The notes under the pieces are model-generated. The model was given only the letters and a program-made list of their open reading frames with translations. It was not told the DNA's origin and did not search any database. From Porphyrobacter sp. (GTDB taxonomy: Bacteria; Pseudomonadota; Alphaproteobacteria; Sphingomonadales; Sphingomonadaceae), in the NCBI GenBank assembly GCA_027533455.1, contig JAPZUC010000001.1, forward strand, positions 248,001 to 312,000: 64,000 nucleotides of DNA, written 5' to 3'. This document shows positions 1 through 64,000 of this stretch, in pieces. Both the position numbers and the translations under genes were made by a program. Every line of letters begins with the position of its first letter. Positions within the stretch are counted from its first letter, which is position 1.

Positions 1-698
1 CTGGCGCGGCGCTGGTCCTTGGTGTCGCTTTCTTCGCGGCGCAGCGAAATGATATCCTGCCCGCGCGGGTCCAGGCCGGATTGTTCAAGCGCGGTGCGCA
101 GGCTGCCGGACTGCGTGGTCGAAAGGTCCGAGAGCCAGGCGATCTCCACCCCTTCCTGCCGAAGCACAGCCAGGCCGAGCGCAAGGCCTGTCAACTTGGA
201 AGGACTGGCGAGGGGCGCGAAGACCCTGCCCGCCGGATCGAGATCGATCACCGCAACGAGCTGTTCGCCGGACACGCAGCGACGGCGCTTGCCATCAATG
301 GCGACAGGATCGCTGAGCACCGCGGAGGGCAGCTCGGCACCCGCTGCAGCCTGCCTTGCGGCCGCCTGTGTGTAGCGCACAAAGCGGGCGAAGTTGGTCT
401 GCCCGGACGGCAAGGGGCTGGCGGGGTCAGGATAGGCCGCTGGAGGTGGCAGCGCAGGTGCAGAAGCGGGTGCGATGGTGGCCGGCAGTTGTGTGATTTC
501 GGATTGCGGCGAGGGCACGGGTGAAGGCACTGCAGCAGATGCGACCACCCGCTCCGTTGCGGCATTTTCGGAGCCATCGACAACCCGCTTGCCGACGATG
601 GTCGATCCCGCCACCGCCGGAATGGCCACTGCAACGCAGCCCGAAAGCAACGGCGCCGCCAGCAAAGCCAGCGACAACCCGGCCAGCCTTTTGCGCAT
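1..698 (-). CDS. lipoprotein with degenerate HAD-phosphatase-like domain, partial at window edge
   Basis: The frame opens at ATG 698 and runs off the left edge, so about 232 residues are visible. The N-terminus is a lipoprotein signal (lipobox LLSGC, Cys21) followed by a Pro/Ala-rich linker to about residue 95. A globular part then carries VIDLD near residues 150-154 (D152, D154), which resembles HAD motif I, and a stretch around LAVLRQEGVEIAWLSD that resembles HAD motif II. It is probably an envelope-anchored acid-phosphatase-like protein; activity is not shown. Its start overlaps the stop of the upstream CoA-transferase gene (TAATG), so the two are probably co-transcribed. The family call is inference; the lipoprotein call is direct. 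Confidence 0.7.
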   Translation of the reverse strand, partial: MRKRLAGLSLALLAAPLLSGCVAVAIPAVAGSTIVGKRVVDGSENAATERVVASAAVPSPVPSPQSEITQLPATIAPASAPALPPPAAYPDPASPLPSGQTNFARFVRYTQAAARQAAAGAELPSAVLSDPVAIDGKRRRCVSGEQLVAVIDLDPAGRVFAPLASPSKLTGLALGLAVLRQEGVEIAWLSDLSTTQSGSLRTALEQSGLDPRGQDIISLRREESDTKDQRRA

Positions 699-1420
699 TA
701 CGCTGCCTCCCTCTCCCGCACGGTCCGGAACTCGATCTTCTTGTCATAGGGCGCGCCCAGGACGATGCGGTTCACAAACACACCCGCAAGGTGGATCTGG
801 TCGGGATCGAGCGCGCCCGCCGGCACGACTTCCTCCACTTCAGCGACGCAGATCTTGCCGCAGGTGGCCGCCGGCAGATTGAAATTGCGCGCGGTCTTGC
901 GGAACACGAGGTTGCCGGTTTCGTCGGCCTTCCACGCCTTCACGATCGCTAGATCGGCGAAGATGCCGTGTTCGAGGATATAGGTCTGCATCACCCCGTC
1001 GCGGTCGGGAAAGTCCTTGTGCTCCTTGCCCTTCGCAACTTCGGTGCCGACGCCGGTACGGGTGTAAAAGCCGGGAATGCCCGCGCCGCCCGCCCGCATC
1101 CGCTCGGCCAACGTCCCCTGCGGGCAGAACTCGACTTCCAGCTCGCCCGCGAGATACTGGCGCTCGAACTCCTTGTTCTCGCCGACATAGGAGCTGATCA
1201 TCTTCCTCACCTGCCGCGTGCGCAGCAGCTTGCCGATGCCCTCGTTGTCGATCCCGGCATTGTTGCTGGCGAAGGTGAGGTACCTGACCCCCGAATCGCG
1301 GATGGCATCGAGCAACCGTTCGGGCAGGCCGCAAAGGCCGAAGCCTCCCGCGGCGATCAGCATGTCATCGCGCAGCACGCCAGCGAGCGCACTGGCGGCG
1401 TCGGGATAGAGCTTGGTCAT
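698..1420 (-). CDS. scoA: 3-oxoacid CoA-transferase subunit A
   Basis: This 240-residue protein belongs to CoA-transferase family I, alpha subunit. It would transfer CoA from succinyl-CoA to acetoacetate or a related 3-oxoacid, linking ketone-body or polyhydroxybutyrate use to the TCA cycle. Family signatures are the glycine-rich AAGGFGLCGLPERLL near the N-terminus, GIPGFYTRTGVGTEVA in the middle and a normal C-terminus ending in RTVREREAA. I chose ATG 1420, preceded by AGGTCCG, over a longer frame to 1483. The catalytic beta subunit normally follows directly, but here a lipoprotein gene overlaps the stop. The partner must be elsewhere or beyond the left edge. Confidence 0.88.
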   Translation of the reverse strand: MTKLYPDAASALAGVLRDDMLIAAGGFGLCGLPERLLDAIRDSGVRYLTFASNNAGIDNEGIGKLLRTRQVRKMISSYVGENKEFERQYLAGELEVEFCPQGTLAERMRAGGAGIPGFYTRTGVGTEVAKGKEHKDFPDRDGVMQTYILEHGIFADLAIVKAWKADETGNLVFRKTARNFNLPAATCGKICVAEVEEVVPAGALDPDQIHLAGVFVNRIVLGAPYDKKIEFRTVREREAA

Positions 1421-1689
1421 CGGACCTGATTGCCTCTTGTGGTGTAGTGCAGCATCGACCCCATCACGCGGGGCCGCCTTCATGATTAGAGCGTTCGCGG
1501 GGCGCTGTCACCATCGGCCAGGCCACAAAGTCGAATTGACTTTCATGTTGCGGCGCAATACTGTCACAAAGCGCTTTTTTGCTTATTTTATGAGCTCCTG
1601 CCTTAATTTTAGGCATTTTTGTGCGTGTTTGCGTACAATTCTGCATCATTTCGCGGATAAATTGCATTCTTTGCATCTTAAAATGCGGC

Positions 1690-1792
1690 ATTCGCACTTG
1701 CACAATCGGGCTGCATCCGCCACTTGAGACGTGCCTTTCAGGCATCCTCTCCCAAACTTTTCAAGCCCGGCACCCAGTGCCGGGCTTTTTTC
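1690..1792 (+). ncRNA. candidate small RNA ending in an intrinsic terminator
   Basis: A transcript ending at the 1764-1791 terminator would contain a small hairpin TGCCT-TTC-AGGCA (1732-1744) and then an unpaired CCTCTCCC stretch (1746-1753). CCUCUCCC resembles the anti-Shine-Dalgarno loops of several alphaproteobacterial sRNAs. The 5' end is not determined and 1690 is only a guess at the edge of the AT-rich block. I do not recognise an RNA family. The alternative is a leader and terminator left behind by a deleted gene. Confidence 0.3.
1764..1792 (+). terminator. intrinsic terminator with no upstream gene
   Basis: A perfect 10-bp stem (AGCCCGGCAC / GTGCCGGGCT) with a 3-nt loop is followed by six T residues (1786-1791). 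There is no plus-strand coding region in the 340 bp before it. Confidence 0.85.
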
Positions 1793-1885
1793 TTGTCCAC
1801 CGCAACAGCCACGCAAAGCACGCGCCGGGATTGTCCTTAGCCAGTAGCGCGACCCCCTCGCGCCCTCGGCACAGCCTGCCGCCGA

Positions 1886-1914
1886 TTGCATTCATTTGCC
1901 CCCGTTCCTAGCTA
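1886..1914 (+). promoter_or_regulatory. putative promoter of the Cdc48-type ATPase gene
   Basis: TTGCAT (1886-1891) and TAGCTA (1909-1914) are separated by 17 bp. The same -10 hexamer with the same spacing precedes the DnaJ-like gene at 43771. Transcription would start near 1921, leaving a short leader with an AGGAACC ribosome site before ATG 1948. The match to the enteric consensus is weak, so support comes mainly from the recurrence. Confidence 0.4.
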
Positions 1915-1947
1915 AACAGCTGTACTCCGTTTGCACAGGAACCTTCG

Positions 1948-4254
1948 ATGGCCGACGCCGAAACCGCCGCTCCCGACCGCACCATCCGTCTCCAGGTCGC
2001 ACCCGCGCGGCAGGATGAATCCGGCGCCGGAATTGCGCGGATGCCGCGCTCGGCCTTCCAGAAGCTCGGTATCACCGAGGGCGATGTGGTCGAAATCCGC
2101 GGCAAGCGCGTGACCGCAGCGATCGCGATGGCCGCCTATCCCGAGGATGACGCGCTCGACGTGGTCCGCCTCGACGGTCTCCAGCGCGCCAACGCGCAAG
2201 GCGGATCGGGCGAGCATGTCGAGATCGCGCGCGGCGAATCCCGCCCGGCCACTCGCGTCGTCTTTGCCCCGGCCCAGCGCGAGATGCGCCTGCAAGGCCC
2301 GACCCAGGCGCTGAAGCGTAACTTCTTCCGCCGTCCGCTGGTGGCCGGAGACCTCGTCGCCACCACCGGCCAGCAGCCCGTGCAGAACATGCCCGCCGAT
2401 GTGCGCCAGCTGCTGCGCGCGCCGGCCTATGCCCTGACCCAGATCCGCCTCACCGTCGCTTCGACCACCCCCAAGGGCCTTGTCCACATCGACGAGAACA
2501 CCGAGGTCGAACTGCGCGCCGAGTTCGAGGACCCGCGCGGCGGCCGTGCGGTCGTCAACTACGACGATGTCGGCGGGATGGAGGAAACCATCCGGGCACT
2601 GCGTGAGATGGTCGAACTGCCGCTCCGCTATCCCGAACTGTTCATCCGCCTCGGGGTCGAGCCGCCCAAGGGCGTGCTGCTCCACGGCCCGCCGGGCACC
2701 GGCAAGACCCGCCTCGCGCAGGCGGTCGCCAATGAAAGCGACGCCGAATTCTTTACCATCAACGGCCCGGAGATCATGGGTTCGGGCTATGGCGAATCGG
2801 AAAAGCGCCTTCGGGAAGTGTTCGAGGAAGCCGCCCGCGCCAGCCCCGCGATCATCTTCATCGACGAGATCGATTCGATCGCGCCCAAGCGCACGCAGGT
2901 GCCGGGCGAGGCGGAAAAGCGGCTTGTCGCCCAGCTTCTGACCCTGATGGACGGGCTCGAAAAGCGCGCCAATCTCGTCGTGATCGCTGCCACCAACCGG
3001 CCTGACGCGATCGACGAGGCGCTGCGTCGTCCCGGCCGTTTTGACCGCGAAATCGTGATCGGCGTTCCCGATCAGCGCGGGCGGCGCGAGATAATCGGCA
3101 TCCACACCCGCGGGATGCCGCTGCAGACGGAAGTCGATCTCGACGAACTGGCCCGTGTCACGCATGGCTTCGTCGGCGCGGATATCGCCGCGCTGGCGCG
3201 GGAAGCCGCGATCGAGGCGGTACGCCGGATCATGCCACGTCTCGACCTCGATGAACGCACCATCCCGCCCGAGGTGCTCGAAGACCTGTGCGTCACCCGC
3301 GACGATTTCCTCAGCGCGTTGAAGCGCGTCCAGCCGAGCGCGATGCGCGAAGTGATGGTGCAGGTGCCCAATGTCTCATGGGACGATATCGGCGGCGCGG
3401 GCGAGGCGATCGACAAGCTGAAGGAGGGAATCGAACTGCCCCTCAAGAACCCTGATGCCTTCCGCCGTCTCGGCATCCGTCCGGCCAAGGGATTCCTGCT
3501 TTATGGCCCACCCGGAACGGGGAAGACCCTGCTCGCCAAGGCCGTCGCCAAGGAGGCGGAGGCGAACTTTATCTCGATGAAGTCCTCCGACCTTTTGTCC
3601 AAGTGGTATGGCGAGAGCGAGCAGCAGATCACCAAGCTGTTCGCCCGCGCCCGCGCGGTGGCGCCTTGCGTGATCTTCATCGACGAGATCGACAGCCTCG
3701 TTCCCGCCAGAGGCTCGGGCCAGGGAGAGCCGCAGGTGACCGGTCGGGTGGTCAACACAATCCTTGCCGAGATGGACGGGCTGGAGGAGCTGCAATCGGT
3801 GGTGGTGGTCGGCGCGACCAACCGGCCGACGCTGGTCGACCCTGCACTGCTGCGCCCGGGCCGGTTCGACGAATTGGTTTACGTCGGCACCCCCGACAAG
3901 GCGGGCCGCGAGCACATCCTCGGCATTCACACCGAAAAGATGCCGTTGGGCAGCGACGTCGATCTGGCGGCTCTGGCGGCGCAGACCGAGCGGTTCACCG
4001 GCGCCGACCTCGAAGACCTCGTGCGCCGGGCTGGCCTTGCCGCATTGCGCCGGGTGGGCGGCGAAGTGAGCGCGGTCGAAGGCCGCGACTTCGACGCCGC
4101 GCTCAAGGATTCGCGCGCAACCGTGACCGCGGAGATGGAGGACGAATACCTCAAAATGCGCGGCGAGTTGAAGAAGCGTGCCGCCGCAGTGCAGCCGATC
4201 GGGTTCTTCTCGCCCGAGATGCTCAAGCCGACACGGGAGAAGAAGCACGACTGA
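1948..4254 (+). CDS. Cdc48/p97-type tandem AAA ATPase
   Basis: This 768-residue protein has the full Cdc48 architecture: an N-terminal substrate/adaptor region (about 1-190) and two AAA modules. The first has Walker A GPPGTGKT at 247-254 and Walker B IIFIDE at 302-307. The second has Walker A at 520-527 and Walker B VIFIDE at 575-580. NRPD/NRPT sensor motifs and paired arginine fingers (RRPGRFD, LRPGRFD) are present, so both rings look ATPase-competent. Archaeal and eukaryotic relatives unfold proteins and extract them from complexes; the bacterial role is poorly known. The start has AGGAACC 7 nt upstream. The gene stands alone and converges with polA across a parS site. Confidence 0.93.
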   Translation: MADAETAAPDRTIRLQVAPARQDESGAGIARMPRSAFQKLGITEGDVVEIRGKRVTAAIAMAAYPEDDALDVVRLDGLQRANAQGGSGEHVEIARGESRPATRVVFAPAQREMRLQGPTQALKRNFFRRPLVAGDLVATTGQQPVQNMPADVRQLLRAPAYALTQIRLTVASTTPKGLVHIDENTEVELRAEFEDPRGGRAVVNYDDVGGMEETIRALREMVELPLRYPELFIRLGVEPPKGVLLHGPPGTGKTRLAQAVANESDAEFFTINGPEIMGSGYGESEKRLREVFEEAARASPAIIFIDEIDSIAPKRTQVPGEAEKRLVAQLLTLMDGLEKRANLVVIAATNRPDAIDEALRRPGRFDREIVIGVPDQRGRREIIGIHTRGMPLQTEVDLDELARVTHGFVGADIAALAREAAIEAVRRIMPRLDLDERTIPPEVLEDLCVTRDDFLSALKRVQPSAMREVMVQVPNVSWDDIGGAGEAIDKLKEGIELPLKNPDAFRRLGIRPAKGFLLYGPPGTGKTLLAKAVAKEAEANFISMKSSDLLSKWYGESEQQITKLFARARAVAPCVIFIDEIDSLVPARGSGQGEPQVTGRVVNTILAEMDGLEELQSVVVVGATNRPTLVDPALLRPGRFDELVYVGTPDKAGREHILGIHTEKMPLGSDVDLAALAAQTERFTGADLEDLVRRAGLAALRRVGGEVSAVEGRDFDAALKDSRATVTAEMEDEYLKMRGELKKRAAAVQPIGFFSPEMLKPTREKKHD

Positions 4255-4265
4255 TGTTCGCTGAA

Positions 4266-4281
4266 TGTTTCACGTGAAACA
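4266..4281. promoter_or_regulatory. parS site 1 (ParB-binding palindrome)
   Basis: The sequence is TGTTTCACGTGAAACA, a perfect 16-bp palindrome identical to the general bacterial parS consensus. It lies in the 74-bp gap between two converging genes. parS nucleates ParB loading for chromosome segregation and SMC recruitment, and the sites normally cluster near the replication origin. ParB itself is not in the window. Confidence 0.93.
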
Positions 4282-4293
4282 TCAGTGCCAATC

Positions 4294-4319
4294 GTCATCC
4301 CGGCGCAAGCTGGGGTGAC
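4294..4319. terminator. hairpin between convergent genes, possible bidirectional terminator
   Basis: An 11-bp stem with two G-T wobbles and a GCAA tetraloop spans 4294-4319. No T-run follows on either strand. It sits between the ends of the Cdc48 and polA genes, where a shared terminator or RNA-stabilising hairpin is expected. Confidence 0.45.
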
Positions 4320-4328
4320 GGGATGGCG

Positions 4329-7181
4329 TCAATGCGCAGCGTCCCAGCTCAGCCCGGTCCCGATGTCCACGCCCAAAGGTACGGTCAGTTCGACCGATGG
4401 CAACGCGGCTTCGGCCATCACCTGCCGGATCACCGGCGTTGCAGCCTCCACGCGCGCCTCGGGCAATTCGAACACCAGTTCGTCGTGCACCTGCAGCAGC
4501 ATCCGCACATCATGCAGGCCCGCATCCGCCAGCGCGGGCAGCATCCGCGCCATCGCGCGCTTGATGATGTCGGCGCTGGTGCCCTGGATCGGCGCATTGA
4601 TCGCGGCGCGTTCTGATCCCTGCCGTTCGGCCTGGTTCTTGGAATTGATCCGCGGGAACCATGTCTTGCGGCCGAACAACGTCTCGGAATAGCCCTTGGC
4701 CCGGACGCTCTCCAGAGTCTCGTGGATGTAACGCTGGATGCCCGGGAAACGCTGGAAATAGGTGTCGATCATCGCCTGCGCCTCTTCAGGCGGCACTTCC
4801 AGCCGCGCGGCGAGGCCCCAGCGACTGATGCCATAGAGGATCGCGAAGTTGATCGTCTTGGCACGGGCGCGGGTGTCGCGGGTGACCTCGCCGAACATCT
4901 CGCGCGCGGTGCGGGCGTGGATGTCCTCGCCTTCAGCAAAGGCTTCCTTGAGGCTGGCAACATCGGCCATGTGCGCGGCCAGCCGCAGTTCGATCTGCGA
5001 ATAGTCCGCCGCGAGCAGCACGTTGCCCGGTTCCGGCACGAAGGCCTCGCGGATCTGACGGCCTATGGCGGTGCGGATCGGGATGTTCTGGAGGTTGGGG
5101 TCGGTCGAGGAGAGCCGCCCGGTCTGAGCACCCACAAGGCTGTAGCTGGTGTGCACCCGCCCCGTATCAGGGTTGATCGCCGCCTGCAGCGCGTCGGTAT
5201 AGGTGGACTTGAGCTTGGCGAGCTGCCGCCATTCCAGCACCAGCCGCGCAATCGGGGCGCCCTCGGCGGCGAGTTTCTCCAGCACCGAGACGTCGGTGGA
5301 GTATTGCCCGCTCTTACCCTTCTTGCCGCCCTTGTAGCCAAGCTTGTCGAACAGAATATCGCCAAGCTGCTTGGGGCTGCCGACGGTGAATTCCTGTCCG
5401 GCGACAGCATGGATCTCACCCTCGAGTCGCCCGATCTCGACCGAGAACTCCTCCGACAGTTTCGCCAGCCTTGCACGGTCCACGCGGATTCCTTCGCGCT
5501 CCATCCGCGCGACAACCGGAATCAGCGGACGGTCGACGCGTTGATACACGCGCGAGCCACCCTCCACCGCCAGACGCGGCTTGAGGTACGCGTGCAGCCG
5601 CCATGTGACGTCGGCATCCTCGGCGGCATAGGCGGTCGCGTGGTCAAGCGGCACTTCGGCAAAGCCGATCGCCTTCTTGCCGGTGCCGCACAGGTCCTTG
5701 AACGGGATCGGCGTGTGGCCGAGGTGGCGCTGCGAGAGCTCGTCCATCCCGTGGCCGCCCCCCATCCCATCCTCGCCGCGCCCCGCGTCAAGGTTGAAGC
5801 TGATCACCATCGTATCGTCGATCGGACTGACCGCGATACCCTGCCGCGCCAATACGTTGAGATCATACTTGCCGTTCTGGAAGATCTTGAGGACGGCCTC
5901 GTCCTCCAGCAACGGCTTAAGCGCGGCGATGGCCGCTGCCATCGGCACCTGCTCGGGCTTCTGCACGAACATGTCGGTGCCGCCGTGCCCGAGCGGGATG
6001 TAGCAGGCATCATTTGGCCCCAAGGCAAGGCTGACCCCGACCAGATCGGCGCGGATCGCATCAAGCGAGGTCGTCTCGGTATCCACCGCCACCATCTGCG
6101 CGGCGCGCGCGCGGGCGACCCATGCCTCCAGCCGATCAAGCGTCTGCACCGTCTCATAGGCGGCATGGTCGATCGCGGGCATTTCGGGGGGCAGCTGGCG
6201 GTTGCCGCCCTCCCCTGCCGTTGCAGCGGCGCCTGCGGTGGTCGGCTTGGGCGGGTTAAGGTCGGTGGTGCGCGAGGGGCTGCCGTGCCCCGCATCAAGC
6301 CGCCGCAGCAACGACGTGAAACCGTGGGTCTGGAGGAACAGCGCCAGCGGCTCGGGCGGGACCGGGCCGAGTTTCATTTCGTCCAAGGGCTGGGGAAGGT
6401 CGCAATCCTCTCTCAGCGTCACCAAAATCTTGGAAAGCTCGGCATCGCCGCGCCCCTCGATCAGCCGGTCGCGCAGTTTGGAGGGCTTCATCGCCTCCGC
6501 CGAATCCAGCGCCGCGGTCAGCGAGCCGTGCTCGGCAATCAGCTTGGATGCCGTCTTGGGGCCGATGCCGAAGATGCCCGGCACATTGTCCACCGCATCG
6601 CCCATCAACGCCAGCACATCGCCGACCAGTTCAGGGCCGACGCCGAACTTCTCCTCGACTTCCGGCAGCCAGATGCGCTGGTTCTTCATGGTGTCGAGCA
6701 TGTCGATGCGGGCGGTGCCGTGGGGCGTCTCCAATTCGCCGATCAGCTGCATCAGGTCCTTGTCGGAACTGACGATGGTGACATCCCAGCCCTGTTCCTG
6801 CGCACGGCGGGCGTAAGTGGCGATGAGATCGTCCGCCTCCAGCCCCTGAACCTCTATGCAAGGCAGACTGAAAGCGCGGGTGGCATCGCGGATCAGCGGG
6901 AACTGCGGCTTCAGGTCCTCGGGCGGTTCGGGGCGGTTGGCTTTGTAGTGTTCGTAGATTTCGTTGCGGAAGCTGACGCCGCTGGCATCGAGGATCACCG
7001 CAAGATGCGTCGGCCCGTCGGCGGCATCCAGATCGGCAGCCAGTTTCCACAGCATCGTGGTGTAGCCATAGACCGCGCCCACCGGCGTCCCCTCGGGGTT
7101 CGTCAGCGGGGGCAGGCGGTGATAGGCCCGGAAGATGTAGGACGAGCCGTCGACGAGATAAAGATGCTGCTTATCGGACAT
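4329..7181 (-). CDS. polA: DNA polymerase I
   Basis: This is a 950-residue, full-length three-domain Pol I for Okazaki fragment maturation and repair synthesis. The order is the 5'-3' flap nuclease (about 1-290), the 3'-5' exonuclease (about 345-540) and the polymerase domain (about 580-950). The proofreading domain keeps the exo I motif DTETTSLD near residue 365, so it is probably active. Polymerase motifs LLAADYSQIELR, RRAKTINF-type helix O region and LLQVHDELVFE are present. I chose ATG 7181 (MSDKQHLYLVDGSS) because the exonuclease domain begins there; a longer frame to 7277 adds an unrelated 32 residues. It is monocistronic and ends 10 nt from the downstream hairpin. Confidence 0.97.
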   Translation of the reverse strand: MSDKQHLYLVDGSSYIFRAYHRLPPLTNPEGTPVGAVYGYTTMLWKLAADLDAADGPTHLAVILDASGVSFRNEIYEHYKANRPEPPEDLKPQFPLIRDATRAFSLPCIEVQGLEADDLIATYARRAQEQGWDVTIVSSDKDLMQLIGELETPHGTARIDMLDTMKNQRIWLPEVEEKFGVGPELVGDVLALMGDAVDNVPGIFGIGPKTASKLIAEHGSLTAALDSAEAMKPSKLRDRLIEGRGDAELSKILVTLREDCDLPQPLDEMKLGPVPPEPLALFLQTHGFTSLLRRLDAGHGSPSRTTDLNPPKPTTAGAAATAGEGGNRQLPPEMPAIDHAAYETVQTLDRLEAWVARARAAQMVAVDTETTSLDAIRADLVGVSLALGPNDACYIPLGHGGTDMFVQKPEQVPMAAAIAALKPLLEDEAVLKIFQNGKYDLNVLARQGIAVSPIDDTMVISFNLDAGRGEDGMGGGHGMDELSQRHLGHTPIPFKDLCGTGKKAIGFAEVPLDHATAYAAEDADVTWRLHAYLKPRLAVEGGSRVYQRVDRPLIPVVARMEREGIRVDRARLAKLSEEFSVEIGRLEGEIHAVAGQEFTVGSPKQLGDILFDKLGYKGGKKGKSGQYSTDVSVLEKLAAEGAPIARLVLEWRQLAKLKSTYTDALQAAINPDTGRVHTSYSLVGAQTGRLSSTDPNLQNIPIRTAIGRQIREAFVPEPGNVLLAADYSQIELRLAAHMADVASLKEAFAEGEDIHARTAREMFGEVTRDTRARAKTINFAILYGISRWGLAARLEVPPEEAQAMIDTYFQRFPGIQRYIHETLESVRAKGYSETLFGRKTWFPRINSKNQAERQGSERAAINAPIQGTSADIIKRAMARMLPALADAGLHDVRMLLQVHDELVFELPEARVEAATPVIRQVMAEAALPSVELTVPLGVDIGTGLSWDAAH

Positions 7182-7303
7182 GCCGCCTGCTAGCAGGCGC
7201 AGGCTCACGCGGGTAGGGGGCGCAGGCAGATCGCGCTTGCGGTGAAGCGTTCGGCAATTGTGGCAGAATTGCGGCAAAAACAGGGCGTAGCGCCTTAATC
7301 GGC

Positions 7304-7332
7304 TTGTCTTGGCGCACCTTGCCCCTTAGCCT
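7304..7332 (+). promoter_or_regulatory. putative promoter of the small lipoprotein gene
   Basis: TTGTCT (7304-7309) and TAGCCT (7327-7332) are 17 bp apart. Transcription would begin about 75 nt before ATG 7416. The TAGC-type -10 is like those at 1909 and 43758. Confidence 0.4.
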
Positions 7333-7415
7333 TAAAACCGAACCGGATGAGAGATAACCCGGTCCGCGCGCCCCGTCCGGGTCGTGTGACAACCGCAGGA
7401 TAAAGGATTTCCATC

Positions 7416-7703
7416 ATGCGCAAGATCATCCTCGCTGCCGCCATCGCCACCTCGGCTCTGGGCCTGGCTGCTTGCAGCGAATCGGCTGAAACCGAAACCG
7501 GTGACGCCGTCGACGCTATGGCTGACGACGCCGAAGCCAACGCCGACAATGCCGGCGCCGAGATCGAAGGCGCAGTCGACGAAACCGCTACCGGCATCGA
7601 AGCCGCCGCTGATTCGGCTGCCGACACCGCCGAAAAGACCACTGACGAAATCGGCGCCGAAGCCGAGAAGATCGCTGCCGAAGCCGAGCAGGCTGCCGAG
7701 TAA
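7416..7703 (+). CDS. small Ala/Glu/Asp-rich lipoprotein
   Basis: This 95-residue protein has a lipoprotein signal peptide (lipobox LAAC, Cys20). The mature part is almost entirely Ala, Glu, Asp and Thr in a heptad-like pattern, predicting a long acidic amphipathic helix or coiled coil. No known domain is recognised. Spacing to GGATAAAGGAT upstream is normal. A strong terminator follows at 7750. Such small helical lipoproteins often act as abundant envelope spacers, but that role is only a guess here. GC content and codon use match the neighbours. Confidence 0.8.
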   Translation: MRKIILAAAIATSALGLAACSESAETETGDAVDAMADDAEANADNAGAEIEGAVDETATGIEAAADSAADTAEKTTDEIGAEAEKIAAEAEQAAE

Positions 7704-7749
7704 TCGGACGCTGGCGGCGCGCCTCTGCGGGCGCTCAGATCAAAACAAA

Positions 7750-7778
7750 GGGCGGTGCCGCAAGGCGCCGCCCTTTTT
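7750..7778 (+). terminator. intrinsic terminator between convergent genes
   Basis: A 10-bp GC-rich stem with one G-T wobble and a GCAA loop (7750-7773) is followed by five T residues. The A-rich sequence on its other side (7741-7749) gives a T-rich tail on the minus strand, so it may also stop the beta-lactamase-like gene. Confidence 0.85.
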
Positions 7779-7800
7779 GCTTGCAGGTGTGCCGAGGCCC

Positions 7801-8829
7801 CTAGCCGCCGGTGGCGTATGGCGCTCTCGCCCAGTTGCGCGTGGGATTTTGCTGCGCCTTGGCGGCAAAGCCATCGTAAAGCGCACGGGCGATGGCGGCG
7901 ATCCGCTCCTCGCGCGCCTGCTTGGTGCCCTGCCCGGTGACATAGATCGCCACCGCGATCACGCGCCCGTCCGGGCATTCGATCAGGCCGATATCGCTCG
8001 AGGTGTTGTTGAGTGATCCGGTCTTGTGGCTGACCCGCGCTTCGAGCGGGATGTGCGCGGGGATGCGGCGCTTGCCGGTGACGGTGCGGCTCATCGAGCC
8101 GAGCAGCACCTGGCGGCTCTGGTCGGAGAGATATTCGCCGCGGTAGATGCCGGCGAGCAGCCGCGCCATCGTGCGCGGAGTCGCCGCGTCGCGGGTGTCG
8201 ATATAGGTCGCCGGATTATACTGGCCGTCGTCGCGCACCAGCGTGGCGATATCGCGGTTGATCGAGAAATTGCTGATGCCCTTGCGCCGGATCCAGTCGT
8301 TGACCACTGCCGGACCGCCGACCGCTGCCAGTAGCGCATCGGTGGCCGGGTTGGACGAACGGGTGATCATCAGCTCGATCAGGTCGGCCGCCGGCAAATA
8401 CTGCCCGGCACGCACCGGCGCCTTGGCCGAGGAATACTTGGCCGAAGCCACCGGCAGCAGCAGCGGAAATTCGCTGGAGAGCGAATACTTCCCCTTCTCG
8501 ACCATCTCGAGATAGGTCGCGGCCACTGCCACCTTGCTGGTCGAGGCCATCGGGAAAAGCTGGTCGCCCAGCACCATGACTTCTTCGCCAGTGGCCAGAT
8601 CCACCGCGGCAACGCCGATGCGGCCCAGCGCCGGATCGGCCAGCTTGGCGATGCGCTGCTGGAACGAGGAGGCATAGACCGCATCGAAGCTCTGCGGCTC
8701 GCGCAGTTGCGTGCCGAATGTGCTGTCGAAGGTGGCCTGGAGTTCGTCCTGCGCCGCCGCAGGCTGAGCCAGCGCCGCGAAGGAGGCGGCAAGGCCGACA
8801 AAAGCGGCGAGAATGCGGGGACGTGCCAT
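7801..8829 (-). CDS. class A beta-lactamase-related serine hydrolase
   Basis: This 342-residue exported protein has a Sec signal peptide (to about residue 26, AAAQ). The serine beta-lactamase/PBP fold is shown by S96-T-S-K99 (nucleophile and base), S158-S-N160 (SDN-like) and K269-T-G271 (KTG). The omega-loop region (about 185-200, INRDIATLVRDD) does not show the ExxLN motif that supplies the deacylating glutamate of class A enzymes. It may therefore be a slow or non-hydrolysing penicillin binder or a peptidase-like relative rather than a resistance enzyme. It stands alone, diverging from the DUF305 gene. Confidence 0.85.
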   Translation of the reverse strand: MARPRILAAFVGLAASFAALAQPAAAQDELQATFDSTFGTQLREPQSFDAVYASSFQQRIAKLADPALGRIGVAAVDLATGEEVMVLGDQLFPMASTSKVAVAATYLEMVEKGKYSLSSEFPLLLPVASAKYSSAKAPVRAGQYLPAADLIELMITRSSNPATDALLAAVGGPAVVNDWIRRKGISNFSINRDIATLVRDDGQYNPATYIDTRDAATPRTMARLLAGIYRGEYLSDQSRQVLLGSMSRTVTGKRRIPAHIPLEARVSHKTGSLNNTSSDIGLIECPDGRVIAVAIYVTGQGTKQAREERIAAIARALYDGFAAKAQQNPTRNWARAPYATGG

Positions 8830-8875
8830 GCGCTAAGGCTACTCCGACAGGGTTGAGGCGATCTTAACGACCAAC

Positions 8876-8884
8876 TTATCCACA
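8876..8884 (+). promoter_or_regulatory. single DnaA-box match
   Basis: TTATCCACA matches the TTATNCACA consensus exactly, in the 275-bp divergent gap 8830-9104. I saw no second box nearby, so this is not an origin. It could be a regulatory DnaA site or chance. Confidence 0.25.
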
Positions 8885-9104
8885 CCCGATTCGCCGCTGC
8901 AAGCTTTCGTTTGGCCGCGTGCGACGAATGGTGCGTGTGGCAAGGCAGGGCCGCACCCGCCCGCGACGAAACGAAGCCATGCGGCTGCTCGACTGGGACC
9001 GCAGGTTCGTCGATTGGCGTCTTGCCCGGCATTTGGCGCACTTGACTGCGCGCCCACGCAAGGCAGTCTGCGCGGCAAGCACTGATCCAAGGGAACCTTT
9101 TCCA

Positions 9105-11396
9105 ATGACCGACACCGTCACCCGCCGCGCCGCGCGCGCCGGCCTTGCCGCCCTGCTTCTGTCCGCCTCGGGCGTCGCTTATGCGCAAAGCGCTCCGATC
9201 GTGAAGCCCGGCGCGCCCGGGCAGGCAAGCAAGACGCTGTCCGCTGCCGAGGCGACCAAGCTGGCGCAGGCGAGCTACCTTCCGGCGGATGTCGCCTTCA
9301 TGCAGGCCATGATCGTCCACCACCAGCAGGCAGTCGACATGGCCAAGCTGGTCAAGGACCGCACCAACACCGAAGAGCTCAAGACCATCGCGGGCCGCAT
9401 CGAATCCTCGCAGGCCGACGAAATCGCCTTCATGCAGACCTGGCTCAAGGAGCGGGGCGAACCGGCGGAAGACCCGATGATGAAGGGTCACGCCGAACAT
9501 ATGCACCACATGATGAAGGGCATGGCATCGCCCGAGGACCTTAAGGCGCTGGCCGCTGCCAAGGGGACGGATTTCGACCGCCAGTTCCTCACCCTGATGA
9601 TCGCCCACCACGATGGCGCGGTCGACATGGTCAAAAAGCTGCTGGACGTTGAAGGCACCGCCGCCGATCCAGTGCTGTTCCAGTTCGTCGGTGACGTCGA
9701 AAGCGAGCAAAAGACCGAAATCGGCCGGATGGACAAGGTGCTCGCCAAGCTCTCGGCCGACCCGCGTTCGGGTCTTGCCGCGGGGTTCGACAATGCGGGC
9801 GAAGCGATCATGGGCCTGACCAAACTCGCGACCCTCAAGAAGCCCGCCGGCTTCTTCAACCCCGCCAACCCCGCCGACCTGCGCCCGCTCGCCGCGCCCA
9901 AGAAGGGTGAGGAGAAGAAGGCCGAAACCAAGCCCACCGAAGCCGCGCCGGCAGCCACCCCCGCTCCGGCCGATGGCGCGGCTGCTGCCGCCACACCGGC
10001 GCGCGAGGAAGAGGACAGCCTCACCGAATATGCCGAGCGTTCCCCGCTGCTCGATTTCGCCAACACCGACATGGCCTTCTTCGGCGATGTGATGGCGGCG
10101 GGATCGTATCACGGGTTCAACATCTACAAGCTCGGCGCCGATGGCATCCCGACCCTCAAGAGCTCGGTCGTCTGCCCCGGGGGGCAGGGTGACGTCTCCG
10201 TCGTCGGCAACATCCTTGTCATGAGCGTCGAGCAGACACGCGGGCGCGTTGACTGCGGGCTGGAAGGCGCACCCGGCAAGGTCAACGAGGACCGCTTCCG
10301 CGGCCTGCGCGTCTTCGACATCTCCGATCTCGCCGCCCCGCGTCAGGTTGGCGCCGTGCAGACCTGCCGCGGCAGCCACACGCATTCGGTCGTCAGCGCC
10401 GATGACAAGCGCCTGATCGTCTATAACTCGGGCACCGCCAATATCCGCGACGAGAAGGAACTGGCGGGGTGCATCGGCGAAATCCCCGGCGACACGCGCA
10501 CCGCGCTCTTCTCCATCGACGTGATCGAGATTCCACTGGCCGATCCGTCCAAGTCCCGCATCGTCAAGTCCCCGCGCGTCTTTGCCGACGAGACAACCGG
10601 CGAGATCGCCGGGTTGTGGACCGGCGGCGATCACGGCGACGGCACGCAAGACACCGCGCCGACCGACCAGTGCCACGACATTACCGTCTTCCCGTCGCTG
10701 AAGCTGGCCGCAGGGGCGTGCTCGGGCAACGGCATCCTGTTCGACATCGCCGATCCGCTGAACCCCAAGCGTATCGACGTCGTGACCGACACCGGCTTTG
10801 CCTATTGGCATTCGGCCACCTTCAACAATGACGGCACCAAGGTGATCTTCACCGACGAATGGGGCGGCGGCGGGCGTCCGCGCTGCAAGGCGTCGGACCC
10901 CAAGACCTGGGGCGCCAACGCGATTTATGACATCAAGGACGGCAAGCTCGTGTTCCGCGCGCACTACAAGATGCCCGCGCCGCAGAGCGACAAGGAAAAT
11001 TGTGTCGCGCACAACGGATCGATCATCCCCGTCCCGGGCCGCGATCTGTTCGCGCAGGCGTGGTATCAGGGCGGCCTGTCAGTGATGGACTTCACCGATA
11101 GCGCGAACCCCAAGGAAATCGCCTATTTCGACCGCGGTCCGATCGATGCCAAGCAGATGGTGCTGGGGGGCTACTGGTCGGTCTACTGGTACAAGGGTCA
11201 CATCTACGGCACCGAAATCACGCGCGGGATCGATGTGTTCGCGCTCGAGGCTGGTGACGAACTGACCGAAGCGGAAATCGCCGCTGCAAAGGCCGCGAAG
11301 TATCAGGACGACCGCTTCAACCCGCAGACCCAGACCCGCGTGACGTGGGATAAGGGCGTGATCGAAGCTGCCGAGGCAAGCCGCAAGGGCGGCTGA
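9105..11396 (+). CDS. exported DUF305 protein with C-terminal LVIVD-repeat-like domain
   Basis: This 763-residue protein starts with a twin-arginine-like signal (TRRAARAG then a hydrophobic stretch, cleavage near AYAQ). Residues about 40-200 form a DUF305 ferritin-like helical domain with repeated histidine/methionine motifs (MIVHHQQAVDM, HAEHMHHMM, MIAHHDGAVDM) that suggest metal binding. A linker rich in Pro, Ala and Lys (about 265-305) leads to a C-terminal half resembling LVIVD beta-propeller repeats, for example RGLRVFDISDLAAPRQVG and GLSVMDFTDSANPKEI. I chose ATG 9105 because the signal peptide begins there. Function is unknown; periplasmic copper handling is a guess from DUF305 relatives. 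Confidence 0.85.
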   Translation: MTDTVTRRAARAGLAALLLSASGVAYAQSAPIVKPGAPGQASKTLSAAEATKLAQASYLPADVAFMQAMIVHHQQAVDMAKLVKDRTNTEELKTIAGRIESSQADEIAFMQTWLKERGEPAEDPMMKGHAEHMHHMMKGMASPEDLKALAAAKGTDFDRQFLTLMIAHHDGAVDMVKKLLDVEGTAADPVLFQFVGDVESEQKTEIGRMDKVLAKLSADPRSGLAAGFDNAGEAIMGLTKLATLKKPAGFFNPANPADLRPLAAPKKGEEKKAETKPTEAAPAATPAPADGAAAAATPAREEEDSLTEYAERSPLLDFANTDMAFFGDVMAAGSYHGFNIYKLGADGIPTLKSSVVCPGGQGDVSVVGNILVMSVEQTRGRVDCGLEGAPGKVNEDRFRGLRVFDISDLAAPRQVGAVQTCRGSHTHSVVSADDKRLIVYNSGTANIRDEKELAGCIGEIPGDTRTALFSIDVIEIPLADPSKSRIVKSPRVFADETTGEIAGLWTGGDHGDGTQDTAPTDQCHDITVFPSLKLAAGACSGNGILFDIADPLNPKRIDVVTDTGFAYWHSATFNNDGTKVIFTDEWGGGGRPRCKASDPKTWGANAIYDIKDGKLVFRAHYKMPAPQSDKENCVAHNGSIIPVPGRDLFAQAWYQGGLSVMDFTDSANPKEIAYFDRGPIDAKQMVLGGYWSVYWYKGHIYGTEITRGIDVFALEAGDELTEAEIAAAKAAKYQDDRFNPQTQTRVTWDKGVIEAAEASRKGG

Positions 11397-11410
11397 GGCA
11401 ACACAGCACG

Positions 11411-11446
11411 GGAGTCGGCCGGGCGCCAGAAGCTCAGGCCGGCTCC
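11411..11446. repeat. inverted repeat at the 3' end of convergent genes
   Basis: Ten-bp arms (GGAGTCGGCC / GGCCGGCTCC, one G-T pair) flank a 16-nt loop. The right arm overlaps the last codons of the minus-strand gene ending at 11434. No T-run follows. It may serve as a weak terminator for the DUF305 gene. Confidence 0.4.
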
Positions 11447-12135
11447 AGCGTGTCGCTGCGGCTTGCCGACATGGCCCGGCGCAGTGCGGCAGCAAGGCCT
11501 TCGGCGCTCGCCGGCTTGGGGACGATCTCGGCCTCGAACCCGAGTTCAGGCGTGTCGGCGACAGGGTCGGAATAGCCGGTGCAATAGACGAAGGGGATTG
11601 CCAGCGCCCTCAGCGCCACGGCGACGCGCCTTCTGCTCTGACCGGCAAGGTTCCAGTCAAGGATTGCCAGATCGAACAGGAAATCCTTGCGCAGGCCAGC
11701 GCCGAACAGCGCGGGCAGGCGAATGATCAGGCTTGCGGGAAAGCGGCGTTCGACAAAGGTTTCGAGCATCCGGCGGTTGCGGCCATAGGCCAGTTCCTGC
11801 TGGTAGGCGGCGGTGCCCTCGACATCGCGCCCGGCGAAATCCGCCAGCACGGCGATGGAAGAAATTAGCACGAAGCGTTCCGCTTCCACCCGGTCGAGCC
11901 GCGCGATCAGGGCGTTGATCTGGGCCTTGTCCCATTCGGGCGCGCGGTTGGCTTCGACCATCGAGCCGGGCGCGGCGGCGCAGACCAGCGTGCCGAACGC
12001 CTGCCCCTCGATTGCGGCGATATTGGCGCTATTGAAGCAGGCATCGAACCGCGCCTGGCGCAGCAAGGCACCGCCGACAAAGCCGGTGTGGCCGATCAGG
12101 CCTGTGGGCAAGGAGGAAGCGTCAGCGGGGTTCAT
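11434..12135 (-). CDS. chimera: NAD-epimerase-like N-terminus fused to a headless receiver domain
   Basis: The 233-residue frame has two unrelated parts. Residues 1-155 look like an SDR/epimerase: GLIGHTGFVGGALL (Rossmann glycine motif), VLISSIAVL, YGRNRRMLE (YxxxR in place of YxxxK) and LIIRLPALFGAGLRKDF. Residues about 156-225 look like the second half of a response-regulator receiver: phospho-acceptor D160 in LAILDWNL, CTGYSD (Thr186) and VPKPAS (Lys207). The receiver lacks its first beta strand and acidic pair. The junction falls near base 11670. This looks like an in-frame fusion after deletion, with neither half complete. It is not obviously in an operon. Confidence 0.7.
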   Translation of the reverse strand: MNPADASSLPTGLIGHTGFVGGALLRQARFDACFNSANIAAIEGQAFGTLVCAAAPGSMVEANRAPEWDKAQINALIARLDRVEAERFVLISSIAVLADFAGRDVEGTAAYQQELAYGRNRRMLETFVERRFPASLIIRLPALFGAGLRKDFLFDLAILDWNLAGQSRRRVAVALRALAIPFVYCTGYSDPVADTPELGFEAEIVPKPASAEGLAAALRRAMSASRSDTLEPA

Positions 12136-12276
12136 CGCATGTTGGGCCGGGGCTGCTTTCGTGTCCGCACAATGCGTCCCGACGAGCCCGACAGCCGCAG
12201 AGGCCGCCGGACCAGCCTAGTCCGCGCCCATACGCGATAATTAATATTGCTCTAGATTGGGTTAACCACCCCGGCT

Positions 12277-12663
12277 TCAGGCGCGGGCGGCGATCTCGGC
12301 AGCATCGAAATAATGGATGCGCAAGGTCCGCAGCAAGCCGTCCTCGAAGGTCCCGGCCTCGCAGATCGTCTGGGTGAAGGGTGCGCTGCCGTCCTTCGGG
12401 TGCATGGTGAGGCGGATCACCATCACGGCGTGGGTCTCACCCCCGGTGCAATCGAGGATTTCGAGCTCGGTGCTGCCCCAGGTGCCATACATCGCCGCCG
12501 CGCAGCGCTGTAGCGCGTCCTTGCCGCGCCACTCGCCCGCAAAGGGCAGCGAATTGGCCTCGTAGAGCACGAAATCGGGATGGATCAGCGCCTCGACCGC
12601 ATCCCAATCGCGGGTGCCGGCGGTGGCATAGACCCTCGCCAGAAGTTCCCTCGGCGTGCTCAC
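12277..12663 (-). CDS. SnoaL-like / NTF2-superfamily protein
   Basis: This 128-residue protein has the NTF2-like cone pattern: an N-terminal helix (ELLARVYATAGTRDWDAVEALIHPDFVLYEA), a WRGKDALQRCAAAMYGTW segment and paired strands ending in RTLRIHYFDAAEI. Members bind small hydrophobic ligands and some act as isomerases or cyclases; the substrate is unknown. It starts at GTG 12663, which overlaps the TGA of the lipoyl-protein gene by 4 bp, so translation is probably coupled. It is the last gene of the operon beginning at 15641. Confidence 0.8.
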   Translation of the reverse strand: MSTPRELLARVYATAGTRDWDAVEALIHPDFVLYEANSLPFAGEWRGKDALQRCAAAMYGTWGSTELEILDCTGGETHAVMVIRLTMHPKDGSAPFTQTICEAGTFEDGLLRTLRIHYFDAAEIAARA

Positions 12664-12893
12664 TCTTCGATGGTGCCGATCAGATCGCCGACCTTGTAGA
12701 CCGCGCCTTCCTCGCCGGTGGGATGGATGATCCCGCTGGCCTGGGCCTCGATCTCGGTCGTGCTCTTGTCGGTCTCGACGGTGTAGATGATGTCACCCTT
12801 CTCGACGCGCTCGCCCTCGCCGAACATCCATTCGACGAGGGTCATTTCAACAGCGCTCATGCCGAGCTTCGGGATGCGGATTTCCGATGCCAT
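12660..12893 (-). CDS. stand-alone lipoyl-domain protein
   Basis: This 77-residue protein is a single biotinyl/lipoyl hammerhead domain with the modification lysine K43 in ETDKST. In normal 2-oxoacid dehydrogenases this domain is the N-terminus of the E2 acyltransferase. Here no E1-binding or acyltransferase domain follows, and the stop overlaps the next gene. It sits directly after E1 beta (stop-to-start gap of zero), so it is probably the acyl carrier for that E1. The acyltransferase core and dihydrolipoyl dehydrogenase must come from elsewhere, or the acyl group has another fate. Confidence 0.9.
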   Translation of the reverse strand: MASEIRIPKLGMSAVEMTLVEWMFGEGERVEKGDIIYTVETDKSTTEIEAQASGIIHPTGEEGAVYKVGDLIGTIEE

Positions 12894-13880
12894 TTAGTGC
12901 TTACCTACCGATGCCTTGATCTGCGCGACAATGTCCGACTTCTGCGGAATCCATGCCTGTTCGAGGTGCGAGGCGAAGGGCACGGCCGAGAACGTCCCGC
13001 CGATCCGCCGCACCGGTCCCTTGAGGCTGTCCCAGCACTTTTCCTGGATATTGGCGGCAAGTTCCGCACCGGTGCCGAAGGGGCGAACCGCCTCGTGCAG
13101 AGTGATCGCGCGGCCGGTCTTGCGCACCGACGCCAGCACGGTTGCCTCATCGTACGGAGCGATGGTGCGCAAGTCGATCACCTCGACGCTGATGCCTTCC
13201 TTGGCGAGGTCGTCAGCCACAGCCAGCGCATCCAGCACGGTGCGGCCATAGGTGATGAGGCTGATGTCGGTGCCTTCGCGTGCGATGGCCGCCTTGCCGA
13301 GCGGGACGCGGTAGCCCGGGCCCGGATCTTCCGACTTCAGGCCGTAGCACAGGATATTCTCGATGAAGATCACCGGGTCATTCGCGTCGATCGAGGCCCG
13401 CATCAGTCCGCGCGCGTCGGCGGCGTTGCTGGGGGTGACGACATGGATCCCCGCGACGTGGGCGAACCACGCCTCCAGCATGTCCGAGTGCTGACCGCCG
13501 AAGCCGACGCCGACGCCGGTGGTGGTACGAATCACTATCGGGCACGGGGTCTGTCCGCCCGACATGAAGCGCAGCTTGGCGGCGTGGTTGACGATCTGGT
13601 CCATGCACACGCCGACGAAGTTCATCAGCATAATTTCGGCAATCGGGCGCTGGCCTGCGAGAGCGGCACCCACCGCCGCACCGATAATCGCGGTTTCCGA
13701 GATCGGCGTCGCGCGGATGCGGTGTTCGCCATACTTTTCGGTCAGGCCCGAGGTGACCTTGAACACCCCGCCGCCCTGCTTGGCCGAAACGTCCTCGCCG
13801 AGGCAGAACACGCCCGCGTCTTCGGCCATCGCCTCGTCAATGGCGAGGTTCAGCGCCTGGGTCATGGTGATCTGGGCCAT
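12894..13880 (-). CDS. 2-oxoacid dehydrogenase E1 component, beta subunit
   Basis: This 328-residue protein is the transketolase-like beta chain (pyruvimidine-binding and C-terminal domains) of a thiamine-diphosphate E1. Family features are FCLGEDVSAKQGGVFKVT-type N-terminus, RVRATPISE-like RIRATPISETAIIGAAVGAA, VVIRTTTGVGVGFGGQHSD and the C-terminal VEVIDLRTIAPYD. It forms an alpha2beta2 heterotetramer with the upstream gene product. Its ATG overlaps the alpha stop (ATGA). It is closest in layout to acetoin or branched-chain oxoacid dehydrogenases; the substrate cannot be read from sequence alone. Confidence 0.92.
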   Translation of the reverse strand: MAQITMTQALNLAIDEAMAEDAGVFCLGEDVSAKQGGGVFKVTSGLTEKYGEHRIRATPISETAIIGAAVGAALAGQRPIAEIMLMNFVGVCMDQIVNHAAKLRFMSGGQTPCPIVIRTTTGVGVGFGGQHSDMLEAWFAHVAGIHVVTPSNAADARGLMRASIDANDPVIFIENILCYGLKSEDPGPGYRVPLGKAAIAREGTDISLITYGRTVLDALAVADDLAKEGISVEVIDLRTIAPYDEATVLASVRKTGRAITLHEAVRPFGTGAELAANIQEKCWDSLKGPVRRIGGTFSAVPFASHLEQAWIPQKSDIVAQIKASVGKH

Positions 13881-14848
13881 CAGGCGGTCTCCTCCAGCAC
13901 GTCTTTGTAGATTTCGTCGGTATCGGGCAGCGGCGCGGCGAGCGCGTGCTCGACCGCGGCGTTGATCTGCGCGTCAATGTCGGCAACGATCGCGTCCAGC
14001 TGCTCTTCGGTGAACTGGTGCTCCAGCATCACCTTGCGCAGCTTGGGCAGCGGGTCTTCCGCCTTCATCTCGGCGATGTGCTCGGGCGGCATGTAGCTGA
14101 AGTCCGAACCGAAGAAGTGGCCCATCATGCGGTAGCACATCGCCTCAACCAGCGTCGGCCCTTCGCCGGCGCGGGCGCGGGCGACGGCTTCAACCATCGC
14201 CGGGTAGATCTGGTGGACGTCATTGCCGTCAACCGTCACGCCCTTCATCCCGTAGCCCGCTGCGCGGGTGGCGATGTTGGGGCTGTCGGTGTGATCGGCA
14301 TAGGCGGTGTGCTCGCCATAACGGTTGTTCTGGCACAGGAAGATGACCGGCAGCTTGTAGAGCTGCGCCATGTTCATCGCTTCGTGGAAGCCGCCGATAT
14401 TGGCCGCGCCGTCACCAAAGCTGACCAGCGTCACGCGGCCATCGCCGTTGTTCTGGCTCGCCATCGCAAGACCGTTGGCGATGGGGAGGCCCGAGCCCAC
14501 GACACCGGTGGTGACCATGATCCCGGTTTCGGGATCGGTGATGTGCATGGTGCCGCCCTTGCCCTTGCAGGTGCCGGTCGCCTTGCCGAGGCATTCGCCC
14601 CACCACTTCTCCATCGGGATGCCCTTGGCGGTCTGCTCGCCCTGCCCGCGATAGGTGCAGACGACGTAGTCCTCCTTCTCGAGCGCCGCCATCGCCGCGG
14701 CCGAGACCAGCTCCTGCCCGCGCACGCAGTAATACATCACCGCCACCTTGCCGCCCATCAGCAGCTCGCGGAACTTCTCGTCGGTGCGGTTCACCTTCAT
14801 CGTGCGGGTGTAGATGTCGAGCAGCTTGTCGCGGTCGATCTGGGCCAT
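13880..14848 (-). CDS. 2-oxoacid dehydrogenase E1 component, alpha subunit
   Basis: This 322-residue protein carries the thiamine-diphosphate binding motif GDGAANIGGFHEAMN...NN (about residues 155-188) and the YRGQGEQ and GMKGVTVDGND signatures of PdhA/AcoA-type chains. It decarboxylates a 2-oxoacid and passes the acyl unit to a lipoyl domain. I chose ATG 14848, with AAAGGTGA at proper spacing, over a frame extending to 14926. It overlaps E1 beta downstream by ATGA and follows the SDR gene by 28 bp. The gene set lacks E2 core and E3, so this is not a complete dehydrogenase operon. Confidence 0.92.
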   Translation of the reverse strand: MAQIDRDKLLDIYTRTMKVNRTDEKFRELLMGGKVAVMYYCVRGQELVSAAAMAALEKEDYVVCTYRGQGEQTAKGIPMEKWWGECLGKATGTCKGKGGTMHITDPETGIMVTTGVVGSGLPIANGLAMASQNNGDGRVTLVSFGDGAANIGGFHEAMNMAQLYKLPVIFLCQNNRYGEHTAYADHTDSPNIATRAAGYGMKGVTVDGNDVHQIYPAMVEAVARARAGEGPTLVEAMCYRMMGHFFGSDFSYMPPEHIAEMKAEDPLPKLRKVMLEHQFTEEQLDAIVADIDAQINAAVEHALAAPLPDTDEIYKDVLEETA

Positions 14849-14876
14849 GTGTGTCACCTTTAGGGGTAAGCGGGAA

Positions 14877-15641
14877 TTAGAATTGAACGCGCTGGGTGAA
14901 CCCGCCGTCGACGACGATGTTCGCACCCGTCATGTAAGGCACCGCGGGGCTGGCGACGAAGACGATCGCCTTGGCCACCTCCACCGGCTCGCCGAAGCGG
15001 CCCATCGGCATCTTGGCGAGGGTCGCATCGTAGAGCGGCTTCATATGCTCCTCGATGATCTCCCAGTTGCCGCCCTTGTAGTAGATCGCGCCTGGCGAAA
15101 CCGTGTTCACGCGGATGCCCTTGGCGGCATAGGCCTGCGAAAGCTGCGAGGCATAGGTGATCAGCGCGGCCTTCAGCGCGTTGAACGGGTTGGGCGCGAT
15201 GAAGGTTTCGAGGGCGGCGGTCGAAGACAGCATCACGATCGAGCCGGTGCCCGAGGCTTCGAGGTAAGGCGTCAGGGTCTCGACCGCATAGGCCGCGCCC
15301 TTGATGTCCATGTCGAGACAGGCCTGCCAGTCACCCGCGCCGCCGGTGCCCGAGGCGCTGGCGGTGTGAACGAAGATATCGCAGCCGCCGAGTTCCTTGA
15401 CGGCCTTCTCCAGCCACGCCTGATAGGCTTCGGTGCCGGTCGCCATGTCGAAGACTTCGGCAAACACCTTGCCGGGGCCAGCCGCGTCGATCTCGGCGAC
15501 GGCGGCGGCGATCTTGTCTTCCTTGCGGGAGAAGAAGGCGACATCCGCGCCCTCGGCAGCGAACAGCTTCAACGCCTGAAGCCCGAGGCCATGCGCCCCG
15601 CCGTTCATGATGACCTTCTTGCCCTTGAGTCCCAGATCCAT
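14877..15641 (-). CDS. short-chain dehydrogenase family protein lacking the catalytic tyrosine
   Basis: This 254-residue protein has the classical SDR layout: cofactor motif NGGAHGLG (13-20), VHTAS in place of NNAG, a serine cluster at 139-140 and C-terminal VSPGAIYYKG and DGGFTQ. The expected YxxxK reads F153-N-A-L-K157, so the catalytic tyrosine is replaced by phenylalanine while the lysine is kept. It may be a non-canonical reductase, a dehydratase-like member or a binding protein. ATG 15641 is preceded by GGGGAGAGG. It is the first gene of the operon running through E1 alpha, E1 beta, lipoyl and SnoaL-like genes. Confidence 0.88.
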   Translation of the reverse strand: MDLGLKGKKVIMNGGAHGLGLQALKLFAAEGADVAFFSRKEDKIAAAVAEIDAAGPGKVFAEVFDMATGTEAYQAWLEKAVKELGGCDIFVHTASASGTGGAGDWQACLDMDIKGAAYAVETLTPYLEASGTGSIVMLSSTAALETFIAPNPFNALKAALITYASQLSQAYAAKGIRVNTVSPGAIYYKGGNWEIIEEHMKPLYDATLAKMPMGRFGEPVEVAKAIVFVASPAVPYMTGANIVVDGGFTQRVQF

Positions 15642-15739
15642 AGCGCCTCTCCCCGGCTTTAGCTTTGCAGGCTGAGGGGATAGCCGAGTGGGGGGGCGGG
15701 GCGTATCGTCAATTTTGGGGGGTTGGGGGTGTGAAGGCT

Positions 15740-16114
15740 TCAGGAGTCCGCCGACTGGAAGCCCGCATTGGATGGATCGTGTCGTGCAATGAACCCGTGC
15801 CACTTCCCATCACTCAGCCTCGACCCGACCTTTTGAGCATAGCGATCAGGCGGGAGGACGCGTCTCGCGCGATGCCTGTGGATGTTGCAGTACCAACAGG
15901 CGGCAACGATGTTCTCAGATACATCGAGACCTCCATCACTCCGTGCGACGAGGGGCTCGGCGGTGGCTTGAAAAAAGCGCGCATTCTTGACGGTGATGGC
16001 GTGTCGCTGTGCAAACTGCTCGGGATTGTGATGCCACATTGGCTGGCAACAATAGAAACAAAGCCCGCTTTGCAGGCCGACCTTTTTGCGTCTGATTCTG
16101 GAAACCTTCTTCAA
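15740..16114 (-). CDS. small HNH-endonuclease-like zinc protein
   Basis: This roughly 124-residue basic protein has two cysteine pairs (CFYC near the N-terminus, CWYCN further on) around a histidine-containing core (WHHNPEQFAQRH, then AEPLVARSDGGLD, then CNIHRHR). The pattern matches small HNH/treble-clef proteins common in proteobacteria; a nuclease role is unproven. I chose TTG 16114 because GGAGG lies exactly 6 nt upstream. The first in-frame ATG at 16141 has no ribosome site. The region is less GC-rich than its flanks and lies 340 bp from tRNA-Thr, so lateral gain is possible. Confidence 0.75.
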   Translation of the reverse strand: MKKVSRIRRKKVGLQSGLCFYCCQPMWHHNPEQFAQRHAITVKNARFFQATAEPLVARSDGGLDVSENIVAACWYCNIHRHRARRVLPPDRYAQKVGSRLSDGKWHGFIARHDPSNAGFQSADS

Positions 16115-16325
16115 TTCATACCTCCAATGACAAGATGTCATTGTGGTATGCCCCGGCGGTTTGCCGTCCCGAGGCAGGTGAGCTTATGCTCGCATACTAG
16201 GCCGCTTGTTCGTGCCCCACAGTCCTCGAATGAAACGCGTATTCGCTGATTCGATAGACTAAAGGCCTTCAAATGTCGCGCATTGCAAGCAGAGCGCGCT
16301 TTCACCGCAATGGCCGAAAGCTTGA

Positions 16326-16458
16326 CGGACTCCCACTCGGTCGCACAGCGAGCGCAAGCGCGACTGCGCGCCCGCAGGTGCCCGGAACGTAGCGTAGCGA
16401 AGTGGAGGATCAGCACCGAGGACGCTCGCACGGACGTGCAAGCGAAACCACAAGGACT
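16326..16458 (-). repeat. dispersed structured repeat, copy C
   Basis: Read on the minus strand it shares blocks with copy B at 52388-52504 in the same order: GCGAGCGTCCTCGG (16416-16429), CCTGCGGGCG (16369-16378), TTGCG and a terminal AGTCCG (16326-16331). Hairpin sequences between the blocks differ. Like copy B it directly follows a minus-strand gene end, here tRNA-Thr. Confidence 0.55.
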
Positions 16459-16462
16459 CCAT

Positions 16463-16479
16463 TCTCGTCTTCGACGAGA
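16463..16479 (-). terminator. hairpin at the tRNA-Thr 3' end
   Basis: A perfect 7-bp stem (TCTCGTC / GACGAGA) with a 3-nt loop lies 2 nt past the encoded CCA. It has no T-run and is more likely a 3' processing or end-stabilising hairpin than a strong terminator. Confidence 0.5.
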
Positions 16480-16480
16480 G

Positions 16481-16555
16481 TGGTGCTGCTGGGGAGGATT
16501 GAACTCCCGACCTCACCCTTACCAAGGGTGCGCTCTACCACTGAGCTACAGCAGC
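16481..16555 (-). tRNA. tRNA-Thr(GGT)
   Basis: The minus strand folds as a complete cloverleaf: acceptor GCTGCTG/CAGCAGC, D arm GCTC/GAGC, anticodon stem CACCC/GGGTG with loop TTGGTAA (anticodon GGT, threonine), T arm GGGAG/CTCCC with TTCAATC, discriminator A and an encoded CCA. Total 75 nt. Confidence 0.98.
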
Positions 16556-16571
16556 GCCGGACAAGGCGCGC

Positions 16572-16600
16572 CCTATTGTCGCGCGGTCACCTATTGTCAA
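16572..16600 (-). promoter_or_regulatory. promoter of tRNA-Thr
   Basis: A consensus -35 TTGACA (16595-16600) and AATAGG (16572-16577) are 17 bp apart on the minus strand, placing the start about 10 nt upstream of the tRNA. The nonamer GACAATAGG occurs twice in the promoter. Confidence 0.55.
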
Positions 16601-16643
16601 GCGGCCCTTGATGACCGTGCCTCTAATCTGCAAGGCGTTTCAT

Positions 16644-16802
16644 ATGAGTGAAGAGCCTCGCAAGAATATGTCCCATGCGGAAGCCCGCGCGGAGCGTCTC
16701 GCGGCAAAGCTGCGCGAGAACCTGCGGCGGCGCAAAGCGCAGGCGCGCGCGATTGGCGAATCACCAACAGAAACGCTTCCCAATCCGCCTCGCGAAAGCT
16801 AA
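16644..16802 (+). CDS. small basic conserved hypothetical protein
   Basis: This 52-residue protein ([21 protein letters not shown]...) is rich in Arg, Lys and Ala and is predicted to be a single amphipathic helix (about 10-40, [16 protein letters not shown]). No domain is recognised. I chose ATG 16644, with AAGG upstream, over an earlier ATG at 16608 whose extra residues look random. It lies 127 bp upstream of gpmA, separated from it by a large palindrome, so co-transcription is uncertain. It resembles small proteins placed in front of gpmA in related bacteria. Confidence 0.6.
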
Positions 16803-16834
16803 CCCCCCGCGCTCTGATGTAGTGAGAGGACCAG

Positions 16835-16910
16835 GCCGCCCGCTCCCCCACCCTTCCACCCGGAGCCTGCCGGGTTACCATCCGGGTGGAAGGGTGGGGG
16901 AGCGGGCGGC
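16835..16910. repeat. perfect 30-bp inverted repeat upstream of gpmA
   Basis: Arms at 16835-16864 and 16881-16910 are exact reverse complements over 30 bp, with a 16-nt loop. The GC-rich arms read GCCGCCCGCTCCCCCACCC onward. It ends 20 bp before the gpmA start. A stem this long with no mismatch suggests a recently inserted palindromic element (REP/MITE-like) or a strong structure in the leader. No target-site duplication was seen. Confidence 0.9.
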
Positions 16911-16929
16911 GCGGCAAGACGGAGTTAGA

Positions 16930-17616
16930 ATGCCCAAGCTCATCCTCGTCCGCCACGGCCAGAGCCAGTGGAACCTCGAAAACCGCTTCACCGGCTGGTG
17001 GGATGTCGACCTGACCGAACAGGGCGTGGCCGAAGCCAGGGCTGCCGGCGAACTGATGAAGGCCAAGGGCGTGCTGCCCACGGTCGGATTCACCTCGCTC
17101 CAGACGCGCGCGATCCGGACGCTCAATCTGGCGCTCGAAGCGGCGGGGCGGCTGTGGATCCCGGTTATCAAGGACTGGCACCTGAACGAGCGGCACTATG
17201 GCGGGCTGACCGGCCTCGACAAGCAGGAAACCCGCGAGAAGCATGGCGACGAACAGGTGCTGATCTGGCGCCGCAGCTTCGATGTGCCGCCGCCGGTGTT
17301 GGAAGCGGGGAGCGAGTTCGATCTCGCCGCCGACCCGCGCTATGCCGGGATCGCGATTCCGAACACCGAAAGCCTCAAGCTGACGATTGAACGAGTACTG
17401 CCCTATTGGGAAAGCGACATCCTGCCCGTGCTCGCCCGCGGCGAGACGGTGATCATCTCGGCCCACGGCAACAGCTTGCGCGCGCTGGTGAAGCATCTGT
17501 CGAACATCTCGGATGCGGACATCGCCGATCTCGAAATTCCCACCGGGCAGCCGATCATCTATGACTTCGAAGGCAGCACGCCCGTGGGCGAGCGTTATTA
17601 CCTGAAGGACGCGTGA
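16930..17616 (+). CDS. gpmA: 2,3-bisphosphoglycerate-dependent phosphoglycerate mutase
   Basis: This 228-residue enzyme interconverts 3- and 2-phosphoglycerate in glycolysis. The phospho-acceptor histidine is in [10 protein letters not shown] near the N-terminus, the substrate loop in [12 protein letters not shown], and the second histidine in [16 protein letters not shown] 16930 has GGAG 5 nt upstream. The stop overlaps the purE start (TGATG), opening a tightly packed plus-strand run. A 30-bp palindrome immediately upstream could affect expression. Confidence 0.97.
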
Positions 17617-18107
17617 TGGAAGCCACCGGGGGCAAGGTCGCAATCGTGATGGGCAGCCAGTCGGACTGGCCGACCATGAAGGCCGCCGCCGAAGTGCTGG
17701 ACGAGCTGGAAGTGCCTTACGAGGCGCGCATCACCTCGGCGCACCGCACGCCTGACCGGATGGTCGCTTTCGCCAAGGGGGCCGAGGGCGAGGGGTTCTC
17801 CGTCATCATCGCAGGCGCAGGCGGCGCGGCGCATCTGCCCGGCATGATCGCCAGCATGACGCATCTGCCGGTGCTGGGCGTTCCGGTGCAGTCCAAGGCA
17901 CTGAGCGGGATGGATAGCCTGCTCTCGATCGTGCAGATGCCGGGCGGCATTCCTGTCGGCACGCTGGCGATCGGCGAGGCCGGAGCGAAGAATGCAGGGC
18001 TGCTCGCGGCCTCGATCCTCGCGCTGGGCGACGAGGCCCTGTCCGAGCGGTTGCAGGATTGGCGCGCGGCCAAGACCGCGGCTGTCGGCGAGGTGCCGGA
18101 AGACTGA
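17616..18107 (+). CDS. purE: N5-carboxyaminoimidazole ribonucleotide mutase
   Basis: This 163-residue class I PurE rearranges N5-CAIR to CAIR in purine synthesis. Signatures are [14 protein letters not shown] at the N-terminus, [13 protein letters not shown] (catalytic histidine) and [13 protein letters not shown]. It pairs with PurK, the next gene, whose ATG overlaps its stop by one base. Start is ATG 17616; an upstream in-frame GTG at 17613 is less likely. Confidence 0.97.
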
Positions 18108-19174
18108 TGCTGCCCGCAGGTTCCACCATCGGCATTCTGGGCGGCGGGCAGCTGGGCCGGATGATGGCCGTGTCCGCGCTCCAGCTCGGCTACCGCGTGA
18201 TCGGCTATGCGCCTGCGGGCGATAATGTCGCGGCCGATGCGTGCAGCGCTTTCATCACCGCCGATTGGGACAATGCCGCCGCGCTGGCGCAGTTCGCGGA
18301 GGCCAGCGATGTGGTGACGTGGGAGTTCGAAAACGTCCCCGTCAGCACCGTCCAGGCCCTGCCCAGCCCCCTGTTAGCCTGCCCTTTGCGCGCCCTTGAG
18401 GTCGCTCAGGACAGGTTTCACGAGAAACATTTCGTCAGCGAACTGGGCGGAAGGCCGGCGCCCTATGCCCGGGTCGACAGCGCCGAAACCCTCGCCGCAG
18501 CCATCGCCGAAGTCGGGACACCCGGCATCCTCAAGACCGCGCGCGATGGCTATGACGGCAAGGGCCAGTGGCGGGTGCGCTCGTTGATCGAGGCTGGCGC
18601 GCTCGTCTATCCCGGCGTGACCTGCATCTACGAAGGCTTCGTCACCTACGAGACCGAGTTCTCGGTGATCCTCGTGCGCGGCAAGGATGGTCAGGTAAAG
18701 TTCTGGGATTCCACGGCAAATCTGCATGAAGGCGGGATGCTGGCGCTGTCGGTGCTGCCCGCCGGCCCGCTGGTCGAGGCGCAGGTGCCCGCCGCGCGGG
18801 AGCTGGCCGCCAGGGTCGCCGATGCGCTCGGCTATGTCGGGGTGCTGACGCTGGAATTCTTCGCCACCCGCGAGGGGCCGGTCTTCAACGAGATGGCCCC
18901 GCGGGTGCATAATTCCGGCCACTGGACGATCGAGGGCGCGGCCACCAGCCAGTTCGAAAACCACATCCGCGCCATCGCCGGCCTGCCGCTGGGCGGCACC
19001 AAGACCCGCTTTGCCAGCATCGAAATGCGCAACATCGTCGGCGAGGACGCGTTGAAAGCCCACGCGATTCTGGCCGAGCCGGGAGAGCCGCACCTCCACC
19101 TCTATGGCAAGGCCGAAGCGCGCGAGGGCCGCAAGATGGGCCATGTGACCCGTGTGGGCCACGCGCTTAAATGA
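18107..19174 (+). CDS. purK: 5-(carboxyamino)imidazole ribonucleotide synthase
   Basis: This 355-residue ATP-grasp enzyme makes N5-CAIR from AIR, bicarbonate and ATP. It opens with TIGILGGGQLGRMM, has the ATP-grasp core (GILKTARDGYDGKGQW, CIYEGFVTYETEFSV) and the metal site EFFATREGPVFNEMAPRVHNSGHWT. Length is normal. Translational coupling to purE and folA is likely (TGATG and ATGA overlaps). A degenerate parS-like sequence at 18414-18429 lies inside the coding region and is probably chance. Confidence 0.97.
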   Translation: MLPAGSTIGILGGGQLGRMMAVSALQLGYRVIGYAPAGDNVAADACSAFITADWDNAAALAQFAEASDVVTWEFENVPVSTVQALPSPLLACPLRALEVAQDRFHEKHFVSELGGRPAPYARVDSAETLAAAIAEVGTPGILKTARDGYDGKGQWRVRSLIEAGALVYPGVTCIYEGFVTYETEFSVILVRGKDGQVKFWDSTANLHEGGMLALSVLPAGPLVEAQVPAARELAARVADALGYVGVLTLEFFATREGPVFNEMAPRVHNSGHWTIEGAATSQFENHIRAIAGLPLGGTKTRFASIEMRNIVGEDALKAHAILAEPGEPHLHLYGKAEAREGRKMGHVTRVGHALK

Positions 19175-19659
19175 CGCCGGAAATCGTGCTGATCTACGCC
19201 CGCGCCGCCAATGGCGTGATCGGCAAGGATGGCGATCTGCCGTGGCGGCTTCCGGCTGACCTCAAGCATTTCAAGGCGCTGACCCTCGGCAAACCGATGA
19301 TCATGGGCCGCAAGACCTTCGATAGCCTGCCCGGCCTGCTCCCCGGCCGCCGCCATATCGTCCTCACCCGCGACACTGGCTGGCGGGCCGAGGGGGCCGA
19401 GACCGCCGCGACCCTCGATGATGCGCTGGCGTTGGCGGGGGGAGAGAGCATCGCCATCATCGGCGGGTCAGCGGTGTTCGAAGCCTTTTTGCCGCGCGCA
19501 GACAGAGTCGAACTCACCCGGATCCATGCCGACTATGAAGGCGACACCTTCATGCCGGAACTCGGCCCCGAGTGGCACGAGGCCGCGCGCGAGGAACACC
19601 CCGCCGAAGGCGACTACCCCGCCTTCTCCTTCCTCACCTATCGGAAGGCGGCCGTCTGA
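19171..19659 (+). CDS. folA: dihydrofolate reductase
   Basis: This 162-residue enzyme reduces dihydrofolate with NADPH. It shows the N-terminal substrate region VIGKDGDLPWRLPADLKHFK, the NADPH motif MGRKTFDSL, and IIGGSAVFEAFL. It overlaps purK upstream (ATGA) and ribF downstream (TGATG). Thymidylate synthase, a common neighbour, is absent from the window. Confidence 0.96.
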   Translation: MTPEIVLIYARAANGVIGKDGDLPWRLPADLKHFKALTLGKPMIMGRKTFDSLPGLLPGRRHIVLTRDTGWRAEGAETAATLDDALALAGGESIAIIGGSAVFEAFLPRADRVELTRIHADYEGDTFMPELGPEWHEAAREEHPAEGDYPAFSFLTYRKAAV

Positions 19660-20597
19660 TGCGCTGGCTCGATCACCGCGATCCTGTTCCCGACGCCCTG
19701 CGCGGAGCGATCATCGCGCTCGGCAACTTCGACGGGTTCCATCGCGGGCATCAGGCCGTGGCGGGCGAGGCGATCACATGGGCGCAGGCCGAGGGCCGCC
19801 CCTCGATCATCGCCACATTCGATCCCCACCCGGTCACCTTCTTCAAGCCCGATCTGGCGCCCTTCAAGCTGACCACGCTCGAACAGCGGCAGGAACTCTA
19901 CCTCGCCGCCGGGGCGACCGCGATGCTGGTGTTCCACTTCGATGCCGCGCTGGCGGGGACGAGCGCCGAGGACTTCATCCGCGACATCCTCATTGAGCGT
20001 TTCGGCGCGCACGGGGTGGTGACGGGCGGTGATTTCACCTTCGGCAAGGGCGCCAAGGGCAATGTCGCGTCGCTCCGCACCCTTGGCGGCGAGCTCGGCC
20101 TGCAATCGCGGGTGGTCGAGGCGGTGGCTGCGGATGGCGAGGTGGTTTCCTCCAGCCGCATCCGCCAGGCCCTGAGGGACGGCGACCCGCAGGAAGCAGC
20201 GCGTCTGCTCACCAGGCCCTTCGCCATCAGGGGCATTGTCGAGCATGGCGACAAGCGCGGGCGCATCATCGGCTATCCGACCGCCAACCTCGGGGTCGAG
20301 AATTACCTGCGCCCGAAATACGGCATCTATGCCGTGACGGGCCGCATCCTCGCGACGGGGCAGGTGCTCCAAGGCGCGGCCAATATCGGAATCCGCCCGC
20401 AGTTCGAACCGCCCAAGGAGCTGCTCGAACCCTTCTTCTTCGACTTCAGCGGCGACCTCTACGGGCAGGAAATCGAGGTGGCCTTCCACCACTACCTGCG
20501 CGGCGAGGCGAAGTTCGACTCTCTCGAGGCGCTGATCGAACAGATGGACAAGGATTGCGCCGAGGCGCGGCGGCTTCTAAGCGCGCAGCCGCTATGA
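19659..20597 (+). CDS. ribF: bifunctional riboflavin kinase / FAD synthetase
   Basis: This 312-residue enzyme makes FMN and then FAD. The N-terminal nucleotidyltransferase domain has GNFDGFHRGHQ and the SSSRIRQAL segment; the C-terminal kinase domain has RGRIIGYPTANLG and IYAVTG. Position directly before ileS and lspA is conserved in many bacteria. Start ATG 19659 overlaps the folA stop. Confidence 0.97.
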   Translation: MRWLDHRDPVPDALRGAIIALGNFDGFHRGHQAVAGEAITWAQAEGRPSIIATFDPHPVTFFKPDLAPFKLTTLEQRQELYLAAGATAMLVFHFDAALAGTSAEDFIRDILIERFGAHGVVTGGDFTFGKGAKGNVASLRTLGGELGLQSRVVEAVAADGEVVSSSRIRQALRDGDPQEAARLLTRPFAIRGIVEHGDKRGRIIGYPTANLGVENYLRPKYGIYAVTGRILATGQVLQGAANIGIRPQFEPPKELLEPFFFDFSGDLYGQEIEVAFHHYLRGEAKFDSLEALIEQMDKDCAEARRLLSAQPL

Positions 20598-23464
20598 CCG
20601 AAGAATCCAAGCGCGATTACCGGGACACTGTCTTCCTGCCGAAGACCGAATTCCCGATGAAGGCCGGCCTTCCGCAGAAGGAGCCGGGCATTGCCGCGCG
20701 TTGGGAGCAGATCGGCCTCTACGACGCCCTGCGCGCCGCGCGGCGCGGGCGCGAGAAGTTCATCCTTCACGATGGCCCGCCCTATGCCAATGGCGATATG
20801 CATATCGGCCATGCGCTGAACCACATCCTCAAAGACATGGTCTGCCGCACCCAGAACCTGCTGGGCCGCGATGCGCCTTACGTGCCCGGCTGGGACTGCC
20901 ACGGCCTCCCCATCGAGTGGAAGGTCGAGGAACAGTACCGCAAGGACAAGAAGGCCAAGCCCGTCCTCTCCGGCGCAGGCCGCGACGAGGCGGCGGTTAA
21001 GGCCTTCCGCGACGAATGCCGCGCCTACGCCCAGCGCTGGGTCGATGCACAGCGCGGGCAATTGAAGCGCCTCGGCATCATGGGCGATTGGGACCACCCC
21101 TACCTCACCATGCAGAAGGAGAGCGAGGCGGTGATCGTCGCCGAGCTCCTCAAGCTGGCCGAGGCGGGGAACCTCTACCGCGGATCGAAGCCGGTGATGT
21201 GGTCGCCGGTCGAACAGACCGCGCTGGCCGAGGCGGAGGTCGAGTACGAGGACATCACCTCGACCCAGATCGACGTGGCGTTCGAGATTGTCGAGTCGCC
21301 GATTGCCGAGCTGGTCGGTGCCCACGCGGTGATCTGGACGACGACGCCTTGGACGATACCGGTGAACCAGGCTTTGGCTTATGGGCCGGAGGTTGAGTAT
21401 GTCGTCGGCGTCTTCCATGGCGGCGCATTTTTGAGCGATCAGACCCATCCTTGGGCGCATGAAAAAGGGGGGAAGGTGCTGATCGCGGCGCCTCTTCTCG
21501 AAGAATTCGCGCGTCGTAGTGGTTTGGAAGCGTTTGAAGCGTGGATGACCATGAAAGGCAAAGACCTCGCCGGCACCCTCGCCCGCCACCCGATGCACCA
21601 TCTCGGCGGGTTCTACGCCGCGGCGCGCCCGCTGCTTCCCGGCGACTTCGTCACTACCGATTCCGGCACCGGCCTCGTCCACATGGCGCCCGACCACGGC
21701 GAGGACGACTTCGACCTGTGCAAGGCGAACGGGATCAACCCCGTCTTCGCGGTGATGGACGACGGGCGTTATCGCGACGACTGGGGCTGGCTCGGCGGCG
21801 CGGACGAGCGGCGCATGAGCGTCATCAACCCCAAGTTCAACGCGCCGGATGGCCCGATCTGCTCGGACCTGCGCGAAGCGGGCGCGCTGCTCGCGGCGAG
21901 TGCCGACTACGCGCACTCCTACCCCCATTCGTGGCGCTCCAAGGCCAAGGTGATCTTCCGCTGCACGCCGCAGTGGTTCGTGCCGATGGACCGCGATCTG
22001 GGCGATGGCACCACCCTGCGCGGCAATGCCGTCGCCGCTATCGCCGACACACAGTTCATCCCCGAAAAGGGCCGCAACCGCATCGGCGCGATGGTGGAAG
22101 GGCGGCCCGACTGGGTGCTCTCCCGCCAGCGCGCGTGGGGCGTGCCGATCACGCTGTTCGTGCGGCCGGATGGCTCCTACCTGCAAGACCCCGCCGTCAA
22201 CGCCCGCATCGTCGCGGCAGTGAATGCCGAGGGCATGGACGCTTGGAACAGCGCCAACAAGGCGGCCTTCCTAGGCCCGGACCACAACGCCGACGACTTC
22301 GAGATGGTCACCGACATTCTCGACGTCTGGTTCGATTCGGGCTGCACCCACGCCTTCGTGCTGGAAAGCGGGCGCTGGCCAGACCTGAAATGGCCCGCCA
22401 ACCTCTACCTCGAAGGTTCGGACCAGCATCGCGGCTGGTTTCAGTCCTCCTTGCTGGAAAGCTGCGCCACCCGCGGCCGCGCGCCCTATGATCAGGTTCT
22501 CACCCACGGCTTCACGATGGATGCCAAGGGCAAGAAGATGTCCAAGAGCCTCGGCAACACGGTCGATCCGCTGAAGGTGATGGAAACCTACGGCGCGGAC
22601 ATCATCCGGCTGTGGGCGCTGAGCGTCGACTTCACCGAGGATCACCGCATCGGCGACGAGATCCTGAAGGGTGTCGGCGACCAGTATCGCAAGCTGCGCA
22701 ACACCTTCCGCTACCTGCTCGGCGCGCTCGACGGGTTCGTGGGGGACATGAGCGATGCGGGCGAGCTGCCCGAGCTCGAGGTTTACGTGCTGGCGCTGCT
22801 GGCCGATCTCGACCGCAAGCTGAAGGCGGCCGCCGAGGCTTACGACTTCAACAGCTACACCCGCCTGCTGGTCGATTTCTGCAACGAGGACCTCTCGGCG
22901 TTCTTCTTCGATATCCGCAAGGACAGCCTCTATTGCGACGGGCCGGACACCACCACGCGCAACGCCTACCGCACCGTGCTCGACCTGCTGTTCCACGCGC
23001 TGGTGCGCTATGCCGCGCCGGTGCTGGTGTTCACAGCGGAAGAGGTCTGGATGAGCCGCTATCCCGAGGATGGCGAGGCGGACGATCAGGGCCAGCGCGG
23101 GTCTGTCCACCTGCTCGAATGGCCGAGCGTGCCGGGCGTGGTGGTTGAGAACGCCAAGTGGGTGCAGCTGCGCGCCCTGCGCGATGCCGTGAATGAAGCG
23201 ATCGAACCGCTGCGGCGCGACAAGACCATCCGGTCCAGCCTTGAAGCCGAGGTCATCGTCCCCGCCAGCATGGTGCCCGAAGGTGTCAGCGCCGAAGCTC
23301 TCGCCGAGCTGTTCATCACCGCGACAGTCACCCGCGGGCAGGGCGATGCCGTGATCGTCTCCAAGACCAACCACCACAAATGCGGCCGCTGCTGGCGTCA
23401 TCTGCCCGATGTGGTGGAAGAGGCCACGCTATGCGGACGCTGCGACGCGGTGGTAGCGGAATGA
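20594..23464 (+). CDS. ileS: isoleucyl-tRNA synthetase
   Basis: This 956-residue class I synthetase has the HIGH motif at 70-73, the KMSKS loop from K648, an editing (CP1) domain in between, and a C-terminal zinc finger with two CxxC pairs (CGRCW, CGRCD). All catalytic features are intact. ATG 20594 overlaps the ribF stop (ATGA), and the ileS stop overlaps lspA in the same way. I saw no T-box or other leader regulation, as expected for this phylum. Confidence 0.98.
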   Translation: MTEESKRDYRDTVFLPKTEFPMKAGLPQKEPGIAARWEQIGLYDALRAARRGREKFILHDGPPYANGDMHIGHALNHILKDMVCRTQNLLGRDAPYVPGWDCHGLPIEWKVEEQYRKDKKAKPVLSGAGRDEAAVKAFRDECRAYAQRWVDAQRGQLKRLGIMGDWDHPYLTMQKESEAVIVAELLKLAEAGNLYRGSKPVMWSPVEQTALAEAEVEYEDITSTQIDVAFEIVESPIAELVGAHAVIWTTTPWTIPVNQALAYGPEVEYVVGVFHGGAFLSDQTHPWAHEKGGKVLIAAPLLEEFARRSGLEAFEAWMTMKGKDLAGTLARHPMHHLGGFYAAARPLLPGDFVTTDSGTGLVHMAPDHGEDDFDLCKANGINPVFAVMDDGRYRDDWGWLGGADERRMSVINPKFNAPDGPICSDLREAGALLAASADYAHSYPHSWRSKAKVIFRCTPQWFVPMDRDLGDGTTLRGNAVAAIADTQFIPEKGRNRIGAMVEGRPDWVLSRQRAWGVPITLFVRPDGSYLQDPAVNARIVAAVNAEGMDAWNSANKAAFLGPDHNADDFEMVTDILDVWFDSGCTHAFVLESGRWPDLKWPANLYLEGSDQHRGWFQSSLLESCATRGRAPYDQVLTHGFTMDAKGKKMSKSLGNTVDPLKVMETYGADIIRLWALSVDFTEDHRIGDEILKGVGDQYRKLRNTFRYLLGALDGFVGDMSDAGELPELEVYVLALLADLDRKLKAAAEAYDFNSYTRLLVDFCNEDLSAFFFDIRKDSLYCDGPDTTTRNAYRTVLDLLFHALVRYAAPVLVFTAEEVWMSRYPEDGEADDQGQRGSVHLLEWPSVPGVVVENAKWVQLRALRDAVNEAIEPLRRDKTIRSSLEAEVIVPASMVPEGVSAEALAELFITATVTRGQGDAVIVSKTNHHKCGRCWRHLPDVVEEATLCGRCDAVVAE

Positions 23465-23997
23465 GCGGGTTGTTCACGCGTAACCGGCTGATCGGCCTCG
23501 CGCTGGCCGCGACCATCGCCATCGTCGATCAGGCGGTGAAGCTGTGGGTCATCGGCCCGCTGGCTCTGCGGCAGGTCGGGCGGATTGATCTGCTGCCCTT
23601 TTTCGACCTCACCTATACCGAGAACCGCGGCGTCTCGCTCGGGATGTTCCAAGCGAATAGCATGGAGACGCGCTGGGCGCTGGTGGCCATGACTGCGGGC
23701 ATCGCACTGGTGGTGCTTGTGTGGATGATGCGCGAGAAGAAGCTCGGCGATATCGCGGGCCTCGCGCTGATCCTCGGCGGGGCGCTGGGCAACATCCGCG
23801 ACCGCTATGATCTGGGCTATGTCATCGATTATGCCGATTTCCATATCGGGACCTTCCGGCCCTTCCTGATCTTCAACATTGCCGACGCCGCGATCACCAT
23901 CGGCGTTCTCATTATCCTTGCCCGCAGCCTGCTGGTGCGCGACAAGGACGAAACCGAGACCGGGGACACGCCCCGTGGAGAGACTCAAGATGCGTAA
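23461..23997 (+). CDS. lspA: lipoprotein signal peptidase (signal peptidase II)
   Basis: This 178-residue inner-membrane aspartic protease cleaves prolipoproteins. Four membrane segments are evident. Conserved boxes are VDQAVKLW, TENRGVSLG, GGALGNIRDR and FNIADAAITIG, with catalytic aspartates in YVIDY and FNIAD. It overlaps ileS by ATGA and the downstream lipoprotein gene by 8 bp. Confidence 0.96.
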   Translation: MSGLFTRNRLIGLALAATIAIVDQAVKLWVIGPLALRQVGRIDLLPFFDLTYTENRGVSLGMFQANSMETRWALVAMTAGIALVVLVWMMREKKLGDIAGLALILGGALGNIRDRYDLGYVIDYADFHIGTFRPFLIFNIADAAITIGVLIILARSLLVRDKDETETGDTPRGETQDA

Positions 23998-24403
23998 GAC
24001 TGCACCCCTGATTCTGCTGGCCGGCGCTTCGGCGATGCTCGCTGCCTGTGGCGGCGACGGCGGGGTGTTCAACCGCGCGCGGCCCGACGAGTTCGCGGTG
24101 CAGCGTCAGGCGCCGCTGGTGGTGCCGCCCGATTTCACCCTCACTCCGCCTGCCCCCGGCGCCCCGCGCCCGTCAGAAGGCACTGCGGCTGAGCAGGCGC
24201 TCGACGCACTGTTCGGCGGCCCGGCCCCGCGCAGCCGCGTGGAAACAAGCGTGCTCGACCGCGCTGGCCGCGCCGATCCGAGCATCCGCTCGCAGGTCGG
24301 CGATACCGGCACCAACACGGTCGCCAAGGGCCGTGTGACCCGCGACATCATCGCCGCCCCTGAGGGTGACGGGCAGTCGGCGTCTACGGTTATACCTTCT
24401 TGA
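23990..24403 (+). CDS. DUF3035-like (BamF-type) lipoprotein
   Basis: This 137-residue lipoprotein (lipobox LAAC, Cys19) has a short Pro-rich mature region with RARPDEFAVQRQAPLVVPPDF, the signature of the DUF3035 family, described in alphaproteobacteria as an outer-membrane beta-barrel assembly accessory. ATG 23990 has GGAGAG upstream. It overlaps lspA by 8 bp, closing the operon. The name is from memory of the family; the lipoprotein call is direct. Confidence 0.75.
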   Translation: MRKTAPLILLAGASAMLAACGGDGGVFNRARPDEFAVQRQAPLVVPPDFTLTPPAPGAPRPSEGTAAEQALDALFGGPAPRSRVETSVLDRAGRADPSIRSQVGDTGTNTVAKGRVTRDIIAAPEGDGQSASTVIPS

Positions 24404-24421
24404 TTTGACCCTCAAACGCCG

Positions 24422-24507
24422 GGCGGCGGACGTCCGCCGCCTTGGCTTTCCTCGCATAAGCTCGGGCGGCCGGTCGGCCTTGCGGTCGCTGCGCGACCGG
24501 ACTGGTG
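24422..24507 (+). repeat. dispersed structured repeat, copy A
   Basis: It begins with a perfect palindrome GGCGGCGGACGTCCGCCGCC (24422-24441). The 23 bp at 24463-24485 are identical to the reverse complement of 52410-52432 in copy B. The next hairpin is CGGTCGC-TGC-GCGACCG (24483-24499). Copy B has CGGGCC-TGC-GGCCCG at the same place: a different stem sequence, the same pairing and the same loop. The element lies between convergent genes and may act as a terminator. Confidence 0.7.
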
Positions 24508-24536
24508 CGTGCCCCCATCAGCGCCGCAGGGTTCCT

Positions 24537-25841
24537 CTACTCAACTTCACCCAATCGGCTGACCAGCAGCTTGTCGATCCGGCGGCCATCCATGTCGACC
24601 ACCTCGAAGCGCCAGCCCTGATCGTTGAAGTGCTCGCCCTCATGCGGCAGCTTCTTCATCACCGACAGCACATAACCCGCCGCCGTGCCGAATTCGCGGT
24701 CCTCGCCATATTCGAGTCCCAGCCGGTCGGACAGGGCATCGGCTGACAGCGAGCCCGAGACCAGCAGCGAGCCATCCTCGCGCTCCACCACCGAAGGCAG
24801 GTCGCCGTCATCGCTGTCGCTGGCGAAATTGCCGACGATCGCGGTGAGCAGATCGACCGGGGTCACGATCCCTTCGAAGTGGCCGTATTCGTCATGCACC
24901 ACCGCCATCGCCACTTCAGCCGATTGCAGCACCCGCAGCGCGTCCATCGCGTCGAGCTGGTCGGGCACAACCTCGACCTTGCGCATCATGTCGCGGATCG
25001 CGACCGGCGTGCCGGCGACCAGCGCGGCCAGCACATCGCGCACCTTGACCACGCCAAGGATCGTGTCGGGCGAGCCTTCAGCCACGGGCAGCAGAGAGTG
25101 GCTGCTTTCCTCGATCGTCCGGCGAATGTCCTCGGGCCCGGCATCGGCCCCGATCCAGTCAACTTCGGTGCGTGGGGTCATCATTTCGCGCACCGGGCGC
25201 TCGGCAAGGCGGACCACACCGGTCAGGAGCTGGCGCTGCTCGTCCTCGATCACGCCCGAACGGGTCGCTTCGGCGAAGATCATCTGCAATTCTTCAGCGG
25301 TGACCGTGGCATCGTCCTTGTTGCTGAGGCCGAACAGGCGGATCACCGCAGCCGAACTTGAATCGAGCAGCCACACCAGAGGCGCGGCCGCCTTGGCGAT
25401 GAAGGCCATCGGCCGTGCCATCACCAGCGACACCGGCACCGCGGCCCGCAAGGCGAGCTGCTTGGGCACCAGTTCCCCGACGATCAGGCTGATATAGGTG
25501 GTAAAGGCGATCACCACCGCAAAGCCGACTTCCGGTGCATATTCACCCGGCACGCCCAGCGCTTCCAGCCGCTCGCCCACCGGCCCGCCAAGGCTCGCAC
25601 CCGAATAGGCACCGGCGATGATGCCGATCAGCGTGATGCCGATCTGTACGGTCGAGAGAAACTTGCCCGGATTGGCGGCCAGCTGGATCGCGAGCCGCGC
25701 CGCCGTGGATCCGGCTTCCGCCTTCGCCTCCAGCGCACTCGATTTGGCCGAGACGATGGCGAGTTCGGACATGGCGAACACGCCGTTGATCACGACGAGA
25801 ACCACGATGATCGCAAGGTCTGTCCAGGGAAAGGGGGTCAC
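24537..25841 (-). CDS. CNNM/CorC-family membrane protein (DUF21 and CBS domains)
   Basis: This 434-residue protein has an N-terminal DUF21 transmembrane domain (about 1-200, four membrane segments, GELVPKQLAL), two CBS domains (about 215-335, MMTPRTEV and DEYGHFEGIVTPVDLLTAIVG) and a C-terminal CorC/HlyC domain. Relatives are implicated in magnesium and cobalt efflux, although older annotation calls them hemolysins. It stands alone and diverges from the OmpA-family gene. Confidence 0.93.
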   Translation of the reverse strand: MTPFPWTDLAIIVVLVVINGVFAMSELAIVSAKSSALEAKAEAGSTAARLAIQLAANPGKFLSTVQIGITLIGIIAGAYSGASLGGPVGERLEALGVPGEYAPEVGFAVVIAFTTYISLIVGELVPKQLALRAAVPVSLVMARPMAFIAKAAAPLVWLLDSSSAAVIRLFGLSNKDDATVTAEELQMIFAEATRSGVIEDEQRQLLTGVVRLAERPVREMMTPRTEVDWIGADAGPEDIRRTIEESSHSLLPVAEGSPDTILGVVKVRDVLAALVAGTPVAIRDMMRKVEVVPDQLDAMDALRVLQSAEVAMAVVHDEYGHFEGIVTPVDLLTAIVGNFASDSDDGDLPSVVEREDGSLLVSGSLSADALSDRLGLEYGEDREFGTAAGYVLSVMKKLPHEGEHFNDQGWRFEVVDMDGRRIDKLLVSRLGEVE

Positions 25842-26043
25842 GCCTTTTGCGCTAGCACAATCCGGACAGCTTGCCAGCCATGCAACAGCGGGTTGCGACG
25901 AAGGCTGAACACAGCTCGGCTTCTTTGTTCAACATGGGTCAAGGATGCGGGGGCCAAGAGCACCTAGTCCCACTGGTATGACCCCTTGCTGCCACAACGG
26001 CGGCATGGCAGCGTCATCAAGACAAAAGAGGGAGGCAAAGATC

Positions 26044-26742
26044 ATGAGCATTTCGCGCATTCTTAAGACCGGTACTGCGGCCATCGCCCTGCTGGCAACC
26101 ACCACCGCGTGCGTCACAGACCCCAACACGGGTGAGAAGAAAATCTCGCGCACCGCGATCGGCACGGGCCTCGGCGGTACGCTCGGCTACCTTCTGGGCG
26201 GCGCGATCGGCGGCAACACCGGACGCATCATCGGTGCCGGCATCGGCGGTTCGGCCGGAGCGGTGCTCGGCAAGCAGTATGACGACCAGATCAAGGAACT
26301 GAAGGAACAGACCGCCGGCAGCGGCGTCGACGTCGAGGAAGTGGGCGATCAGGACGCGATCCTCGTGCGTCTGCCCGATGGCGTGACCTTCGCGACCGGC
26401 TCGGCCTCGATCAATCCCGGCTTCTCCGATACGCTCAACAATGTCGCCGAGAGCCTGATCAAGTACCCGAACAGCCTGATCGACGTTTACGGCTTCACCG
26501 ACACGACCGGCGCTCCGGCCACCAACCAGCGCCTGTCCGAACAGCGTGCGCAGGCGGTTGCGGATTATCTCGCAGCGCGCGGCGTGGCGCGGGCGCGTCT
26601 GGCAACCAAGGGCTTCGGCGAGCAGTACGATTACCTGCGCGTTAAGACCGGCGACAACATCAACGAGCCGCTCAACCGCCGGGTCGAGATCAAAATCATC
26701 CCGGTCAGCCAGCAGGACGTGCAGGCTGCGCGGGGGAATTGA
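26044..26742 (+). CDS. OmpA-family outer-membrane lipoprotein with glycine zipper
   Basis: This 232-residue protein has a lipoprotein signal (LATTTAC, Cys22), a glycine-zipper segment (about 38-78, GTGLGGTLGYLLGGAIGG) and a C-terminal OmpA peptidoglycan-binding domain (about 110-225, FATGSASINPGF, GFTDTTG, NQRLSEQRAQAVADYL, NRRVEIKI). It probably ties the outer membrane to peptidoglycan, like YiaD. GGAGG lies 8 nt before ATG 26044 and a strong terminator follows. Confidence 0.93.
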   Translation: MSISRILKTGTAAIALLATTTACVTDPNTGEKKISRTAIGTGLGGTLGYLLGGAIGGNTGRIIGAGIGGSAGAVLGKQYDDQIKELKEQTAGSGVDVEEVGDQDAILVRLPDGVTFATGSASINPGFSDTLNNVAESLIKYPNSLIDVYGFTDTTGAPATNQRLSEQRAQAVADYLAARGVARARLATKGFGEQYDYLRVKTGDNINEPLNRRVEIKIIPVSQQDVQAARGN

Positions 26743-26762
26743 TCCTTCCGACTTCAATCAAG

Positions 26763-26791
26763 ACGGGCTGCCCTGCGAGGTGGCCCGTTTT
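26763..26791 (+). terminator. intrinsic terminator of the OmpA-family gene
   Basis: A 10-bp stem with two G-T pairs and a 6-nt loop is followed by TTTT. It starts 21 nt after the stop codon and sits between convergent genes. Confidence 0.75.
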
Positions 26792-26796
26792 GCGTT

Positions 26797-27573
26797 TCAG
26801 CGCAGTACCTTGGCCCGTTCGGCCAGCCGCTCGACCGCGGTGGCGTGGATTGCGGGGGAGCATACCAGCAAGCCGAAATCGCGCGGGTCATGCTTGTTAT
26901 AGGCGAGTGGATGGCCGAAAGCGTCGGAAACCTCCGCCCCCGCCTCGCGCGCGATCAGGGTGGCGGCGGCGATGTCCCATTCGTATCCCCACCGCAGCGT
27001 CGCGACGAGATCGGCCTGATCGGCGGCAACCATCGCGATCCTGAGGGCAATCGAATTGGGCTGGTGAACAGCGACAAGATCGCTGTCATCCTTGGGCAAG
27101 GCGATAGTCGGGACCCGCGCCCCAGCGAATTGGGTGCGCGTGCTGGCCCGGAGCGGAGCACCATTAAGCGTGGCGCCCTGCCCGGCGACCGCAAGCCACT
27201 CCTCGTCCCGCGCCGGAGCCGCCAGCATCCCGATCAGCGGCCGGCCTGAACTCACCAGCGCCACCGACACCGCCCATCCGGGCCGCCCGGCCACAAAATC
27301 GCGGGTGCCGTCGATCGGATCGACCAGCCAGATGAGGCCGCTCTGCGTGCGCACCTTGTCGTCGGCGGTTTCTTCGGAAAGCCATGCGGCCGACGGCAGG
27401 AGACGGTGCAACTCCCGCTTGAGGAAGCGGTCGACCTCGAGATCGGCCTCGCTCACCGGGTTGCCCGGCGTCTTGTCCCAGCTGTCGAGCGCGTGCCCTA
27501 CCCCCGGCCAACGGGAATGTGCGATCCTGCCCGCCTCGCGGACGATGGCCAGAAGGTGCGACCTGTCAATCAT
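26797..27573 (-). CDS. inositol-monophosphatase-family phosphatase, CysQ-like
   Basis: This 258-residue metal-dependent phosphatase shows SEETADD, DPIDGTRDF (lithium-sensitive phosphatase motif with metal ligands) and WDIAAATLIAREAGAEVSD. Its length and the DGTRDF variant fit the 3'(2'),5'-bisphosphate nucleotidase (CysQ) branch better than true inositol phosphatases, but the substrate is not certain. I chose ATG 27573 because the family N-terminus starts there. No operon partner is evident. Confidence 0.88.
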   Translation of the reverse strand: MIDRSHLLAIVREAGRIAHSRWPGVGHALDSWDKTPGNPVSEADLEVDRFLKRELHRLLPSAAWLSEETADDKVRTQSGLIWLVDPIDGTRDFVAGRPGWAVSVALVSSGRPLIGMLAAPARDEEWLAVAGQGATLNGAPLRASTRTQFAGARVPTIALPKDDSDLVAVHQPNSIALRIAMVAADQADLVATLRWGYEWDIAAATLIAREAGAEVSDAFGHPLAYNKHDPRDFGLLVCSPAIHATAVERLAERAKVLR

Positions 27574-27687
27574 GAGAGGCTGCCGTGTTGGCCTTGCCGC
27601 AGGCACTTTTCAAGTGGGACGATCCGTGCTTAGGCCACCGGCGAGACGACCTCTCCCCAGGATATGTATTTAAGGGATCGATACGCA

Positions 27688-28887
<1,200 letters not shown>

Positions 28888-28903
28888 CGCGCGCAGATAC
28901 ATC

Positions 28904-28938
28904 CCGGGCGGGGTGATTTGCGTATCATTCCCGCCCGG
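28904..28938. terminator. hairpin downstream of sucC
   Basis: A 9-bp GC-rich stem (CCGGGCGGG / CCCGCCCGG) extended by TGAT/ATCA through one bulge closes a 6-nt loop. No T-run follows, so termination may be incomplete. Confidence 0.45.
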
Positions 28939-28958
28939 CCACATCGCGGCCCGCCTCG

Positions 28959-28981
28959 CTTGACGTTTACGTAAACGCAAG
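28959..28981. promoter_or_regulatory. palindromic operator candidate upstream of etfBA
   Basis: CGTTTACGTAAACG is a perfect 14-bp palindrome (28964-28977), extended on both sides by CTTG/CAAG with one extra base on the left. It lies 70-90 bp before etfB. Regulators of fatty-acid and branched-chain degradation that control etf genes in proteobacteria bind TTACGTAAA-like palindromes, so a site of that kind is inferred. Confidence 0.5.
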
Positions 28982-29049
28982 TTAGGCGGGCGGCCAAGAT
29001 GCCCGGTAACCCCGGGCCAAGTGATTCTTTGAGAGGAAGGACAAGCCCC

Positions 29050-29799
29050 ATGAAGATCCTCGTCCCCGTCAAGCGGGTGATCGATTACAACGTCAAGCCG
29101 CGGGTCAAGGCCGATGGCACTGGCGTCGACCTCGCCAACGTCAAGATGAGCATGAACCCGTTCGACGAGATCGCGGTCGAGGAAGCCATCCGCCTCAAGG
29201 AAAAGGGCGCGGCGACTGAAATCGTGGCTGTCTCTGTTGGCCCGGCCAAGGCGCAGGAAACGCTCCGCACCGCGCTCGCGATGGGCGCCGACCGTGCGAT
29301 CCTGATTGAAACCGACGAAGAGGTCGAGCCGCTGGCGGTTGCTAAGATCCTCAAGGCGATTGCTGACGAAGAGCAGCCCGGCCTCGTCATCCTCGGCAAG
29401 CAGTCGATCTCGGATGATTCGAACCAGACCGGGCAGATGCTCGCAGCCCTGATGGGCCGTCCGCAGGGCACTTTCGCCAACACGGTCGAAGTGGATGGCG
29501 ACAGCGTCACCGTGAAGCGCGAAGTCGATGGCGGCCTTCAGACCGTCAAGCTCAGCCTGCCCGCGATCGTCACCACCGACCTTCGCCTGAACGAGCCGCG
29601 CTATGCCTCGCTGCCGAACATCATGAAGGCCAAGCAGAAGCCGCTCGCAAACAAGACCGCTGCCGATTACGGCGTCGACCTCACCCCTCGGCTCAAGACG
29701 CTGAAGGTTGAAGAACCCGCCGTGCGTCAGGCCGGCGTCAAGGTCGCCGACGTTGCCGAGCTGGTCGGCAAGCTCAAGACCCTCGGCATTGCCGACTAA
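29050..29799 (+). CDS. etfB: electron transfer flavoprotein, beta subunit
   Basis: This 249-residue AMP-binding subunit of ETF has [19 protein letters not shown] at the N-terminus and the [13 protein letters not shown] and [18 protein letters not shown] signatures. ETF accepts electrons from acyl-CoA dehydrogenases and passes them to ETF-ubiquinone oxidoreductase. GAGAGGAAGG precedes the start. EtfA follows after 24 bp. Confidence 0.97.
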
Positions 29800-29823
29800 G
29801 ACTTCGGACAAGGAACCCCAGAG

Positions 29824-30753
29824 ATGAAGACTCTCGTTCTCGTCGAACATGACAACACCAAGGTGCAGGACGCCACGCTGGCTGTCGTCACCGCCGCATC
29901 GAAGCTGGGCGAAGTGCACCTGCTGGTCGCCGGCCACAATTGCGGTTCGGTTGCCGAAGCGGCTGCCAAGATCGCGGGCGTGGGCAAGGTTCACGTCGCC
30001 GACGACGCGGCTTACGCCAACGGCCTTGCCGAAAACGTCGCCCCGCTCGCCGCTGCGCTGATGGGCTATCACGACGCCTTCCTCGCCGCTGCCACCACGC
30101 AGGGCAAGAACGTCGCCCCGCGCGTCGCCGCGCACCTCGACGTGATGCAGGTTTCTGAAATCCTGTCGGTCGAAGGCCCCAAGACCTTCACCCGCCCGAT
30201 CTACGCCGGCAACGCCATCGCCACGGTCGAATCGACCGATGCCAAGCTGGTCATCACCGTTCGCGGCACCGCCTTCGAAAAGGCCGCGACCGAAGGCGGT
30301 TCGGGCACCATCGAAGCCGTTGGCGGCCCCGGTGAAGCGGGCATCTCCAGCTTCGTCAGCTCGGAAATTGCCAAGAGCGAGCGTCCGGAACTGACCAGCG
30401 CCAAGATCATCGTCTCGGGCGGCCGCGCGCTCAAGGACGCGGAAACCTTCGAAGCCGTGATTACCCCGCTCGCCGACAAGCTTGGCGCAGCGATCGGCGC
30501 GAGCCGCGCGGCGGTCGATGCGGGCTATGTCCCCAATGACTATCAGGTCGGCCAGACCGGCAAGATCGTCGCGCCGGAAGTCTACTTCGCCATCGGCATC
30601 TCGGGCGCAATCCAGCACCTTGCCGGGATGAAGGACTCCAAGGTCATCATCGCCATCAACAAGGACGAGGATGCCCCGATCTTCCAGGTCGCCGATATCG
30701 GACTTGTGGGCGACCTGTTCACGGCCGTACCGGAGCTGACCGGGGCGCTGTAA
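29824..30753 (+). CDS. etfA: electron transfer flavoprotein, alpha subunit
   Basis: This 309-residue FAD-binding subunit has the C-terminal FAD domain with [35 protein letters not shown] and [16 protein letters not shown]. It is co-transcribed with etfB and ends at a strong terminator. No acyl-CoA dehydrogenase gene is adjacent. Confidence 0.97.
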
Positions 30754-30785
30754 GGCACGCTTCGCTCAAAAACTTGAAAATGCAG

Positions 30786-30823
30786 AAAACCTCCGGCAGG
30801 CTACGCGCCTGGCGGAGGTTTTT
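30786..30823 (+). terminator. intrinsic terminator of etfBA
   Basis: A 13-bp stem with one mismatch and a 7-nt loop is followed by TTTTT. It begins 33 nt after the etfA stop. Confidence 0.88.
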
Positions 30824-30870
30824 CATGCGCACATCGTGCTTACGCTTACACTCGGTCGGGCATGCCCTAG

Positions 30871-31722
30871 CGAGCCGAACAGCCGCAAGCCGCAAGCGAA
30901 GGACAGAACGACGTTGTCCGCGTACAGCCGACCGGTCAGTGGAAACTCGACTACGGGGAGACCGATTGCCTGTTGCAACGGGGCTTCGAAAAGGATGGCC
31001 AGCGCTACCTCGTCACCATCAAACAGAACGCGCCGGGCCAAACTTTCGGCCTGACGTTGGCAGGCCCGGAATTGAAACGGCTGCAGGTTGTAAAAGGGCT
31101 GAGCCTCGAGCTTTCAGACCGCGGTCCAATTCCGATCAGGCAGAATGTTCTGTCGGGACAGACACCCGATTACGGAACGGCCTTCGTCATCAACGCGGTG
31201 ATGCTGGACGGGCCGCCCACTCCAGTGATTGATAGCATGCCGCAGCTGCGCGGCATCGGCATCGATCCCGTTCAAGCGGCCAGAGCGGACCGCATTGTGC
31301 TAACAAACGGGAAGGGCCAGAAAGGGGTATGGTTCGAGACCGGCTCGCCGTTGCCCGCGTTTGCTGCGCTCAATACTTGCACCGATGACCTGCTGGTACA
31401 ATGGGGACTCGACCCCCAGCAGCACCCATCCTACGTCCCCCCGGTCATGCGCAACGCAAAGTTGCTAACAAAATTGCTTCTTAAAAATTATCCGACTCGT
31501 GCGGTTGCATTCGGCGAAAGCGGCTTCTTCAGTTTCCGCGTGATCGTCGAGATTGATGGCACCGTCTCGAGCTGCCACATCGAAGCGCGTACTAAGGTCA
31601 ACTACCTTGATCCGCGCTGCGAGGAAGTGTTGCGGATTGCGAATTTTGACCCCGCCCGAGACGCGCAGGGCAATCCGATGCGGTCGTTCTACTCCACCAC
31701 CATCAACTACCTGATTCCGTAA
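30871..31722 (+). pseudogene. TonB-C-domain protein lacking a start and signal peptide (5'-truncated)
   Basis: A coding-like frame runs from just after an in-frame TAG (30868-30870) to 31722. The C-terminus (about the last 75 residues, FSFRVIVEIDGTVSSCHIEA ... STTINYLIP) resembles a TonB C-terminal domain, as in many sphingomonad secreted proteins. Sequence that reads as mature protein ([20 protein letters not shown]) lies upstream of the first possible start, TTG 30973, and none of the three upstream frames has a signal peptide. The etfA terminator ends at 30823, leaving no room for one. A 5' deletion or frameshift is likely. If expressed, a 249-residue cytoplasmic product could start at TTG 30973. 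Confidence 0.6.
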
Positions 31723-31730
31723 GGGCGCTC

Positions 31731-33023
31731 TCACATCACCGTCGTGATGAAATGCAGCGTCATCCCCACCAGCCCGCCGACCAGCGTACCGTTGATGCGG
31801 ATGAACTGGAGGTCGCGGCCTACGGCGCCCTCGACGCGGTCGGTGATGGTACGGGCGTCCCAGCGCTTCACGGTCTCTGACACCAGCCGGACAATCTGGT
31901 CGCCGTAACGGGTGGCAACGCCCACCATCGTGCGGCGGGCGAAGCGGTTGATCTGGTGTTGCAGCCGCGCGTCCTGCTGCAAGGCCTGACCGAGTTCCGC
32001 GAGCATATTGCGCATTTCCTCGCCCATCCCGCTTTCGGGATCGCGGGCGCGGCTGATCAGCGAGCGGCGGATGCGCTCCCACACGCCGGTCCACCACACC
32101 GCGACGGCGGGGTTGGCGATCAGGTCGCGCTTCATCTCCTCCACCTTGGCGCGGGTCTCGGGATCGTGCTGCAAGTCCTGGCCGAGCTTCGCCAGCCCTT
32201 CCTCGATCTTGCCGCGCAAGGGGTGGTCAGGGTTCACCAGCACCTCGGCGAGCAGCTTGTAGAGCCCGTCGAGCACGCTGGAGGAGATGGTCTTGTCGAT
32301 CCCCGCCCAGCGCAGCACCCCGGCGACACGCTGGTGTATGATGTCGCGGATGGTTTCCTCGTTGTCCTCCAGCGTCAGACCCGCCCAGCGCACGAAGCCA
32401 TCGATCAGCGGCTGGTGGCGCTTGTCGGCCATCGTCGTCTCGATCATCCGGCCCGCGAGCGGGGCGATGTCGAGCTTCGAAAGCTGGCCCGCCAGTCCCG
32501 AGCGTACCTGACTGCCAAGCCGGTCGGGGTCGAGCGATTCGAGCACCTCGGCCAGCAGTTCCGCTGCGCCTGACGTGATGCGCGAGAGTTCGTCCACGTC
32601 CCCGCGCTCGGGTGAGGCGGCGAGAAACTCGCCCGCTGCCTTGGCGATGTTCATGGCCGCCATGCGCCGGGCGACGACTGCGGGTGTGAGGAAATTCTCG
32701 CGCAGGAACTGCGCCATCGTATCGGCGATGCGGTCCTTGTTTTCGGGGATGATCGCGGTGTGCGGGATCGGCAGGCCGAGCGGATGGCGGAACAGCGCGG
32801 TCACTGCGAACCAGTCGGCAAGGCCGCCGACCATCGCCGCTTCGGCAAAGGCGTTGAGATAGCCCCATGCCGGATGGCCGGTCACCGCCAGGCCATGGGT
32901 CGCGACGAAGATCACCGCCATCGCCGCCAGCATACCCGTCGCCGTCCAGCGCATCCGCCTGGCGCGGTCGACCGTCAGCGGTTGGCCGCCGAACGTCAGG
33001 GGCCTGAGAGAGCGCGTCGCCAT
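31731..33023 (-). CDS. DUF445 family membrane protein
   Basis: This 430-residue protein matches the DUF445 family (YjiN in E. coli). It has a membrane segment near the N-terminus (TGMLAAMAVIFVATHGL), the AAMVGGLADWFAVTALFRHPLGLPIPHTAIIP signature split over residues about 60-90, a long helical middle, and a C-terminal hydrophobic segment (LVGGLVGMTLHFITTVM). Function is unknown. I chose ATG 33023, with AGGG at workable spacing; an in-frame GTG 9 nt upstream is possible. Confidence 0.85.
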   Translation of the reverse strand: MATRSLRPLTFGGQPLTVDRARRMRWTATGMLAAMAVIFVATHGLAVTGHPAWGYLNAFAEAAMVGGLADWFAVTALFRHPLGLPIPHTAIIPENKDRIADTMAQFLRENFLTPAVVARRMAAMNIAKAAGEFLAASPERGDVDELSRITSGAAELLAEVLESLDPDRLGSQVRSGLAGQLSKLDIAPLAGRMIETTMADKRHQPLIDGFVRWAGLTLEDNEETIRDIIHQRVAGVLRWAGIDKTISSSVLDGLYKLLAEVLVNPDHPLRGKIEEGLAKLGQDLQHDPETRAKVEEMKRDLIANPAVAVWWTGVWERIRRSLISRARDPESGMGEEMRNMLAELGQALQQDARLQHQINRFARRTMVGVATRYGDQIVRLVSETVKRWDARTITDRVEGAVGRDLQFIRINGTLVGGLVGMTLHFITTVM

Positions 33024-33088
33024 GTCGGGCACCCTAGCAAGGTGAGGGCATGCCAGTCACGCTATAACCGAACACACCCTAAGCGGCC

Positions 33089-36000
33089 TCACTCGGCAGG
33101 TTCGCTGCCCGGCAAGGGACGCTGGCCGAGACCGGGGAAGGGCCGTTCAGGCTGTGCTTCGCCATGCGGCCGCGTGTCGTCTCCCGGCTTGTAGGTCAGC
33201 AAGCGGCCGCGCAGCCACGGCCCGACGCGCTTCTCGACACCATCGGCAAAGCTGAAACCAGCCGGCACGATCAGCAGGGTCAGCAGGGTCGACAGGATCA
33301 GCCCCCCGATCACCACGATGCCCATCGGCTGGCGCCACGCCCCGTCACCGGTCAGCGAAATCGCGACCGGCACCATCCCCGCCGTCATGGCGACGGTGGT
33401 CATCACGATCGGCTGCGCGCGCTTGTGGCCTGCGTCGATGATTGCATCGTTCTTGCCCACGCCCTTGTTCATCTCCTCGATGGCGAAGTCTATCAGCAGG
33501 ATCGAGTTTTTCGAGACGATGCCCAGCAGCAGCAGGATGCCGATATAGACGGGCATGGACTGCGGCTGGCCGAGCAGCCAGATCAGCAGGATGCCCCCCA
33601 GCGGCGCGAGCAGCAGCGAGGTCATGTTGACCAGCGGGCTCATCAACCGCTTGTAGAGCAGGACCAGCACCGCAAACACCAGCAGGAAGCCCGCGATGAT
33701 CGCGATGATCAGGTTGACCTTGAGTTCTGCCTGCCACTCCTCCTCGCCGACGACATCGCGGATCACGCCCACGGGCAGGTTCTGCAGCACCGGCAAGGCA
33801 TCGATCTGGGCCTGCGCCTCGCCCTTGAGCACGCCCGCTGCGAGGTCCGCGCCGACCAGAACGCGGCGGTTCTGGTTGTAACGCTGGATCGCGGTCGGGC
33901 CGGAGCCGAAGGTGATGTCCGCGACGCGGCTGAGCGGCACGGAACCTCCGCTGGCGAGCGGTACCGGCAGGTTTTCGATCGTGCGAAAATCGGTGCGCGC
34001 CTCGCTCGACAGGCGCACCACGATCGGGATCTGGCGATCCGAAAGCGAGAAGCGCGCCGCGTTCTGCTCGATCTCGCCCAGCGTCGCGATGCGGATCGTC
34101 TGGGAGAGGGCGGCGGTGGTGACGCCCAGCTCGGCCGCGATCTTGTCACGCGGGGTGATGATGATTTCCGGGCGGTTGAGGTCGGCGCTGATGCGCGGGG
34201 CGACCAGCGTCTTGAGACCCTTCATCTCCTCGACCAGCTTCAGGGCGGTCTCTTCCAGCTTCACGGGATCGGAACCGGCGAGCATCACTGTCATGTCGCG
34301 GCCCGAACCGAAGCCGCCGGACTGCGACTGGAAGCGCACGCGCGCATCGGGGATCTTGGCCAGAACCGGCGCCAGTTCACGCTCGAACTCGACCGAGGAG
34401 CGCTGGCGATCCTCGCGCAGCTTGACGAAGACCGACGACGTGTCCCCCAGCCGGATGCGCTCGAGCAGGCGCTCGACCTCGGGCTCCTGCCGCAGCCGGT
34501 TGGCGACATTGTTGACGATCTGCTTGGTCTGGGCGAGCGTGGTGCCGGGCACCACCTCGATCTCGACGCGGCTGTTCTCGTCATCGATGGTCGGCTGGAA
34601 CTGGCCGGGGATCTGCCCGAACAGCAGGATCGTCACGAGGAACGAGAACCAGCCGATGCCGAGCATCCACACGCGGTGATCGTAGAAGCGCGCGGTCAGC
34701 CAGCGGGTGCCATCGGCAAAGCCTCCGGTCCCGCGGGTCGGCAGTTCGATCAGCTTGAACAGCCCCCAGCCGGCCAAGAGCGACAGCACCGACACGGTGA
34801 GCAGCTGGACCACTTCGAACAGCTTGGAGACGACGAAGTTGATCGTCGAGTTGGTGTCGCTGGATACGGCGGCGGCGATCTGTTTGGGCAAATCCAGCCC
34901 GGCAATCGCGTTGAAGCCGAGGAACATCGCAGCGCCCGTGGCGGCCAGCAGGGCCAGGACAACCACAAGCAGCGCCGGCACGTACAGATAACGGCGGCGC
35001 GGTCCCGTCAGCCCGGCGCGGCGCACGGCCATCTTGCCGGTATCGAGCGTCCACGCGAGCACGCGCATATAGGCGTCGATCGCGCGGCCTTCGCCATGCT
35101 CGGCAGCGCCGTGCGACTTGAGGAAATAGGCCGCCATCAACGGGGTGACCATGCGCGCGACGGCCAGCGACATCAGCACCGCGACCACCACGGTGATCCC
35201 GAAGTTCTGGAAGAACTGGCCCGACACGCCCGGCATCAGGCCCACGGGGAGGAAGACCGCGACGATGCAGAAGCTGGTCGCCACCACCGGCAGGCCGATC
35301 TCGTCCGCCGCGTCGATCGACGCCTGATAGGCGGTCTTGCCCATGCGCATGTGTCTGACGATATTCTCGATCTCCACGATCGCATCGTCGACCAGCACCC
35401 CCGCCACCAGCGCCAGCGCGAGCAGCGAGAGGAAGTTGAGGTTGAACCCGAGCAGGTCCATGAACCAGAAGGTCGGGATCGCTGACAGGGGGATCGCGAC
35501 CGCGCTGATGAAGGTCGCGCGCCAGTCGCGCAGGAACGCGAACACCACCAGCACCGCCAGCACCGCGCCTTCGACCAGTGCCGACATCGAGGAGTTGTAC
35601 TGGCCACGGGTATAAGTCGTGCTGGTCGAGAACTTGATGAACTTGACGCCGGGATTCTCGGCCTCGATCTTGTCCATCTCCTCCAGCGCGGCGTCATAAA
35701 CCGTCAGGTCCGATGCCCCCCGCGCCCGGTTCATGAGGAAGTTGACGACTTCCTTGCCCTTCACCTCGGAGATCGAGGTGCGTTCCGAATAGCCGTCGCG
35801 CACCTGGGCGATGTCGGCGAGGCGCACGGTGCGGCCGCCACCGAGCTGGATCTGGGTCTGCGACAGCTGGTAGGCGGTGTCCGAGTTGCCCAGCACCCGC
35901 AGCGACTGGCGGGTGCCGCCGACCTCGGCAAGACCGCCGGCCGCATCGAGGTTGCTCTGCCGCAGCACGGCGTTGATCTGCGACGCCGTAACGCCGAACG

Positions 36001-36592
36001 ACTGCATGCGCTCAGGATCGAGGATCACCTCGATCTGGCGGTCGACCCCGCCGATACGCTGGACTTCGGCCATGCCCGGAATCTTGAGCAACCGCTTGGC
36101 GATGGTGTCGTCGAGGAACCAGCTCAGCTGTTCCAGCGTCATGTCATCGGCTTCGACGCCGACATAGCCGATCGGCTCGCCGACCACGTTGACCTTGTTG
36201 ACCCGCGGCTCGAGGATGCCGTCCGGCAGGCTGCCGCGCACCGAATCGATCGCGGTTTCGACCTCGTTCACCGCCTCGATCAGATCAGTGCCGATCTCGA
36301 ATTCGACGAAGGTCTGCGAACTGCCCTCGCGCGCAGTCGACTGGATCGAGTTGACCCCGTTCAATGACCGCAGCGCGCTTTCCACGCGCTGGGTGATCTG
36401 GTTCTCGATCTCGGTCGGCGAGGCACCGGGCTGGGAGATGTTGACGATCACCGCCGGGAAATCGACGTCCGGGTTGTTCGTCACGTCCATCCGCATGAAG
36501 CTGACGATCCCGGCGAACAGCAGACCGGTGAAGAACACCAGAGGGATCACCGGGTTGCGGATCGACCAGGCCGAGATGTCGCGTAATGCCAT
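33089..36592 (-). CDS. RND efflux transporter permease with an enlarged central region
   Basis: This 1167-residue HAE1-type RND pump is a proton-driven inner-membrane transporter. It has the 12-helix fold, the TM4 acidic pair in GVLVDDAIVEIENI, and docking and porter domains. Usual length is 1020-1060. The extra length is in the centre, about residues 500-650, where basic linkers and at least two added hydrophobic segments occur (YLYVPALLVVVLALLAATG; LLTVSVLSLLAGWGLFKLI). It follows the adaptor gene after 75 bp and they form one operon. No outer-membrane factor or regulator gene is adjacent. Substrate unknown. Confidence 0.95.
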   Translation of the reverse strand: MALRDISAWSIRNPVIPLVFFTGLLFAGIVSFMRMDVTNNPDVDFPAVIVNISQPGASPTEIENQITQRVESALRSLNGVNSIQSTAREGSSQTFVEFEIGTDLIEAVNEVETAIDSVRGSLPDGILEPRVNKVNVVGEPIGYVGVEADDMTLEQLSWFLDDTIAKRLLKIPGMAEVQRIGGVDRQIEVILDPERMQSFGVTASQINAVLRQSNLDAAGGLAEVGGTRQSLRVLGNSDTAYQLSQTQIQLGGGRTVRLADIAQVRDGYSERTSISEVKGKEVVNFLMNRARGASDLTVYDAALEEMDKIEAENPGVKFIKFSTSTTYTRGQYNSSMSALVEGAVLAVLVVFAFLRDWRATFISAVAIPLSAIPTFWFMDLLGFNLNFLSLLALALVAGVLVDDAIVEIENIVRHMRMGKTAYQASIDAADEIGLPVVATSFCIVAVFLPVGLMPGVSGQFFQNFGITVVVAVLMSLAVARMVTPLMAAYFLKSHGAAEHGEGRAIDAYMRVLAWTLDTGKMAVRRAGLTGPRRRYLYVPALLVVVLALLAATGAAMFLGFNAIAGLDLPKQIAAAVSSDTNSTINFVVSKLFEVVQLLTVSVLSLLAGWGLFKLIELPTRGTGGFADGTRWLTARFYDHRVWMLGIGWFSFLVTILLFGQIPGQFQPTIDDENSRVEIEVVPGTTLAQTKQIVNNVANRLRQEPEVERLLERIRLGDTSSVFVKLREDRQRSSVEFERELAPVLAKIPDARVRFQSQSGGFGSGRDMTVMLAGSDPVKLEETALKLVEEMKGLKTLVAPRISADLNRPEIIITPRDKIAAELGVTTAALSQTIRIATLGEIEQNAARFSLSDRQIPIVVRLSSEARTDFRTIENLPVPLASGGSVPLSRVADITFGSGPTAIQRYNQNRRVLVGADLAAGVLKGEAQAQIDALPVLQNLPVGVIRDVVGEEEWQAELKVNLIIAIIAGFLLVFAVLVLLYKRLMSPLVNMTSLLLAPLGGILLIWLLGQPQSMPVYIGILLLLGIVSKNSILLIDFAIEEMNKGVGKNDAIIDAGHKRAQPIVMTTVAMTAGMVPVAISLTGDGAWRQPMGIVVIGGLILSTLLTLLIVPAGFSFADGVEKRVGPWLRGRLLTYKPGDDTRPHGEAQPERPFPGLGQRPLPGSEPAE

Positions 36593-36667
36593 AATGTTTC
36601 TGCCTGTACTTCGCCGTCCGCGGCCTCCCTGCTAGTTACGGCGAGCGCCGCGGCAGGGATGGACGCC

Positions 36668-37858
36668 TTACTTCTTCAGGGGCTGCGGGTTGACGGTCTC
36701 GCCGGGGTTGAGGAACCCGCCTGCGCGCAGCACCACCCGCTCCGTGCCGTTGAGGCCCTCGGTAATGGCGATGCCCTGCTCGGTCACCGCGCCGGTCTTC
36801 ACAGCGCGGCGGCTGGCCTTGTTGTCCGAGCCGATCACATAGACGAAACTGCCCTTGGGATCGGCCAGCACTGCGCTTTCGGGCAGGACGGTCCCGCTGA
36901 AGCTGCCGGTGTTGATCCGAGCCGTGGCGAAGCCGCCGGGACGCAGTTCAGGGGCGAAGCTCAGCGCGATGCGAGCGGTGCCCTGACGGGTGGCCTGGTC
37001 GATGACCGGAGCGACCTGCCAGACCTGACCCTTGAAGCTCTGTGCCGAACCGGTCGGGGTGATAGTCGCCACCGTGCCGACCGAAAGCTTGGCGAGCTGT
37101 TCTTCCGAAAGCTGTGCGAGCATTTCCATCTCGCCGCCGCTGGCGATGATGAACAGCGCCGGGGTGCCCGCGCCAACTGTCTGGCCCGGCTCGACCGCGC
37201 GGGTCAGGACATAGCCAGTGGCCGGTGCGATGATGTTGAGCCGCTGGTTGCGGGCGCGCTGTTCACCGAGCTGCGCCTGCGCGACCTTGACGCGGGCGAC
37301 GGCGGCATCGCGCGTCGCGGTCAGCCGGTCGACATCGGCCTTGGAGACGAAGCCGCGTGCGACCAGCTGGAGCGCGCGGTCGAGGTTGGCTTGCGCAAGA
37401 TTGGCATCGGCGCGCGCGACTTCGATCTGGGCGGCTTGCGCTTCGGCCTGCTGGACCTGCACCGAACGGTCGATTACCGCCAGCACCTGGCCCTGCTGCA
37501 CCCAGTCGCCGGCATCCACGGTAACGCGCAGCACCTGCCCGCCTTCACCCACCACGCCAACCGGCATGGGGCGGCGCGCGGCGAGCGTGCCGGGCGCTTC
37601 AAGCTCGCCGGCAACCGTCGTCTTGCCCGGGGTCACCACCGTAACCGACGGGGCCTGCGAATTGTCATCATCTACCGCGACAGGCTCCTTGCCTGCCAGC
37701 GCGAAATAGGCGGCAATCGCGAGCAGCAGGCCGAACACGCCCAACCCGCCGATGATCAGCCAGCGCGGGATCGCAGGTGCACGAAGGGTACGCGCACCGG
37801 CAAATTCGGTGCTTACCCCGTCGGCAGCCTCTGCCCTGATCGTTGTCTCGTAATTCAT
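36668..37858 (-). CDS. RND efflux periplasmic adaptor (membrane fusion protein)
   Basis: This 396-residue adaptor has a cytoplasmic N-terminus, one membrane anchor (about 35-55, WLIIGGLGVFGLLLAIAAYF), a biotinyl-lipoyl-like barrel (VGEGGQVLRVTVDAGDWVQQGQVLA), an alpha hairpin rich in Ala and Gln, and the barrel repeat IIAPATGYVLTRAVEPGQTVG. It links the permease at 33089-36592 to an outer-membrane channel. ATG 37858 has AAGGA at 6 nt spacing; an ATG two codons earlier is too close to it. A promoter and short palindrome lie upstream at 37909-37941. Confidence 0.94.
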   Translation of the reverse strand: MNYETTIRAEAADGVSTEFAGARTLRAPAIPRWLIIGGLGVFGLLLAIAAYFALAGKEPVAVDDDNSQAPSVTVVTPGKTTVAGELEAPGTLAARRPMPVGVVGEGGQVLRVTVDAGDWVQQGQVLAVIDRSVQVQQAEAQAAQIEVARADANLAQANLDRALQLVARGFVSKADVDRLTATRDAAVARVKVAQAQLGEQRARNQRLNIIAPATGYVLTRAVEPGQTVGAGTPALFIIASGGEMEMLAQLSEEQLAKLSVGTVATITPTGSAQSFKGQVWQVAPVIDQATRQGTARIALSFAPELRPGGFATARINTGSFSGTVLPESAVLADPKGSFVYVIGSDNKASRRAVKTGAVTEQGIAITEGLNGTERVVLRAGGFLNPGETVNPQPLKK

Positions 37859-37908
37859 TGCCATTCCTTCACGCGGACCGGTCCAGCGCCATGCGTGGAT
37901 CAAGCCTC

Positions 37909-37941
37909 GAGTGTATTACTCATATAAGTCACCAAGTGCAA
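37909..37941 (-). promoter_or_regulatory. promoter and palindromic operator of the RND operon
   Basis: On the minus strand TTGCAC (37936-37941) and TAATAC (37913-37918) are 17 bp apart. The -10 overlaps the inverted repeat GAGT-gtatt-ACTC (37909-37921), a layout typical of TetR-family repression of efflux pumps. No tetR gene is adjacent, so a distant repressor is implied. Confidence 0.45.
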
Positions 37942-38053
37942 CGCCTCTTAGATGGCCGAGCACCTGCCCGCAATCCGTGCATCGACCGATGACTTCCCGT
38001 CTAGACGAAAGACGCGTGCACGTAGTTCCCGGCAAGGGAATGGCGATACCTGA

Positions 38054-38320
38054 TCAGCGGACCTTGCCGCGCTGGAACAGGTTGACGATCCCCAACAGCA
38101 CCACCGCCCCTACCAAGGCGACGAACAGTCCGGTGATCGAGAATTGCTGCACGCTGCCCCTGATCCCGAGCAAAGGAGCGACAATCCAGTTACCGACGAT
38201 CGAGCCGACGCAGCCGACGACAATGTTGAGGATGATTCCCATCGATGCATCGCGGTTCATAAGTACGCTGGCGAGCCAGCCAGCCGCGCCGCCGACAATC
38301 AGTGCAATAATCCATCCCAT
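38054..38320 (-). CDS. GlsB/YeaQ/YmgE-family stress membrane protein
   Basis: This 88-residue protein has three membrane segments with the family glycine motifs GWIIALIVGGAAGWLA, GIILNIVVGCVGSIVGNW and a C-terminal helix. Relatives are transglycosylase-associated proteins induced in stationary phase or stress. It is a single gene downstream of nothing obvious. Confidence 0.9.
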   Translation of the reverse strand: MGWIIALIVGGAAGWLASVLMNRDASMGIILNIVVGCVGSIVGNWIVAPLLGIRGSVQQFSITGLFVALVGAVVLLGIVNLFQRGKVR

Positions 38321-38398
38321 TGCCTGTCTTCCAACCCCCGCGGCGCTGCCGCAAACCGGGACAGCGACCTATAGTAAAGAGTGCCGCCAAACGGCGAC

Positions 38399-38429
38399 AG
38401 CCCGCAACGCCTTACGGGCGAAGCGGGCT
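38399..38429. repeat. inverted repeat downstream of sciP
   Basis: AGCCCGC (38399-38405) pairs with GCGGGCT (38423-38429), with a smaller CGCC/GGCG hairpin inside. No T-run follows. It may end the sciP transcript. Confidence 0.35.
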
Positions 38430-38455
38430 TGAGGCAGGATGAAACGAAGCGTGCG

Positions 38456-38755
38456 TCAGTATTTCAGCTGGCGCTCGTAGAGGTCGCGGTAATGCTGGAT
38501 CTTGGTGACGCGCAGACCATGCATCCCCGAACGGTCGACCGCACGCTGCCACGAGGCGAATTCTTCAAGCGTCAGGCCATAGCGCGCCAGCGCCTCGTCG
38601 AGGGTCAGCAGCCCGCCATTGACGGCAGCCACCACCTCAGCCTTGCGCCGCACGACCCAACGCTTGGTTTCGGGCGCCGGCAGGTCGGCGAGGGTCAGCG
38701 GCTCGCCGAGCGGGCCGATGACCTGTGCGGGGCGGATGTCCTGGTTCTCAATCAT
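38456..38755 (-). CDS. sciP: CtrA inhibitor SciP (DUF1153)
   Basis: This 99-residue protein is the alphaproteobacterial cell-cycle factor that binds CtrA and represses CtrA-activated genes in swarmer cells. The signature is IGPLGEPLTLADLPAPETKRWVVRRKAEVV followed by the helix-turn-helix (LTLDEALARYGLTLEEFASWQRAVDRSGMHGLRVTKIQ), given here in pieces. Length is close to Caulobacter SciP. Its ATG overlaps the stop of the upstream hypothetical gene (ATGA). Confidence 0.93.
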   Translation of the reverse strand: MIENQDIRPAQVIGPLGEPLTLADLPAPETKRWVVRRKAEVVAAVNGGLLTLDEALARYGLTLEEFASWQRAVDRSGMHGLRVTKIQHYRDLYERQLKY

Positions 38756-39165
38756 TTCGTGTCTCTCGCAATGCCGCGGGGTACGTCGGAACGGGGTTCT
38801 GGCATATTGCCCGGGCGGTTTGCATCGCTGTTGGCGTCCTTGGCACCCGGACCTTTAGATTGCCCTAAAGCATCAGGGTTAAAATCGGGTTCGTCATCTT
38901 CAAGAAGGGCAAAGTAACTGGCCGCCGCATCGCCGAAGCTGGCCGCGGCCGATTCGATCGGGGCGTACGATTCGGTGCGCAGCAGCATCCGCAGATCGCG
39001 TGCGGCGTTGAGCCGGGCGGTCAATTCGCTCCATTCCATTGCACGCAGGGCCTCTCCGGCGCGGCGCACCACAGGGGCGACGGATTGCTCCTCCCCGTTT
39101 TCGGCCACAAAACCGCGGGAAGACTTATCGTAGCGCACAGAGAATGACTTCGCTTTTTCGAACAT
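38752..39165 (-). CDS. hypothetical protein upstream of sciP
   Basis: This 137-residue soluble protein (MFEKAKSFSVRYDKSSRGFV) has a helical middle (VVRRAGEALRAMEWSELTAR) and a charged, proline-rich C-terminus (DANRPGNMPEPRSD). No domain is recognised. The ATG at 39165 is 5 nt from AGGGGGA; the adjacent ATG at 39168 is too close. It overlaps sciP by 4 bp, so it may share cell-cycle control. Confidence 0.7.
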   Translation of the reverse strand: MFEKAKSFSVRYDKSSRGFVAENGEEQSVAPVVRRAGEALRAMEWSELTARLNAARDLRMLLRTESYAPIESAAASFGDAAASYFALLEDDEPDFNPDALGQSKGPGAKDANSDANRPGNMPEPRSDVPRGIARDTK

Positions 39166-39327
39166 CATTCCCCCTGATACGGCCAGTGCGTCAAAATCCG
39201 GTAAAGCCGCCATTTACCCCGGCTTAGGAATAGTGCGGGCGTTGGGGGCAAGGCGGCAATCGCCGCAGGCGGCCGAATCACCCCCACTGGCGAAGGGAGC
39301 CAAGCCTCGCTATATGGCTCCCGCCTC

Positions 39328-40497
39328 ATGGAAACCCCCGCACTCCTTGCCGCCGGCCCGCTGACCGGGCCTGAAGCCGCCGCGCTGTTCGATCTGCCCC
39401 GCCCTGCGGAGCAGTGCCGGATCGTCGTGGCGATGAGCGGCGGGGTCGATTCCTCGGTGGTTGCAGCGCTCGCCCATGCGAGCGGCGCCGAGGTGATCGG
39501 CATCACGCTGCAGCTTTACGATTACGGCGCAGCAACGGGCCGCAAGGGTGCGTGCTGCGCGGGCGACGACATCCGCGATGCGCGCGCCGTGGCCGACCGG
39601 CTCGGCATTGCGCATTATGTGTTCGACCACGAAAGCGCCTTCCGCGAGGAGGTGGTCGAGCAGTTCGCCGACGAATATCTCGCCGGACGCACCCCGGTGC
39701 CCTGCATCCGCTGCAACATGGGGCCCAAGTTCACCGACCTGTTCCGCATGGCGCGCGAGCTTGGCGCGGATTGCCTCGCCACCGGGCATTATGTCCGCCG
39801 CGTGATGGGCGCGAACGGTGTGGAATTGCACCGCGCATTCGATCCGGCGCGCGACCAGTCGTACTTCCTTTATGGCACCACCGAAGCGCAGCTTGATTAC
39901 CTGCGCTTCCCGCTGGGCGGGATACCGAAGCCGCAGGTGCGCGAACTGGCCGAGGCGGCAGGCTTGCGCAACGCGGCCAAGCCGGATTCGCAGGACATCT
40001 GCTTCGTGCCCGATGGCAATTACGCAAAGATCGTCACCAAGGTGCGCCCCGAAGGCGCGGCTCCGGGCGCGATCGTCCATGCCGCCACCGGCGAGACGCT
40101 GGGCGAGCACAAGGGCATCGTCCATTTCACCGTGGGCCAGCGCAAGGGCCTGGAGATCGGCGGGCAGCCTGAACCGCTCTATGTGATCGGCCTCGATGCC
40201 GCATCGCGCGAGGTGCGCGTGGGGCCAAAGCGGATGCTGGCAGTGAGCGCCGCGCGCGTGACCGAGACCAATCGTATCGGCCCTCTGCCGGATGTGCCGC
40301 TGACCGCCAAGGTGCGCAGCCTCGCCAAGCCGGTGCCGGTAGTGCTAGAAGGCGAACTCGGCGATGGCGCAGCGGTGACGATCCGCTTCGCCGAACCCGA
40401 ATTCGGCGTAGCCCCGGGACAGGCGGCGGTGATCTATGCGGGTGACCGCGTGATTGGCGGCGGGTGGATCGACACGACCGAGAAGGTGGCGCACTAA
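39328..40497 (+). CDS. mnmA: tRNA 2-thiouridine synthetase MnmA
   Basis: This 389-residue enzyme thiolates U34 of tRNA for Lys, Glu and Gln. The PP-loop ATPase motif is SGGVDSS (about 37-43). Catalytic cysteines are in TPVPCIRCN and [15 protein letters not shown] and the C-terminal barrel [10 protein letters not shown] are present. The first 20 residues before the PP-loop ([14 protein letters not shown]) are longer than in some homologues, but no better start is seen. Confidence 0.96.
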
Positions 40498-40540
40498 GCC
40501 TTTTCGCTCGGCCGCCGCAGACCCGCGGCACCACGGCCTT

Positions 40541-40580
40541 GATCCGGGTTTGACCCCTGCCAGACCCCCGTTAGACCCTC
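40541..40580 (-). repeat. helically phased GGGTC repeat array beside parS site 2
   Basis: Read outward from parS on the minus strand, four units GGGTCTAACGG, GGGTCTGGCAG, GGGTCAAACCC and GGATCAAGG follow each other. The GA dinucleotides on the plus strand are at 40541, 40552, 40563 and 40574, exactly 11 bp apart. A closely similar array lies beside parS site 3. It is in non-coding sequence between convergent genes. Confidence 0.75.
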
Positions 40581-40602
40581 TTTGGCAGGCCTTCGCAGCC
40601 GG

Positions 40603-40618
40603 TGTTTCACGTGAAACT
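40603..40618. promoter_or_regulatory. parS site 2
   Basis: TGTTTCACGTGAAACT matches the parS consensus at 15 of 16 positions, with the central 14-bp palindrome intact. It is in the 138-bp gap between mnmA and a convergent gene. Confidence 0.88.
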
Positions 40619-40635
40619 CGCCGGGCGAGGAGAAA

Positions 40636-40989
40636 TCAGCCCTCCCAGGGCTCCAGCACGCAGCCATACCCCTCGCGGTAGGTCGCGGTGGCCTGAGCGA
40701 CCAACGGGAAACGGGCCGTGACGCTGCTGGTCTCGTCATCATCAACGAGGGTCACAGCCTCCATGCCGGCAAGCTTGTCCTTGCGGCAATCCTCAAGGCT
40801 GCGGCCCGCAACATAGCGACAGGAACAGGCAACCCGCGCCGAATAGGCAGAGGCGATGCCACCGTAACCTTTGATTTCACTACGGAAAGCAAGGGCCGCC
40901 CCGCCCACGCCCAGCGCGATGATCGCCAGCACCCACAGCCCCCAGCGCTTCCGGGGTCCGGTGCGTGCCGGTGCGGGTGATTTCGCCAT
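40636..40989 (-). CDS. hypothetical protein with one membrane anchor and periplasmic cysteines
   Basis: This 117-residue protein has a basic N-terminus, one membrane segment (WGLWVLAIIALGVGGAALAF, about 17-36) and a periplasmic part with four cysteines (CSCRYVAGRSLEDC, YGCVLEP) that could form disulfides. No family name is recognised. It diverges from a serine-hydrolase lipoprotein gene 35 bp away. ATG 40989 has AAGG upstream; an in-frame TTG at 40995 is less likely. Confidence 0.7.
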   Translation of the reverse strand: MAKSPAPARTGPRKRWGLWVLAIIALGVGGAALAFRSEIKGYGGIASAYSARVACSCRYVAGRSLEDCRKDKLAGMEAVTLVDDDETSSVTARFPLVAQATATYREGYGCVLEPWEG

Positions 40990-41024
40990 TGCCAAGCCTT
41001 CATGCTTCGGGGAATGAGAGCGCG

Positions 41025-42164
41025 ATGACCCTCAACGCCGCCGTCCTTAACCGCGCGAACATCCTCGCGCCAGCCCTGCTGTTGCTCGCCGGTTGCGGCT
41101 CCGCGCCCGCTGCCGAAAAGCCGTTGTCCGAAGAAGCGCGCGCCGCTGTCACCAAGGACGCAGGCGCCCCCAGAGACCAGCTCGCGCGGCAGATCGATGA
41201 TCTGTTCACGGCCGAAGGCCTCGGCGAAACGCGCGCGGTGGTGGTGATGGCGAACGGCAAGCTTGCCGCCGAACGCTACGCCCCGGGTTACGATAGGGAC
41301 ACCCGCTTCATCAGCTGGTCTATGGCCAAGACCGTCACCGGCGTATTGATCGGGATGCTGGTGTCGGACGGGCTGCTGGCGCTGGATGCACCTACCCCTG
41401 TCCCACTGTGGCAGCGCCCCGGCGATCCGCGCGGCGAGATCACCCTGCGCCACCTGCTCCAGATGCGTAGCGGCCTCCGCCACACCGAGGCCGGCGATCC
41501 GCCGTACGAATCCTCCGAGGTGCGGATGCTGTTCCTCGACGGGCGCGACAATATGGCCAAGTGGGCCGAGGAGCAGCCGCTGGAGGCGGAGCCCGGCAAG
41601 CAGTTCGAATATTCCTCGAACACCAGCGTCATCCTTGCCGACATCGCCGCGCGCGCACTGACCGCCAGCGACAAGCCCGAGGCGCGACGCAAGGCGGTGG
41701 CGGATTACCTGCAAGTGCGCCTGTTCGGCCCGCTCGGCATGACCAGCATGGTGCCCGAATTCGACGCGTCGGGCACGCTGATCGGCGGCAGCCTGATGCA
41801 CGCCACCGCGCGCGACTGGGCGAAGCTGGGCGAGTTCCTGCGGCTGAAAGGCCGCGCCCCCGGCGGCGAACAGCTCGTCCCGATCCGCTGGGTGGAAGCG
41901 ATGGTGACGCCCTCACCCCGCAGTCCGCAATACGGCTTTCAGATCTGGCTCAACCGCCCGGTGCCCAAGAACGCGGAGTCCCCGCTATTCCCCGACCGCG
42001 CGCCCAAAAGCCTGTTCAGCCTCATCGGCCACATGGGCCAATATGTGCTGGTCTCGCCCAGCCAGCGGGTGACGCTGGTGCGGCTCGGTCACTCGGACAG
42101 CGAGCAGCGTCCGCCGATGCTGCAGCAAGCGGCGGACGTGATTGAATTGTATCCTCAGAGGTAG
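41025..42164 (+). CDS. class C beta-lactamase-family serine hydrolase, lipoprotein
   Basis: This 379-residue protein has a lipoprotein signal (LLLAGC) and the serine hydrolase fold with S-M-A-K in ISWSMAKTVTGVLIG, YSSN in QFEYSSNTSVILADIA (YxN-like) and GHMGQ near the C-terminus in place of KTG. The pattern is close to 6-aminohexanoate-dimer hydrolase and esterase EstB types rather than AmpC. The natural substrate is unknown. Its last 10 bp overlap the convergent PhzF gene. Confidence 0.87.
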   Translation: MTLNAAVLNRANILAPALLLLAGCGSAPAAEKPLSEEARAAVTKDAGAPRDQLARQIDDLFTAEGLGETRAVVVMANGKLAAERYAPGYDRDTRFISWSMAKTVTGVLIGMLVSDGLLALDAPTPVPLWQRPGDPRGEITLRHLLQMRSGLRHTEAGDPPYESSEVRMLFLDGRDNMAKWAEEQPLEAEPGKQFEYSSNTSVILADIAARALTASDKPEARRKAVADYLQVRLFGPLGMTSMVPEFDASGTLIGGSLMHATARDWAKLGEFLRLKGRAPGGEQLVPIRWVEAMVTPSPRSPQYGFQIWLNRPVPKNAESPLFPDRAPKSLFSLIGHMGQYVLVSPSQRVTLVRLGHSDSEQRPPMLQQAADVIELYPQR

Positions 42165-42961
42165 AAGCTTCCCTCGACCACGGTGACGCATGGGCCGCCG
42201 AGCCACGCCTTCTCGCCTTCGAGGCGCAAGGTGAGATCACCGCCGCGCGTGGACGCCTGATGCGCGGTGAAGCTGGTCCGCCCGAGGCGCTTGGCCCAAT
42301 ACGGGGTCAGCACCGCATAGGCCGATCCGGTGACGCTGTCCTCGTCCACTCCGCCGCCGGGCACGAAGACACGGCTGACGATGTCGGTCTTGTTGCCGGG
42401 CGCGGTGCAGATGAACTGGTCGGTCCCCAGCGCGCCAAGTCCGCGGATATCGGGATCGAGTGCGCGGATCGCGGCCTCGTTCTCGAACAGGAAGATGTTG
42501 TAGCGGCTGTCGTTGCGCCACACCTCGAGCGGCGGCGCGCCGAGCAGTGCGACCGCTTCGGGGTATTCGCCTGGCGCGGTGTGGATCGCCGGGAGCGCAA
42601 GTTCATAGGCGTCACCCGCCTTCACGACTTCGAGGATACCCGATTTGCGAGTGCGGAAGGTGATCCGTTCAAGTGTCCGACCCTCGGCGTCCCGCGTCAA
42701 CAGGATATGCCCGCTGGCCAGCGTCGCATGGCCGCACAGCGCGATTTCATAGGTGGGGGTGCACCAGCGCAGCTCCCAATCGGCCTCACCGGTAGCATCG
42801 CGCACGACGAAGGCGGTCTCGGCGAAGAGGTTTTCGCCGCCGATCTGCACCAGCACATCGTCAGGCAGCCATTCATCGAGCACCATCACCGCCGCCTGGT
42901 TCCCGCCAAAGGGTTGCGCGGCGAAGGCATCGACATGCCAATAGGGGATTCTCTGGGGCAT
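42155..42961 (-). CDS. PhzF-family isomerase
   Basis: This 268-residue protein has the PhzF/diaminopimelate-epimerase-like double barrel. Features are HVDAFAAQPFGGNQAAVMVL, the catalytic glutamate in NLFAETAFVV, CGHATLASGH and a C-terminal GGVDEDSVTGSAYAVL (usually EDPATGSA). Most members are not phenazine enzymes and have unknown substrates. AAGGACG precedes the start. pdxH lies 11 bp upstream in the same direction, so the pair is co-transcribed. Confidence 0.92.
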   Translation of the reverse strand: MPQRIPYWHVDAFAAQPFGGNQAAVMVLDEWLPDDVLVQIGGENLFAETAFVVRDATGEADWELRWCTPTYEIALCGHATLASGHILLTRDAEGRTLERITFRTRKSGILEVVKAGDAYELALPAIHTAPGEYPEAVALLGAPPLEVWRNDSRYNIFLFENEAAIRALDPDIRGLGALGTDQFICTAPGNKTDIVSRVFVPGGGVDEDSVTGSAYAVLTPYWAKRLGRTSFTAHQASTRGGDLTLRLEGEKAWLGGPCVTVVEGSFYL

Positions 42962-42972
42962 CGGGGACGTCC

Positions 42973-43629
42973 TTATGGATAGAGCAGCGTGTCGGACCAG
43001 GGGGCGTCCGGCGCGCTGCGGATGAATTCGCGGCGGTCATGCAGCCGGTTGTCGCGATCGATCCAGAATTCGATTCTTGTCGGGGTCAAAGTAAAACCGG
43101 TCCAGTGCGGTGGGCGCGGCACCTGGCCTTCCGCCTCGTGCGCGGCCCAGAGTTCCTGCACGCGGTCGAGATATTGCTGGCGTTCCGGCAAGGGACGCGA
43201 CTGGTCGCTGGCGGCGCTGCCGACCTGGCTCTTGTAGGGGCGCGAGTGGAAATAGGCGTCGGCACGTTCCGGCGAGACCTCGGTCAGCGGACCTTCGATG
43301 CGAATCTGGCGGCGCAGGCTTTTCCAGTGGAACAGCAAGGCTGCCTGCATATTGGCGCGGATATGCGTGCCCTTGCGGCTCTCGGCATTGGTGAAGAAGG
43401 TGAAGCCGCCCCCTTCGATCTCGCCCTTCCCATGCCCCTTCAGTAGCACCATCCGCACAGAGGGCGCCGCGTCCGCCGTCGCCGTAGCGAGCGCCATCGC
43501 ATTGGGATCGTTCAACTCTCCCACCTGCGCGGCAGCAAACCATTCCTCGAACAGCACGAACGGATCGGCGCCTGCGGGCAGAACGCTATCGGCCAGCTGG
43601 GCATCATCGAGTGGGGTGGCATCGGACAT
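42973..43629 (-). CDS. pdxH: pyridoxamine 5'-phosphate oxidase
   Basis: This 218-residue FMN enzyme makes pyridoxal 5'-phosphate. FMN and substrate motifs are SVRMVLLKGHGKG, FFTNAESRKGTHI, AALLFHWKSLRRQIRIEG and SQVGSAASDQSRPL. The usual C-terminal RLNP reads LLYP, a small deviation. It is the first gene of a two-gene unit with phzF. Confidence 0.96.
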   Translation of the reverse strand: MSDATPLDDAQLADSVLPAGADPFVLFEEWFAAAQVGELNDPNAMALATATADAAPSVRMVLLKGHGKGEIEGGGFTFFTNAESRKGTHIRANMQAALLFHWKSLRRQIRIEGPLTEVSPERADAYFHSRPYKSQVGSAASDQSRPLPERQQYLDRVQELWAAHEAEGQVPRPPHWTGFTLTPTRIEFWIDRDNRLHDRREFIRSAPDAPWSDTLLYP

Positions 43630-43734
43630 CGGAAGGTTCCTAGGCGGAAGTTGGATGGGTCAGATAGTTACGCACCCGGCCCAGCGAAAGGCGCATATGA
43701 TTAACATCGCTTTTCAGTCGACGAGGGTCACGGG

Positions 43735-43763
43735 TTGCACTGAACGACTGTCTCACCTAGCTA
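43735..43763 (+). promoter_or_regulatory. promoter of the DnaJ-like gene, predicted leaderless
   Basis: TTGCAC (43735-43740) and TAGCTA (43758-43763) are 17 bp apart. The -10 ends 7 nt before ATG 43771, and there is no Shine-Dalgarno sequence in between, so the mRNA probably starts at or next to the start codon. Confidence 0.5.
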
Positions 43764-43770
43764 ACTCACC

Positions 43771-44766
43771 ATGCGCGATCTTTATTCCTTGCTCGGAATA
43801 CCCCGCACGGCCTCCGAGGCCGACATCAAGAGCGCCTATCGCAAGCTCGCAAAGGAGTTGCATCCCGATCGCAACAAGGACAAGCCCAACGCGTCGGAGA
43901 AATTTTCCGAAGTGACGCGCGCCTATGATCTGCTGTCGGACAAGGCCAAGCGCGCGCAGTATGACCGGGGCGAGATCGACGCTGACGGCAATCCCGCCAA
44001 TCCCTTTGCGGGCATGGGCGGACGGCCCGGTTACGGGCGCGGCGGCACTTATGGCGCTGGCCCCGGCGGCGGGCCGGGAAATGGCGGCGATTTCGGCGGC
44101 TACGGCGGAGACGAAATCGATCTTGGCGACTTGTTCGAGGGCCTGTTCGGCGGACGCAAGAACCCGCAGCAGCAGGCCGGTGCGCGGCGCGGCTTTGGTC
44201 GCCAGCCCCCACCGCCCCCGCCCAAGCGCGGCGCGGATATCCAATACCGGCTCGCGGTGCCCTTCGCCGAGGCTGCCGCCGGGCGCGACCAGCGCATTAC
44301 CCTCGCCGATGGCAAGGCCATCAACCTCAAGCTCCCCGCAGGGGTCGAGGACGGCACGATGATGCGCCTCAAGGACAAGGGCCATCCCGGCACTGGTGGC
44401 AATGGTGACGGGATCGTCATGGTCGAGGTCGGCGGGCATCCCTTCTTCCGGCGCGAAGGCGACAATATCCGCATGGACCTGCCCGTCACGCTCGACGAGG
44501 CGCTGCGCGGAGCCAAGGTCAAATGCCCGACAGTCGACGGCGCGGTGATGCTAACGCTCAAGCCCGGAACATCCAGCGGCACCGTCATGCGGCTCGCCGG
44601 CAAGGGCTGGACCAAGAAGAGCGGCCAGTCCGCCGACGGCAAGGCCGAACGGGGCGACCAGCTGGTGACAATAGAGATCCAGTTGCCTGCCGATCTGGCG
44701 GACTTGGAACAACGGCTCGATGGCTGGGTTGACACCGCCCGCCCGCGCGAAAAGTTCGGGCTCTGA
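43771..44766 (+). CDS. DnaJ/CbpA-type J-domain chaperone
   Basis: This 331-residue type II J-protein has an N-terminal J domain with HPD (LHPDRNKD), a Gly-rich linker (about 77-130, repeats of GG and GY), a Pro run (PPPPPP) and two C-terminal substrate domains. There is no CxxCxGxG zinc region, so it is CbpA-like rather than canonical DnaJ. It would stimulate DnaK ATPase. Translation appears leaderless. It is followed by yihY, fabI and an epimerase gene on the same strand with small gaps. Confidence 0.93.
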   Translation: MRDLYSLLGIPRTASEADIKSAYRKLAKELHPDRNKDKPNASEKFSEVTRAYDLLSDKAKRAQYDRGEIDADGNPANPFAGMGGRPGYGRGGTYGAGPGGGPGNGGDFGGYGGDEIDLGDLFEGLFGGRKNPQQQAGARRGFGRQPPPPPPKRGADIQYRLAVPFAEAAAGRDQRITLADGKAINLKLPAGVEDGTMMRLKDKGHPGTGGNGDGIVMVEVGGHPFFRREGDNIRMDLPVTLDEALRGAKVKCPTVDGAVMLTLKPGTSSGTVMRLAGKGWTKKSGQSADGKAERGDQLVTIEIQLPADLADLEQRLDGWVDTARPREKFGL

Positions 44767-44791
44767 CGCCCCTTCGCGAAAGGCCGCAGCC

Positions 44792-45685
44792 ATGACTGGA
44801 ACCGATATCCCGCCCGACCCTGAAGCGGGCGCGGCATCGCGCGTCTGGGAGGTGGCCAAAAAGGTCGCGGTCGATACCTTCAATGACGGCTTCATCCACG
44901 CCGGCAACCTTGCCTATCTGTCGATGCTGGCAATCTTCCCCTTCTTCATTCTCGGCGCGGCGCTGTTCGATGTCATCGGCGGGCGCGACAATGCCCAGGC
45001 CCTGATCTTCTCGGTCGCGCAGGCGATGCCGGAATCCGTGGCCGAGACCATCGTGCCGGTCGCCGAGGACGTGATCTACGCCCGTTCGGGCTGGCTCCTG
45101 TGGGTCGGGGGCGCGGTTGGCCTGTGGACCGTATCGAGCCTGATCGAGACGATCCGCGATATCTTGCGCCGTGCCTATGGCGCCAGGAGCAGCACCGTCT
45201 TCTGGAAGACCCGGCTCGTCTCGGCGGGGTTCATTCTCGGCGCGGTCATCACGCTGATGCTGTCGCTGTTTACGCAGGTCCTGATCGGGGGCGCACAGGA
45301 GGTCATACTGGCCGCGTTCCCTCAGCTGGGGGAATGGATCGACACGCTCAGCCTGTCGCGGATCGTGCCGGCACTGGGTCTGGCGCTATCGCTGTGGGTG
45401 CTGTTCCTTACCCTTACCCCGCCCGGCTATCGGGGCCGGCAGTCGCCCAAGTGGCCGGGCGCGCTGTTTACCGCGGCGTGGTGGCTGACGGTCGCAGCTG
45501 CCCTGCCGGTGGTGCTGCGCAGCGCCTTCACATATGATCTCACCTACGGCAGCCTTGCCGGAAGCATGGTGACACTGCTGTTTTTCTGGCTTGTGGGGCT
45601 CGGCCTCGTTATCGGCGCGGAATTGAACGCGGCGCTGGCACAAGAGTCGGCACCATCGGCGGGGCTTACCGAGGAGAAAGCGTGA
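44792..45685 (+). CDS. YihY/BrkB-family inner-membrane protein
   Basis: This 297-residue protein has five or six membrane segments and family motifs FIHAGNLAYLSMLAIFPFFI, GLWTVSSLIETIRDILRRAYG and YDLTYGSLAGSMVTLLFFWLVGLGLVIGAELNA, given here in part. Early annotation as ribonuclease BN is wrong; function is not established. AAAGG precedes ATG 44792. It abuts fabI with no gap. Confidence 0.9.
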   Translation: MTGTDIPPDPEAGAASRVWEVAKKVAVDTFNDGFIHAGNLAYLSMLAIFPFFILGAALFDVIGGRDNAQALIFSVAQAMPESVAETIVPVAEDVIYARSGWLLWVGGAVGLWTVSSLIETIRDILRRAYGARSSTVFWKTRLVSAGFILGAVITLMLSLFTQVLIGGAQEVILAAFPQLGEWIDTLSLSRIVPALGLALSLWVLFLTLTPPGYRGRQSPKWPGALFTAAWWLTVAAALPVVLRSAFTYDLTYGSLAGSMVTLLFFWLVGLGLVIGAELNAALAQESAPSAGLTEEKA

Positions 45686-46492
45686 ATGAACGGATTGATG
45701 GCAGGCAAGCGCGGCCTCATCATGGGCCTTGCGAATGACAAGTCGCTGGCCTGGGGCATTGCCAAAAAGCTGGCAGAGCACGACGCTGAGCTGGCCTTCT
45801 CCTATCAGGGCGAGGCGCTGGCCAAGCGCGTGATCCCGCTCGCTGCCGAACTCGGCAGTGATTTCACCTTCGAATGCGACGTGTCGAGCATGGACTCGCT
45901 CGACGCCGCCTTTGCCGCGCTGAAGGAACGCTGGGACAGCCTCGACTTCGTGGTTCACGCGATCGGCTATTCCGACAAGAACGAGCTACGCGGGCACTAT
46001 GTCGACACCAGCCTCGAGAACTTCCTCAATACCATGAACATCTCGGCCTATTCGCTGGTCGCGATCAGCCAGCGCGCTGCGGCGATGATGCCGGAAAGCG
46101 GCGGGGCGATCCTGACGCTGAGCTACTACGGGGCGGAAAAGGTCGTGCCGCATTACAACGTCATGGGCGTCGCCAAGGCCGCGCTTGAGACGAGCGTGAA
46201 GTATCTCGCCAATGACCTCGGCCCGCGCAACATCCGCGTCAACGCAATCAGCGCCGGGCCGATCAAGACCCTCGCGGCGAGCGGGATCGGCGATTTCCGC
46301 TACATCCTGAAGTGGAACGAATACAACGCACCGCTACGGCGCAACGTCACCATCGACGATGTCGGCGGAGCAGGGCTTTATCTGCTGTCCGAGCTGTCCT
46401 CGGGCGTGACCGGCGAGACGCACCATGTCGATGCCGGCTACCACGTGGTCGGCATGAAGCAGGAAGACGCGCCGGACATCGCGCTCTCCTGA
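45686..46492 (+). CDS. fabI: enoyl-[acyl-carrier-protein] reductase (NADH)
   Basis: This 268-residue SDR completes each cycle of fatty-acid elongation. Cofactor motif GLIMGLANDKSLAWGIA, the YxxxxxxK-type site YNVMGVAKAALE and VNAISAGPIKTLA are typical. It is the triclosan and isoniazid-class target family. A GAGGAG ribosome site lies within the end of the upstream gene. Confidence 0.97.
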   Translation: MNGLMAGKRGLIMGLANDKSLAWGIAKKLAEHDAELAFSYQGEALAKRVIPLAAELGSDFTFECDVSSMDSLDAAFAALKERWDSLDFVVHAIGYSDKNELRGHYVDTSLENFLNTMNISAYSLVAISQRAAAMMPESGGAILTLSYYGAEKVVPHYNVMGVAKAALETSVKYLANDLGPRNIRVNAISAGPIKTLAASGIGDFRYILKWNEYNAPLRRNVTIDDVGGAGLYLLSELSSGVTGETHHVDAGYHVVGMKQEDAPDIALS

Positions 46493-46508
46493 GCCGCCCC
46501 GAGCCGAC

Positions 46509-47522
46509 ATGCGCACCGTCCTCGTCACCGGTTCGGCCGGGTTCATCGGCTACCATCTCTCGCAATTGCTGCTGGAGGAGGGCTTCGGCGTCGTCGGCTA
46601 TGACGGGATGACCGATTATTACGATGTGCGGATCAAGCAGCGGCGGCACCAGATGCTGCTCCAGCACCCGCATTTCAGCTGCACCGAGGGGATGCTGGAG
46701 GACTTCGACACGCTCCACGCACTGGTGCTGGCGGAGAAGCCCGATGTGATTGTCCACCTCGCCGCGCAGGCGGGAGTGCGTTACAGCCTCGAAAATCCGC
46801 GCGCCTATATCGACGCGAACCTCGTCGGCACCTTCAACGTCATGGAATGCGCGCGCGAGCTGAGCGTGGATCACCTGCTCATGGCGTCCACGTCCTCGGT
46901 CTATGGCGCGAACACCGAGATGCCGTTCCACGAGGGGCAGAAGGTCGACACCCCGCTCACCCTCTACGCCGCGACCAAGAAGGCGAACGAGGCGATGGCG
47001 CATTCCTACGCCCACCTCTGGAACCTGCCGACCACCATGTTTCGCTTTTTCACGGTCTATGGCCCGTGGGGGCGGCCTGATATGGCGCTGTTCAAGTTCA
47101 CGCGCGGGATCCTCGAAGGGACGCCGATCGACATCTACAATGATGGCGAGATGTACCGCGATTTCACCTATGTCGCCGATCTGGTGCGCGGCATCCGCCT
47201 GCTGATCGACACGGCGCCTGTCCGTCCCGAGAGCCCCGAGGACATTGCCGAGGGCGACAGCCTGTCGCCTGCCGCGCCGTTCCGGGTGGTCAATATCGGC
47301 AATGGCGACAAGGTGCGGCTGATGGACTTCATCACCGCGATCGAGGCCGAATGCGGACGGGAAGCGGTTAAGAACTTCATGCCGATGCAGATGGGCGATG
47401 TGCCCGCAACCTGGGCCGATGCGTCGCTGCTCAAGTCCCTCACCGGCTACGCCCCGCAGACCCCGTTCCACGAAGGCGTCGCGAAATTCGTGGCGTGGTA
47501 CCGGGAATATTACCGGATCTGA
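46509..47522 (+). CDS. UDP-glucuronate 4-epimerase-like NAD-dependent epimerase
   Basis: This 337-residue extended SDR has VLVTGSAGFIGYHL, STSSVYG, YAATKKANEAMAHSYAHLW (YxxxK) and RDFTYVADLVRGI. Sequence style and length match UDP-GlcA 4-epimerases that make UDP-galacturonate for surface polysaccharide. Other polysaccharide genes are absent nearby. The ribosome site is weak; the gene follows fabI by 16 bp. Confidence 0.9.
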   Translation: MRTVLVTGSAGFIGYHLSQLLLEEGFGVVGYDGMTDYYDVRIKQRRHQMLLQHPHFSCTEGMLEDFDTLHALVLAEKPDVIVHLAAQAGVRYSLENPRAYIDANLVGTFNVMECARELSVDHLLMASTSSVYGANTEMPFHEGQKVDTPLTLYAATKKANEAMAHSYAHLWNLPTTMFRFFTVYGPWGRPDMALFKFTRGILEGTPIDIYNDGEMYRDFTYVADLVRGIRLLIDTAPVRPESPEDIAEGDSLSPAAPFRVVNIGNGDKVRLMDFITAIEAECGREAVKNFMPMQMGDVPATWADASLLKSLTGYAPQTPFHEGVAKFVAWYREYYRI

Positions 47523-47525
47523 CGC

Positions 47526-48092
47526 TTACTTGGGTGGGGGCGGCAGCTGGCCTTCACCAGGCAATTCGCTCTGTCGTTCACGCTCGAGCCGCTGCATATA
47601 CTCGCGCTCGATCATTTCGACCCGTTCCTGCTCGGCGGCAGCATCTGCGTCGATGGTGGACAGGCGTTCGGCTCGCGCCTCTTCGATCAGCTTGCCGAAG
47701 CGCACAGCATCGGCCTCGGACTTGTCCTTGTAGGCAGCCTCGATAAACTTCTGGTTGCACCCGGTGAAGCCGCCTGCGCCTGCGGGCGAGCAGCTCATCG
47801 TGCCGAAGTCGCCGACATACTTGATTTCTTCGACCAGTCGGGCACCCGACTTGTTGGCGGGGTTATCGCTGTATCGCAGATTGGTGGGGATGCGGTAGCG
47901 GTCAGCCTCGACCAGAATCTCGCACACCACCACTTCGCCGGGCTGGGCCACCGGACATTCGGAGGGGTCATAGGCAATGACCATGTTGATCTTCTCGTTC
48001 GCACTCTGGGCAGCAGCGGGGCTCGCAGCGGCGCTGATGGCGGCGAGGGCGCCAAGAACGGCGACGGGGGCGGAGGCGAGCTGGAGCTTCAT
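47526..48092 (-). CDS. secreted hypothetical protein
   Basis: This 188-residue protein has a Sec signal peptide (cleavage near AAAQ, about residue 29), a mature part with four cysteines (ECPVA, VVCEILV, MSCSP, GCNQ) and a C-terminal charged helix rich in Glu and Arg (AEQERVEMIEREYMQRLERE). No family is recognised. I chose ATG 48092 where the signal peptide begins. It converges with the epimerase gene with a 3-bp gap. Confidence 0.72.
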   Translation of the reverse strand: MKLQLASAPVAVLGALAAISAAASPAAAQSANEKINMVIAYDPSECPVAQPGEVVVCEILVEADRYRIPTNLRYSDNPANKSGARLVEEIKYVGDFGTMSCSPAGAGGFTGCNQKFIEAAYKDKSEADAVRFGKLIEEARAERLSTIDADAAAEQERVEMIEREYMQRLERERQSELPGEGQLPPPPK

Positions 48093-48198
48093 GGCGCTGG
48101 AATCCTCTGTCGGTGCGCGGACGTCGGCCTCAGCCATGCCCCCGCGCGGGACCGCTTGTCTAGTGCGTGGGGACTGAACGCGCGCTGAAGCGAGGTTT

Positions 48199-48720
48199 TC
48201 AGACTCTTTCGCTAAGCCTGATCGCGATCCGGCACCCCAGGCGGATGACGCCCGACAGCAGCGGATAGGCAGGCGCGCGCTCGGCCCCATTGGCCATGGC
48301 GGAGTCGAGATGCTCGCGCTCTTCCTCGCGGAAGGCTTCAATCATTTCGGCGAGTTCAGGATCGGCACCGCTCGCCTGCAATGCATCGAGCTGATCGCTG
48401 TAATGCTTGTCGATCTCGGTCTCGACCGCGGCGGTGCAGGCCATTGCGGCTTCCGGCCCGAGCAGCGCCGTGCCCGCGCCCAGCGCGTAACCTGCCGCCG
48501 ACCAGAACGAGTGGAGCGCGGTCGGACGCACGCCGCGCCGCGCCAGCAAGGCATCGAACTTGGCGCGGTGCTCGGCCTCCTGCGCGGCCATGTGGCGTAT
48601 CTCGGCCGAATGCGGCCCGCGGTCACCCATCACGGCAAGCTGGCCTTCATAGATGCGGGTCGCACCGAATTCCCCGGCCTGGTCGACCCGGATCATGCGG
48701 TGGAGTTCGTCACGGTCCAT
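48199..48720 (-). CDS. coq7: demethoxyubiquinone hydroxylase
   Basis: This 173-residue di-iron monooxygenase hydroxylates demethoxyubiquinone in ubiquinone synthesis. Iron-ligand motifs are GEFGATRIYEGQ, EAEHRAKF, ETEIDKHY and EEEREHLD. ATG 48720 and 48723 are adjacent; AAGGAG fits 48720 better. dsbB starts upstream on the same strand with a short gap. Confidence 0.94.
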   Translation of the reverse strand: MDRDELHRMIRVDQAGEFGATRIYEGQLAVMGDRGPHSAEIRHMAAQEAEHRAKFDALLARRGVRPTALHSFWSAAGYALGAGTALLGPEAAMACTAAVETEIDKHYSDQLDALQASGADPELAEMIEAFREEEREHLDSAMANGAERAPAYPLLSGVIRLGCRIAIRLSERV

Positions 48721-48743
48721 CATGAGGCTCCTTCAGGTATCCC

Positions 48744-49196
48744 TTACTTCCGATACGCGGTGAGCGCCACAATGGCCGCACCCGACACCGTCGAAATGAG
48801 GAAATTGAACCCCGCGAGGCTGATGCCCCACAGCGTCCATGGCGCAACATCGCACCGGATCAGCGGCGCGGCGTTGAAATCGAGGATGTCGATCCCGGCC
48901 CCCGGCTTGGAGCAAGCAGTGAGGCCTTCCCACCAGCCGTACTCGACGCCGGCGTGAAACCCGCCGATCAGGCCCGAAGTGAGGATCGCGAGCCCAGCGA
49001 GAGCCGCCCACACCTGCGCAGGCTTCGCCACATGGGCGACCAGTCCTAGCGCAAGCGCCGCGAAATGCGGGTAGCGCTGCCACCAGCACATCTCGCACGG
49101 GAACAGGCCGAAGCCGTATTGCGACACATAGGCCCCGCCCAGCAATGCGGCCGGAACCAGCACGGCGAGCGCGCGGGCTTTTGCCAGATTGTCCAC
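48744..49196 (-). CDS. dsbB: disulfide bond formation protein B
   Basis: This 150-residue inner-membrane protein re-oxidises DsbA and passes electrons to quinone. It has four membrane segments, the first periplasmic loop CxxC (PCEMCWWQR) and the second loop cysteine pair (TACSKP, IRCD). It starts at GTG 49196. It follows ctpA by 11 bp and lies in a row with coq7. Confidence 0.93.
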   Translation of the reverse strand: MDNLAKARALAVLVPAALLGGAYVSQYGFGLFPCEMCWWQRYPHFAALALGLVAHVAKPAQVWAALAGLAILTSGLIGGFHAGVEYGWWEGLTACSKPGAGIDILDFNAAPLIRCDVAPWTLWGISLAGFNFLISTVSGAAIVALTAYRK

Positions 49197-49207
49197 CCGC
49201 TCCGTCC

Positions 49208-50569
49208 TCAGGGCTTGGCCGGACGGGACGCGGGGCGCAGCGCCACCGTGCTCTTTGTGGTGCGGCGCAAGGTCTCCATCGCGTAGTTCAGCTGGAAGTC
49301 CTTGATGCCCTGCTTTTCAAGCTGCGCCGCGGTCAGCTGGAAACGCGGATCGGCGACCTTGTCGGCCTCCATTTCCTCGTCCTTGATGCCGAGCTCGTTG
49401 ATGAGGTGGCCGCGCAGGTCGCTTTCGCGGGTCTGGTACTTCTGGCGCAACAGGAAGTCAGGATCGGAGATCTGCGGCACGGCGATGTCGGGCTTGATCC
49501 CGCCTTCCTGCACCGAGCGGCCCGAAGGCGTGAAATAACGCGCCGTCGTGAGCTTTAGCGCGGCGTCCTTGCCGAGCGGGAGGAGCGACTGGACCGAGCC
49601 CTTGCCGAAGCTGCGCTCGCCCATGATCAGCGCGCGGCGGTGATCCTGCAGCGCGCCCGCAACGATTTCCGAAGCCGAGGCCGAGCCTGCGTTGATCAGC
49701 ACGATCATCGGCACGCCTTCGGCCATGTCGCCGCGATAGACGGTCTCGGCATCGTACAGCATCGTCTCGCCCCGCGCGCGACCGCGCTGGCTGACGATGC
49801 GGCCATTGCTGAGGAACAGGTCGGACAGCGCCACCGATTCGTCGAGGCTCCCGCCCGGGTTATTGCGCAGGTCGAGCACCAGCCCGCTGATGCGCCCCCC
49901 CGGCGCCTTCTTCCTGAGCGCCTGCCATTCCTCGAACACGTTCGCACCGACATTGGCGGAGAATTCGTTGACGGTAATGATTCCGATATTGCCGGCGGCG
50001 AGTTCCGAGGTGACCGGCTCCAGCTCGATCACACCGCGCGTGACATCAAGCTCGAGCGGCTCTTCGCGGCCCTGACGGTAGATGGTCAGGCGAATCGATG
50101 TGCCCTTGGGCCCGCGCATCTGCGCCACCGCGTCGTCCAGCTTGGTGTCGACGATCAGCTTGCCATCGATATGCGTGATGAAATCGCCGGCCTTGACGCC
50201 TGCGGTCTCCGCCGGGCTGCCACGGAACGGGGAGACGACCTTGACCGCGCCATCCTCCATCACGACGGAAAGGCCGAGGCCCGAATACTTGCCGTCGATC
50301 ATCGTCTCCATCCGCTGGAGATCGCCGCCGTCGAGATAGGCGGAGTGCGGATCGAGCGAGGCAAGCATCCCGTCGATCGCGCCGCGAATCAGCTTCTCGT
50401 CGTCGACCGGCTCGACATAGCTTGCCTTGACCCGCTGCATCACCGCGATGAACTTGGCGAACTCAGGCCCCACACGGCCATCGACCTGCGCCATGGTGGC
50501 GGTGGTGGCGGGGATCAGCGCCACGGCGGTGACCAGGGCTGCGCTTTGCAGGAGAGCGGCGATCTTCAT
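49208..50569 (-). CDS. ctpA: C-terminal processing peptidase (S41 family)
   Basis: This 453-residue exported protease has a signal peptide, a PDZ domain (about 90-175, GLGLSVVMEDGAVKVVSPF) and the S41 catalytic domain with the serine in NAGSASASEIVAGAL and lysine in GERSFGKGSVQ. It may process periplasmic or cell-wall enzymes. The envC gene is immediately upstream, as often seen. AAGGAG lies 10 nt from the start. Confidence 0.95.
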   Translation of the reverse strand: MKIAALLQSAALVTAVALIPATTATMAQVDGRVGPEFAKFIAVMQRVKASYVEPVDDEKLIRGAIDGMLASLDPHSAYLDGGDLQRMETMIDGKYSGLGLSVVMEDGAVKVVSPFRGSPAETAGVKAGDFITHIDGKLIVDTKLDDAVAQMRGPKGTSIRLTIYRQGREEPLELDVTRGVIELEPVTSELAAGNIGIITVNEFSANVGANVFEEWQALRKKAPGGRISGLVLDLRNNPGGSLDESVALSDLFLSNGRIVSQRGRARGETMLYDAETVYRGDMAEGVPMIVLINAGSASASEIVAGALQDHRRALIMGERSFGKGSVQSLLPLGKDAALKLTTARYFTPSGRSVQEGGIKPDIAVPQISDPDFLLRQKYQTRESDLRGHLINELGIKDEEMEADKVADPRFQLTAAQLEKQGIKDFQLNYAMETLRRTTKSTVALRPASRPAKP

Positions 50570-50699
50570 GGGGGGAGAGGCTCCTTTGAACGCGAATGTA
50601 TAGGTTTGCCGAGCTTAACGCCAGATAGACACGCGCAGGCGACCAATCGTGATCCGGAAGGGGACAGGCATCAAGGCAAACCTCACCGGCGCGGCAGGT

Positions 50700-51938
50700 C
50701 TATCGCAGATATTGCAGCGGATTGACCGGCTGGCCGTCGCACCGCAGCTCGATTGTCACCGGAGTCGCTCCGCCACCCGCACGGCCGATGGGGGAACCGC
50801 CGATCACGTTGTCGCCAACACTGGCATCCACCCGCTCAAGTCCTGTGACGAGGCTGGTCCAGCCGCCCGCGTGCTCGATGATGACGATTCGCCCGAAGCC
50901 GCGATAGCTGCCCGCGAAGGCCACCCGCCCGCGCGCCGGAGCGACAACCTGTGCGCCTTGGGCCGGAGCCAGCGTCAAGCCGGTCGAGGCGAGTCCGCTG
51001 TCCCGCTTGGCACCGAACCCCACCAGGGTCCGGCCTTGTACCGGCAGCTGGAAATCGCGCGGCGGCGGTGCGCTGGGCGGAGCAGTGGAGGCTGCTTCGG
51101 GGGCAGCGGGCAAGGCGGCGGCCAGATCCTTCGGACGCAGCACCGGCCCCGGCAGTGCGGCCAGTTCGCGCCGCAACGTTGCCACCTCACCGAGCTTGTC
51201 GACCAGCCCGTCGAGATCGCGCGCTTCTTCGGCCAGCGCCAGCGCACGCTCGGCCTCGCGCAGGGCGGCACCCTTGGCGGCGCGCGATGCGAGGCGCTGC
51301 TTCTGTTCGAGCGCAGCGAGCTGGGCGCGGCGCTGGCGCAGATCGGCCTCCCCGCCCCGCAATTGCTCTACTGCCTGCGCAGCCTGCGCCTCCAGCGCAC
51401 GGCCCCGATCAAGATCGGCACGCAGCGCGGCGGTGCGAGCGCGGATTTGCGGAACGGCGCTCGCCATTACCGCGCGGACGTGGACAACGTCCTGCAGTGA
51501 TCCGGGCTGCAACGCGGACAGCGCCAGCGGGCGGCGCGAGGCGGTCTGGAGCGCGGCGGCAAGGCGCGCGGTCGGCTCCTGCTTGGCGGCGAGCCGGGCC
51601 GTCAGGCGCGCACGCTGTGATTTCGCGATCGCAAGCTTCGCACGGGCGACTTCCACGTCGGCCTCCGCCTGCTGGATACGCGCAGCGAGTGCGGCGGCCT
51701 CGCTGGCGGTGCGCTGGGCAGCTTCAGTGGCGGCTTCGGCCTCGGCGGTGAGCTTTGACGCGCGGCCCTCGGCCAGCTTGCTCTCGCGGGTGGCGCGGGC
51801 AAGCGCCGCTTCGGCCTCGTCCGCTTCGATCGGCGGGGTGACCTGCGCCGCTTCGGTCTCGGGCAAGGCGAAAGCCAGCGCCGAAATAACGCCGCATACG
51901 GCCAGAAAGGTCAGGATCGTGGGGCGGCGAGGCATCAT
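50700..51938 (-). CDS. EnvC-like murein hydrolase activator
   Basis: This 412-residue exported protein has a signal peptide or anchor, a long coiled coil (about 40-270, rich in Ala, Glu and Arg) and a C-terminal LytM/M23 domain. The LytM zinc ligands are missing: HxxxD reads STGLTLA and HxH reads IELRC. This fits EnvC, which activates amidases without cutting peptidoglycan. I chose ATG 51938, 7 bp from the rlmH stop; a longer frame would overlap rlmH. Confidence 0.9.
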   Translation of the reverse strand: MMPRRPTILTFLAVCGVISALAFALPETEAAQVTPPIEADEAEAALARATRESKLAEGRASKLTAEAEAATEAAQRTASEAAALAARIQQAEADVEVARAKLAIAKSQRARLTARLAAKQEPTARLAAALQTASRRPLALSALQPGSLQDVVHVRAVMASAVPQIRARTAALRADLDRGRALEAQAAQAVEQLRGGEADLRQRRAQLAALEQKQRLASRAAKGAALREAERALALAEEARDLDGLVDKLGEVATLRRELAALPGPVLRPKDLAAALPAAPEAASTAPPSAPPPRDFQLPVQGRTLVGFGAKRDSGLASTGLTLAPAQGAQVVAPARGRVAFAGSYRGFGRIVIIEHAGGWTSLVTGLERVDASVGDNVIGGSPIGRAGGGATPVTIELRCDGQPVNPLQYLR

Positions 51939-51945
51939 CTTGCGG

Positions 51946-52368
51946 TCATGCCCGATGATAGGGATGGCCTGCAAGGATCGTGGTGGCGCGGTAGAGCTGC
52001 TCCATCAACATCGCGCGGGCCATCATATGCGGCCAGGTGGCGGGGCCGAAGGCGAGGAGCAGGTCGGCCGAGGCGCGTTCGGCATCGGAATGCCCGTCCG
52101 CCGCGCCCAGCATGAAACGGGTTTCGCGCACGCCTTCGTCACGCCAGCGGCCCAGCAGAATGGCGAAGGCCTCCGACGACATGGCCTTCCCCCGCTCGTC
52201 GAGCAGGACAGTGCGGCAGGGATTGAGCGGCTGACCCACCTTCCCCGCGCCGGTATCAGGCCATTCGGTAAGCTGGCAGGGCCAGGTCATGCGCTTGGCA
52301 TAGCGATCCACCAGGTCGCCCTCAGGCGACCGGCCAATCTTCCCGCGCGCGATGATGTGGAGGAGAAT
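51946..52368 (-). CDS. rlmH: 23S rRNA pseudouridine-1915 N3-methyltransferase, probable ATT start
   Basis: This 140-residue SPOUT methyltransferase modifies helix 69 of 23S rRNA. It has LLHIIARGKIGRSPEGDLVDRY at the N-terminus, LLDERGKAMSSEAFA, FMLGAADGH and the C-terminal knot (MMARAMLMEQLYRA). Homologues begin one residue before LLHIIARGK. There is no ATG, GTG or TTG there; the codon is ATT (52366-52368) with GGGG and GAGAG upstream. A TTG start at 52443 is open but would add 25 residues encoded by a dispersed repeat, so I consider ATT more likely. Confidence 0.9.
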   Translation of the reverse strand: MLLHIIARGKIGRSPEGDLVDRYAKRMTWPCQLTEWPDTGAGKVGQPLNPCRTVLLDERGKAMSSEAFAILLGRWRDEGVRETRFMLGAADGHSDAERASADLLLAFGPATWPHMMARAMLMEQLYRATTILAGHPYHRA

Positions 52369-52387
52369 CTCTCTAACCCCGATGAAG

Positions 52388-52504
52388 CGGACTGGACCGG
52401 GCCGCAGGCCCGCAAGGCCGACCGGCCGCCCGCAGGCACTCAAGCCCGCAGGGCTTGAAACGCGCCGAGGACGCTCGCCCGGATGGGCGAACGCACAACA
52501 AGCT
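52388..52504 (-). repeat. dispersed structured repeat, copy B
   Basis: It fills the gap between rsfS and rlmH. It contains hairpins TCGCCC-ggat-GGGCGA (52475-52490), CAAGCCC-gca-GGGCTTG (52441-52457) and CGGGCC-gca-GGCCCG (52398-52412). The 23 bp at 52410-52432 are identical (reverse complement) to copy A, and blocks at 52465-52478 and 52427-52436 are shared with copy C. Confidence 0.7.
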
Positions 52505-52940
52505 AATTTCTACCCAACATCGACGTTTCCGATCCCTCGAACGACCACATGCGTTCAAGGTTGTAGAAGGTGCGCACTTCGGGGCGGAACAGGTGGATGA
52601 CCACGTCGCCTGCATCGATCAGCACCCAATCTGCAGCCGGCAGACCTTCAAGCCGGACATGGCCGAAGCCTGCCTTCTTGATCGCCTCGGCAAGCTTCTG
52701 CGCCATCGACGCGACCTGACGGGTCGAACGTCCGCTGGCGATCACCATGTGATCGGCAATCGAGCTTTTCCCTTCGAGCAGGATCGAGACAATGTCCTGC
52801 GCCTGATCATCATCAAGCTGCGACATCACGAGCGCGTGCAACGCGGCGGCGCTCATGTCAGAGCGCACCAGCGACTGGGCCGTTTTGGCGGCAGCTTGCA
52901 CCGCACCAAGCGGCATGGAAGCGGCGAGGGCTTCGGTCAT
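52503..52940 (-). CDS. rsfS: ribosomal silencing factor RsfS
   Basis: This 145-residue protein binds L14 of the 50S subunit and blocks subunit joining during starvation. The family core is ADHMVIASGRSTRQVASMAQ, WVLIDAGDVVIHLF and RTFYNLERMW. The ATG at 52940 is poorly spaced (14 nt) from GGAG, while an in-frame TTG at 52946 is at 8 nt, so either may be used. It lies between nadD and rlmH, the usual order. Confidence 0.93.
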   Translation of the reverse strand: MTEALAASMPLGAVQAAAKTAQSLVRSDMSAAALHALVMSQLDDDQAQDIVSILLEGKSSIADHMVIASGRSTRQVASMAQKLAEAIKKAGFGHVRLEGLPAADWVLIDAGDVVIHLFRPEVRTFYNLERMWSFEGSETSMLGRN

Positions 52941-53030
52941 CGACAATCACGTATCTCCAGAGTTCAGGGCTAAGGAAGCGGGCATTACGCAAACCGGCCA
53001 ACAAGGCTGCCGAAACGCGTACCACGCGCC

Positions 53031-53696
53031 TCATGCGTCCTCCTCGGGCCGGATTATGCGGAATGTCAGCCGATCACGCACCGCCACATCACGATCCTTG
53101 CCGAGCAAAGCCTCGGCCCACCCGGCATTGGCACGGCGGAGTGCCGTGGCCGAGCGGTGGTCTGGATCGAAACGCAGTAACACCAGGGCCGGTGCGCTCC
53201 ATTGCCCCCGTTTCCGAATGCTGGCCGCAGGGACACGATAGCGCCTGAGCCAGACCATGGCGGGGCTCGCCATAGCGGTTCCATCATAGCCGGGGCGGGC
53301 GATCACCGCAATCGGCATTGTCCGCGCGAGCCTCCGCCAGTCCTTCCAGCGGTGCAGCTGGGCGAGATTATCGCTGCCCATCAGCCACACGAACCGACGC
53401 TTGGGGTAACGCCGGACAAGCCTGGCAAGGGTATCGACGGTGTAGCGCGTGCCGAGCTGCTGCTCGATTGCGGTGGGCACGATTCGCGCACGGCGGGCCT
53501 GCTGGCGGGCCGACATCAGCCGCGCTTTCAGGGGCGCCATTCCGGCCTGCGATTTCAACGGATTGCCCGGGGAAACCAGCCACCACGCCTCGTCCAGCCC
53601 CAGCGCGTCGAGCGCAAAGAGCGTGATCCGCCGGTGCCCGCCATGCGCGGGATTGAAGCTGCCGCCGAGAAGGCCGGTGAGGACAGGGATACTCAA
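53031..53696 (-). CDS. nadD: nicotinate-nucleotide adenylyltransferase
   Basis: This 221-residue enzyme makes deamido-NAD. The nucleotidyltransferase motif GLLGGSFNPAHGGHRRI is at the N-terminus, and WLMGSDNLAQLHRWKDW and SATALRR (SSTxIR-like) follow. No ATG precedes the motif. TTG 53696 overlaps the proA stop (TTGA), giving coupled translation. A much longer open frame upstream is non-coding. Confidence 0.93.
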   Translation of the reverse strand: MSIPVLTGLLGGSFNPAHGGHRRITLFALDALGLDEAWWLVSPGNPLKSQAGMAPLKARLMSARQQARRARIVPTAIEQQLGTRYTVDTLARLVRRYPKRRFVWLMGSDNLAQLHRWKDWRRLARTMPIAVIARPGYDGTAMASPAMVWLRRYRVPAASIRKRGQWSAPALVLLRFDPDHRSATALRRANAGWAEALLGKDRDVAVRDRLTFRIIRPEEDA

Positions 53697-54982
53697 GGGC
53701 GGGTCTGGCCCTGCCCTCGCACCTGCCACTTGTAGGTCGTCAGCCCCTCGAGCGCGACGGGCCCGCGCGCATGGAGCCGTCCGGTGGCAATACCGATCTC
53801 CGCTCCCAGCCCGAACTCGCCCCCGTCGGCAAATTGCGAGGAGGCATTGTGCATCACGATGGCGCTGTCGACTTCGGTCAGGAAACGCTCGGCCACAGCC
53901 GAGTCGCTTGTCACGATTGCATCGGTATGCGCGGAGGAATAGCGGGCGATGTGGGCGAGTGCGTCTTCCAGCCCGTCGACGATGGCAACCGAGGCAATCG
54001 AATCGAGATACTCGGTGTCCCAATCGTCGGCGCTGGCCGGGATGACGCGCGGATCGAGCGCCTGCGCCCGGCCATCGCCACGTACTTCGCAGCCTGCTTC
54101 GATCAGCGCTGCCACCACCGCGGCGGCAGCAGGGAAGGCTGCGTCGATCAGCAGCGTCTCCATTGATCCGCAGATGCCGGTGCGACGCAGCTTGGCATTC
54201 ACGGCGATGGCCTTTGCCATGTCAGGCTCGGCGGCGGCGTGGACATATGTGTGGTTGATCCCGTCGAGATGCGCGAGCACCGGCACCCGGGCATCGGCCT
54301 GCACCCGCGCGACAAGGCTCTTGCCACCGCGCGGCACGATCATGTCGATGAGGCCGCTGGCAGTCAGCATCGCGCCCACACAGGCGCGGTCCTGCGAGGG
54401 GACAAGCTGCACCGCCTCTGCCGGGACACCGCCCGCGACCAGCCCTTCGACCAGCGCGGCGTGGATCGCGCGGTTGGAATGCACCGCCTCGCTCCCCCCG
54501 CGCAGCAAGGCGGCATTTCCCGCGCGCACGCACAAGGCGGCGGCGTCGGCAGTCACATTGGGGCGGCTTTCGTAGATGATCCCGATCGTGCCGATGGGCA
54601 CACGGATGCGCTGGAATTTCAACCCGTTGGGACGTTCGGAGGCGTCTATCACCTGCCCGACGGGATCGGGCAGATCGGCCACGGCATCGACCGCCTCGGC
54701 AATCCCCGCCAGCCGCGCTTCATCAAGCGCCAGCCGGTCCAGCATCGCGCCCGAAAGCCCGCGCGCCTTGCCCGCTGCAAGGTCCTCGGCATTTGCTGCC
54801 AGCACCGCCGGCATCGCCGCCCGCAGCGCGTCGGCCGCAAGGTGGAGCGCGGCCGCGCGGGCGTTGCTCGGCATCGCCGCAAGCTGGCGCTGGGCCAGCC
54901 GCGCGTCCCTGGCGAGCGCTGTCACCAGCGCCTGCGCGTCAAGGGCTGTGGCTTGGGTGGAGGGCGGGGTCATGTGATTCAT
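53693..54982 (-). CDS. proA: gamma-glutamyl phosphate reductase
   Basis: This 429-residue enzyme makes glutamate semialdehyde for proline synthesis. It shows IYESRPNVTADAAALC, LRGGSEAVHSN, the catalytic cysteine in RRTGICGSMETLL and EIGIATGRLHARGPV. ATG 54982 has AAGG at 7 nt. proB is not adjacent. The gene leads the run proA-nadD-rsfS-rlmH-envC-ctpA. Confidence 0.96.
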   Translation of the reverse strand: MNHMTPPSTQATALDAQALVTALARDARLAQRQLAAMPSNARAAALHLAADALRAAMPAVLAANAEDLAAGKARGLSGAMLDRLALDEARLAGIAEAVDAVADLPDPVGQVIDASERPNGLKFQRIRVPIGTIGIIYESRPNVTADAAALCVRAGNAALLRGGSEAVHSNRAIHAALVEGLVAGGVPAEAVQLVPSQDRACVGAMLTASGLIDMIVPRGGKSLVARVQADARVPVLAHLDGINHTYVHAAAEPDMAKAIAVNAKLRRTGICGSMETLLIDAAFPAAAAVVAALIEAGCEVRGDGRAQALDPRVIPASADDWDTEYLDSIASVAIVDGLEDALAHIARYSSAHTDAIVTSDSAVAERFLTEVDSAIVMHNASSQFADGGEFGLGAEIGIATGRLHARGPVALEGLTTYKWQVRGQGQTRP

Positions 54983-55026
54983 CGCGGGGCCTTCTAGCAC
55001 CCCGGCCCGCCGCTGTCAGGCCATGC

Positions 55027-55148
55027 GAATCGGCGCACGCATCAGCGATTCGCTCTCGCAAAAGCCGGTGCGGCGCATAGGGCCAGCGAGCGATGATCAA
55101 CTCGCCGCGATTCCAATTCATTTCACCTGCGTGACTGACTTAGGATTC
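55027..55148. promoter_or_regulatory. cluster of four GANTC sites in a divergent promoter region
   Basis: GANTC, the CcrM methylation site, occurs at 55027, 55047, 55109 and 55144 in the 229-bp gap between proA and the M23/bactofilin genes. About one would be expected by chance. Methylation state at such sites times transcription in the alphaproteobacterial cell cycle. Confidence 0.5.
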
Positions 55149-55211
55149 GACCATAGGTGAGCGCCCTGATAGCGGCGCCACGGGGCATCATAACACAATC
55201 GGGGCGGCAAT

Positions 55212-56384
55212 TTGTCATTCAGGAATACCGCACAGGCGTGGGGCGACCGGCTTCGACAGTGGTTCCCCGACCGCGAATTCTTCATGCGTGCCGATGGTCA
55301 GGTGCGCTTCATCAAGGTTTCGTCGAAACTCCAGATGCGCGTCGCCGGCGGGGTGTTCGCGGCTGCCTTCCTGTGGCTCGTCGCGCTCGGTGTTATGGCC
55401 TGGAGCCAGTACCGTGCCGAAGCCGATCTTGCCTCCTTCGTCGAGGAAAAGGCGCGGGTCGCAAAGGCTGGTGAACGTCTGAAGGCCTATGGCGGCAACC
55501 TCGACAAAGTGGTGGGCGATCTCAAGCAGCGCCAGGATTTCCTCGAGGAAATGGCGCAAATGCTGCCCGAGGACATGGTCAAGGAAGGCGGGGCGAACGG
55601 CACTGTCACCGATTCGACCGCCGAAGCCAGCGAGACAGTGAAGAAGGTCAGCGCACTGATCCCGCAGGCCAAGGGCCTTGCCGAGGTTGAAGCCCGCCAG
55701 GTCGCCTTCGTGGAACGACTCACCCGCTTTGCCGATGCCCGGGCCCGCCGGGCTGAAGCGGCCATGCGCAAGCTCAACCTCGATCCCAAGTTCCTCAGCC
55801 GCGAAGCGCAGCAGGCGATGGGCGGCCCGTTCGAGGCAATTCTCGACGCCGACGACATCGACCCGCGCTTCGAGCGACTCGGCCTAAGCCTTGCGCGCAT
55901 GGCGGTGATGGAGCGCGCGCTTGACAGCATCCCGCAGGTCGTCCCGGCATCGGTCGAGAACATCACCTCGGGCTTCGGTTATCGCCGCGATCCTTTCAAC
56001 GGGCGCGGGGCGATGCACGCCGGGATCGACTTCAAGGGCGCGATGGGATCGCCGATATTTGCCGCTGCCGAGGGCCGCGTGACCTTTGCCGGATGGAAAT
56101 CCGGTTATGGGCAGGCGATCGAGATCACGCATGGTAACGGGATGTTGACCCGCTACGCCCACTTGTCGCGGATCGACGTGAAGGTCGGCCAGCCGGTTGC
56201 GGCCGGGGTCACCATCGGCGGGCTCGGCAGCACCGGACGCTCGACTGGGCCGCACCTGCATTTCGAAGTTCGCATCAATGATCGCGCGGTCAATCCGCGC
56301 CCGTTTCTGGAGGCTGCACCCGATGTTCTCAAGGAAGTCCGCCGAACCGGATCTGACAAGCCCGCCGCCCGCGCGGCCCGTTAA
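55212..56384 (+). CDS. M23 (LytM) peptidoglycan endopeptidase
   Basis: This 390-residue protein has a cytoplasmic N-terminus, one membrane segment (about 48-68, VFAAAFLWLVALGVMAW), a coiled-coil periplasmic region and a complete M23 domain with HAGIDF and HLHFEVR zinc ligands, so it should be active. It starts at TTG 55212; no ATG or GTG is available. The downstream bactofilin gene overlaps its 3' end by 62 bp, a pairing in which the bactofilin positions the peptidase for local wall growth. Confidence 0.92.
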   Translation: MSFRNTAQAWGDRLRQWFPDREFFMRADGQVRFIKVSSKLQMRVAGGVFAAAFLWLVALGVMAWSQYRAEADLASFVEEKARVAKAGERLKAYGGNLDKVVGDLKQRQDFLEEMAQMLPEDMVKEGGANGTVTDSTAEASETVKKVSALIPQAKGLAEVEARQVAFVERLTRFADARARRAEAAMRKLNLDPKFLSREAQQAMGGPFEAILDADDIDPRFERLGLSLARMAVMERALDSIPQVVPASVENITSGFGYRRDPFNGRGAMHAGIDFKGAMGSPIFAAAEGRVTFAGWKSGYGQAIEITHGNGMLTRYAHLSRIDVKVGQPVAAGVTIGGLGSTGRSTGPHLHFEVRINDRAVNPRPFLEAAPDVLKEVRRTGSDKPAARAAR

Positions 56385-56769
56385 CAGGAGCAGTTTCATG
56401 GCCTCTGGCTCGACCTTCTCGGTGATCGGCGCGGATGTGACGATCAAAGGCAATATCAGCGCCTCGGCCGATCTGCATATCGATGGTACGGTCGATGGTG
56501 ACATCACCTGCGCATCGCTGGTGCAGGGCGAGAAGAGCAGCATCAGCGGTGCCGTTGTCGCCGAAAGCGCGCGTCTGGCCGGCAAGGTGACGGGTTCGAT
56601 CACCGCACGCGAGCTGGTGATCCTCAAGACCGCCCGCATCGAAGGCGATGTCCATTATGATGCACTAACGATCGAACAGGGTGCCGAAGTCGACGGGCGT
56701 TTCGCCCCCAATGCGCGTCAAGCGGTCAAGGCCGTGCCGAGCGCGCCGCGGATCGAAGCGGCCGAGTAA
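56323..56769 (+). CDS. bactofilin
   Basis: This 148-residue cytoskeletal protein has a short N-terminal tail (MFSRKSAEPDL), a right-handed beta-helix core (about 30-125: FSVIGADVTIKGNISASADL, GTVDGDITC, GSITARELVI, EGDVHYDALTI) and a disordered C-terminus. It polymerises without nucleotide and scaffolds wall enzymes. ATG 56323 is 9 nt from GGAGG and lies inside the peptidase gene. A shorter start at 56398 would remove the tail, which in relatives binds membrane. Confidence 0.92.
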   Translation: MFSRKSAEPDLTSPPPARPVNRSSFMASGSTFSVIGADVTIKGNISASADLHIDGTVDGDITCASLVQGEKSSISGAVVAESARLAGKVTGSITARELVILKTARIEGDVHYDALTIEQGAEVDGRFAPNARQAVKAVPSAPRIEAAE

Positions 56770-56790
56770 GCCCGCTCGCCCCCATCGCAA

Positions 56791-56806
56791 TGTTTCACGT
56801 GAAACC
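56791..56806. promoter_or_regulatory. parS site 3
   Basis: TGTTTCACGTGAAACC matches parS at 15 of 16 positions. It lies in the 118-bp gap between the bactofilin gene and a convergent acyl-CoA ligase gene. Confidence 0.88.
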
Positions 56807-56818
56807 CCCTCGCAGCAC

Positions 56819-56870
56819 GGGTCTGGAGGGGGTCTGACGGGGGGTCAAGGCGAGTCAAAGCGGGGTCTGG
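56819..56870 (+). repeat. helically phased GGGTC repeat array beside parS site 3
   Basis: Five GTC units (GGGTCTGGAGG, GGGTCTGACGG, GGGGTCAAGGC, GAGTCAAAGC, GGGGTCTGG) run outward from parS. The TC steps are at 56822, 56833, 56845, 56855 and 56866, spacings of 11, 12, 10 and 11 bp. Order and orientation relative to parS match the array at 40541-40580. Confidence 0.75.
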
Positions 56871-56887
56871 AACCGCGCAAGTGGGCG

Positions 56888-58570
56888 CTACAGCACCTCT
56901 GCCCGCAGCGTCTTGCGATCGAGCTTGCCGATCATCGTCTTGGGCAGGCTTTCGCGCACCACCACCATGTCGACCCGTTCGTGCTTGCCGATCTTGGCGT
57001 TGAGCCAGGCCGCCAGCTCATCGCCTGTCGCCGAAGCGTCCTCGTTGAGGGTAACATAGGCGCGCGGCACCTCGCCGCGGTATTCCTCGGGCACACCGAT
57101 CACGAGCGCCTCCTTCACGGCGGGATGTTCGAGAATCACGTCCTCCACCACGCTCGGGAAGACCTTGAAGCCGCCCACCGCGATCATGTCCTTGATGCGG
57201 TCGACAATCTCGAGGAAGCCATCGGCATCGATCCGCGCGACATCGCCGGTGCGCAGGTAGCGCTTGCCCTCGATTTCCACGAAGGTCTCGGCATCGGTTT
57301 CGGGCCGGTTCCAGTAGCCGCGCATCACCTGCGGGCCATGCACTGCCAGTTCTCCGGGCTCGCCTGCGGGGGCGAGCCTGGTGTGGTCTTCCTTGTTGAG
57401 CAACAGCACTTCGGTCCCCGGCACCAACTGGCCGATGGTGCCGCGCTTGCGGGTGCCTTCATAGGGGTTGGCCGAGACCACCCCCGAACTTTCGGTCAGG
57501 CCATAGCCCTCGCACACGCGCACGCCAGTGGTGATCTCGAACCGCTCGTGCACCGGCCCCGGCATCGGCGCACCGCCGGAGATGCAGACCTTGAGGCTGG
57601 AGAGATCGGTCTTGGCAAGATCGGGGTGATCGAGAATCGCCTGGAACATCGTCGGCACGCCCGGGAAGCCGGTGCAGCGGTAGCGCTGGATGGTTTCGAG
57701 CACCTGCTTGGTCTCGAACCTCGGCACCATCGCGATCGAGGCGCCCGTCACCATCGCGTGATTGAGCAGTGCCGTGTTCGCGAAGACATGGAAGAACGGC
57801 AGCGCGCCCACGAACACCTCGCCCGCCGGATTGCCGAAGGGGTTGAGCGCAGCGACTTGCTGCGCGTTCACCGAAAGCTGGTCATGCCCCAGCATTGCGC
57901 CCTTGGGCCGCCCGGTGGTCCCGCCGGTATATTGCAGCAGGGCGAGGTCCTGCGCGGTCACATCAACCGGCGCGCGCGTGCCAACCGGCGTCATTTCCAC
58001 CCAGCTTTTGACCGTCGGACCATAGGCAACATCGGCGATCTGGCTGCGTTTGAGCAGTTGCAGGGCCACGCCCTTGTACCACGGCAGCTGGTCAGCAAGG
58101 CTGCCGACTACCAGTGTTTCCAGCGCTGAAGCGTCCAGCACCTTGCTCGCATTCTTGTAGAGTTCCGGCACGTCCACGGTCACCAGCACCCGCGTGCCGC
58201 TGTCGGCCACCTGCCAGGCGAGTTCCTCGACCGAATAGAGCGGCGAAAAGTTCACCACCACCGCGCCCGCCATCATCGCCCCGTAATAGGCAGCGGCGTA
58301 GATCGGGACGTTGGGGAGGAACAGGCCCACGCGGTCGCCCTTGGCGATGCCGATGGACTGGAGCCCGAGCGCAAAAGCCTCGGCCTGCTTGTAGATCTGG
58401 CTGTAGGTGTAGGTCCGCCCGAGGAAATGCAGGAACGGCGCCTTCGGGTTCATGCCGACGGTGCGTTCCAGCATGGCCGGAAGGCTCATCGGATTGAACA
58501 TCGTCTCAAGCGGGACGGGATGATGATAGGGGGCGGCTGTGCTTGCGACGGCGGCGTTACTGACAGTCAT
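56888..58570 (-). CDS. long-chain fatty-acid-CoA ligase
   Basis: This 560-residue AMP-forming ligase activates fatty acids with ATP and CoA. It has the P-loop-like YTGGTTGRPKGAML, the YGLTESSG core, TGDVARIDADGFLEIVDRIKDMI and the C-terminal catalytic lysine in KTMIGKLDRK. It is FadD-like; chain length preference is unknown. I chose ATG 58570 (MTVSNAAVAS); no good ribosome site is seen for this or upstream ATGs. Confidence 0.9.
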   Translation of the reverse strand: MTVSNAAVASTAAPYHHPVPLETMFNPMSLPAMLERTVGMNPKAPFLHFLGRTYTYSQIYKQAEAFALGLQSIGIAKGDRVGLFLPNVPIYAAAYYGAMMAGAVVVNFSPLYSVEELAWQVADSGTRVLVTVDVPELYKNASKVLDASALETLVVGSLADQLPWYKGVALQLLKRSQIADVAYGPTVKSWVEMTPVGTRAPVDVTAQDLALLQYTGGTTGRPKGAMLGHDQLSVNAQQVAALNPFGNPAGEVFVGALPFFHVFANTALLNHAMVTGASIAMVPRFETKQVLETIQRYRCTGFPGVPTMFQAILDHPDLAKTDLSSLKVCISGGAPMPGPVHERFEITTGVRVCEGYGLTESSGVVSANPYEGTRKRGTIGQLVPGTEVLLLNKEDHTRLAPAGEPGELAVHGPQVMRGYWNRPETDAETFVEIEGKRYLRTGDVARIDADGFLEIVDRIKDMIAVGGFKVFPSVVEDVILEHPAVKEALVIGVPEEYRGEVPRAYVTLNEDASATGDELAAWLNAKIGKHERVDMVVVRESLPKTMIGKLDRKTLRAEVL

Positions 58571-58639
58571 GTCAGTAATCATTGCGCACAATTGCCGGTC
58601 GCACAAGCGAAACTGCGGTAATGCAGGCATTAACTGCGC

Positions 58640-58685
58640 GTCGCCCAGCGCATGCCTGCGGGTGGGCAGGCGCGCGCGGGGCGAC
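58640..58685 (-). terminator. long hairpin downstream of trcR
   Basis: GTCGCCC pairs with GGGCGAC, and inside them GCGC/GCGC and GCCTGC/GCAGGC extend the stem. It starts 17 nt after the trcR stop. No T-run follows. Confidence 0.5.
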
Positions 58686-58701
58686 TAGATTTGCGACAAT
58701 A

Positions 58702-59439
58702 TCAGATGAACCCGCTCTCGGGATCGATCTTCTTTTCGGCCGCTTCGGCAGCGCGGCGGGCGGCGAGCCACTCCGCTGCCTCGGCTTCCTGCGCGGCGGC
58801 ACCGGCGGCCTTGACGTTGGCGTCGCGCTCGGCGCGCAGTTCCGCGATCAGGTTTTCGCGATCATTGCGATCCGACCGCACGGGCGCATCGGGATCTTCG
58901 ACGATCCCGGCACGCTTGGCGGCCTTGGCCACCATCGCGTCGAGCTCGCGCTGCGAACAAAGACCCAGCGTCACCGGATCCTTGGGCGTGATGTTCGAAA
59001 TGTTCCAGTGCGTGCGGTCCCGCAGCGCGCCGATGGTGTTGCGGGTGGTGCCGATCAGCTTCCCGATCTGCGCATCCGACACTTCGGGATGATTGCGCAG
59101 GATCCAGGCGATACCATCGGGCTTGTCCTGACGCTTCGAGACGGGGGTGTAGCGCGGGCCCTTGGTGCGGGTCACTTCGACCGGCGCCTTGTGCATCTTG
59201 AGCGAATAGGTCGGATCGTTCTGACCCAGCTCGATTTCGCCTTGCGTCAGCTCGCCCGAGTGGACGGGGTCGCGGCCGGTGTACTTGCTGCCTGCAAGGT
59301 CATCGGCCATCGCCTGCACTTCGAGGATGTGCAGCCCGCAGAACTCGGCAATCTGTTCAAAAGACAGCGCGGTGTTGTCCACCAGCCAGGTTGCGGTGGC
59401 ATGCGGCATCAGCGGCTTGGGCTGATCCTTGGTAGCCAT
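58702..59439 (-). CDS. trcR: cell-cycle transcriptional regulator TrcR (DUF1013)
   Basis: This 245-residue protein matches DUF1013/TrcR: LMPHATATWLVDNTALSFEQIAEFCGLH at the N-terminus, a helix-turn-helix-like middle (IAWILRNHPEVSDAQIGKLIGTTRNTIGALRDRTHWN, given in part) and an Ala/Glu-rich C-terminal coiled coil. It is conserved in alphaproteobacteria with the CtrA network. ATG 59439 is 9 nt from GGAG. A promoter flanked by GANTC sites lies upstream. Confidence 0.88.
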   Translation of the reverse strand: MATKDQPKPLMPHATATWLVDNTALSFEQIAEFCGLHILEVQAMADDLAGSKYTGRDPVHSGELTQGEIELGQNDPTYSLKMHKAPVEVTRTKGPRYTPVSKRQDKPDGIAWILRNHPEVSDAQIGKLIGTTRNTIGALRDRTHWNISNITPKDPVTLGLCSQRELDAMVAKAAKRAGIVEDPDAPVRSDRNDRENLIAELRAERDANVKAAGAAAQEAEAAEWLAARRAAEAAEKKIDPESGFI

Positions 59440-59494
59440 GGGGGGAATCTCCGTTGAAAATGAAAGGGCCGCCCCTTTCGGAGCGGCCACCTTG

Positions 59495-59540
59495 GAGTCT
59501 CAGATAGGCGAAAGCTCGCGAAACGGCAAGGAATGGATTC
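59495..59540 (-). promoter_or_regulatory. trcR promoter flanked by GANTC methylation sites
   Basis: On the minus strand TTGCCG (59524-59529) and TATCTG (59501-59506) are 17 bp apart. GANTC sites flank it at 59495-59499 and 59536-59540. The leader has a GAAAGGG/CCCTTTC hairpin (59462-59479). Confidence 0.45.
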
Positions 59541-59567
59541 GTTTCGCGCGCGATGGGCGTTTGCGCC

Positions 59568-60058
59568 TCAATCCATCGGGACGAAGCCGGGGAGCGCCTG
59601 CACGCGCGCGATCCATGCAAGGATGTAAGGATAGTCGCCAAGAGTGAAACCGCCTTCTTCCGCAACGTGGGTGTAGGGGAACAGCGCGATGTCGGCGAGG
59701 GTCGGCGCCGCGCCGCAGAAGAAGGCATGCTCCGCCAGATGCCGGTCCATCAGTTCCAGCGCAGCTTCTCCGCCTGCGCGAAGCGATCCTGCGGGATCAG
59801 CGCGCTGCCGTGGGCGAGATACCAGCAGGCGGCGTTGCTTTCGGGCAGAAAGCGCACGCCCATCGCATCGTTGATCTGGAGTACAGGGATGCGGCCGTTC
59901 GGGTTGACCTTGGACAGGAACTCGGTCGTCCGCGTCTCACCCCCCATGATGTCATAGGAACGGGTCGCCAGTGGCAGGCCGAGCAGCGCGGCAGTGAGCC
60001 TGATCTTGTAGCAGTTCCCGCTGCGGGGATCTTCGTGGAGGGTCAGCGCCTCATCCAT
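59568..60058 (-). pseudogene. glutathione S-transferase with internal deletion and frameshift
   Basis: Two frames together resemble a GST. The first (59750-60058, 102 residues) has the thioredoxin-like N-terminal domain (SGNCYKIRLTAALLGLPL, VNPNGRIPVLQI, LPESNAACWYLA) and stops after AEKLRW. The second (59568-59750) has only the end of the helical domain (RHLAEHAFFCGAAPTLADIALFPYTHVAEEGG). About 50-60 residues between them are missing, and the frame changes at about 59750-59770 (reading AALELMDRH in the second frame). The start overlaps the end of the quinone reductase gene. Confidence 0.8.
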
Positions 60059-61085
60059 TACTTACGTCTCCGGCCACCTCGAGCACGATCTTGCCGATAT
60101 GCTCGCCCTTCTCCATCCGCGCATGGGCGGCGGCGGCTTCGGCCAGCGGTAAGGTCATGTCCATCACCGGCGCAAGCTCGCCATCGGCGAACATTGGCCA
60201 GGCGTTGTCGGCAATCTCGTCGGCGAGCGCGGATTTGAAGTTGTCGGAGCGCGGGCGCAGGGTCGATCCGGTCAGCGTCAGACGCTTCATCATGACGAGC
60301 GCCATGTTGATCTCGGCGTTCGCCCCGCCGAGCACCGCGATGGTGACGTGGCGGCCATCCTCGGCAAGGCACTTGAGATTGCGCGCGACATAATCACCCG
60401 ACACCATGTCGAGCACGATGTTGACGCCCTTGCCGCCGGTTTCGGCCATGACCGCCTCGACATAGTCGGTCTCGCGGTAGTTGATCGCCAGATCGGCGCC
60501 GATGCGGGTGGCGGCGGCGCATTTGGCGGTGTCGCCGCAAGTCACGATCACCTTCAGCCCGAAGGCCTTGCTGAGCAGGATCGCAGTGGTGCCGATGCCG
60601 GACGTGCCGCCGTGGACCAACACAGTCTCGCCATCGCGGGCCAGACCGCGTTCGAACAGGTTGTGCCATACCGTGAACAGCGTTTCGGGAAGCGCAGCGG
60701 CGTCGGAGAGCATCATCCCCTCGGGGATCGGCAGGCAATGCTGCCAATGCGCGGCGCAATATTCGGCATAGCCCCCGCCCGGGGTGAGCGCGGCGACGAA
60801 CTGCCCGATCATCTCGCGCGGGACTTCATTGCCGACCGCCACGATCTCGCCCGAGACTTCCAGCCCCAGCAGCGGCGAGGCACCCGGCGGAGCGGGATAC
60901 ATTCCGGCGCGCTGGAGGCAATCGGGGCGGTTCACTCCGGCATAAGCGACACGGATCAGCACATCATCGGGGCGCAGCCGCGGCAGGGGAAAGGTCTGGA
61001 GCCATAGTACCTCCGGCCCGCCCGGCGCATCGAACCCGATCGCCTGCATGGTCTCCGGCAATTCAGTCCCGTTGCTCACGACCAT
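60051..61085 (-). CDS. NAD(P)H:quinone oxidoreductase, zinc-free MDR family
   Basis: This 344-residue protein is in the zeta-crystallin/QOR branch: GVNRPDCLQRAGMYP, GLEVSGEIVAVG, the cofactor segment LVHGGTSGIGTTAI and a C-terminal EKGEHIGKIVLEV. Catalytic zinc ligands of alcohol dehydrogenases are absent. It reduces quinones or enones. I chose ATG 61085; GTG codons at 61091 and 61079 are alternatives. Confidence 0.9.
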   Translation of the reverse strand: MVVSNGTELPETMQAIGFDAPGGPEVLWLQTFPLPRLRPDDVLIRVAYAGVNRPDCLQRAGMYPAPPGASPLLGLEVSGEIVAVGNEVPREMIGQFVAALTPGGGYAEYCAAHWQHCLPIPEGMMLSDAAALPETLFTVWHNLFERGLARDGETVLVHGGTSGIGTTAILLSKAFGLKVIVTCGDTAKCAAATRIGADLAINYRETDYVEAVMAETGGKGVNIVLDMVSGDYVARNLKCLAEDGRHVTIAVLGGANAEINMALVMMKRLTLTGSTLRPRSDNFKSALADEIADNAWPMFADGELAPVMDMTLPLAEAAAAHARMEKGEHIGKIVLEVAGDVSNG

Positions 61086-61182
61086 CCCCACGCCCTCGAT
61101 ACTGAAAAATTGCCGGATTCCCCTCGCGAATAACCGTCTCGCCGATTGACAGCAAGGCGCTTGGGGCGGATGCTGCGGGGCA

Positions 61183-61386
61183 ATGGAAGAACCCGATCGC
61201 CCCCGGCCGAGCGGAGACGCAGCGAGCCGCCTCGCACTCGAGGACCTTGGCCCCTATTCGCAAGCGGAACTGGGCGAGCGGATCGCGCTGCTCGAAGCGG
61301 AAATCGCGCGGGTGAAGGCGCATCGCGACAAAGCCGCGTCCCACCGCGCGGCTGCCGATGCGCTGTTCGGGAAGAGTGGCGGATGA
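61183..61386 (+). CDS. DUF1192 family small protein
   Basis: This 67-residue protein has the DUF1192 core LALEDLGPYSQAELGERIALLEAEIARVKAH, a short coiled coil typical of alphaproteobacteria. Function is unknown. The ribosome site is weak. It stands between the quinone reductase and clpA genes. Confidence 0.85.
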   Translation: MEEPDRPRPSGDAASRLALEDLGPYSQAELGERIALLEAEIARVKAHRDKAASHRAAADALFGKSGG

Positions 61387-61515
61387 TCCGCCTGCGTGCT
61401 TCTTGCATAACTCGCATAAGGGATTCGCAATTCCTGCGGGTCCACCCATATTGTCGGCAAATGGCTCTCTCCGTCCGCTCGCCACGGCCATCCACCCGCT
61501 GAAAAGGCCTCTCCC

Positions 61516-63876
61516 ATGCCCAGCTTTGCCCAGAACCTCGAACGCACGCTGCACAACGCGCTCGGCAATGCGTCCGAGCGGCGGCACGAATATGCCACGC
61601 TCGAACACCTGCTGCTCGCGCTGATCGACGATGAGGATGCCGCCGCGGTGATGGCCGCCTGCGGGGTCGACCTGGCCGAACTTGGCGAGGTCGTGAAGCA
61701 GTATCTCGATCAGGAATACCAGTCGCTCAAGACTGAAGATGGCGCCGATCCGCAGCCCACGGCGGGCTTCCAGCGGGTGATCCAGCGCGCAATCCTGCAC
61801 GTCCAGTCCTCGGGCAAGGACACGGTGACCGGCGCCAACGTGCTGGTCGCGCTATTCTCCGAGCGCGATTCCTATGCGGTCTATTTCCTCCAGCAGCAGG
61901 ACATGAGCCGGCTGGATGCGGTGAGCTTTATCAGCCACGGCATCGGCAAGGGCGGCCGCCAGATCGAAGGGGGCAAGACCCCGCAGGGCGCCGAAAAGCA
62001 GGAAGAGGCGGCACAAGCCAAAGAAAGCAGCGGCAACAAGAAGGAAACCGCGCTCGACCAGTTCACCGTCAACCTCAACACCAAGGCGGAAAACGGCAAG
62101 ATCGATCCGCTGATCGGGCGCGGTCCGGAAGTTGACCGGACGATCCAGATCCTGTGCCGCCGGTCCAAGAACAACCCGCTCTATGTCGGCGATCCCGGCG
62201 TCGGGAAAACCGCGATTGCCGAGGGCCTCGCGCGCAAGATCGTCGAAGGCGATGTGCCCGAAGTGCTGGCCGAAGCGGTGATTTACTCGCTCGACATGGG
62301 CGCGCTGCTGGCCGGCACGCGTTATCGCGGCGACTTTGAAGAGCGGCTGAAGCAGGTCGTCACCGAACTTGAGGCGATGCCCCACGCGGTGCTGTTCATT
62401 GACGAGATCCACACCGTGATCGGTGCCGGCGCGACCAGTGGCGGGGCGATGGACGCTTCGAACCTGCTGAAGCCCGCCCTGTCGAGCGGCGCGATCCGCT
62501 GTATCGGGTCGACCACCTACAAGGAATTCCGCAATCACTTCGAAAAGGACCGCGCCCTGCTGCGCCGGTTCCAGAAGATCGACGTGAACGAGCCGACCAT
62601 CGAGGACACGATCAAGATCCTCAAGGGCCTGCGCACGGCCTTCGAGGATCACCACAAGGTCAAGTACACGCCCGACGCGATCAAGACCGCGGTTGAGCTG
62701 TCGGCACGCTACATCAATGACCGCAAGCTGCCCGACAAGGCGATCGACGTGATCGACGAAGTCGGCGCGATGCAGATGCTCGTCCCGCCGAGCCGCCGCA
62801 AGAAGACCATCACCGCACGCGAGATCGAACAGGTCATCGCGACGATGGCGCGCATTCCGGCGAAGTCGGTCAGCAAGGACGACAAGAAGGCGCTCGAAAA
62901 CCTCGAACGCGATCTGAAGCATGTCGTCTTCGGTCAGGACGAGGCGATCAAGCGCCTGTCGTCCGCCATGAAGCTGGCCCGCGCGGGCCTGCGCGATCCC
63001 GACAAGCCGATCGGCTCATTCCTGTTCAGCGGCCCCACCGGCGTAGGCAAGACCGAAGTCGCCCGCCAGCTCGCCACCATCATGGGAATCGAGCTCAAGC
63101 GGTTCGACATGTCCGAATATATGGAGCGCCACTCGGTCAGCCGCCTGATCGGCGCGCCTCCAGGCTATGTCGGTTATGATCAGGGCGGCCTGCTGACCGA
63201 TGCGATCGACCAGAACCCGCATTGCGTGCTGCTGCTCGACGAGATAGAAAAGGCCCACCCCGACCTGTTCAACATCCTGTTGCAGGTGATGGATAATGGC
63301 CGCCTGACCGACCACCACGGCAAGACGGTCGATTTCCGCAACGTGGTGTTGATCATGACGACCAATGCCGGCGCGTCGGACATGGCGCGTCAGGGCATCG
63401 GCTTTGGCGACGTGTCGAAGGAAGATGCGGGCGACGAGGCGGTGAAGAAGATGTTCACCCCCGAATTCCGCAACCGTCTCGATGCGATCGTGCCCTTCGC
63501 CTATCTCGGCAAGAGCACCGTGGCGCGCGTGGTCGACAAGTTCATCCTCCAGCTCGAACTGCAGCTGGCCGAACAGAACGTCCACATCCAGTTCGACAGC
63601 GATGCCCGTGCGTGGCTGGCCGACAAGGGCTACGACAAGCTTTACGGCGCCCGTCCGATGGCCCGCCTGATCCAGGAAAAGATCAAGCAGCCGCTCGCCG
63701 AAGAGCTGTTGTTCGGCAAGCTGGCAGAAGGCGGCGAGGTCCATGTCAGCATCAAGGACAACAAGCCGTCCTTCGAAATGACTCCGGCCCCGCCCAAGGT
63801 GAAGCCGGTCAAGAAGACGGCGGCCAAGAAAAAGTCGGCGGCGAAAAAGCCCGCGACCGAGACCGACGAGGGCTGA
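61516..63876 (+). CDS. clpA: ATP-dependent Clp protease ATPase subunit ClpA
   Basis: This 786-residue unfoldase has the Clp N domain (about 1-140), AAA1 with Walker A GDPGVGKT at 225-232, and AAA2 with GPTGVGKT at 506-513. No ClpB-type middle domain is present. The C-terminal 20 residues are Lys/Ala-rich (KKTAAKKKSAAKKP), an unusual tail. It feeds substrates to ClpP. The adaptor gene clpS, often upstream, is not here. AAGG precedes ATG 61516. Confidence 0.96.
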   Translation: MPSFAQNLERTLHNALGNASERRHEYATLEHLLLALIDDEDAAAVMAACGVDLAELGEVVKQYLDQEYQSLKTEDGADPQPTAGFQRVIQRAILHVQSSGKDTVTGANVLVALFSERDSYAVYFLQQQDMSRLDAVSFISHGIGKGGRQIEGGKTPQGAEKQEEAAQAKESSGNKKETALDQFTVNLNTKAENGKIDPLIGRGPEVDRTIQILCRRSKNNPLYVGDPGVGKTAIAEGLARKIVEGDVPEVLAEAVIYSLDMGALLAGTRYRGDFEERLKQVVTELEAMPHAVLFIDEIHTVIGAGATSGGAMDASNLLKPALSSGAIRCIGSTTYKEFRNHFEKDRALLRRFQKIDVNEPTIEDTIKILKGLRTAFEDHHKVKYTPDAIKTAVELSARYINDRKLPDKAIDVIDEVGAMQMLVPPSRRKKTITAREIEQVIATMARIPAKSVSKDDKKALENLERDLKHVVFGQDEAIKRLSSAMKLARAGLRDPDKPIGSFLFSGPTGVGKTEVARQLATIMGIELKRFDMSEYMERHSVSRLIGAPPGYVGYDQGGLLTDAIDQNPHCVLLLDEIEKAHPDLFNILLQVMDNGRLTDHHGKTVDFRNVVLIMTTNAGASDMARQGIGFGDVSKEDAGDEAVKKMFTPEFRNRLDAIVPFAYLGKSTVARVVDKFILQLELQLAEQNVHIQFDSDARAWLADKGYDKLYGARPMARLIQEKIKQPLAEELLFGKLAEGGEVHVSIKDNKPSFEMTPAPPKVKPVKKTAAKKKSAAKKPATETDEG

Positions 63877-64000
63877 TGAGCTTGCGCTTCGGACTGACGA
63901 TCATGGCGGCGGGCGTGCTTCTGGGCACGCCCGCCGTTCCCGTTTTTGCTGAAGACGCCGGGCCAACCACCGCCGAACTGACTGCGCGGATCGCCGGGGG
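63876..64000 (+). CDS. exported protein, partial at window edge
   Basis: The ATG at 63876 overlaps the clpA stop (TGATG). The visible 41 residues are a signal peptide (LTIMAAGVLLGTPAVPVFA, cleavage near AFA-ED) and the start of a mature region (AGPTTAELTARIAGG). The family cannot be told. Confidence 0.65.
   Translation, partial: MSLRFGLTIMAAGVLLGTPAVPVFAEDAGPTTAELTARIAG

What the first reader, a model, noticed from the sequence alone, without database searches (positions are those of the whole stretch)
40541..56870. Helically phased GGGTC arrays attached to two parS sites
Beside parS site 2 four GGGTC-type units occur at exactly 11-bp steps (40541, 40552, 40563, 40574). Beside parS site 3 five occur at 11, 12, 10 and 11 bp (56822-56866). 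In both cases the units read outward from parS in the same direction, start 16-28 bp from it and end before the convergent gene. Spacing of one DNA turn would put every unit on the same face of the helix, as for a cooperatively bound protein or a bent DNA segment. I know of no described parS-associated element of this form. It could be a loader or boundary for ParB spreading or SMC, an accessory segregation site, or an unrelated repeat.
Basis: partly seen in the sequence, partly recalled or inferred. Interest (0 to 1): 0.85.

Follow-up and report, generated by a model that had tools for sequence, protein, structure and literature searches.

The report
Chromosome-wide parS sites with phased arrays
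In one group of Erythrobacter-like bacteria, dozens of copies of the parS sequence, which elsewhere cluster near the replication origin, lie all around the chromosome, and most carry on one side only a row of short repeats spaced about one DNA turn apart and in fixed register with parS, which likely lets a still unidentified protein line up beside the segregation protein ParB.

Summary
Both arrays exist. The own genome has 68 parS-like palindromes (<=2 mismatches; reversed-pattern control 0), and 15 of its 17 GGGTC-triplet clusters sit beside one, in register. In two genomes examined site by site, arrays flank 32 of 43 and 46 of 55 dispersed parS sites but 0 of 15 origin-cluster sites, never on both sides. 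Units repeat every 10.9 bp, typically eight or nine times, phase-locked to parS across unrelated loci (P<=5e-5 per genome). In G003 the sites spread evenly from origin to terminus. Most arrays lie between convergent genes. Sites recur at orthologous positions, array on the same side in 32 of 32 testable groups. Some relatives use other units (CAAAGC) in the same slot. The 16 of 18 high-count genomes placed in a gene tree form one clade of one genus; 291 genomes of 95 other genera lack the GGGTC composite. Intrinsic bending, G-quadruplexes, RNA hairpins, MraZ, a second ParB and repeat copies were tested and not supported. Best explanation: a one-sided assembly platform joining ParB at parS to an unidentified head-to-tail DNA-binding protein. 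Binder and function are inferred. I found no description in print.

The parts
40603..40618 (.). parS palindrome of composite 2 (TGTTTCACGTGAAACT)
   Evidence: one mismatch
40534..40595 (-). phased array of composite 2: six units decoded on the minus strand, three perfect GGGTC (40552, 40563, 40574) and GGATC at 40541
   Evidence: row L023
39328..40497 (+). mnmA (tRNA 2-thiouridine synthase), array-side gene, 3' end faces the array
40636..40932 (-). short predicted gene without family match, parS-side, convergent
56791..56806 (.). parS palindrome of composite 3 (TGTTTCACGTGAAACC)
   Evidence: one mismatch
56819..56887 (+). phased array of composite 3: GGGTC at 56819, 56830, 56842, 56863 and GAGTC at 56852, then weaker CWRR-type units up to the stop of the next gene
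   Evidence: row L024
56398..56769 (+). bactofilin gene, parS-side, ends 21 bp before the parS 16-mer
56888..58501 (-). acyl-CoA ligase gene (AMP-binding), array-side, 3' end faces the array
4266..4281 (.). exact dispersed parS without array; GAAC about one turn from the parS half-site on its left; orthologous position occupied in G035, G023 and a third relative (L192)
18414..18429 (.). weak parS-like palindrome (2 mismatches), no array above threshold

Best explanation
The two arrays belong to a chromosome-wide family of composite elements, a parS-type palindrome with up to about nine ~11-bp units on one side in fixed helical register, which likely act as one-sided platforms where ParB bound at parS would meet a predicted head-to-tail DNA-binding protein lined up on one face of the helix. 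Shown by sequence: the composite, its one-sidedness, the 10.9-bp period, the register with parS, its usual place at gene 3' ends, its spread from origin to terminus (G003), its absence at the origin parS cluster (two genomes), and its conservation at orthologous positions in one clade. Inferred: that the canonical chromosomal ParB binds the dispersed palindromes (same core as the origin sites; no second ParB-family match in G003 or G011); that a sequence-specific protein reads each unit (unit wording differs between lineages while slot and phase stay); and that the array makes ParB loading or retention at such a site one-sided or confined, so that parS copies far from the origin are tolerated and used, for instance to place ParB or SMC between convergent genes.
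For: Register: 579 GGGTC in 171 array sides, vector strength 0.87 at 10.90 bp, peaks at 13.5, 24, 35, 46, 57, 68, 79, 90 bp from the parS core; for the CWRR core 0.60 on the array side (n=1284) and 0.10 on the other (n=455) (sides had been picked by unit count). Selected by parS: arrays at 32 of 43 (own genome) and 46 of 55 (G003) dispersed sites, 0 of 15 origin sites, 0 on both sides; a profile trained on other genomes fits best at shift 0 in 53 and +-1 in 25 of 78, shifts -5 to +5 tried; the same counts with the 18 training sides that resembled a test flank (>=60% identity) removed, register 0 in 49 and +-1 in 29. Within one genome, across different loci: strength 0.78 and 0.89, random shifts max 0.55 and 0.45 in 20,000; mean pairwise identity of array sides 0.32 and 0.37 (max 0.64), other sides 0.28 and 0.29, so not copies of a repeat. 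Orthologous sites: 53 groups, same side in 32 of 32 with two or more GGGTC arrays. Other wording in the same slot in G035. One clade. One genus. Gene ends: convergent 43 of 74 placed arrays versus 11 of 151 other intergenic gaps >=110 bp.
Against: No binding protein identified; MraZ and HTH_17 leads gave none. ParB binding at the dispersed sites is not shown. 20 of 98 dispersed sites in the two genomes passed no array threshold, although at least four (L061, L077, L092, L401) look by eye like weak or shifted arrays. Two GGGTC clusters lack parS. Arrays show no replichore polarity (22 away, 24 toward the origin), which a role in directed SMC travel might have predicted. Six high-count relatives have no GGGTC composite, and evidence for other units in three of them rests on few sites; their AT phase differs from that of GGGTC lineages (G035), is absent (G023) or rests on five sites (G010).
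Confidence: 0.5

Rival explanations
1. ParB itself occupies the array: units are weak, altered half-sites that hold ParB dimers in a row beside parS.
For: 9 of 20 array-less dispersed sites carry GAAC about one turn from the parS half-site, in L055 (and L295, L317 of relatives) as GTGGAAC, the complement of the half-parS GTTCCAC occupied by ParB in P. aeruginosa (PMC7022226 passages); long ParB stem in the clade (0.255 versus RsmH 0.064).
Against: GGGTCTRR does not resemble GTGAAAC; in G035 the AAA of the unit is about 3 bp out of the half-site register (own reading); GAAC on the array side in only 3 of 78.
Confidence: 0.13
2. The array is a DNA-wrapping or supercoil element (gyrase or topoisomerase IV type), placed between convergent genes where positive supercoils collect.
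For: Helical period, alternating AT/GC within each turn, convergent setting.
Against: Unit orientation and lineage-specific wording; no excess predicted bend (z 0.26, opposite side 0.43); AT phase differs in G035; fixed register to parS unexplained.
Confidence: 0.1
3. RNA-level element: a C-rich Rho loading site or terminator for the array-side gene.
For: Sense RNA of the array-side gene is C-rich there (26.7 C versus 14.0 G per 60 nt); the array-side gene's 3' end faces the array in 57 of 74.
Against: Register to a palindromic DNA site and a mean step near the helical repeat have no reason in RNA; TTTTT in only 4 of 78 and weak folding (mean z -0.75, 12 of 78 below -2); not found in other genera; at one G010 site the array is C-rich on the outward strand.
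Confidence: 0.09
4. G-quadruplex-forming repeats.
For: 25 of 78 arrays hold a G4 motif on the outward strand, 0 of 78 on the other side.
Against: All 53 arrays without the motif keep the register within +-1; TC and RR positions are conserved.
Confidence: 0.03
5. The dispersed palindromes are not ParB sites but targets of another regulator with the same palindrome, and the array is its second binding module.
For: Number and spread atypical for parS.
Against: Same core as the origin cluster; no second ParB-family match in G003 and G011; gene-end placement is unlike transcription control.
Confidence: 0.12

Closest known systems
Chromosomal parS sites (ParABS)
   Same: Core GTTTCACGTGAAAC, the same as in the origin cluster of the same genome.
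   Different: Reviews place the vast majority of parS within the 20% around oriC, with up to 20-23 copies near the origin (passages of PMC7022226 and PMC7333895); here 55 of 63 in G003 lie outside the cluster, evenly to the terminus, and 46 of the 55 carry an array.
Half-parS sites of Pseudomonas aeruginosa
   Same: Many ParB-type sites across the chromosome; a GTGGAAC half-site beside at least one array-less parS here.
   Different: Heptamers scattered in the genome (abstract of PMC10419367); no phased array is mentioned in what I saw.
BldC-type head-to-tail filaments on direct repeats
   Same: Asymmetric head-to-tail oligomer on direct repeats, binding sites of varying length (abstract of PMC5859096).
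   Different: Streptomyces regulator, no parS anchor; no HTH_17 match stood out as tracking the clade here.
MraZ boxes
   Same: Direct repeats about one turn apart (recalled).
   Different: The eight mraZ promoters printed carry TCCC/GGGA-type repeats, with or without arrays in the genome, not GGGTC.
Plasmid parC/iteron arrays (ParR, TubR; recalled)
   Same: Tandem ~11-bp units bound head to tail.
   Different: Plasmid centromeres without parS; here chromosomal, dispersed and parS-anchored.

Membership tests
Chromosomal parS | Palindrome matching the ParB site | tested here: met
Chromosomal parS | Clustered near oriC / parAB | tested here: not met
   55 of 63 sites of G003 outside the cluster, 28 of the 55 in the origin half
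Chromosomal parS | Bound by ParB, which spreads from it | not testable with these tools
   needs ChIP-seq
Second ParB-type system (Noc-like) | A ParB paralogue in every genome with dispersed sites | tested here: not met
   G003 and G011 (63 and 58 sites) have one match each
MraZ operator | Same motif as the mraZ promoter repeats | tested here: not met
   8 promoters printed
BldC/excisionase-type filament site | Cognate HTH_17 protein present across the clade | tested here: inconclusive
   20 genomes, matches not clustered by sequence; the best match of G003 and of G011 is weak and beside an integrase-like gene (by eye)
Dispersed repeat / MITE | Copies alike along their length | tested here: not met
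   mean pairwise identity 0.32 and 0.37, maximum 0.64
G-quadruplex element | Four G-runs in each copy | tested here: not met
   25 of 78
Intrinsic terminator | Stable hairpin followed by a U-tract | tested here: not met
   TTTTT in 4 of 78, mean folding z -0.75

The most novel reading that the evidence does not exclude
A clade of Erythrobacter has turned the centromere sequence into a chromosome-wide system: some 10-80 parS copies spread from origin to terminus, most of them, where examined, welded in fixed helical register to a nine-turn, one-sided landing strip for an undiscovered polymerising protein that partners ParB, with the strip's recognition word rewritten in concert in some lineages while its geometry was kept.
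Probability: 0.45. Interest if true: 0.93.

Novelty: categorically new. Interest (0 to 1): 0.86.

Why it matters
parS copies far from the origin are the exception (PMC7022226 passages), and in Caulobacter inserted ones are strongly disfavoured near mid-arm (PMC5815017 passages). A natural clade with dozens of conserved, evenly spread copies, most carrying a one-sided phased module that the origin copies lack, gives a direct way to ask how ParB loading, spreading and SMC recruitment are limited, and points to an unknown DNA-binding partner. Orthologous sites with different unit wording would be a natural experiment in how a DNA-binding specificity is replaced at many loci.

Tried and rejected
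MraZ as binder: TIGR00242 matches in 0 of the 12 GGGTC-composite relatives and the own genome, in 8 of the other 24 same-genus genomes, all under the family cut-off. But MraZ-like frames lie before rsmH in 16 of the 28 loci by eye, and the eight mraZ promoters printed of nine tried (seven from genomes with composites or dispersed parS, G022 among them; one from G009 with neither) carry TCCC/GGGA-type repeats, not GGGTC. HTH_17/BldC-like binder: in 20 genomes (12 high-count, 8 low) no match stood out; I did not cluster them, and looked only at the G003 and G011 loci. Extra ParB: not consistent. Replichore polarity: 22 versus 24. Even spacing beyond random: gap CV 0.83, P 0.11. Intrinsic curvature, wedge values recalled from memory: z 0.26 against 0.43 on the opposite side. 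G4, RNA hairpins and terminators. Common AT phase for all lineages: 7.7-7.8 in GGGTC lineages, 4.9 in G035, none in G023. Rfam: a tRNA and an sRNA in the window, neither at the arrays. Viral contigs: 25 matches to a loose pattern, 1 with parS and array above threshold. The composite left in G022 overlaps a CheA-like reading frame (named by eye), so no clue to a binder. Paper searches whose listings showed no description of this: (24, 46 and 69 list only part of their hits); the one paper found holds the term only in its reference list. One search was for BldC.
Full report
What is there. The window lies at C17:248001-312000 of a 2.88-Mb draft genome (G000, 17 contigs). Both arrays are as described, each with one degenerate unit.

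Not two sites but a family. The own genome has 68 places within two mismatches of TGTTTCACGTGAAACA, reversed control 0. GGGTC triplets form 17 clusters, control 0; 15 have a parS (<=2 mismatches) within 110 bp, all at the same spacing modulo one turn; C10:64411 and C13:308549 have none. The composite pattern GTGAAAC-N8..38-GGGTC-N5..7-GGGTC occurs in the own genome and 12 of 36 same-genus relatives, and in 0 of 24 genomes of other genera; the reversed control matched 2 places in the 61 genomes. A stricter form occurs in 3 of 298 genomes of the family, all among the 7 of this genus; 291 genomes of 95 other genera have none. These searches would not see arrays with other unit wording.

Register. 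From the loci then held, 213 distinct parS-like sites (core <=1 mismatch) were collected; 171 had an array by a unit count, 2 of them on both sides. The unit is GGGGTCTRRNN with a CWRR core. Decoded arrays have a median of 8 units, most often 9; steps were 11 (816), 10 (253), 12 (29), others 12 in all. The autocorrelation peaks at 11, 22, 32, 43, 54, 65 and 76, so the period stays near 10.9 bp over seven turns. GGGTC positions counted from the parS core are 13.5, 24, 35, 46, 57, 68, 79, 90; vector strength 0.87, n = 579. The signal ends about 100 bp from parS.

Test with sites chosen by parS. For the own genome I examined 50 of the 68 sites (43 dispersed, 7 in the origin cluster; one dispersed site, in L094, had been fetched because of its array) and for G003, a single-contig genome, all 63 (55 dispersed, 8 in the cluster). 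A positional profile trained on 136 array sides from other genomes was scored against 9,322 control flanks from the same loci; the threshold was their 99.9th percentile. Arrays: 32 of 43, 46 of 55, 0 of 7, 0 of 8; never both sides. All 78 arrays fit best within one base of the trained register. No training side was nearly identical (>=95%) to a test flank, and removing the 18 with >=60% identity gave the same counts. Because orthologous arrays could share ancestry, I also tested within each genome: across different loci the strength is 0.78 and 0.89, against maxima of 0.55 and 0.45 in 20,000 random shifts (side chosen by GGGTC count).

Place. In G003 the dispersed sites are spread from origin to terminus, 28 of 55 in the origin half; ParB lies at 948,580 beside the origin cluster. 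Of 78 arrays, 4 have their parS inside a predicted gene; of the other 74, 43 are between convergent genes and 57 have the array-side gene's 3' end facing the array; of 151 other gaps of at least 110 bp in the same loci, 11 are convergent. Gene calls come from a simple codon-usage caller that I wrote.

Conservation and change. With both neighbour genes shared (>=50% identity), 53 groups of orthologous sites formed, some of them origin-cluster sites; in all 32 groups with two or more GGGTC arrays the arrays are on the same side. In G035 the same kind of locus carries CAAAGC units, with AAAG about 15, 26, 36-37, 47-48 and 58-59 bp from parS, the slot that GGGTC fills elsewhere; for example L300 (G035) is orthologous to L170 and L202, which have GGGTC arrays. 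G023 has CAAC at about 14 and 25. These sets are small (20 and 15 sites) and many of their sites show no clear array. AT phase does not coincide between GGGTC lineages (7.7-7.8) and G035 (4.9), which speaks against a purely structural code.

History. Same-genus genomes split into 18 with 9 or more parS-like sites (own included) and 19 with 1-4. In an RsmH tree of 28 genomes (16 of the 18 high-count ones; G007 and G023 gave no RsmH) and a ParB tree of 30 genomes (9 high-count), the high-count genomes form one clade with G022 (3 sites, one composite left) nested inside. The ParB stem of the clade is 0.255 substitutions per site against 0.064 for RsmH in trees of the same 16 genomes (whole trees 2.91 and 1.64); printed supports were 0.41 and 0.47, so monophyly rests on two single-gene trees.

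Mechanism. One-sidedness, unit polarity, a fixed register to a known protein site, near-helical steps made of a 10/11 mix, and wording that differs between lineages at orthologous loci fit a head-to-tail protein assembly nucleated at, or stopped by, ParB. That is inference. The array is missing at the origin cluster, so it is probably not needed for ordinary centromere function; the simplest use is to limit or direct ParB at sites away from the origin. [quoted passage not shown] BldC shows that such filaments exist on direct repeats (PMC5859096 abstract). Livny et al. 2007 I saw only as cited in these. ParR, TubR, gyrase and MraZ biology is recalled.

Novelty. parS and direct-repeat arrays are each known. 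A chromosome-wide set of parS sites locked to a one-sided array appeared in none of the listings and 76 of the held open-access library (three of them capped); subscription papers and preprints were not searched. I rate it categorically new as an element; if the array proves to be just an accessory ParB site, 'new variant' would be right.

Noticed in passing
L055, L065, L074, L089, window 4266 (own genome); L355, L366, L391, L404 (G003): 9 of 20 array-less dispersed parS sites carry GAAC 6-8 bp beyond the parS core, i.e. about one turn from the half-site, against 0 of 15 origin sites and 3 of 78 array sides: possibly a second type of dispersed site.
   Followed up: partly
G000:C10:64411 (L007/L410) and G000:C13:308549 (L015/L411): Two GGGTC arrays without a recognisable parS within 110 bp; they may be relics or arrays working alone.
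   Followed up: partly
L409:3494-3507 (G022): A genome with only 3 parS-like sites keeps one composite inside a CheA-like reading frame; possibly an acquired chemotaxis gene.
   Followed up: partly
L321 (G010): A phased array whose outward strand reads TGACCCC, so GGGGTCA units point toward parS; the orientation rule may be broken there.
   Followed up: no
genomes G000-G060: MraZ is strongly divergent in this genus: 8 of 37 genomes match TIGR00242 at E<=1e-3, against all 24 genomes of other genera.
   Followed up: partly
L454 (IMGVR_UViG_3300034072_002201): One of 25 viral-contig matches carries a full composite; it could be host flank of a prophage.
   Followed up: no
window 1948-4254: A CDC48-family AAA ATPase gene ends 11 bp before the parS at 4266.
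   Followed up: no
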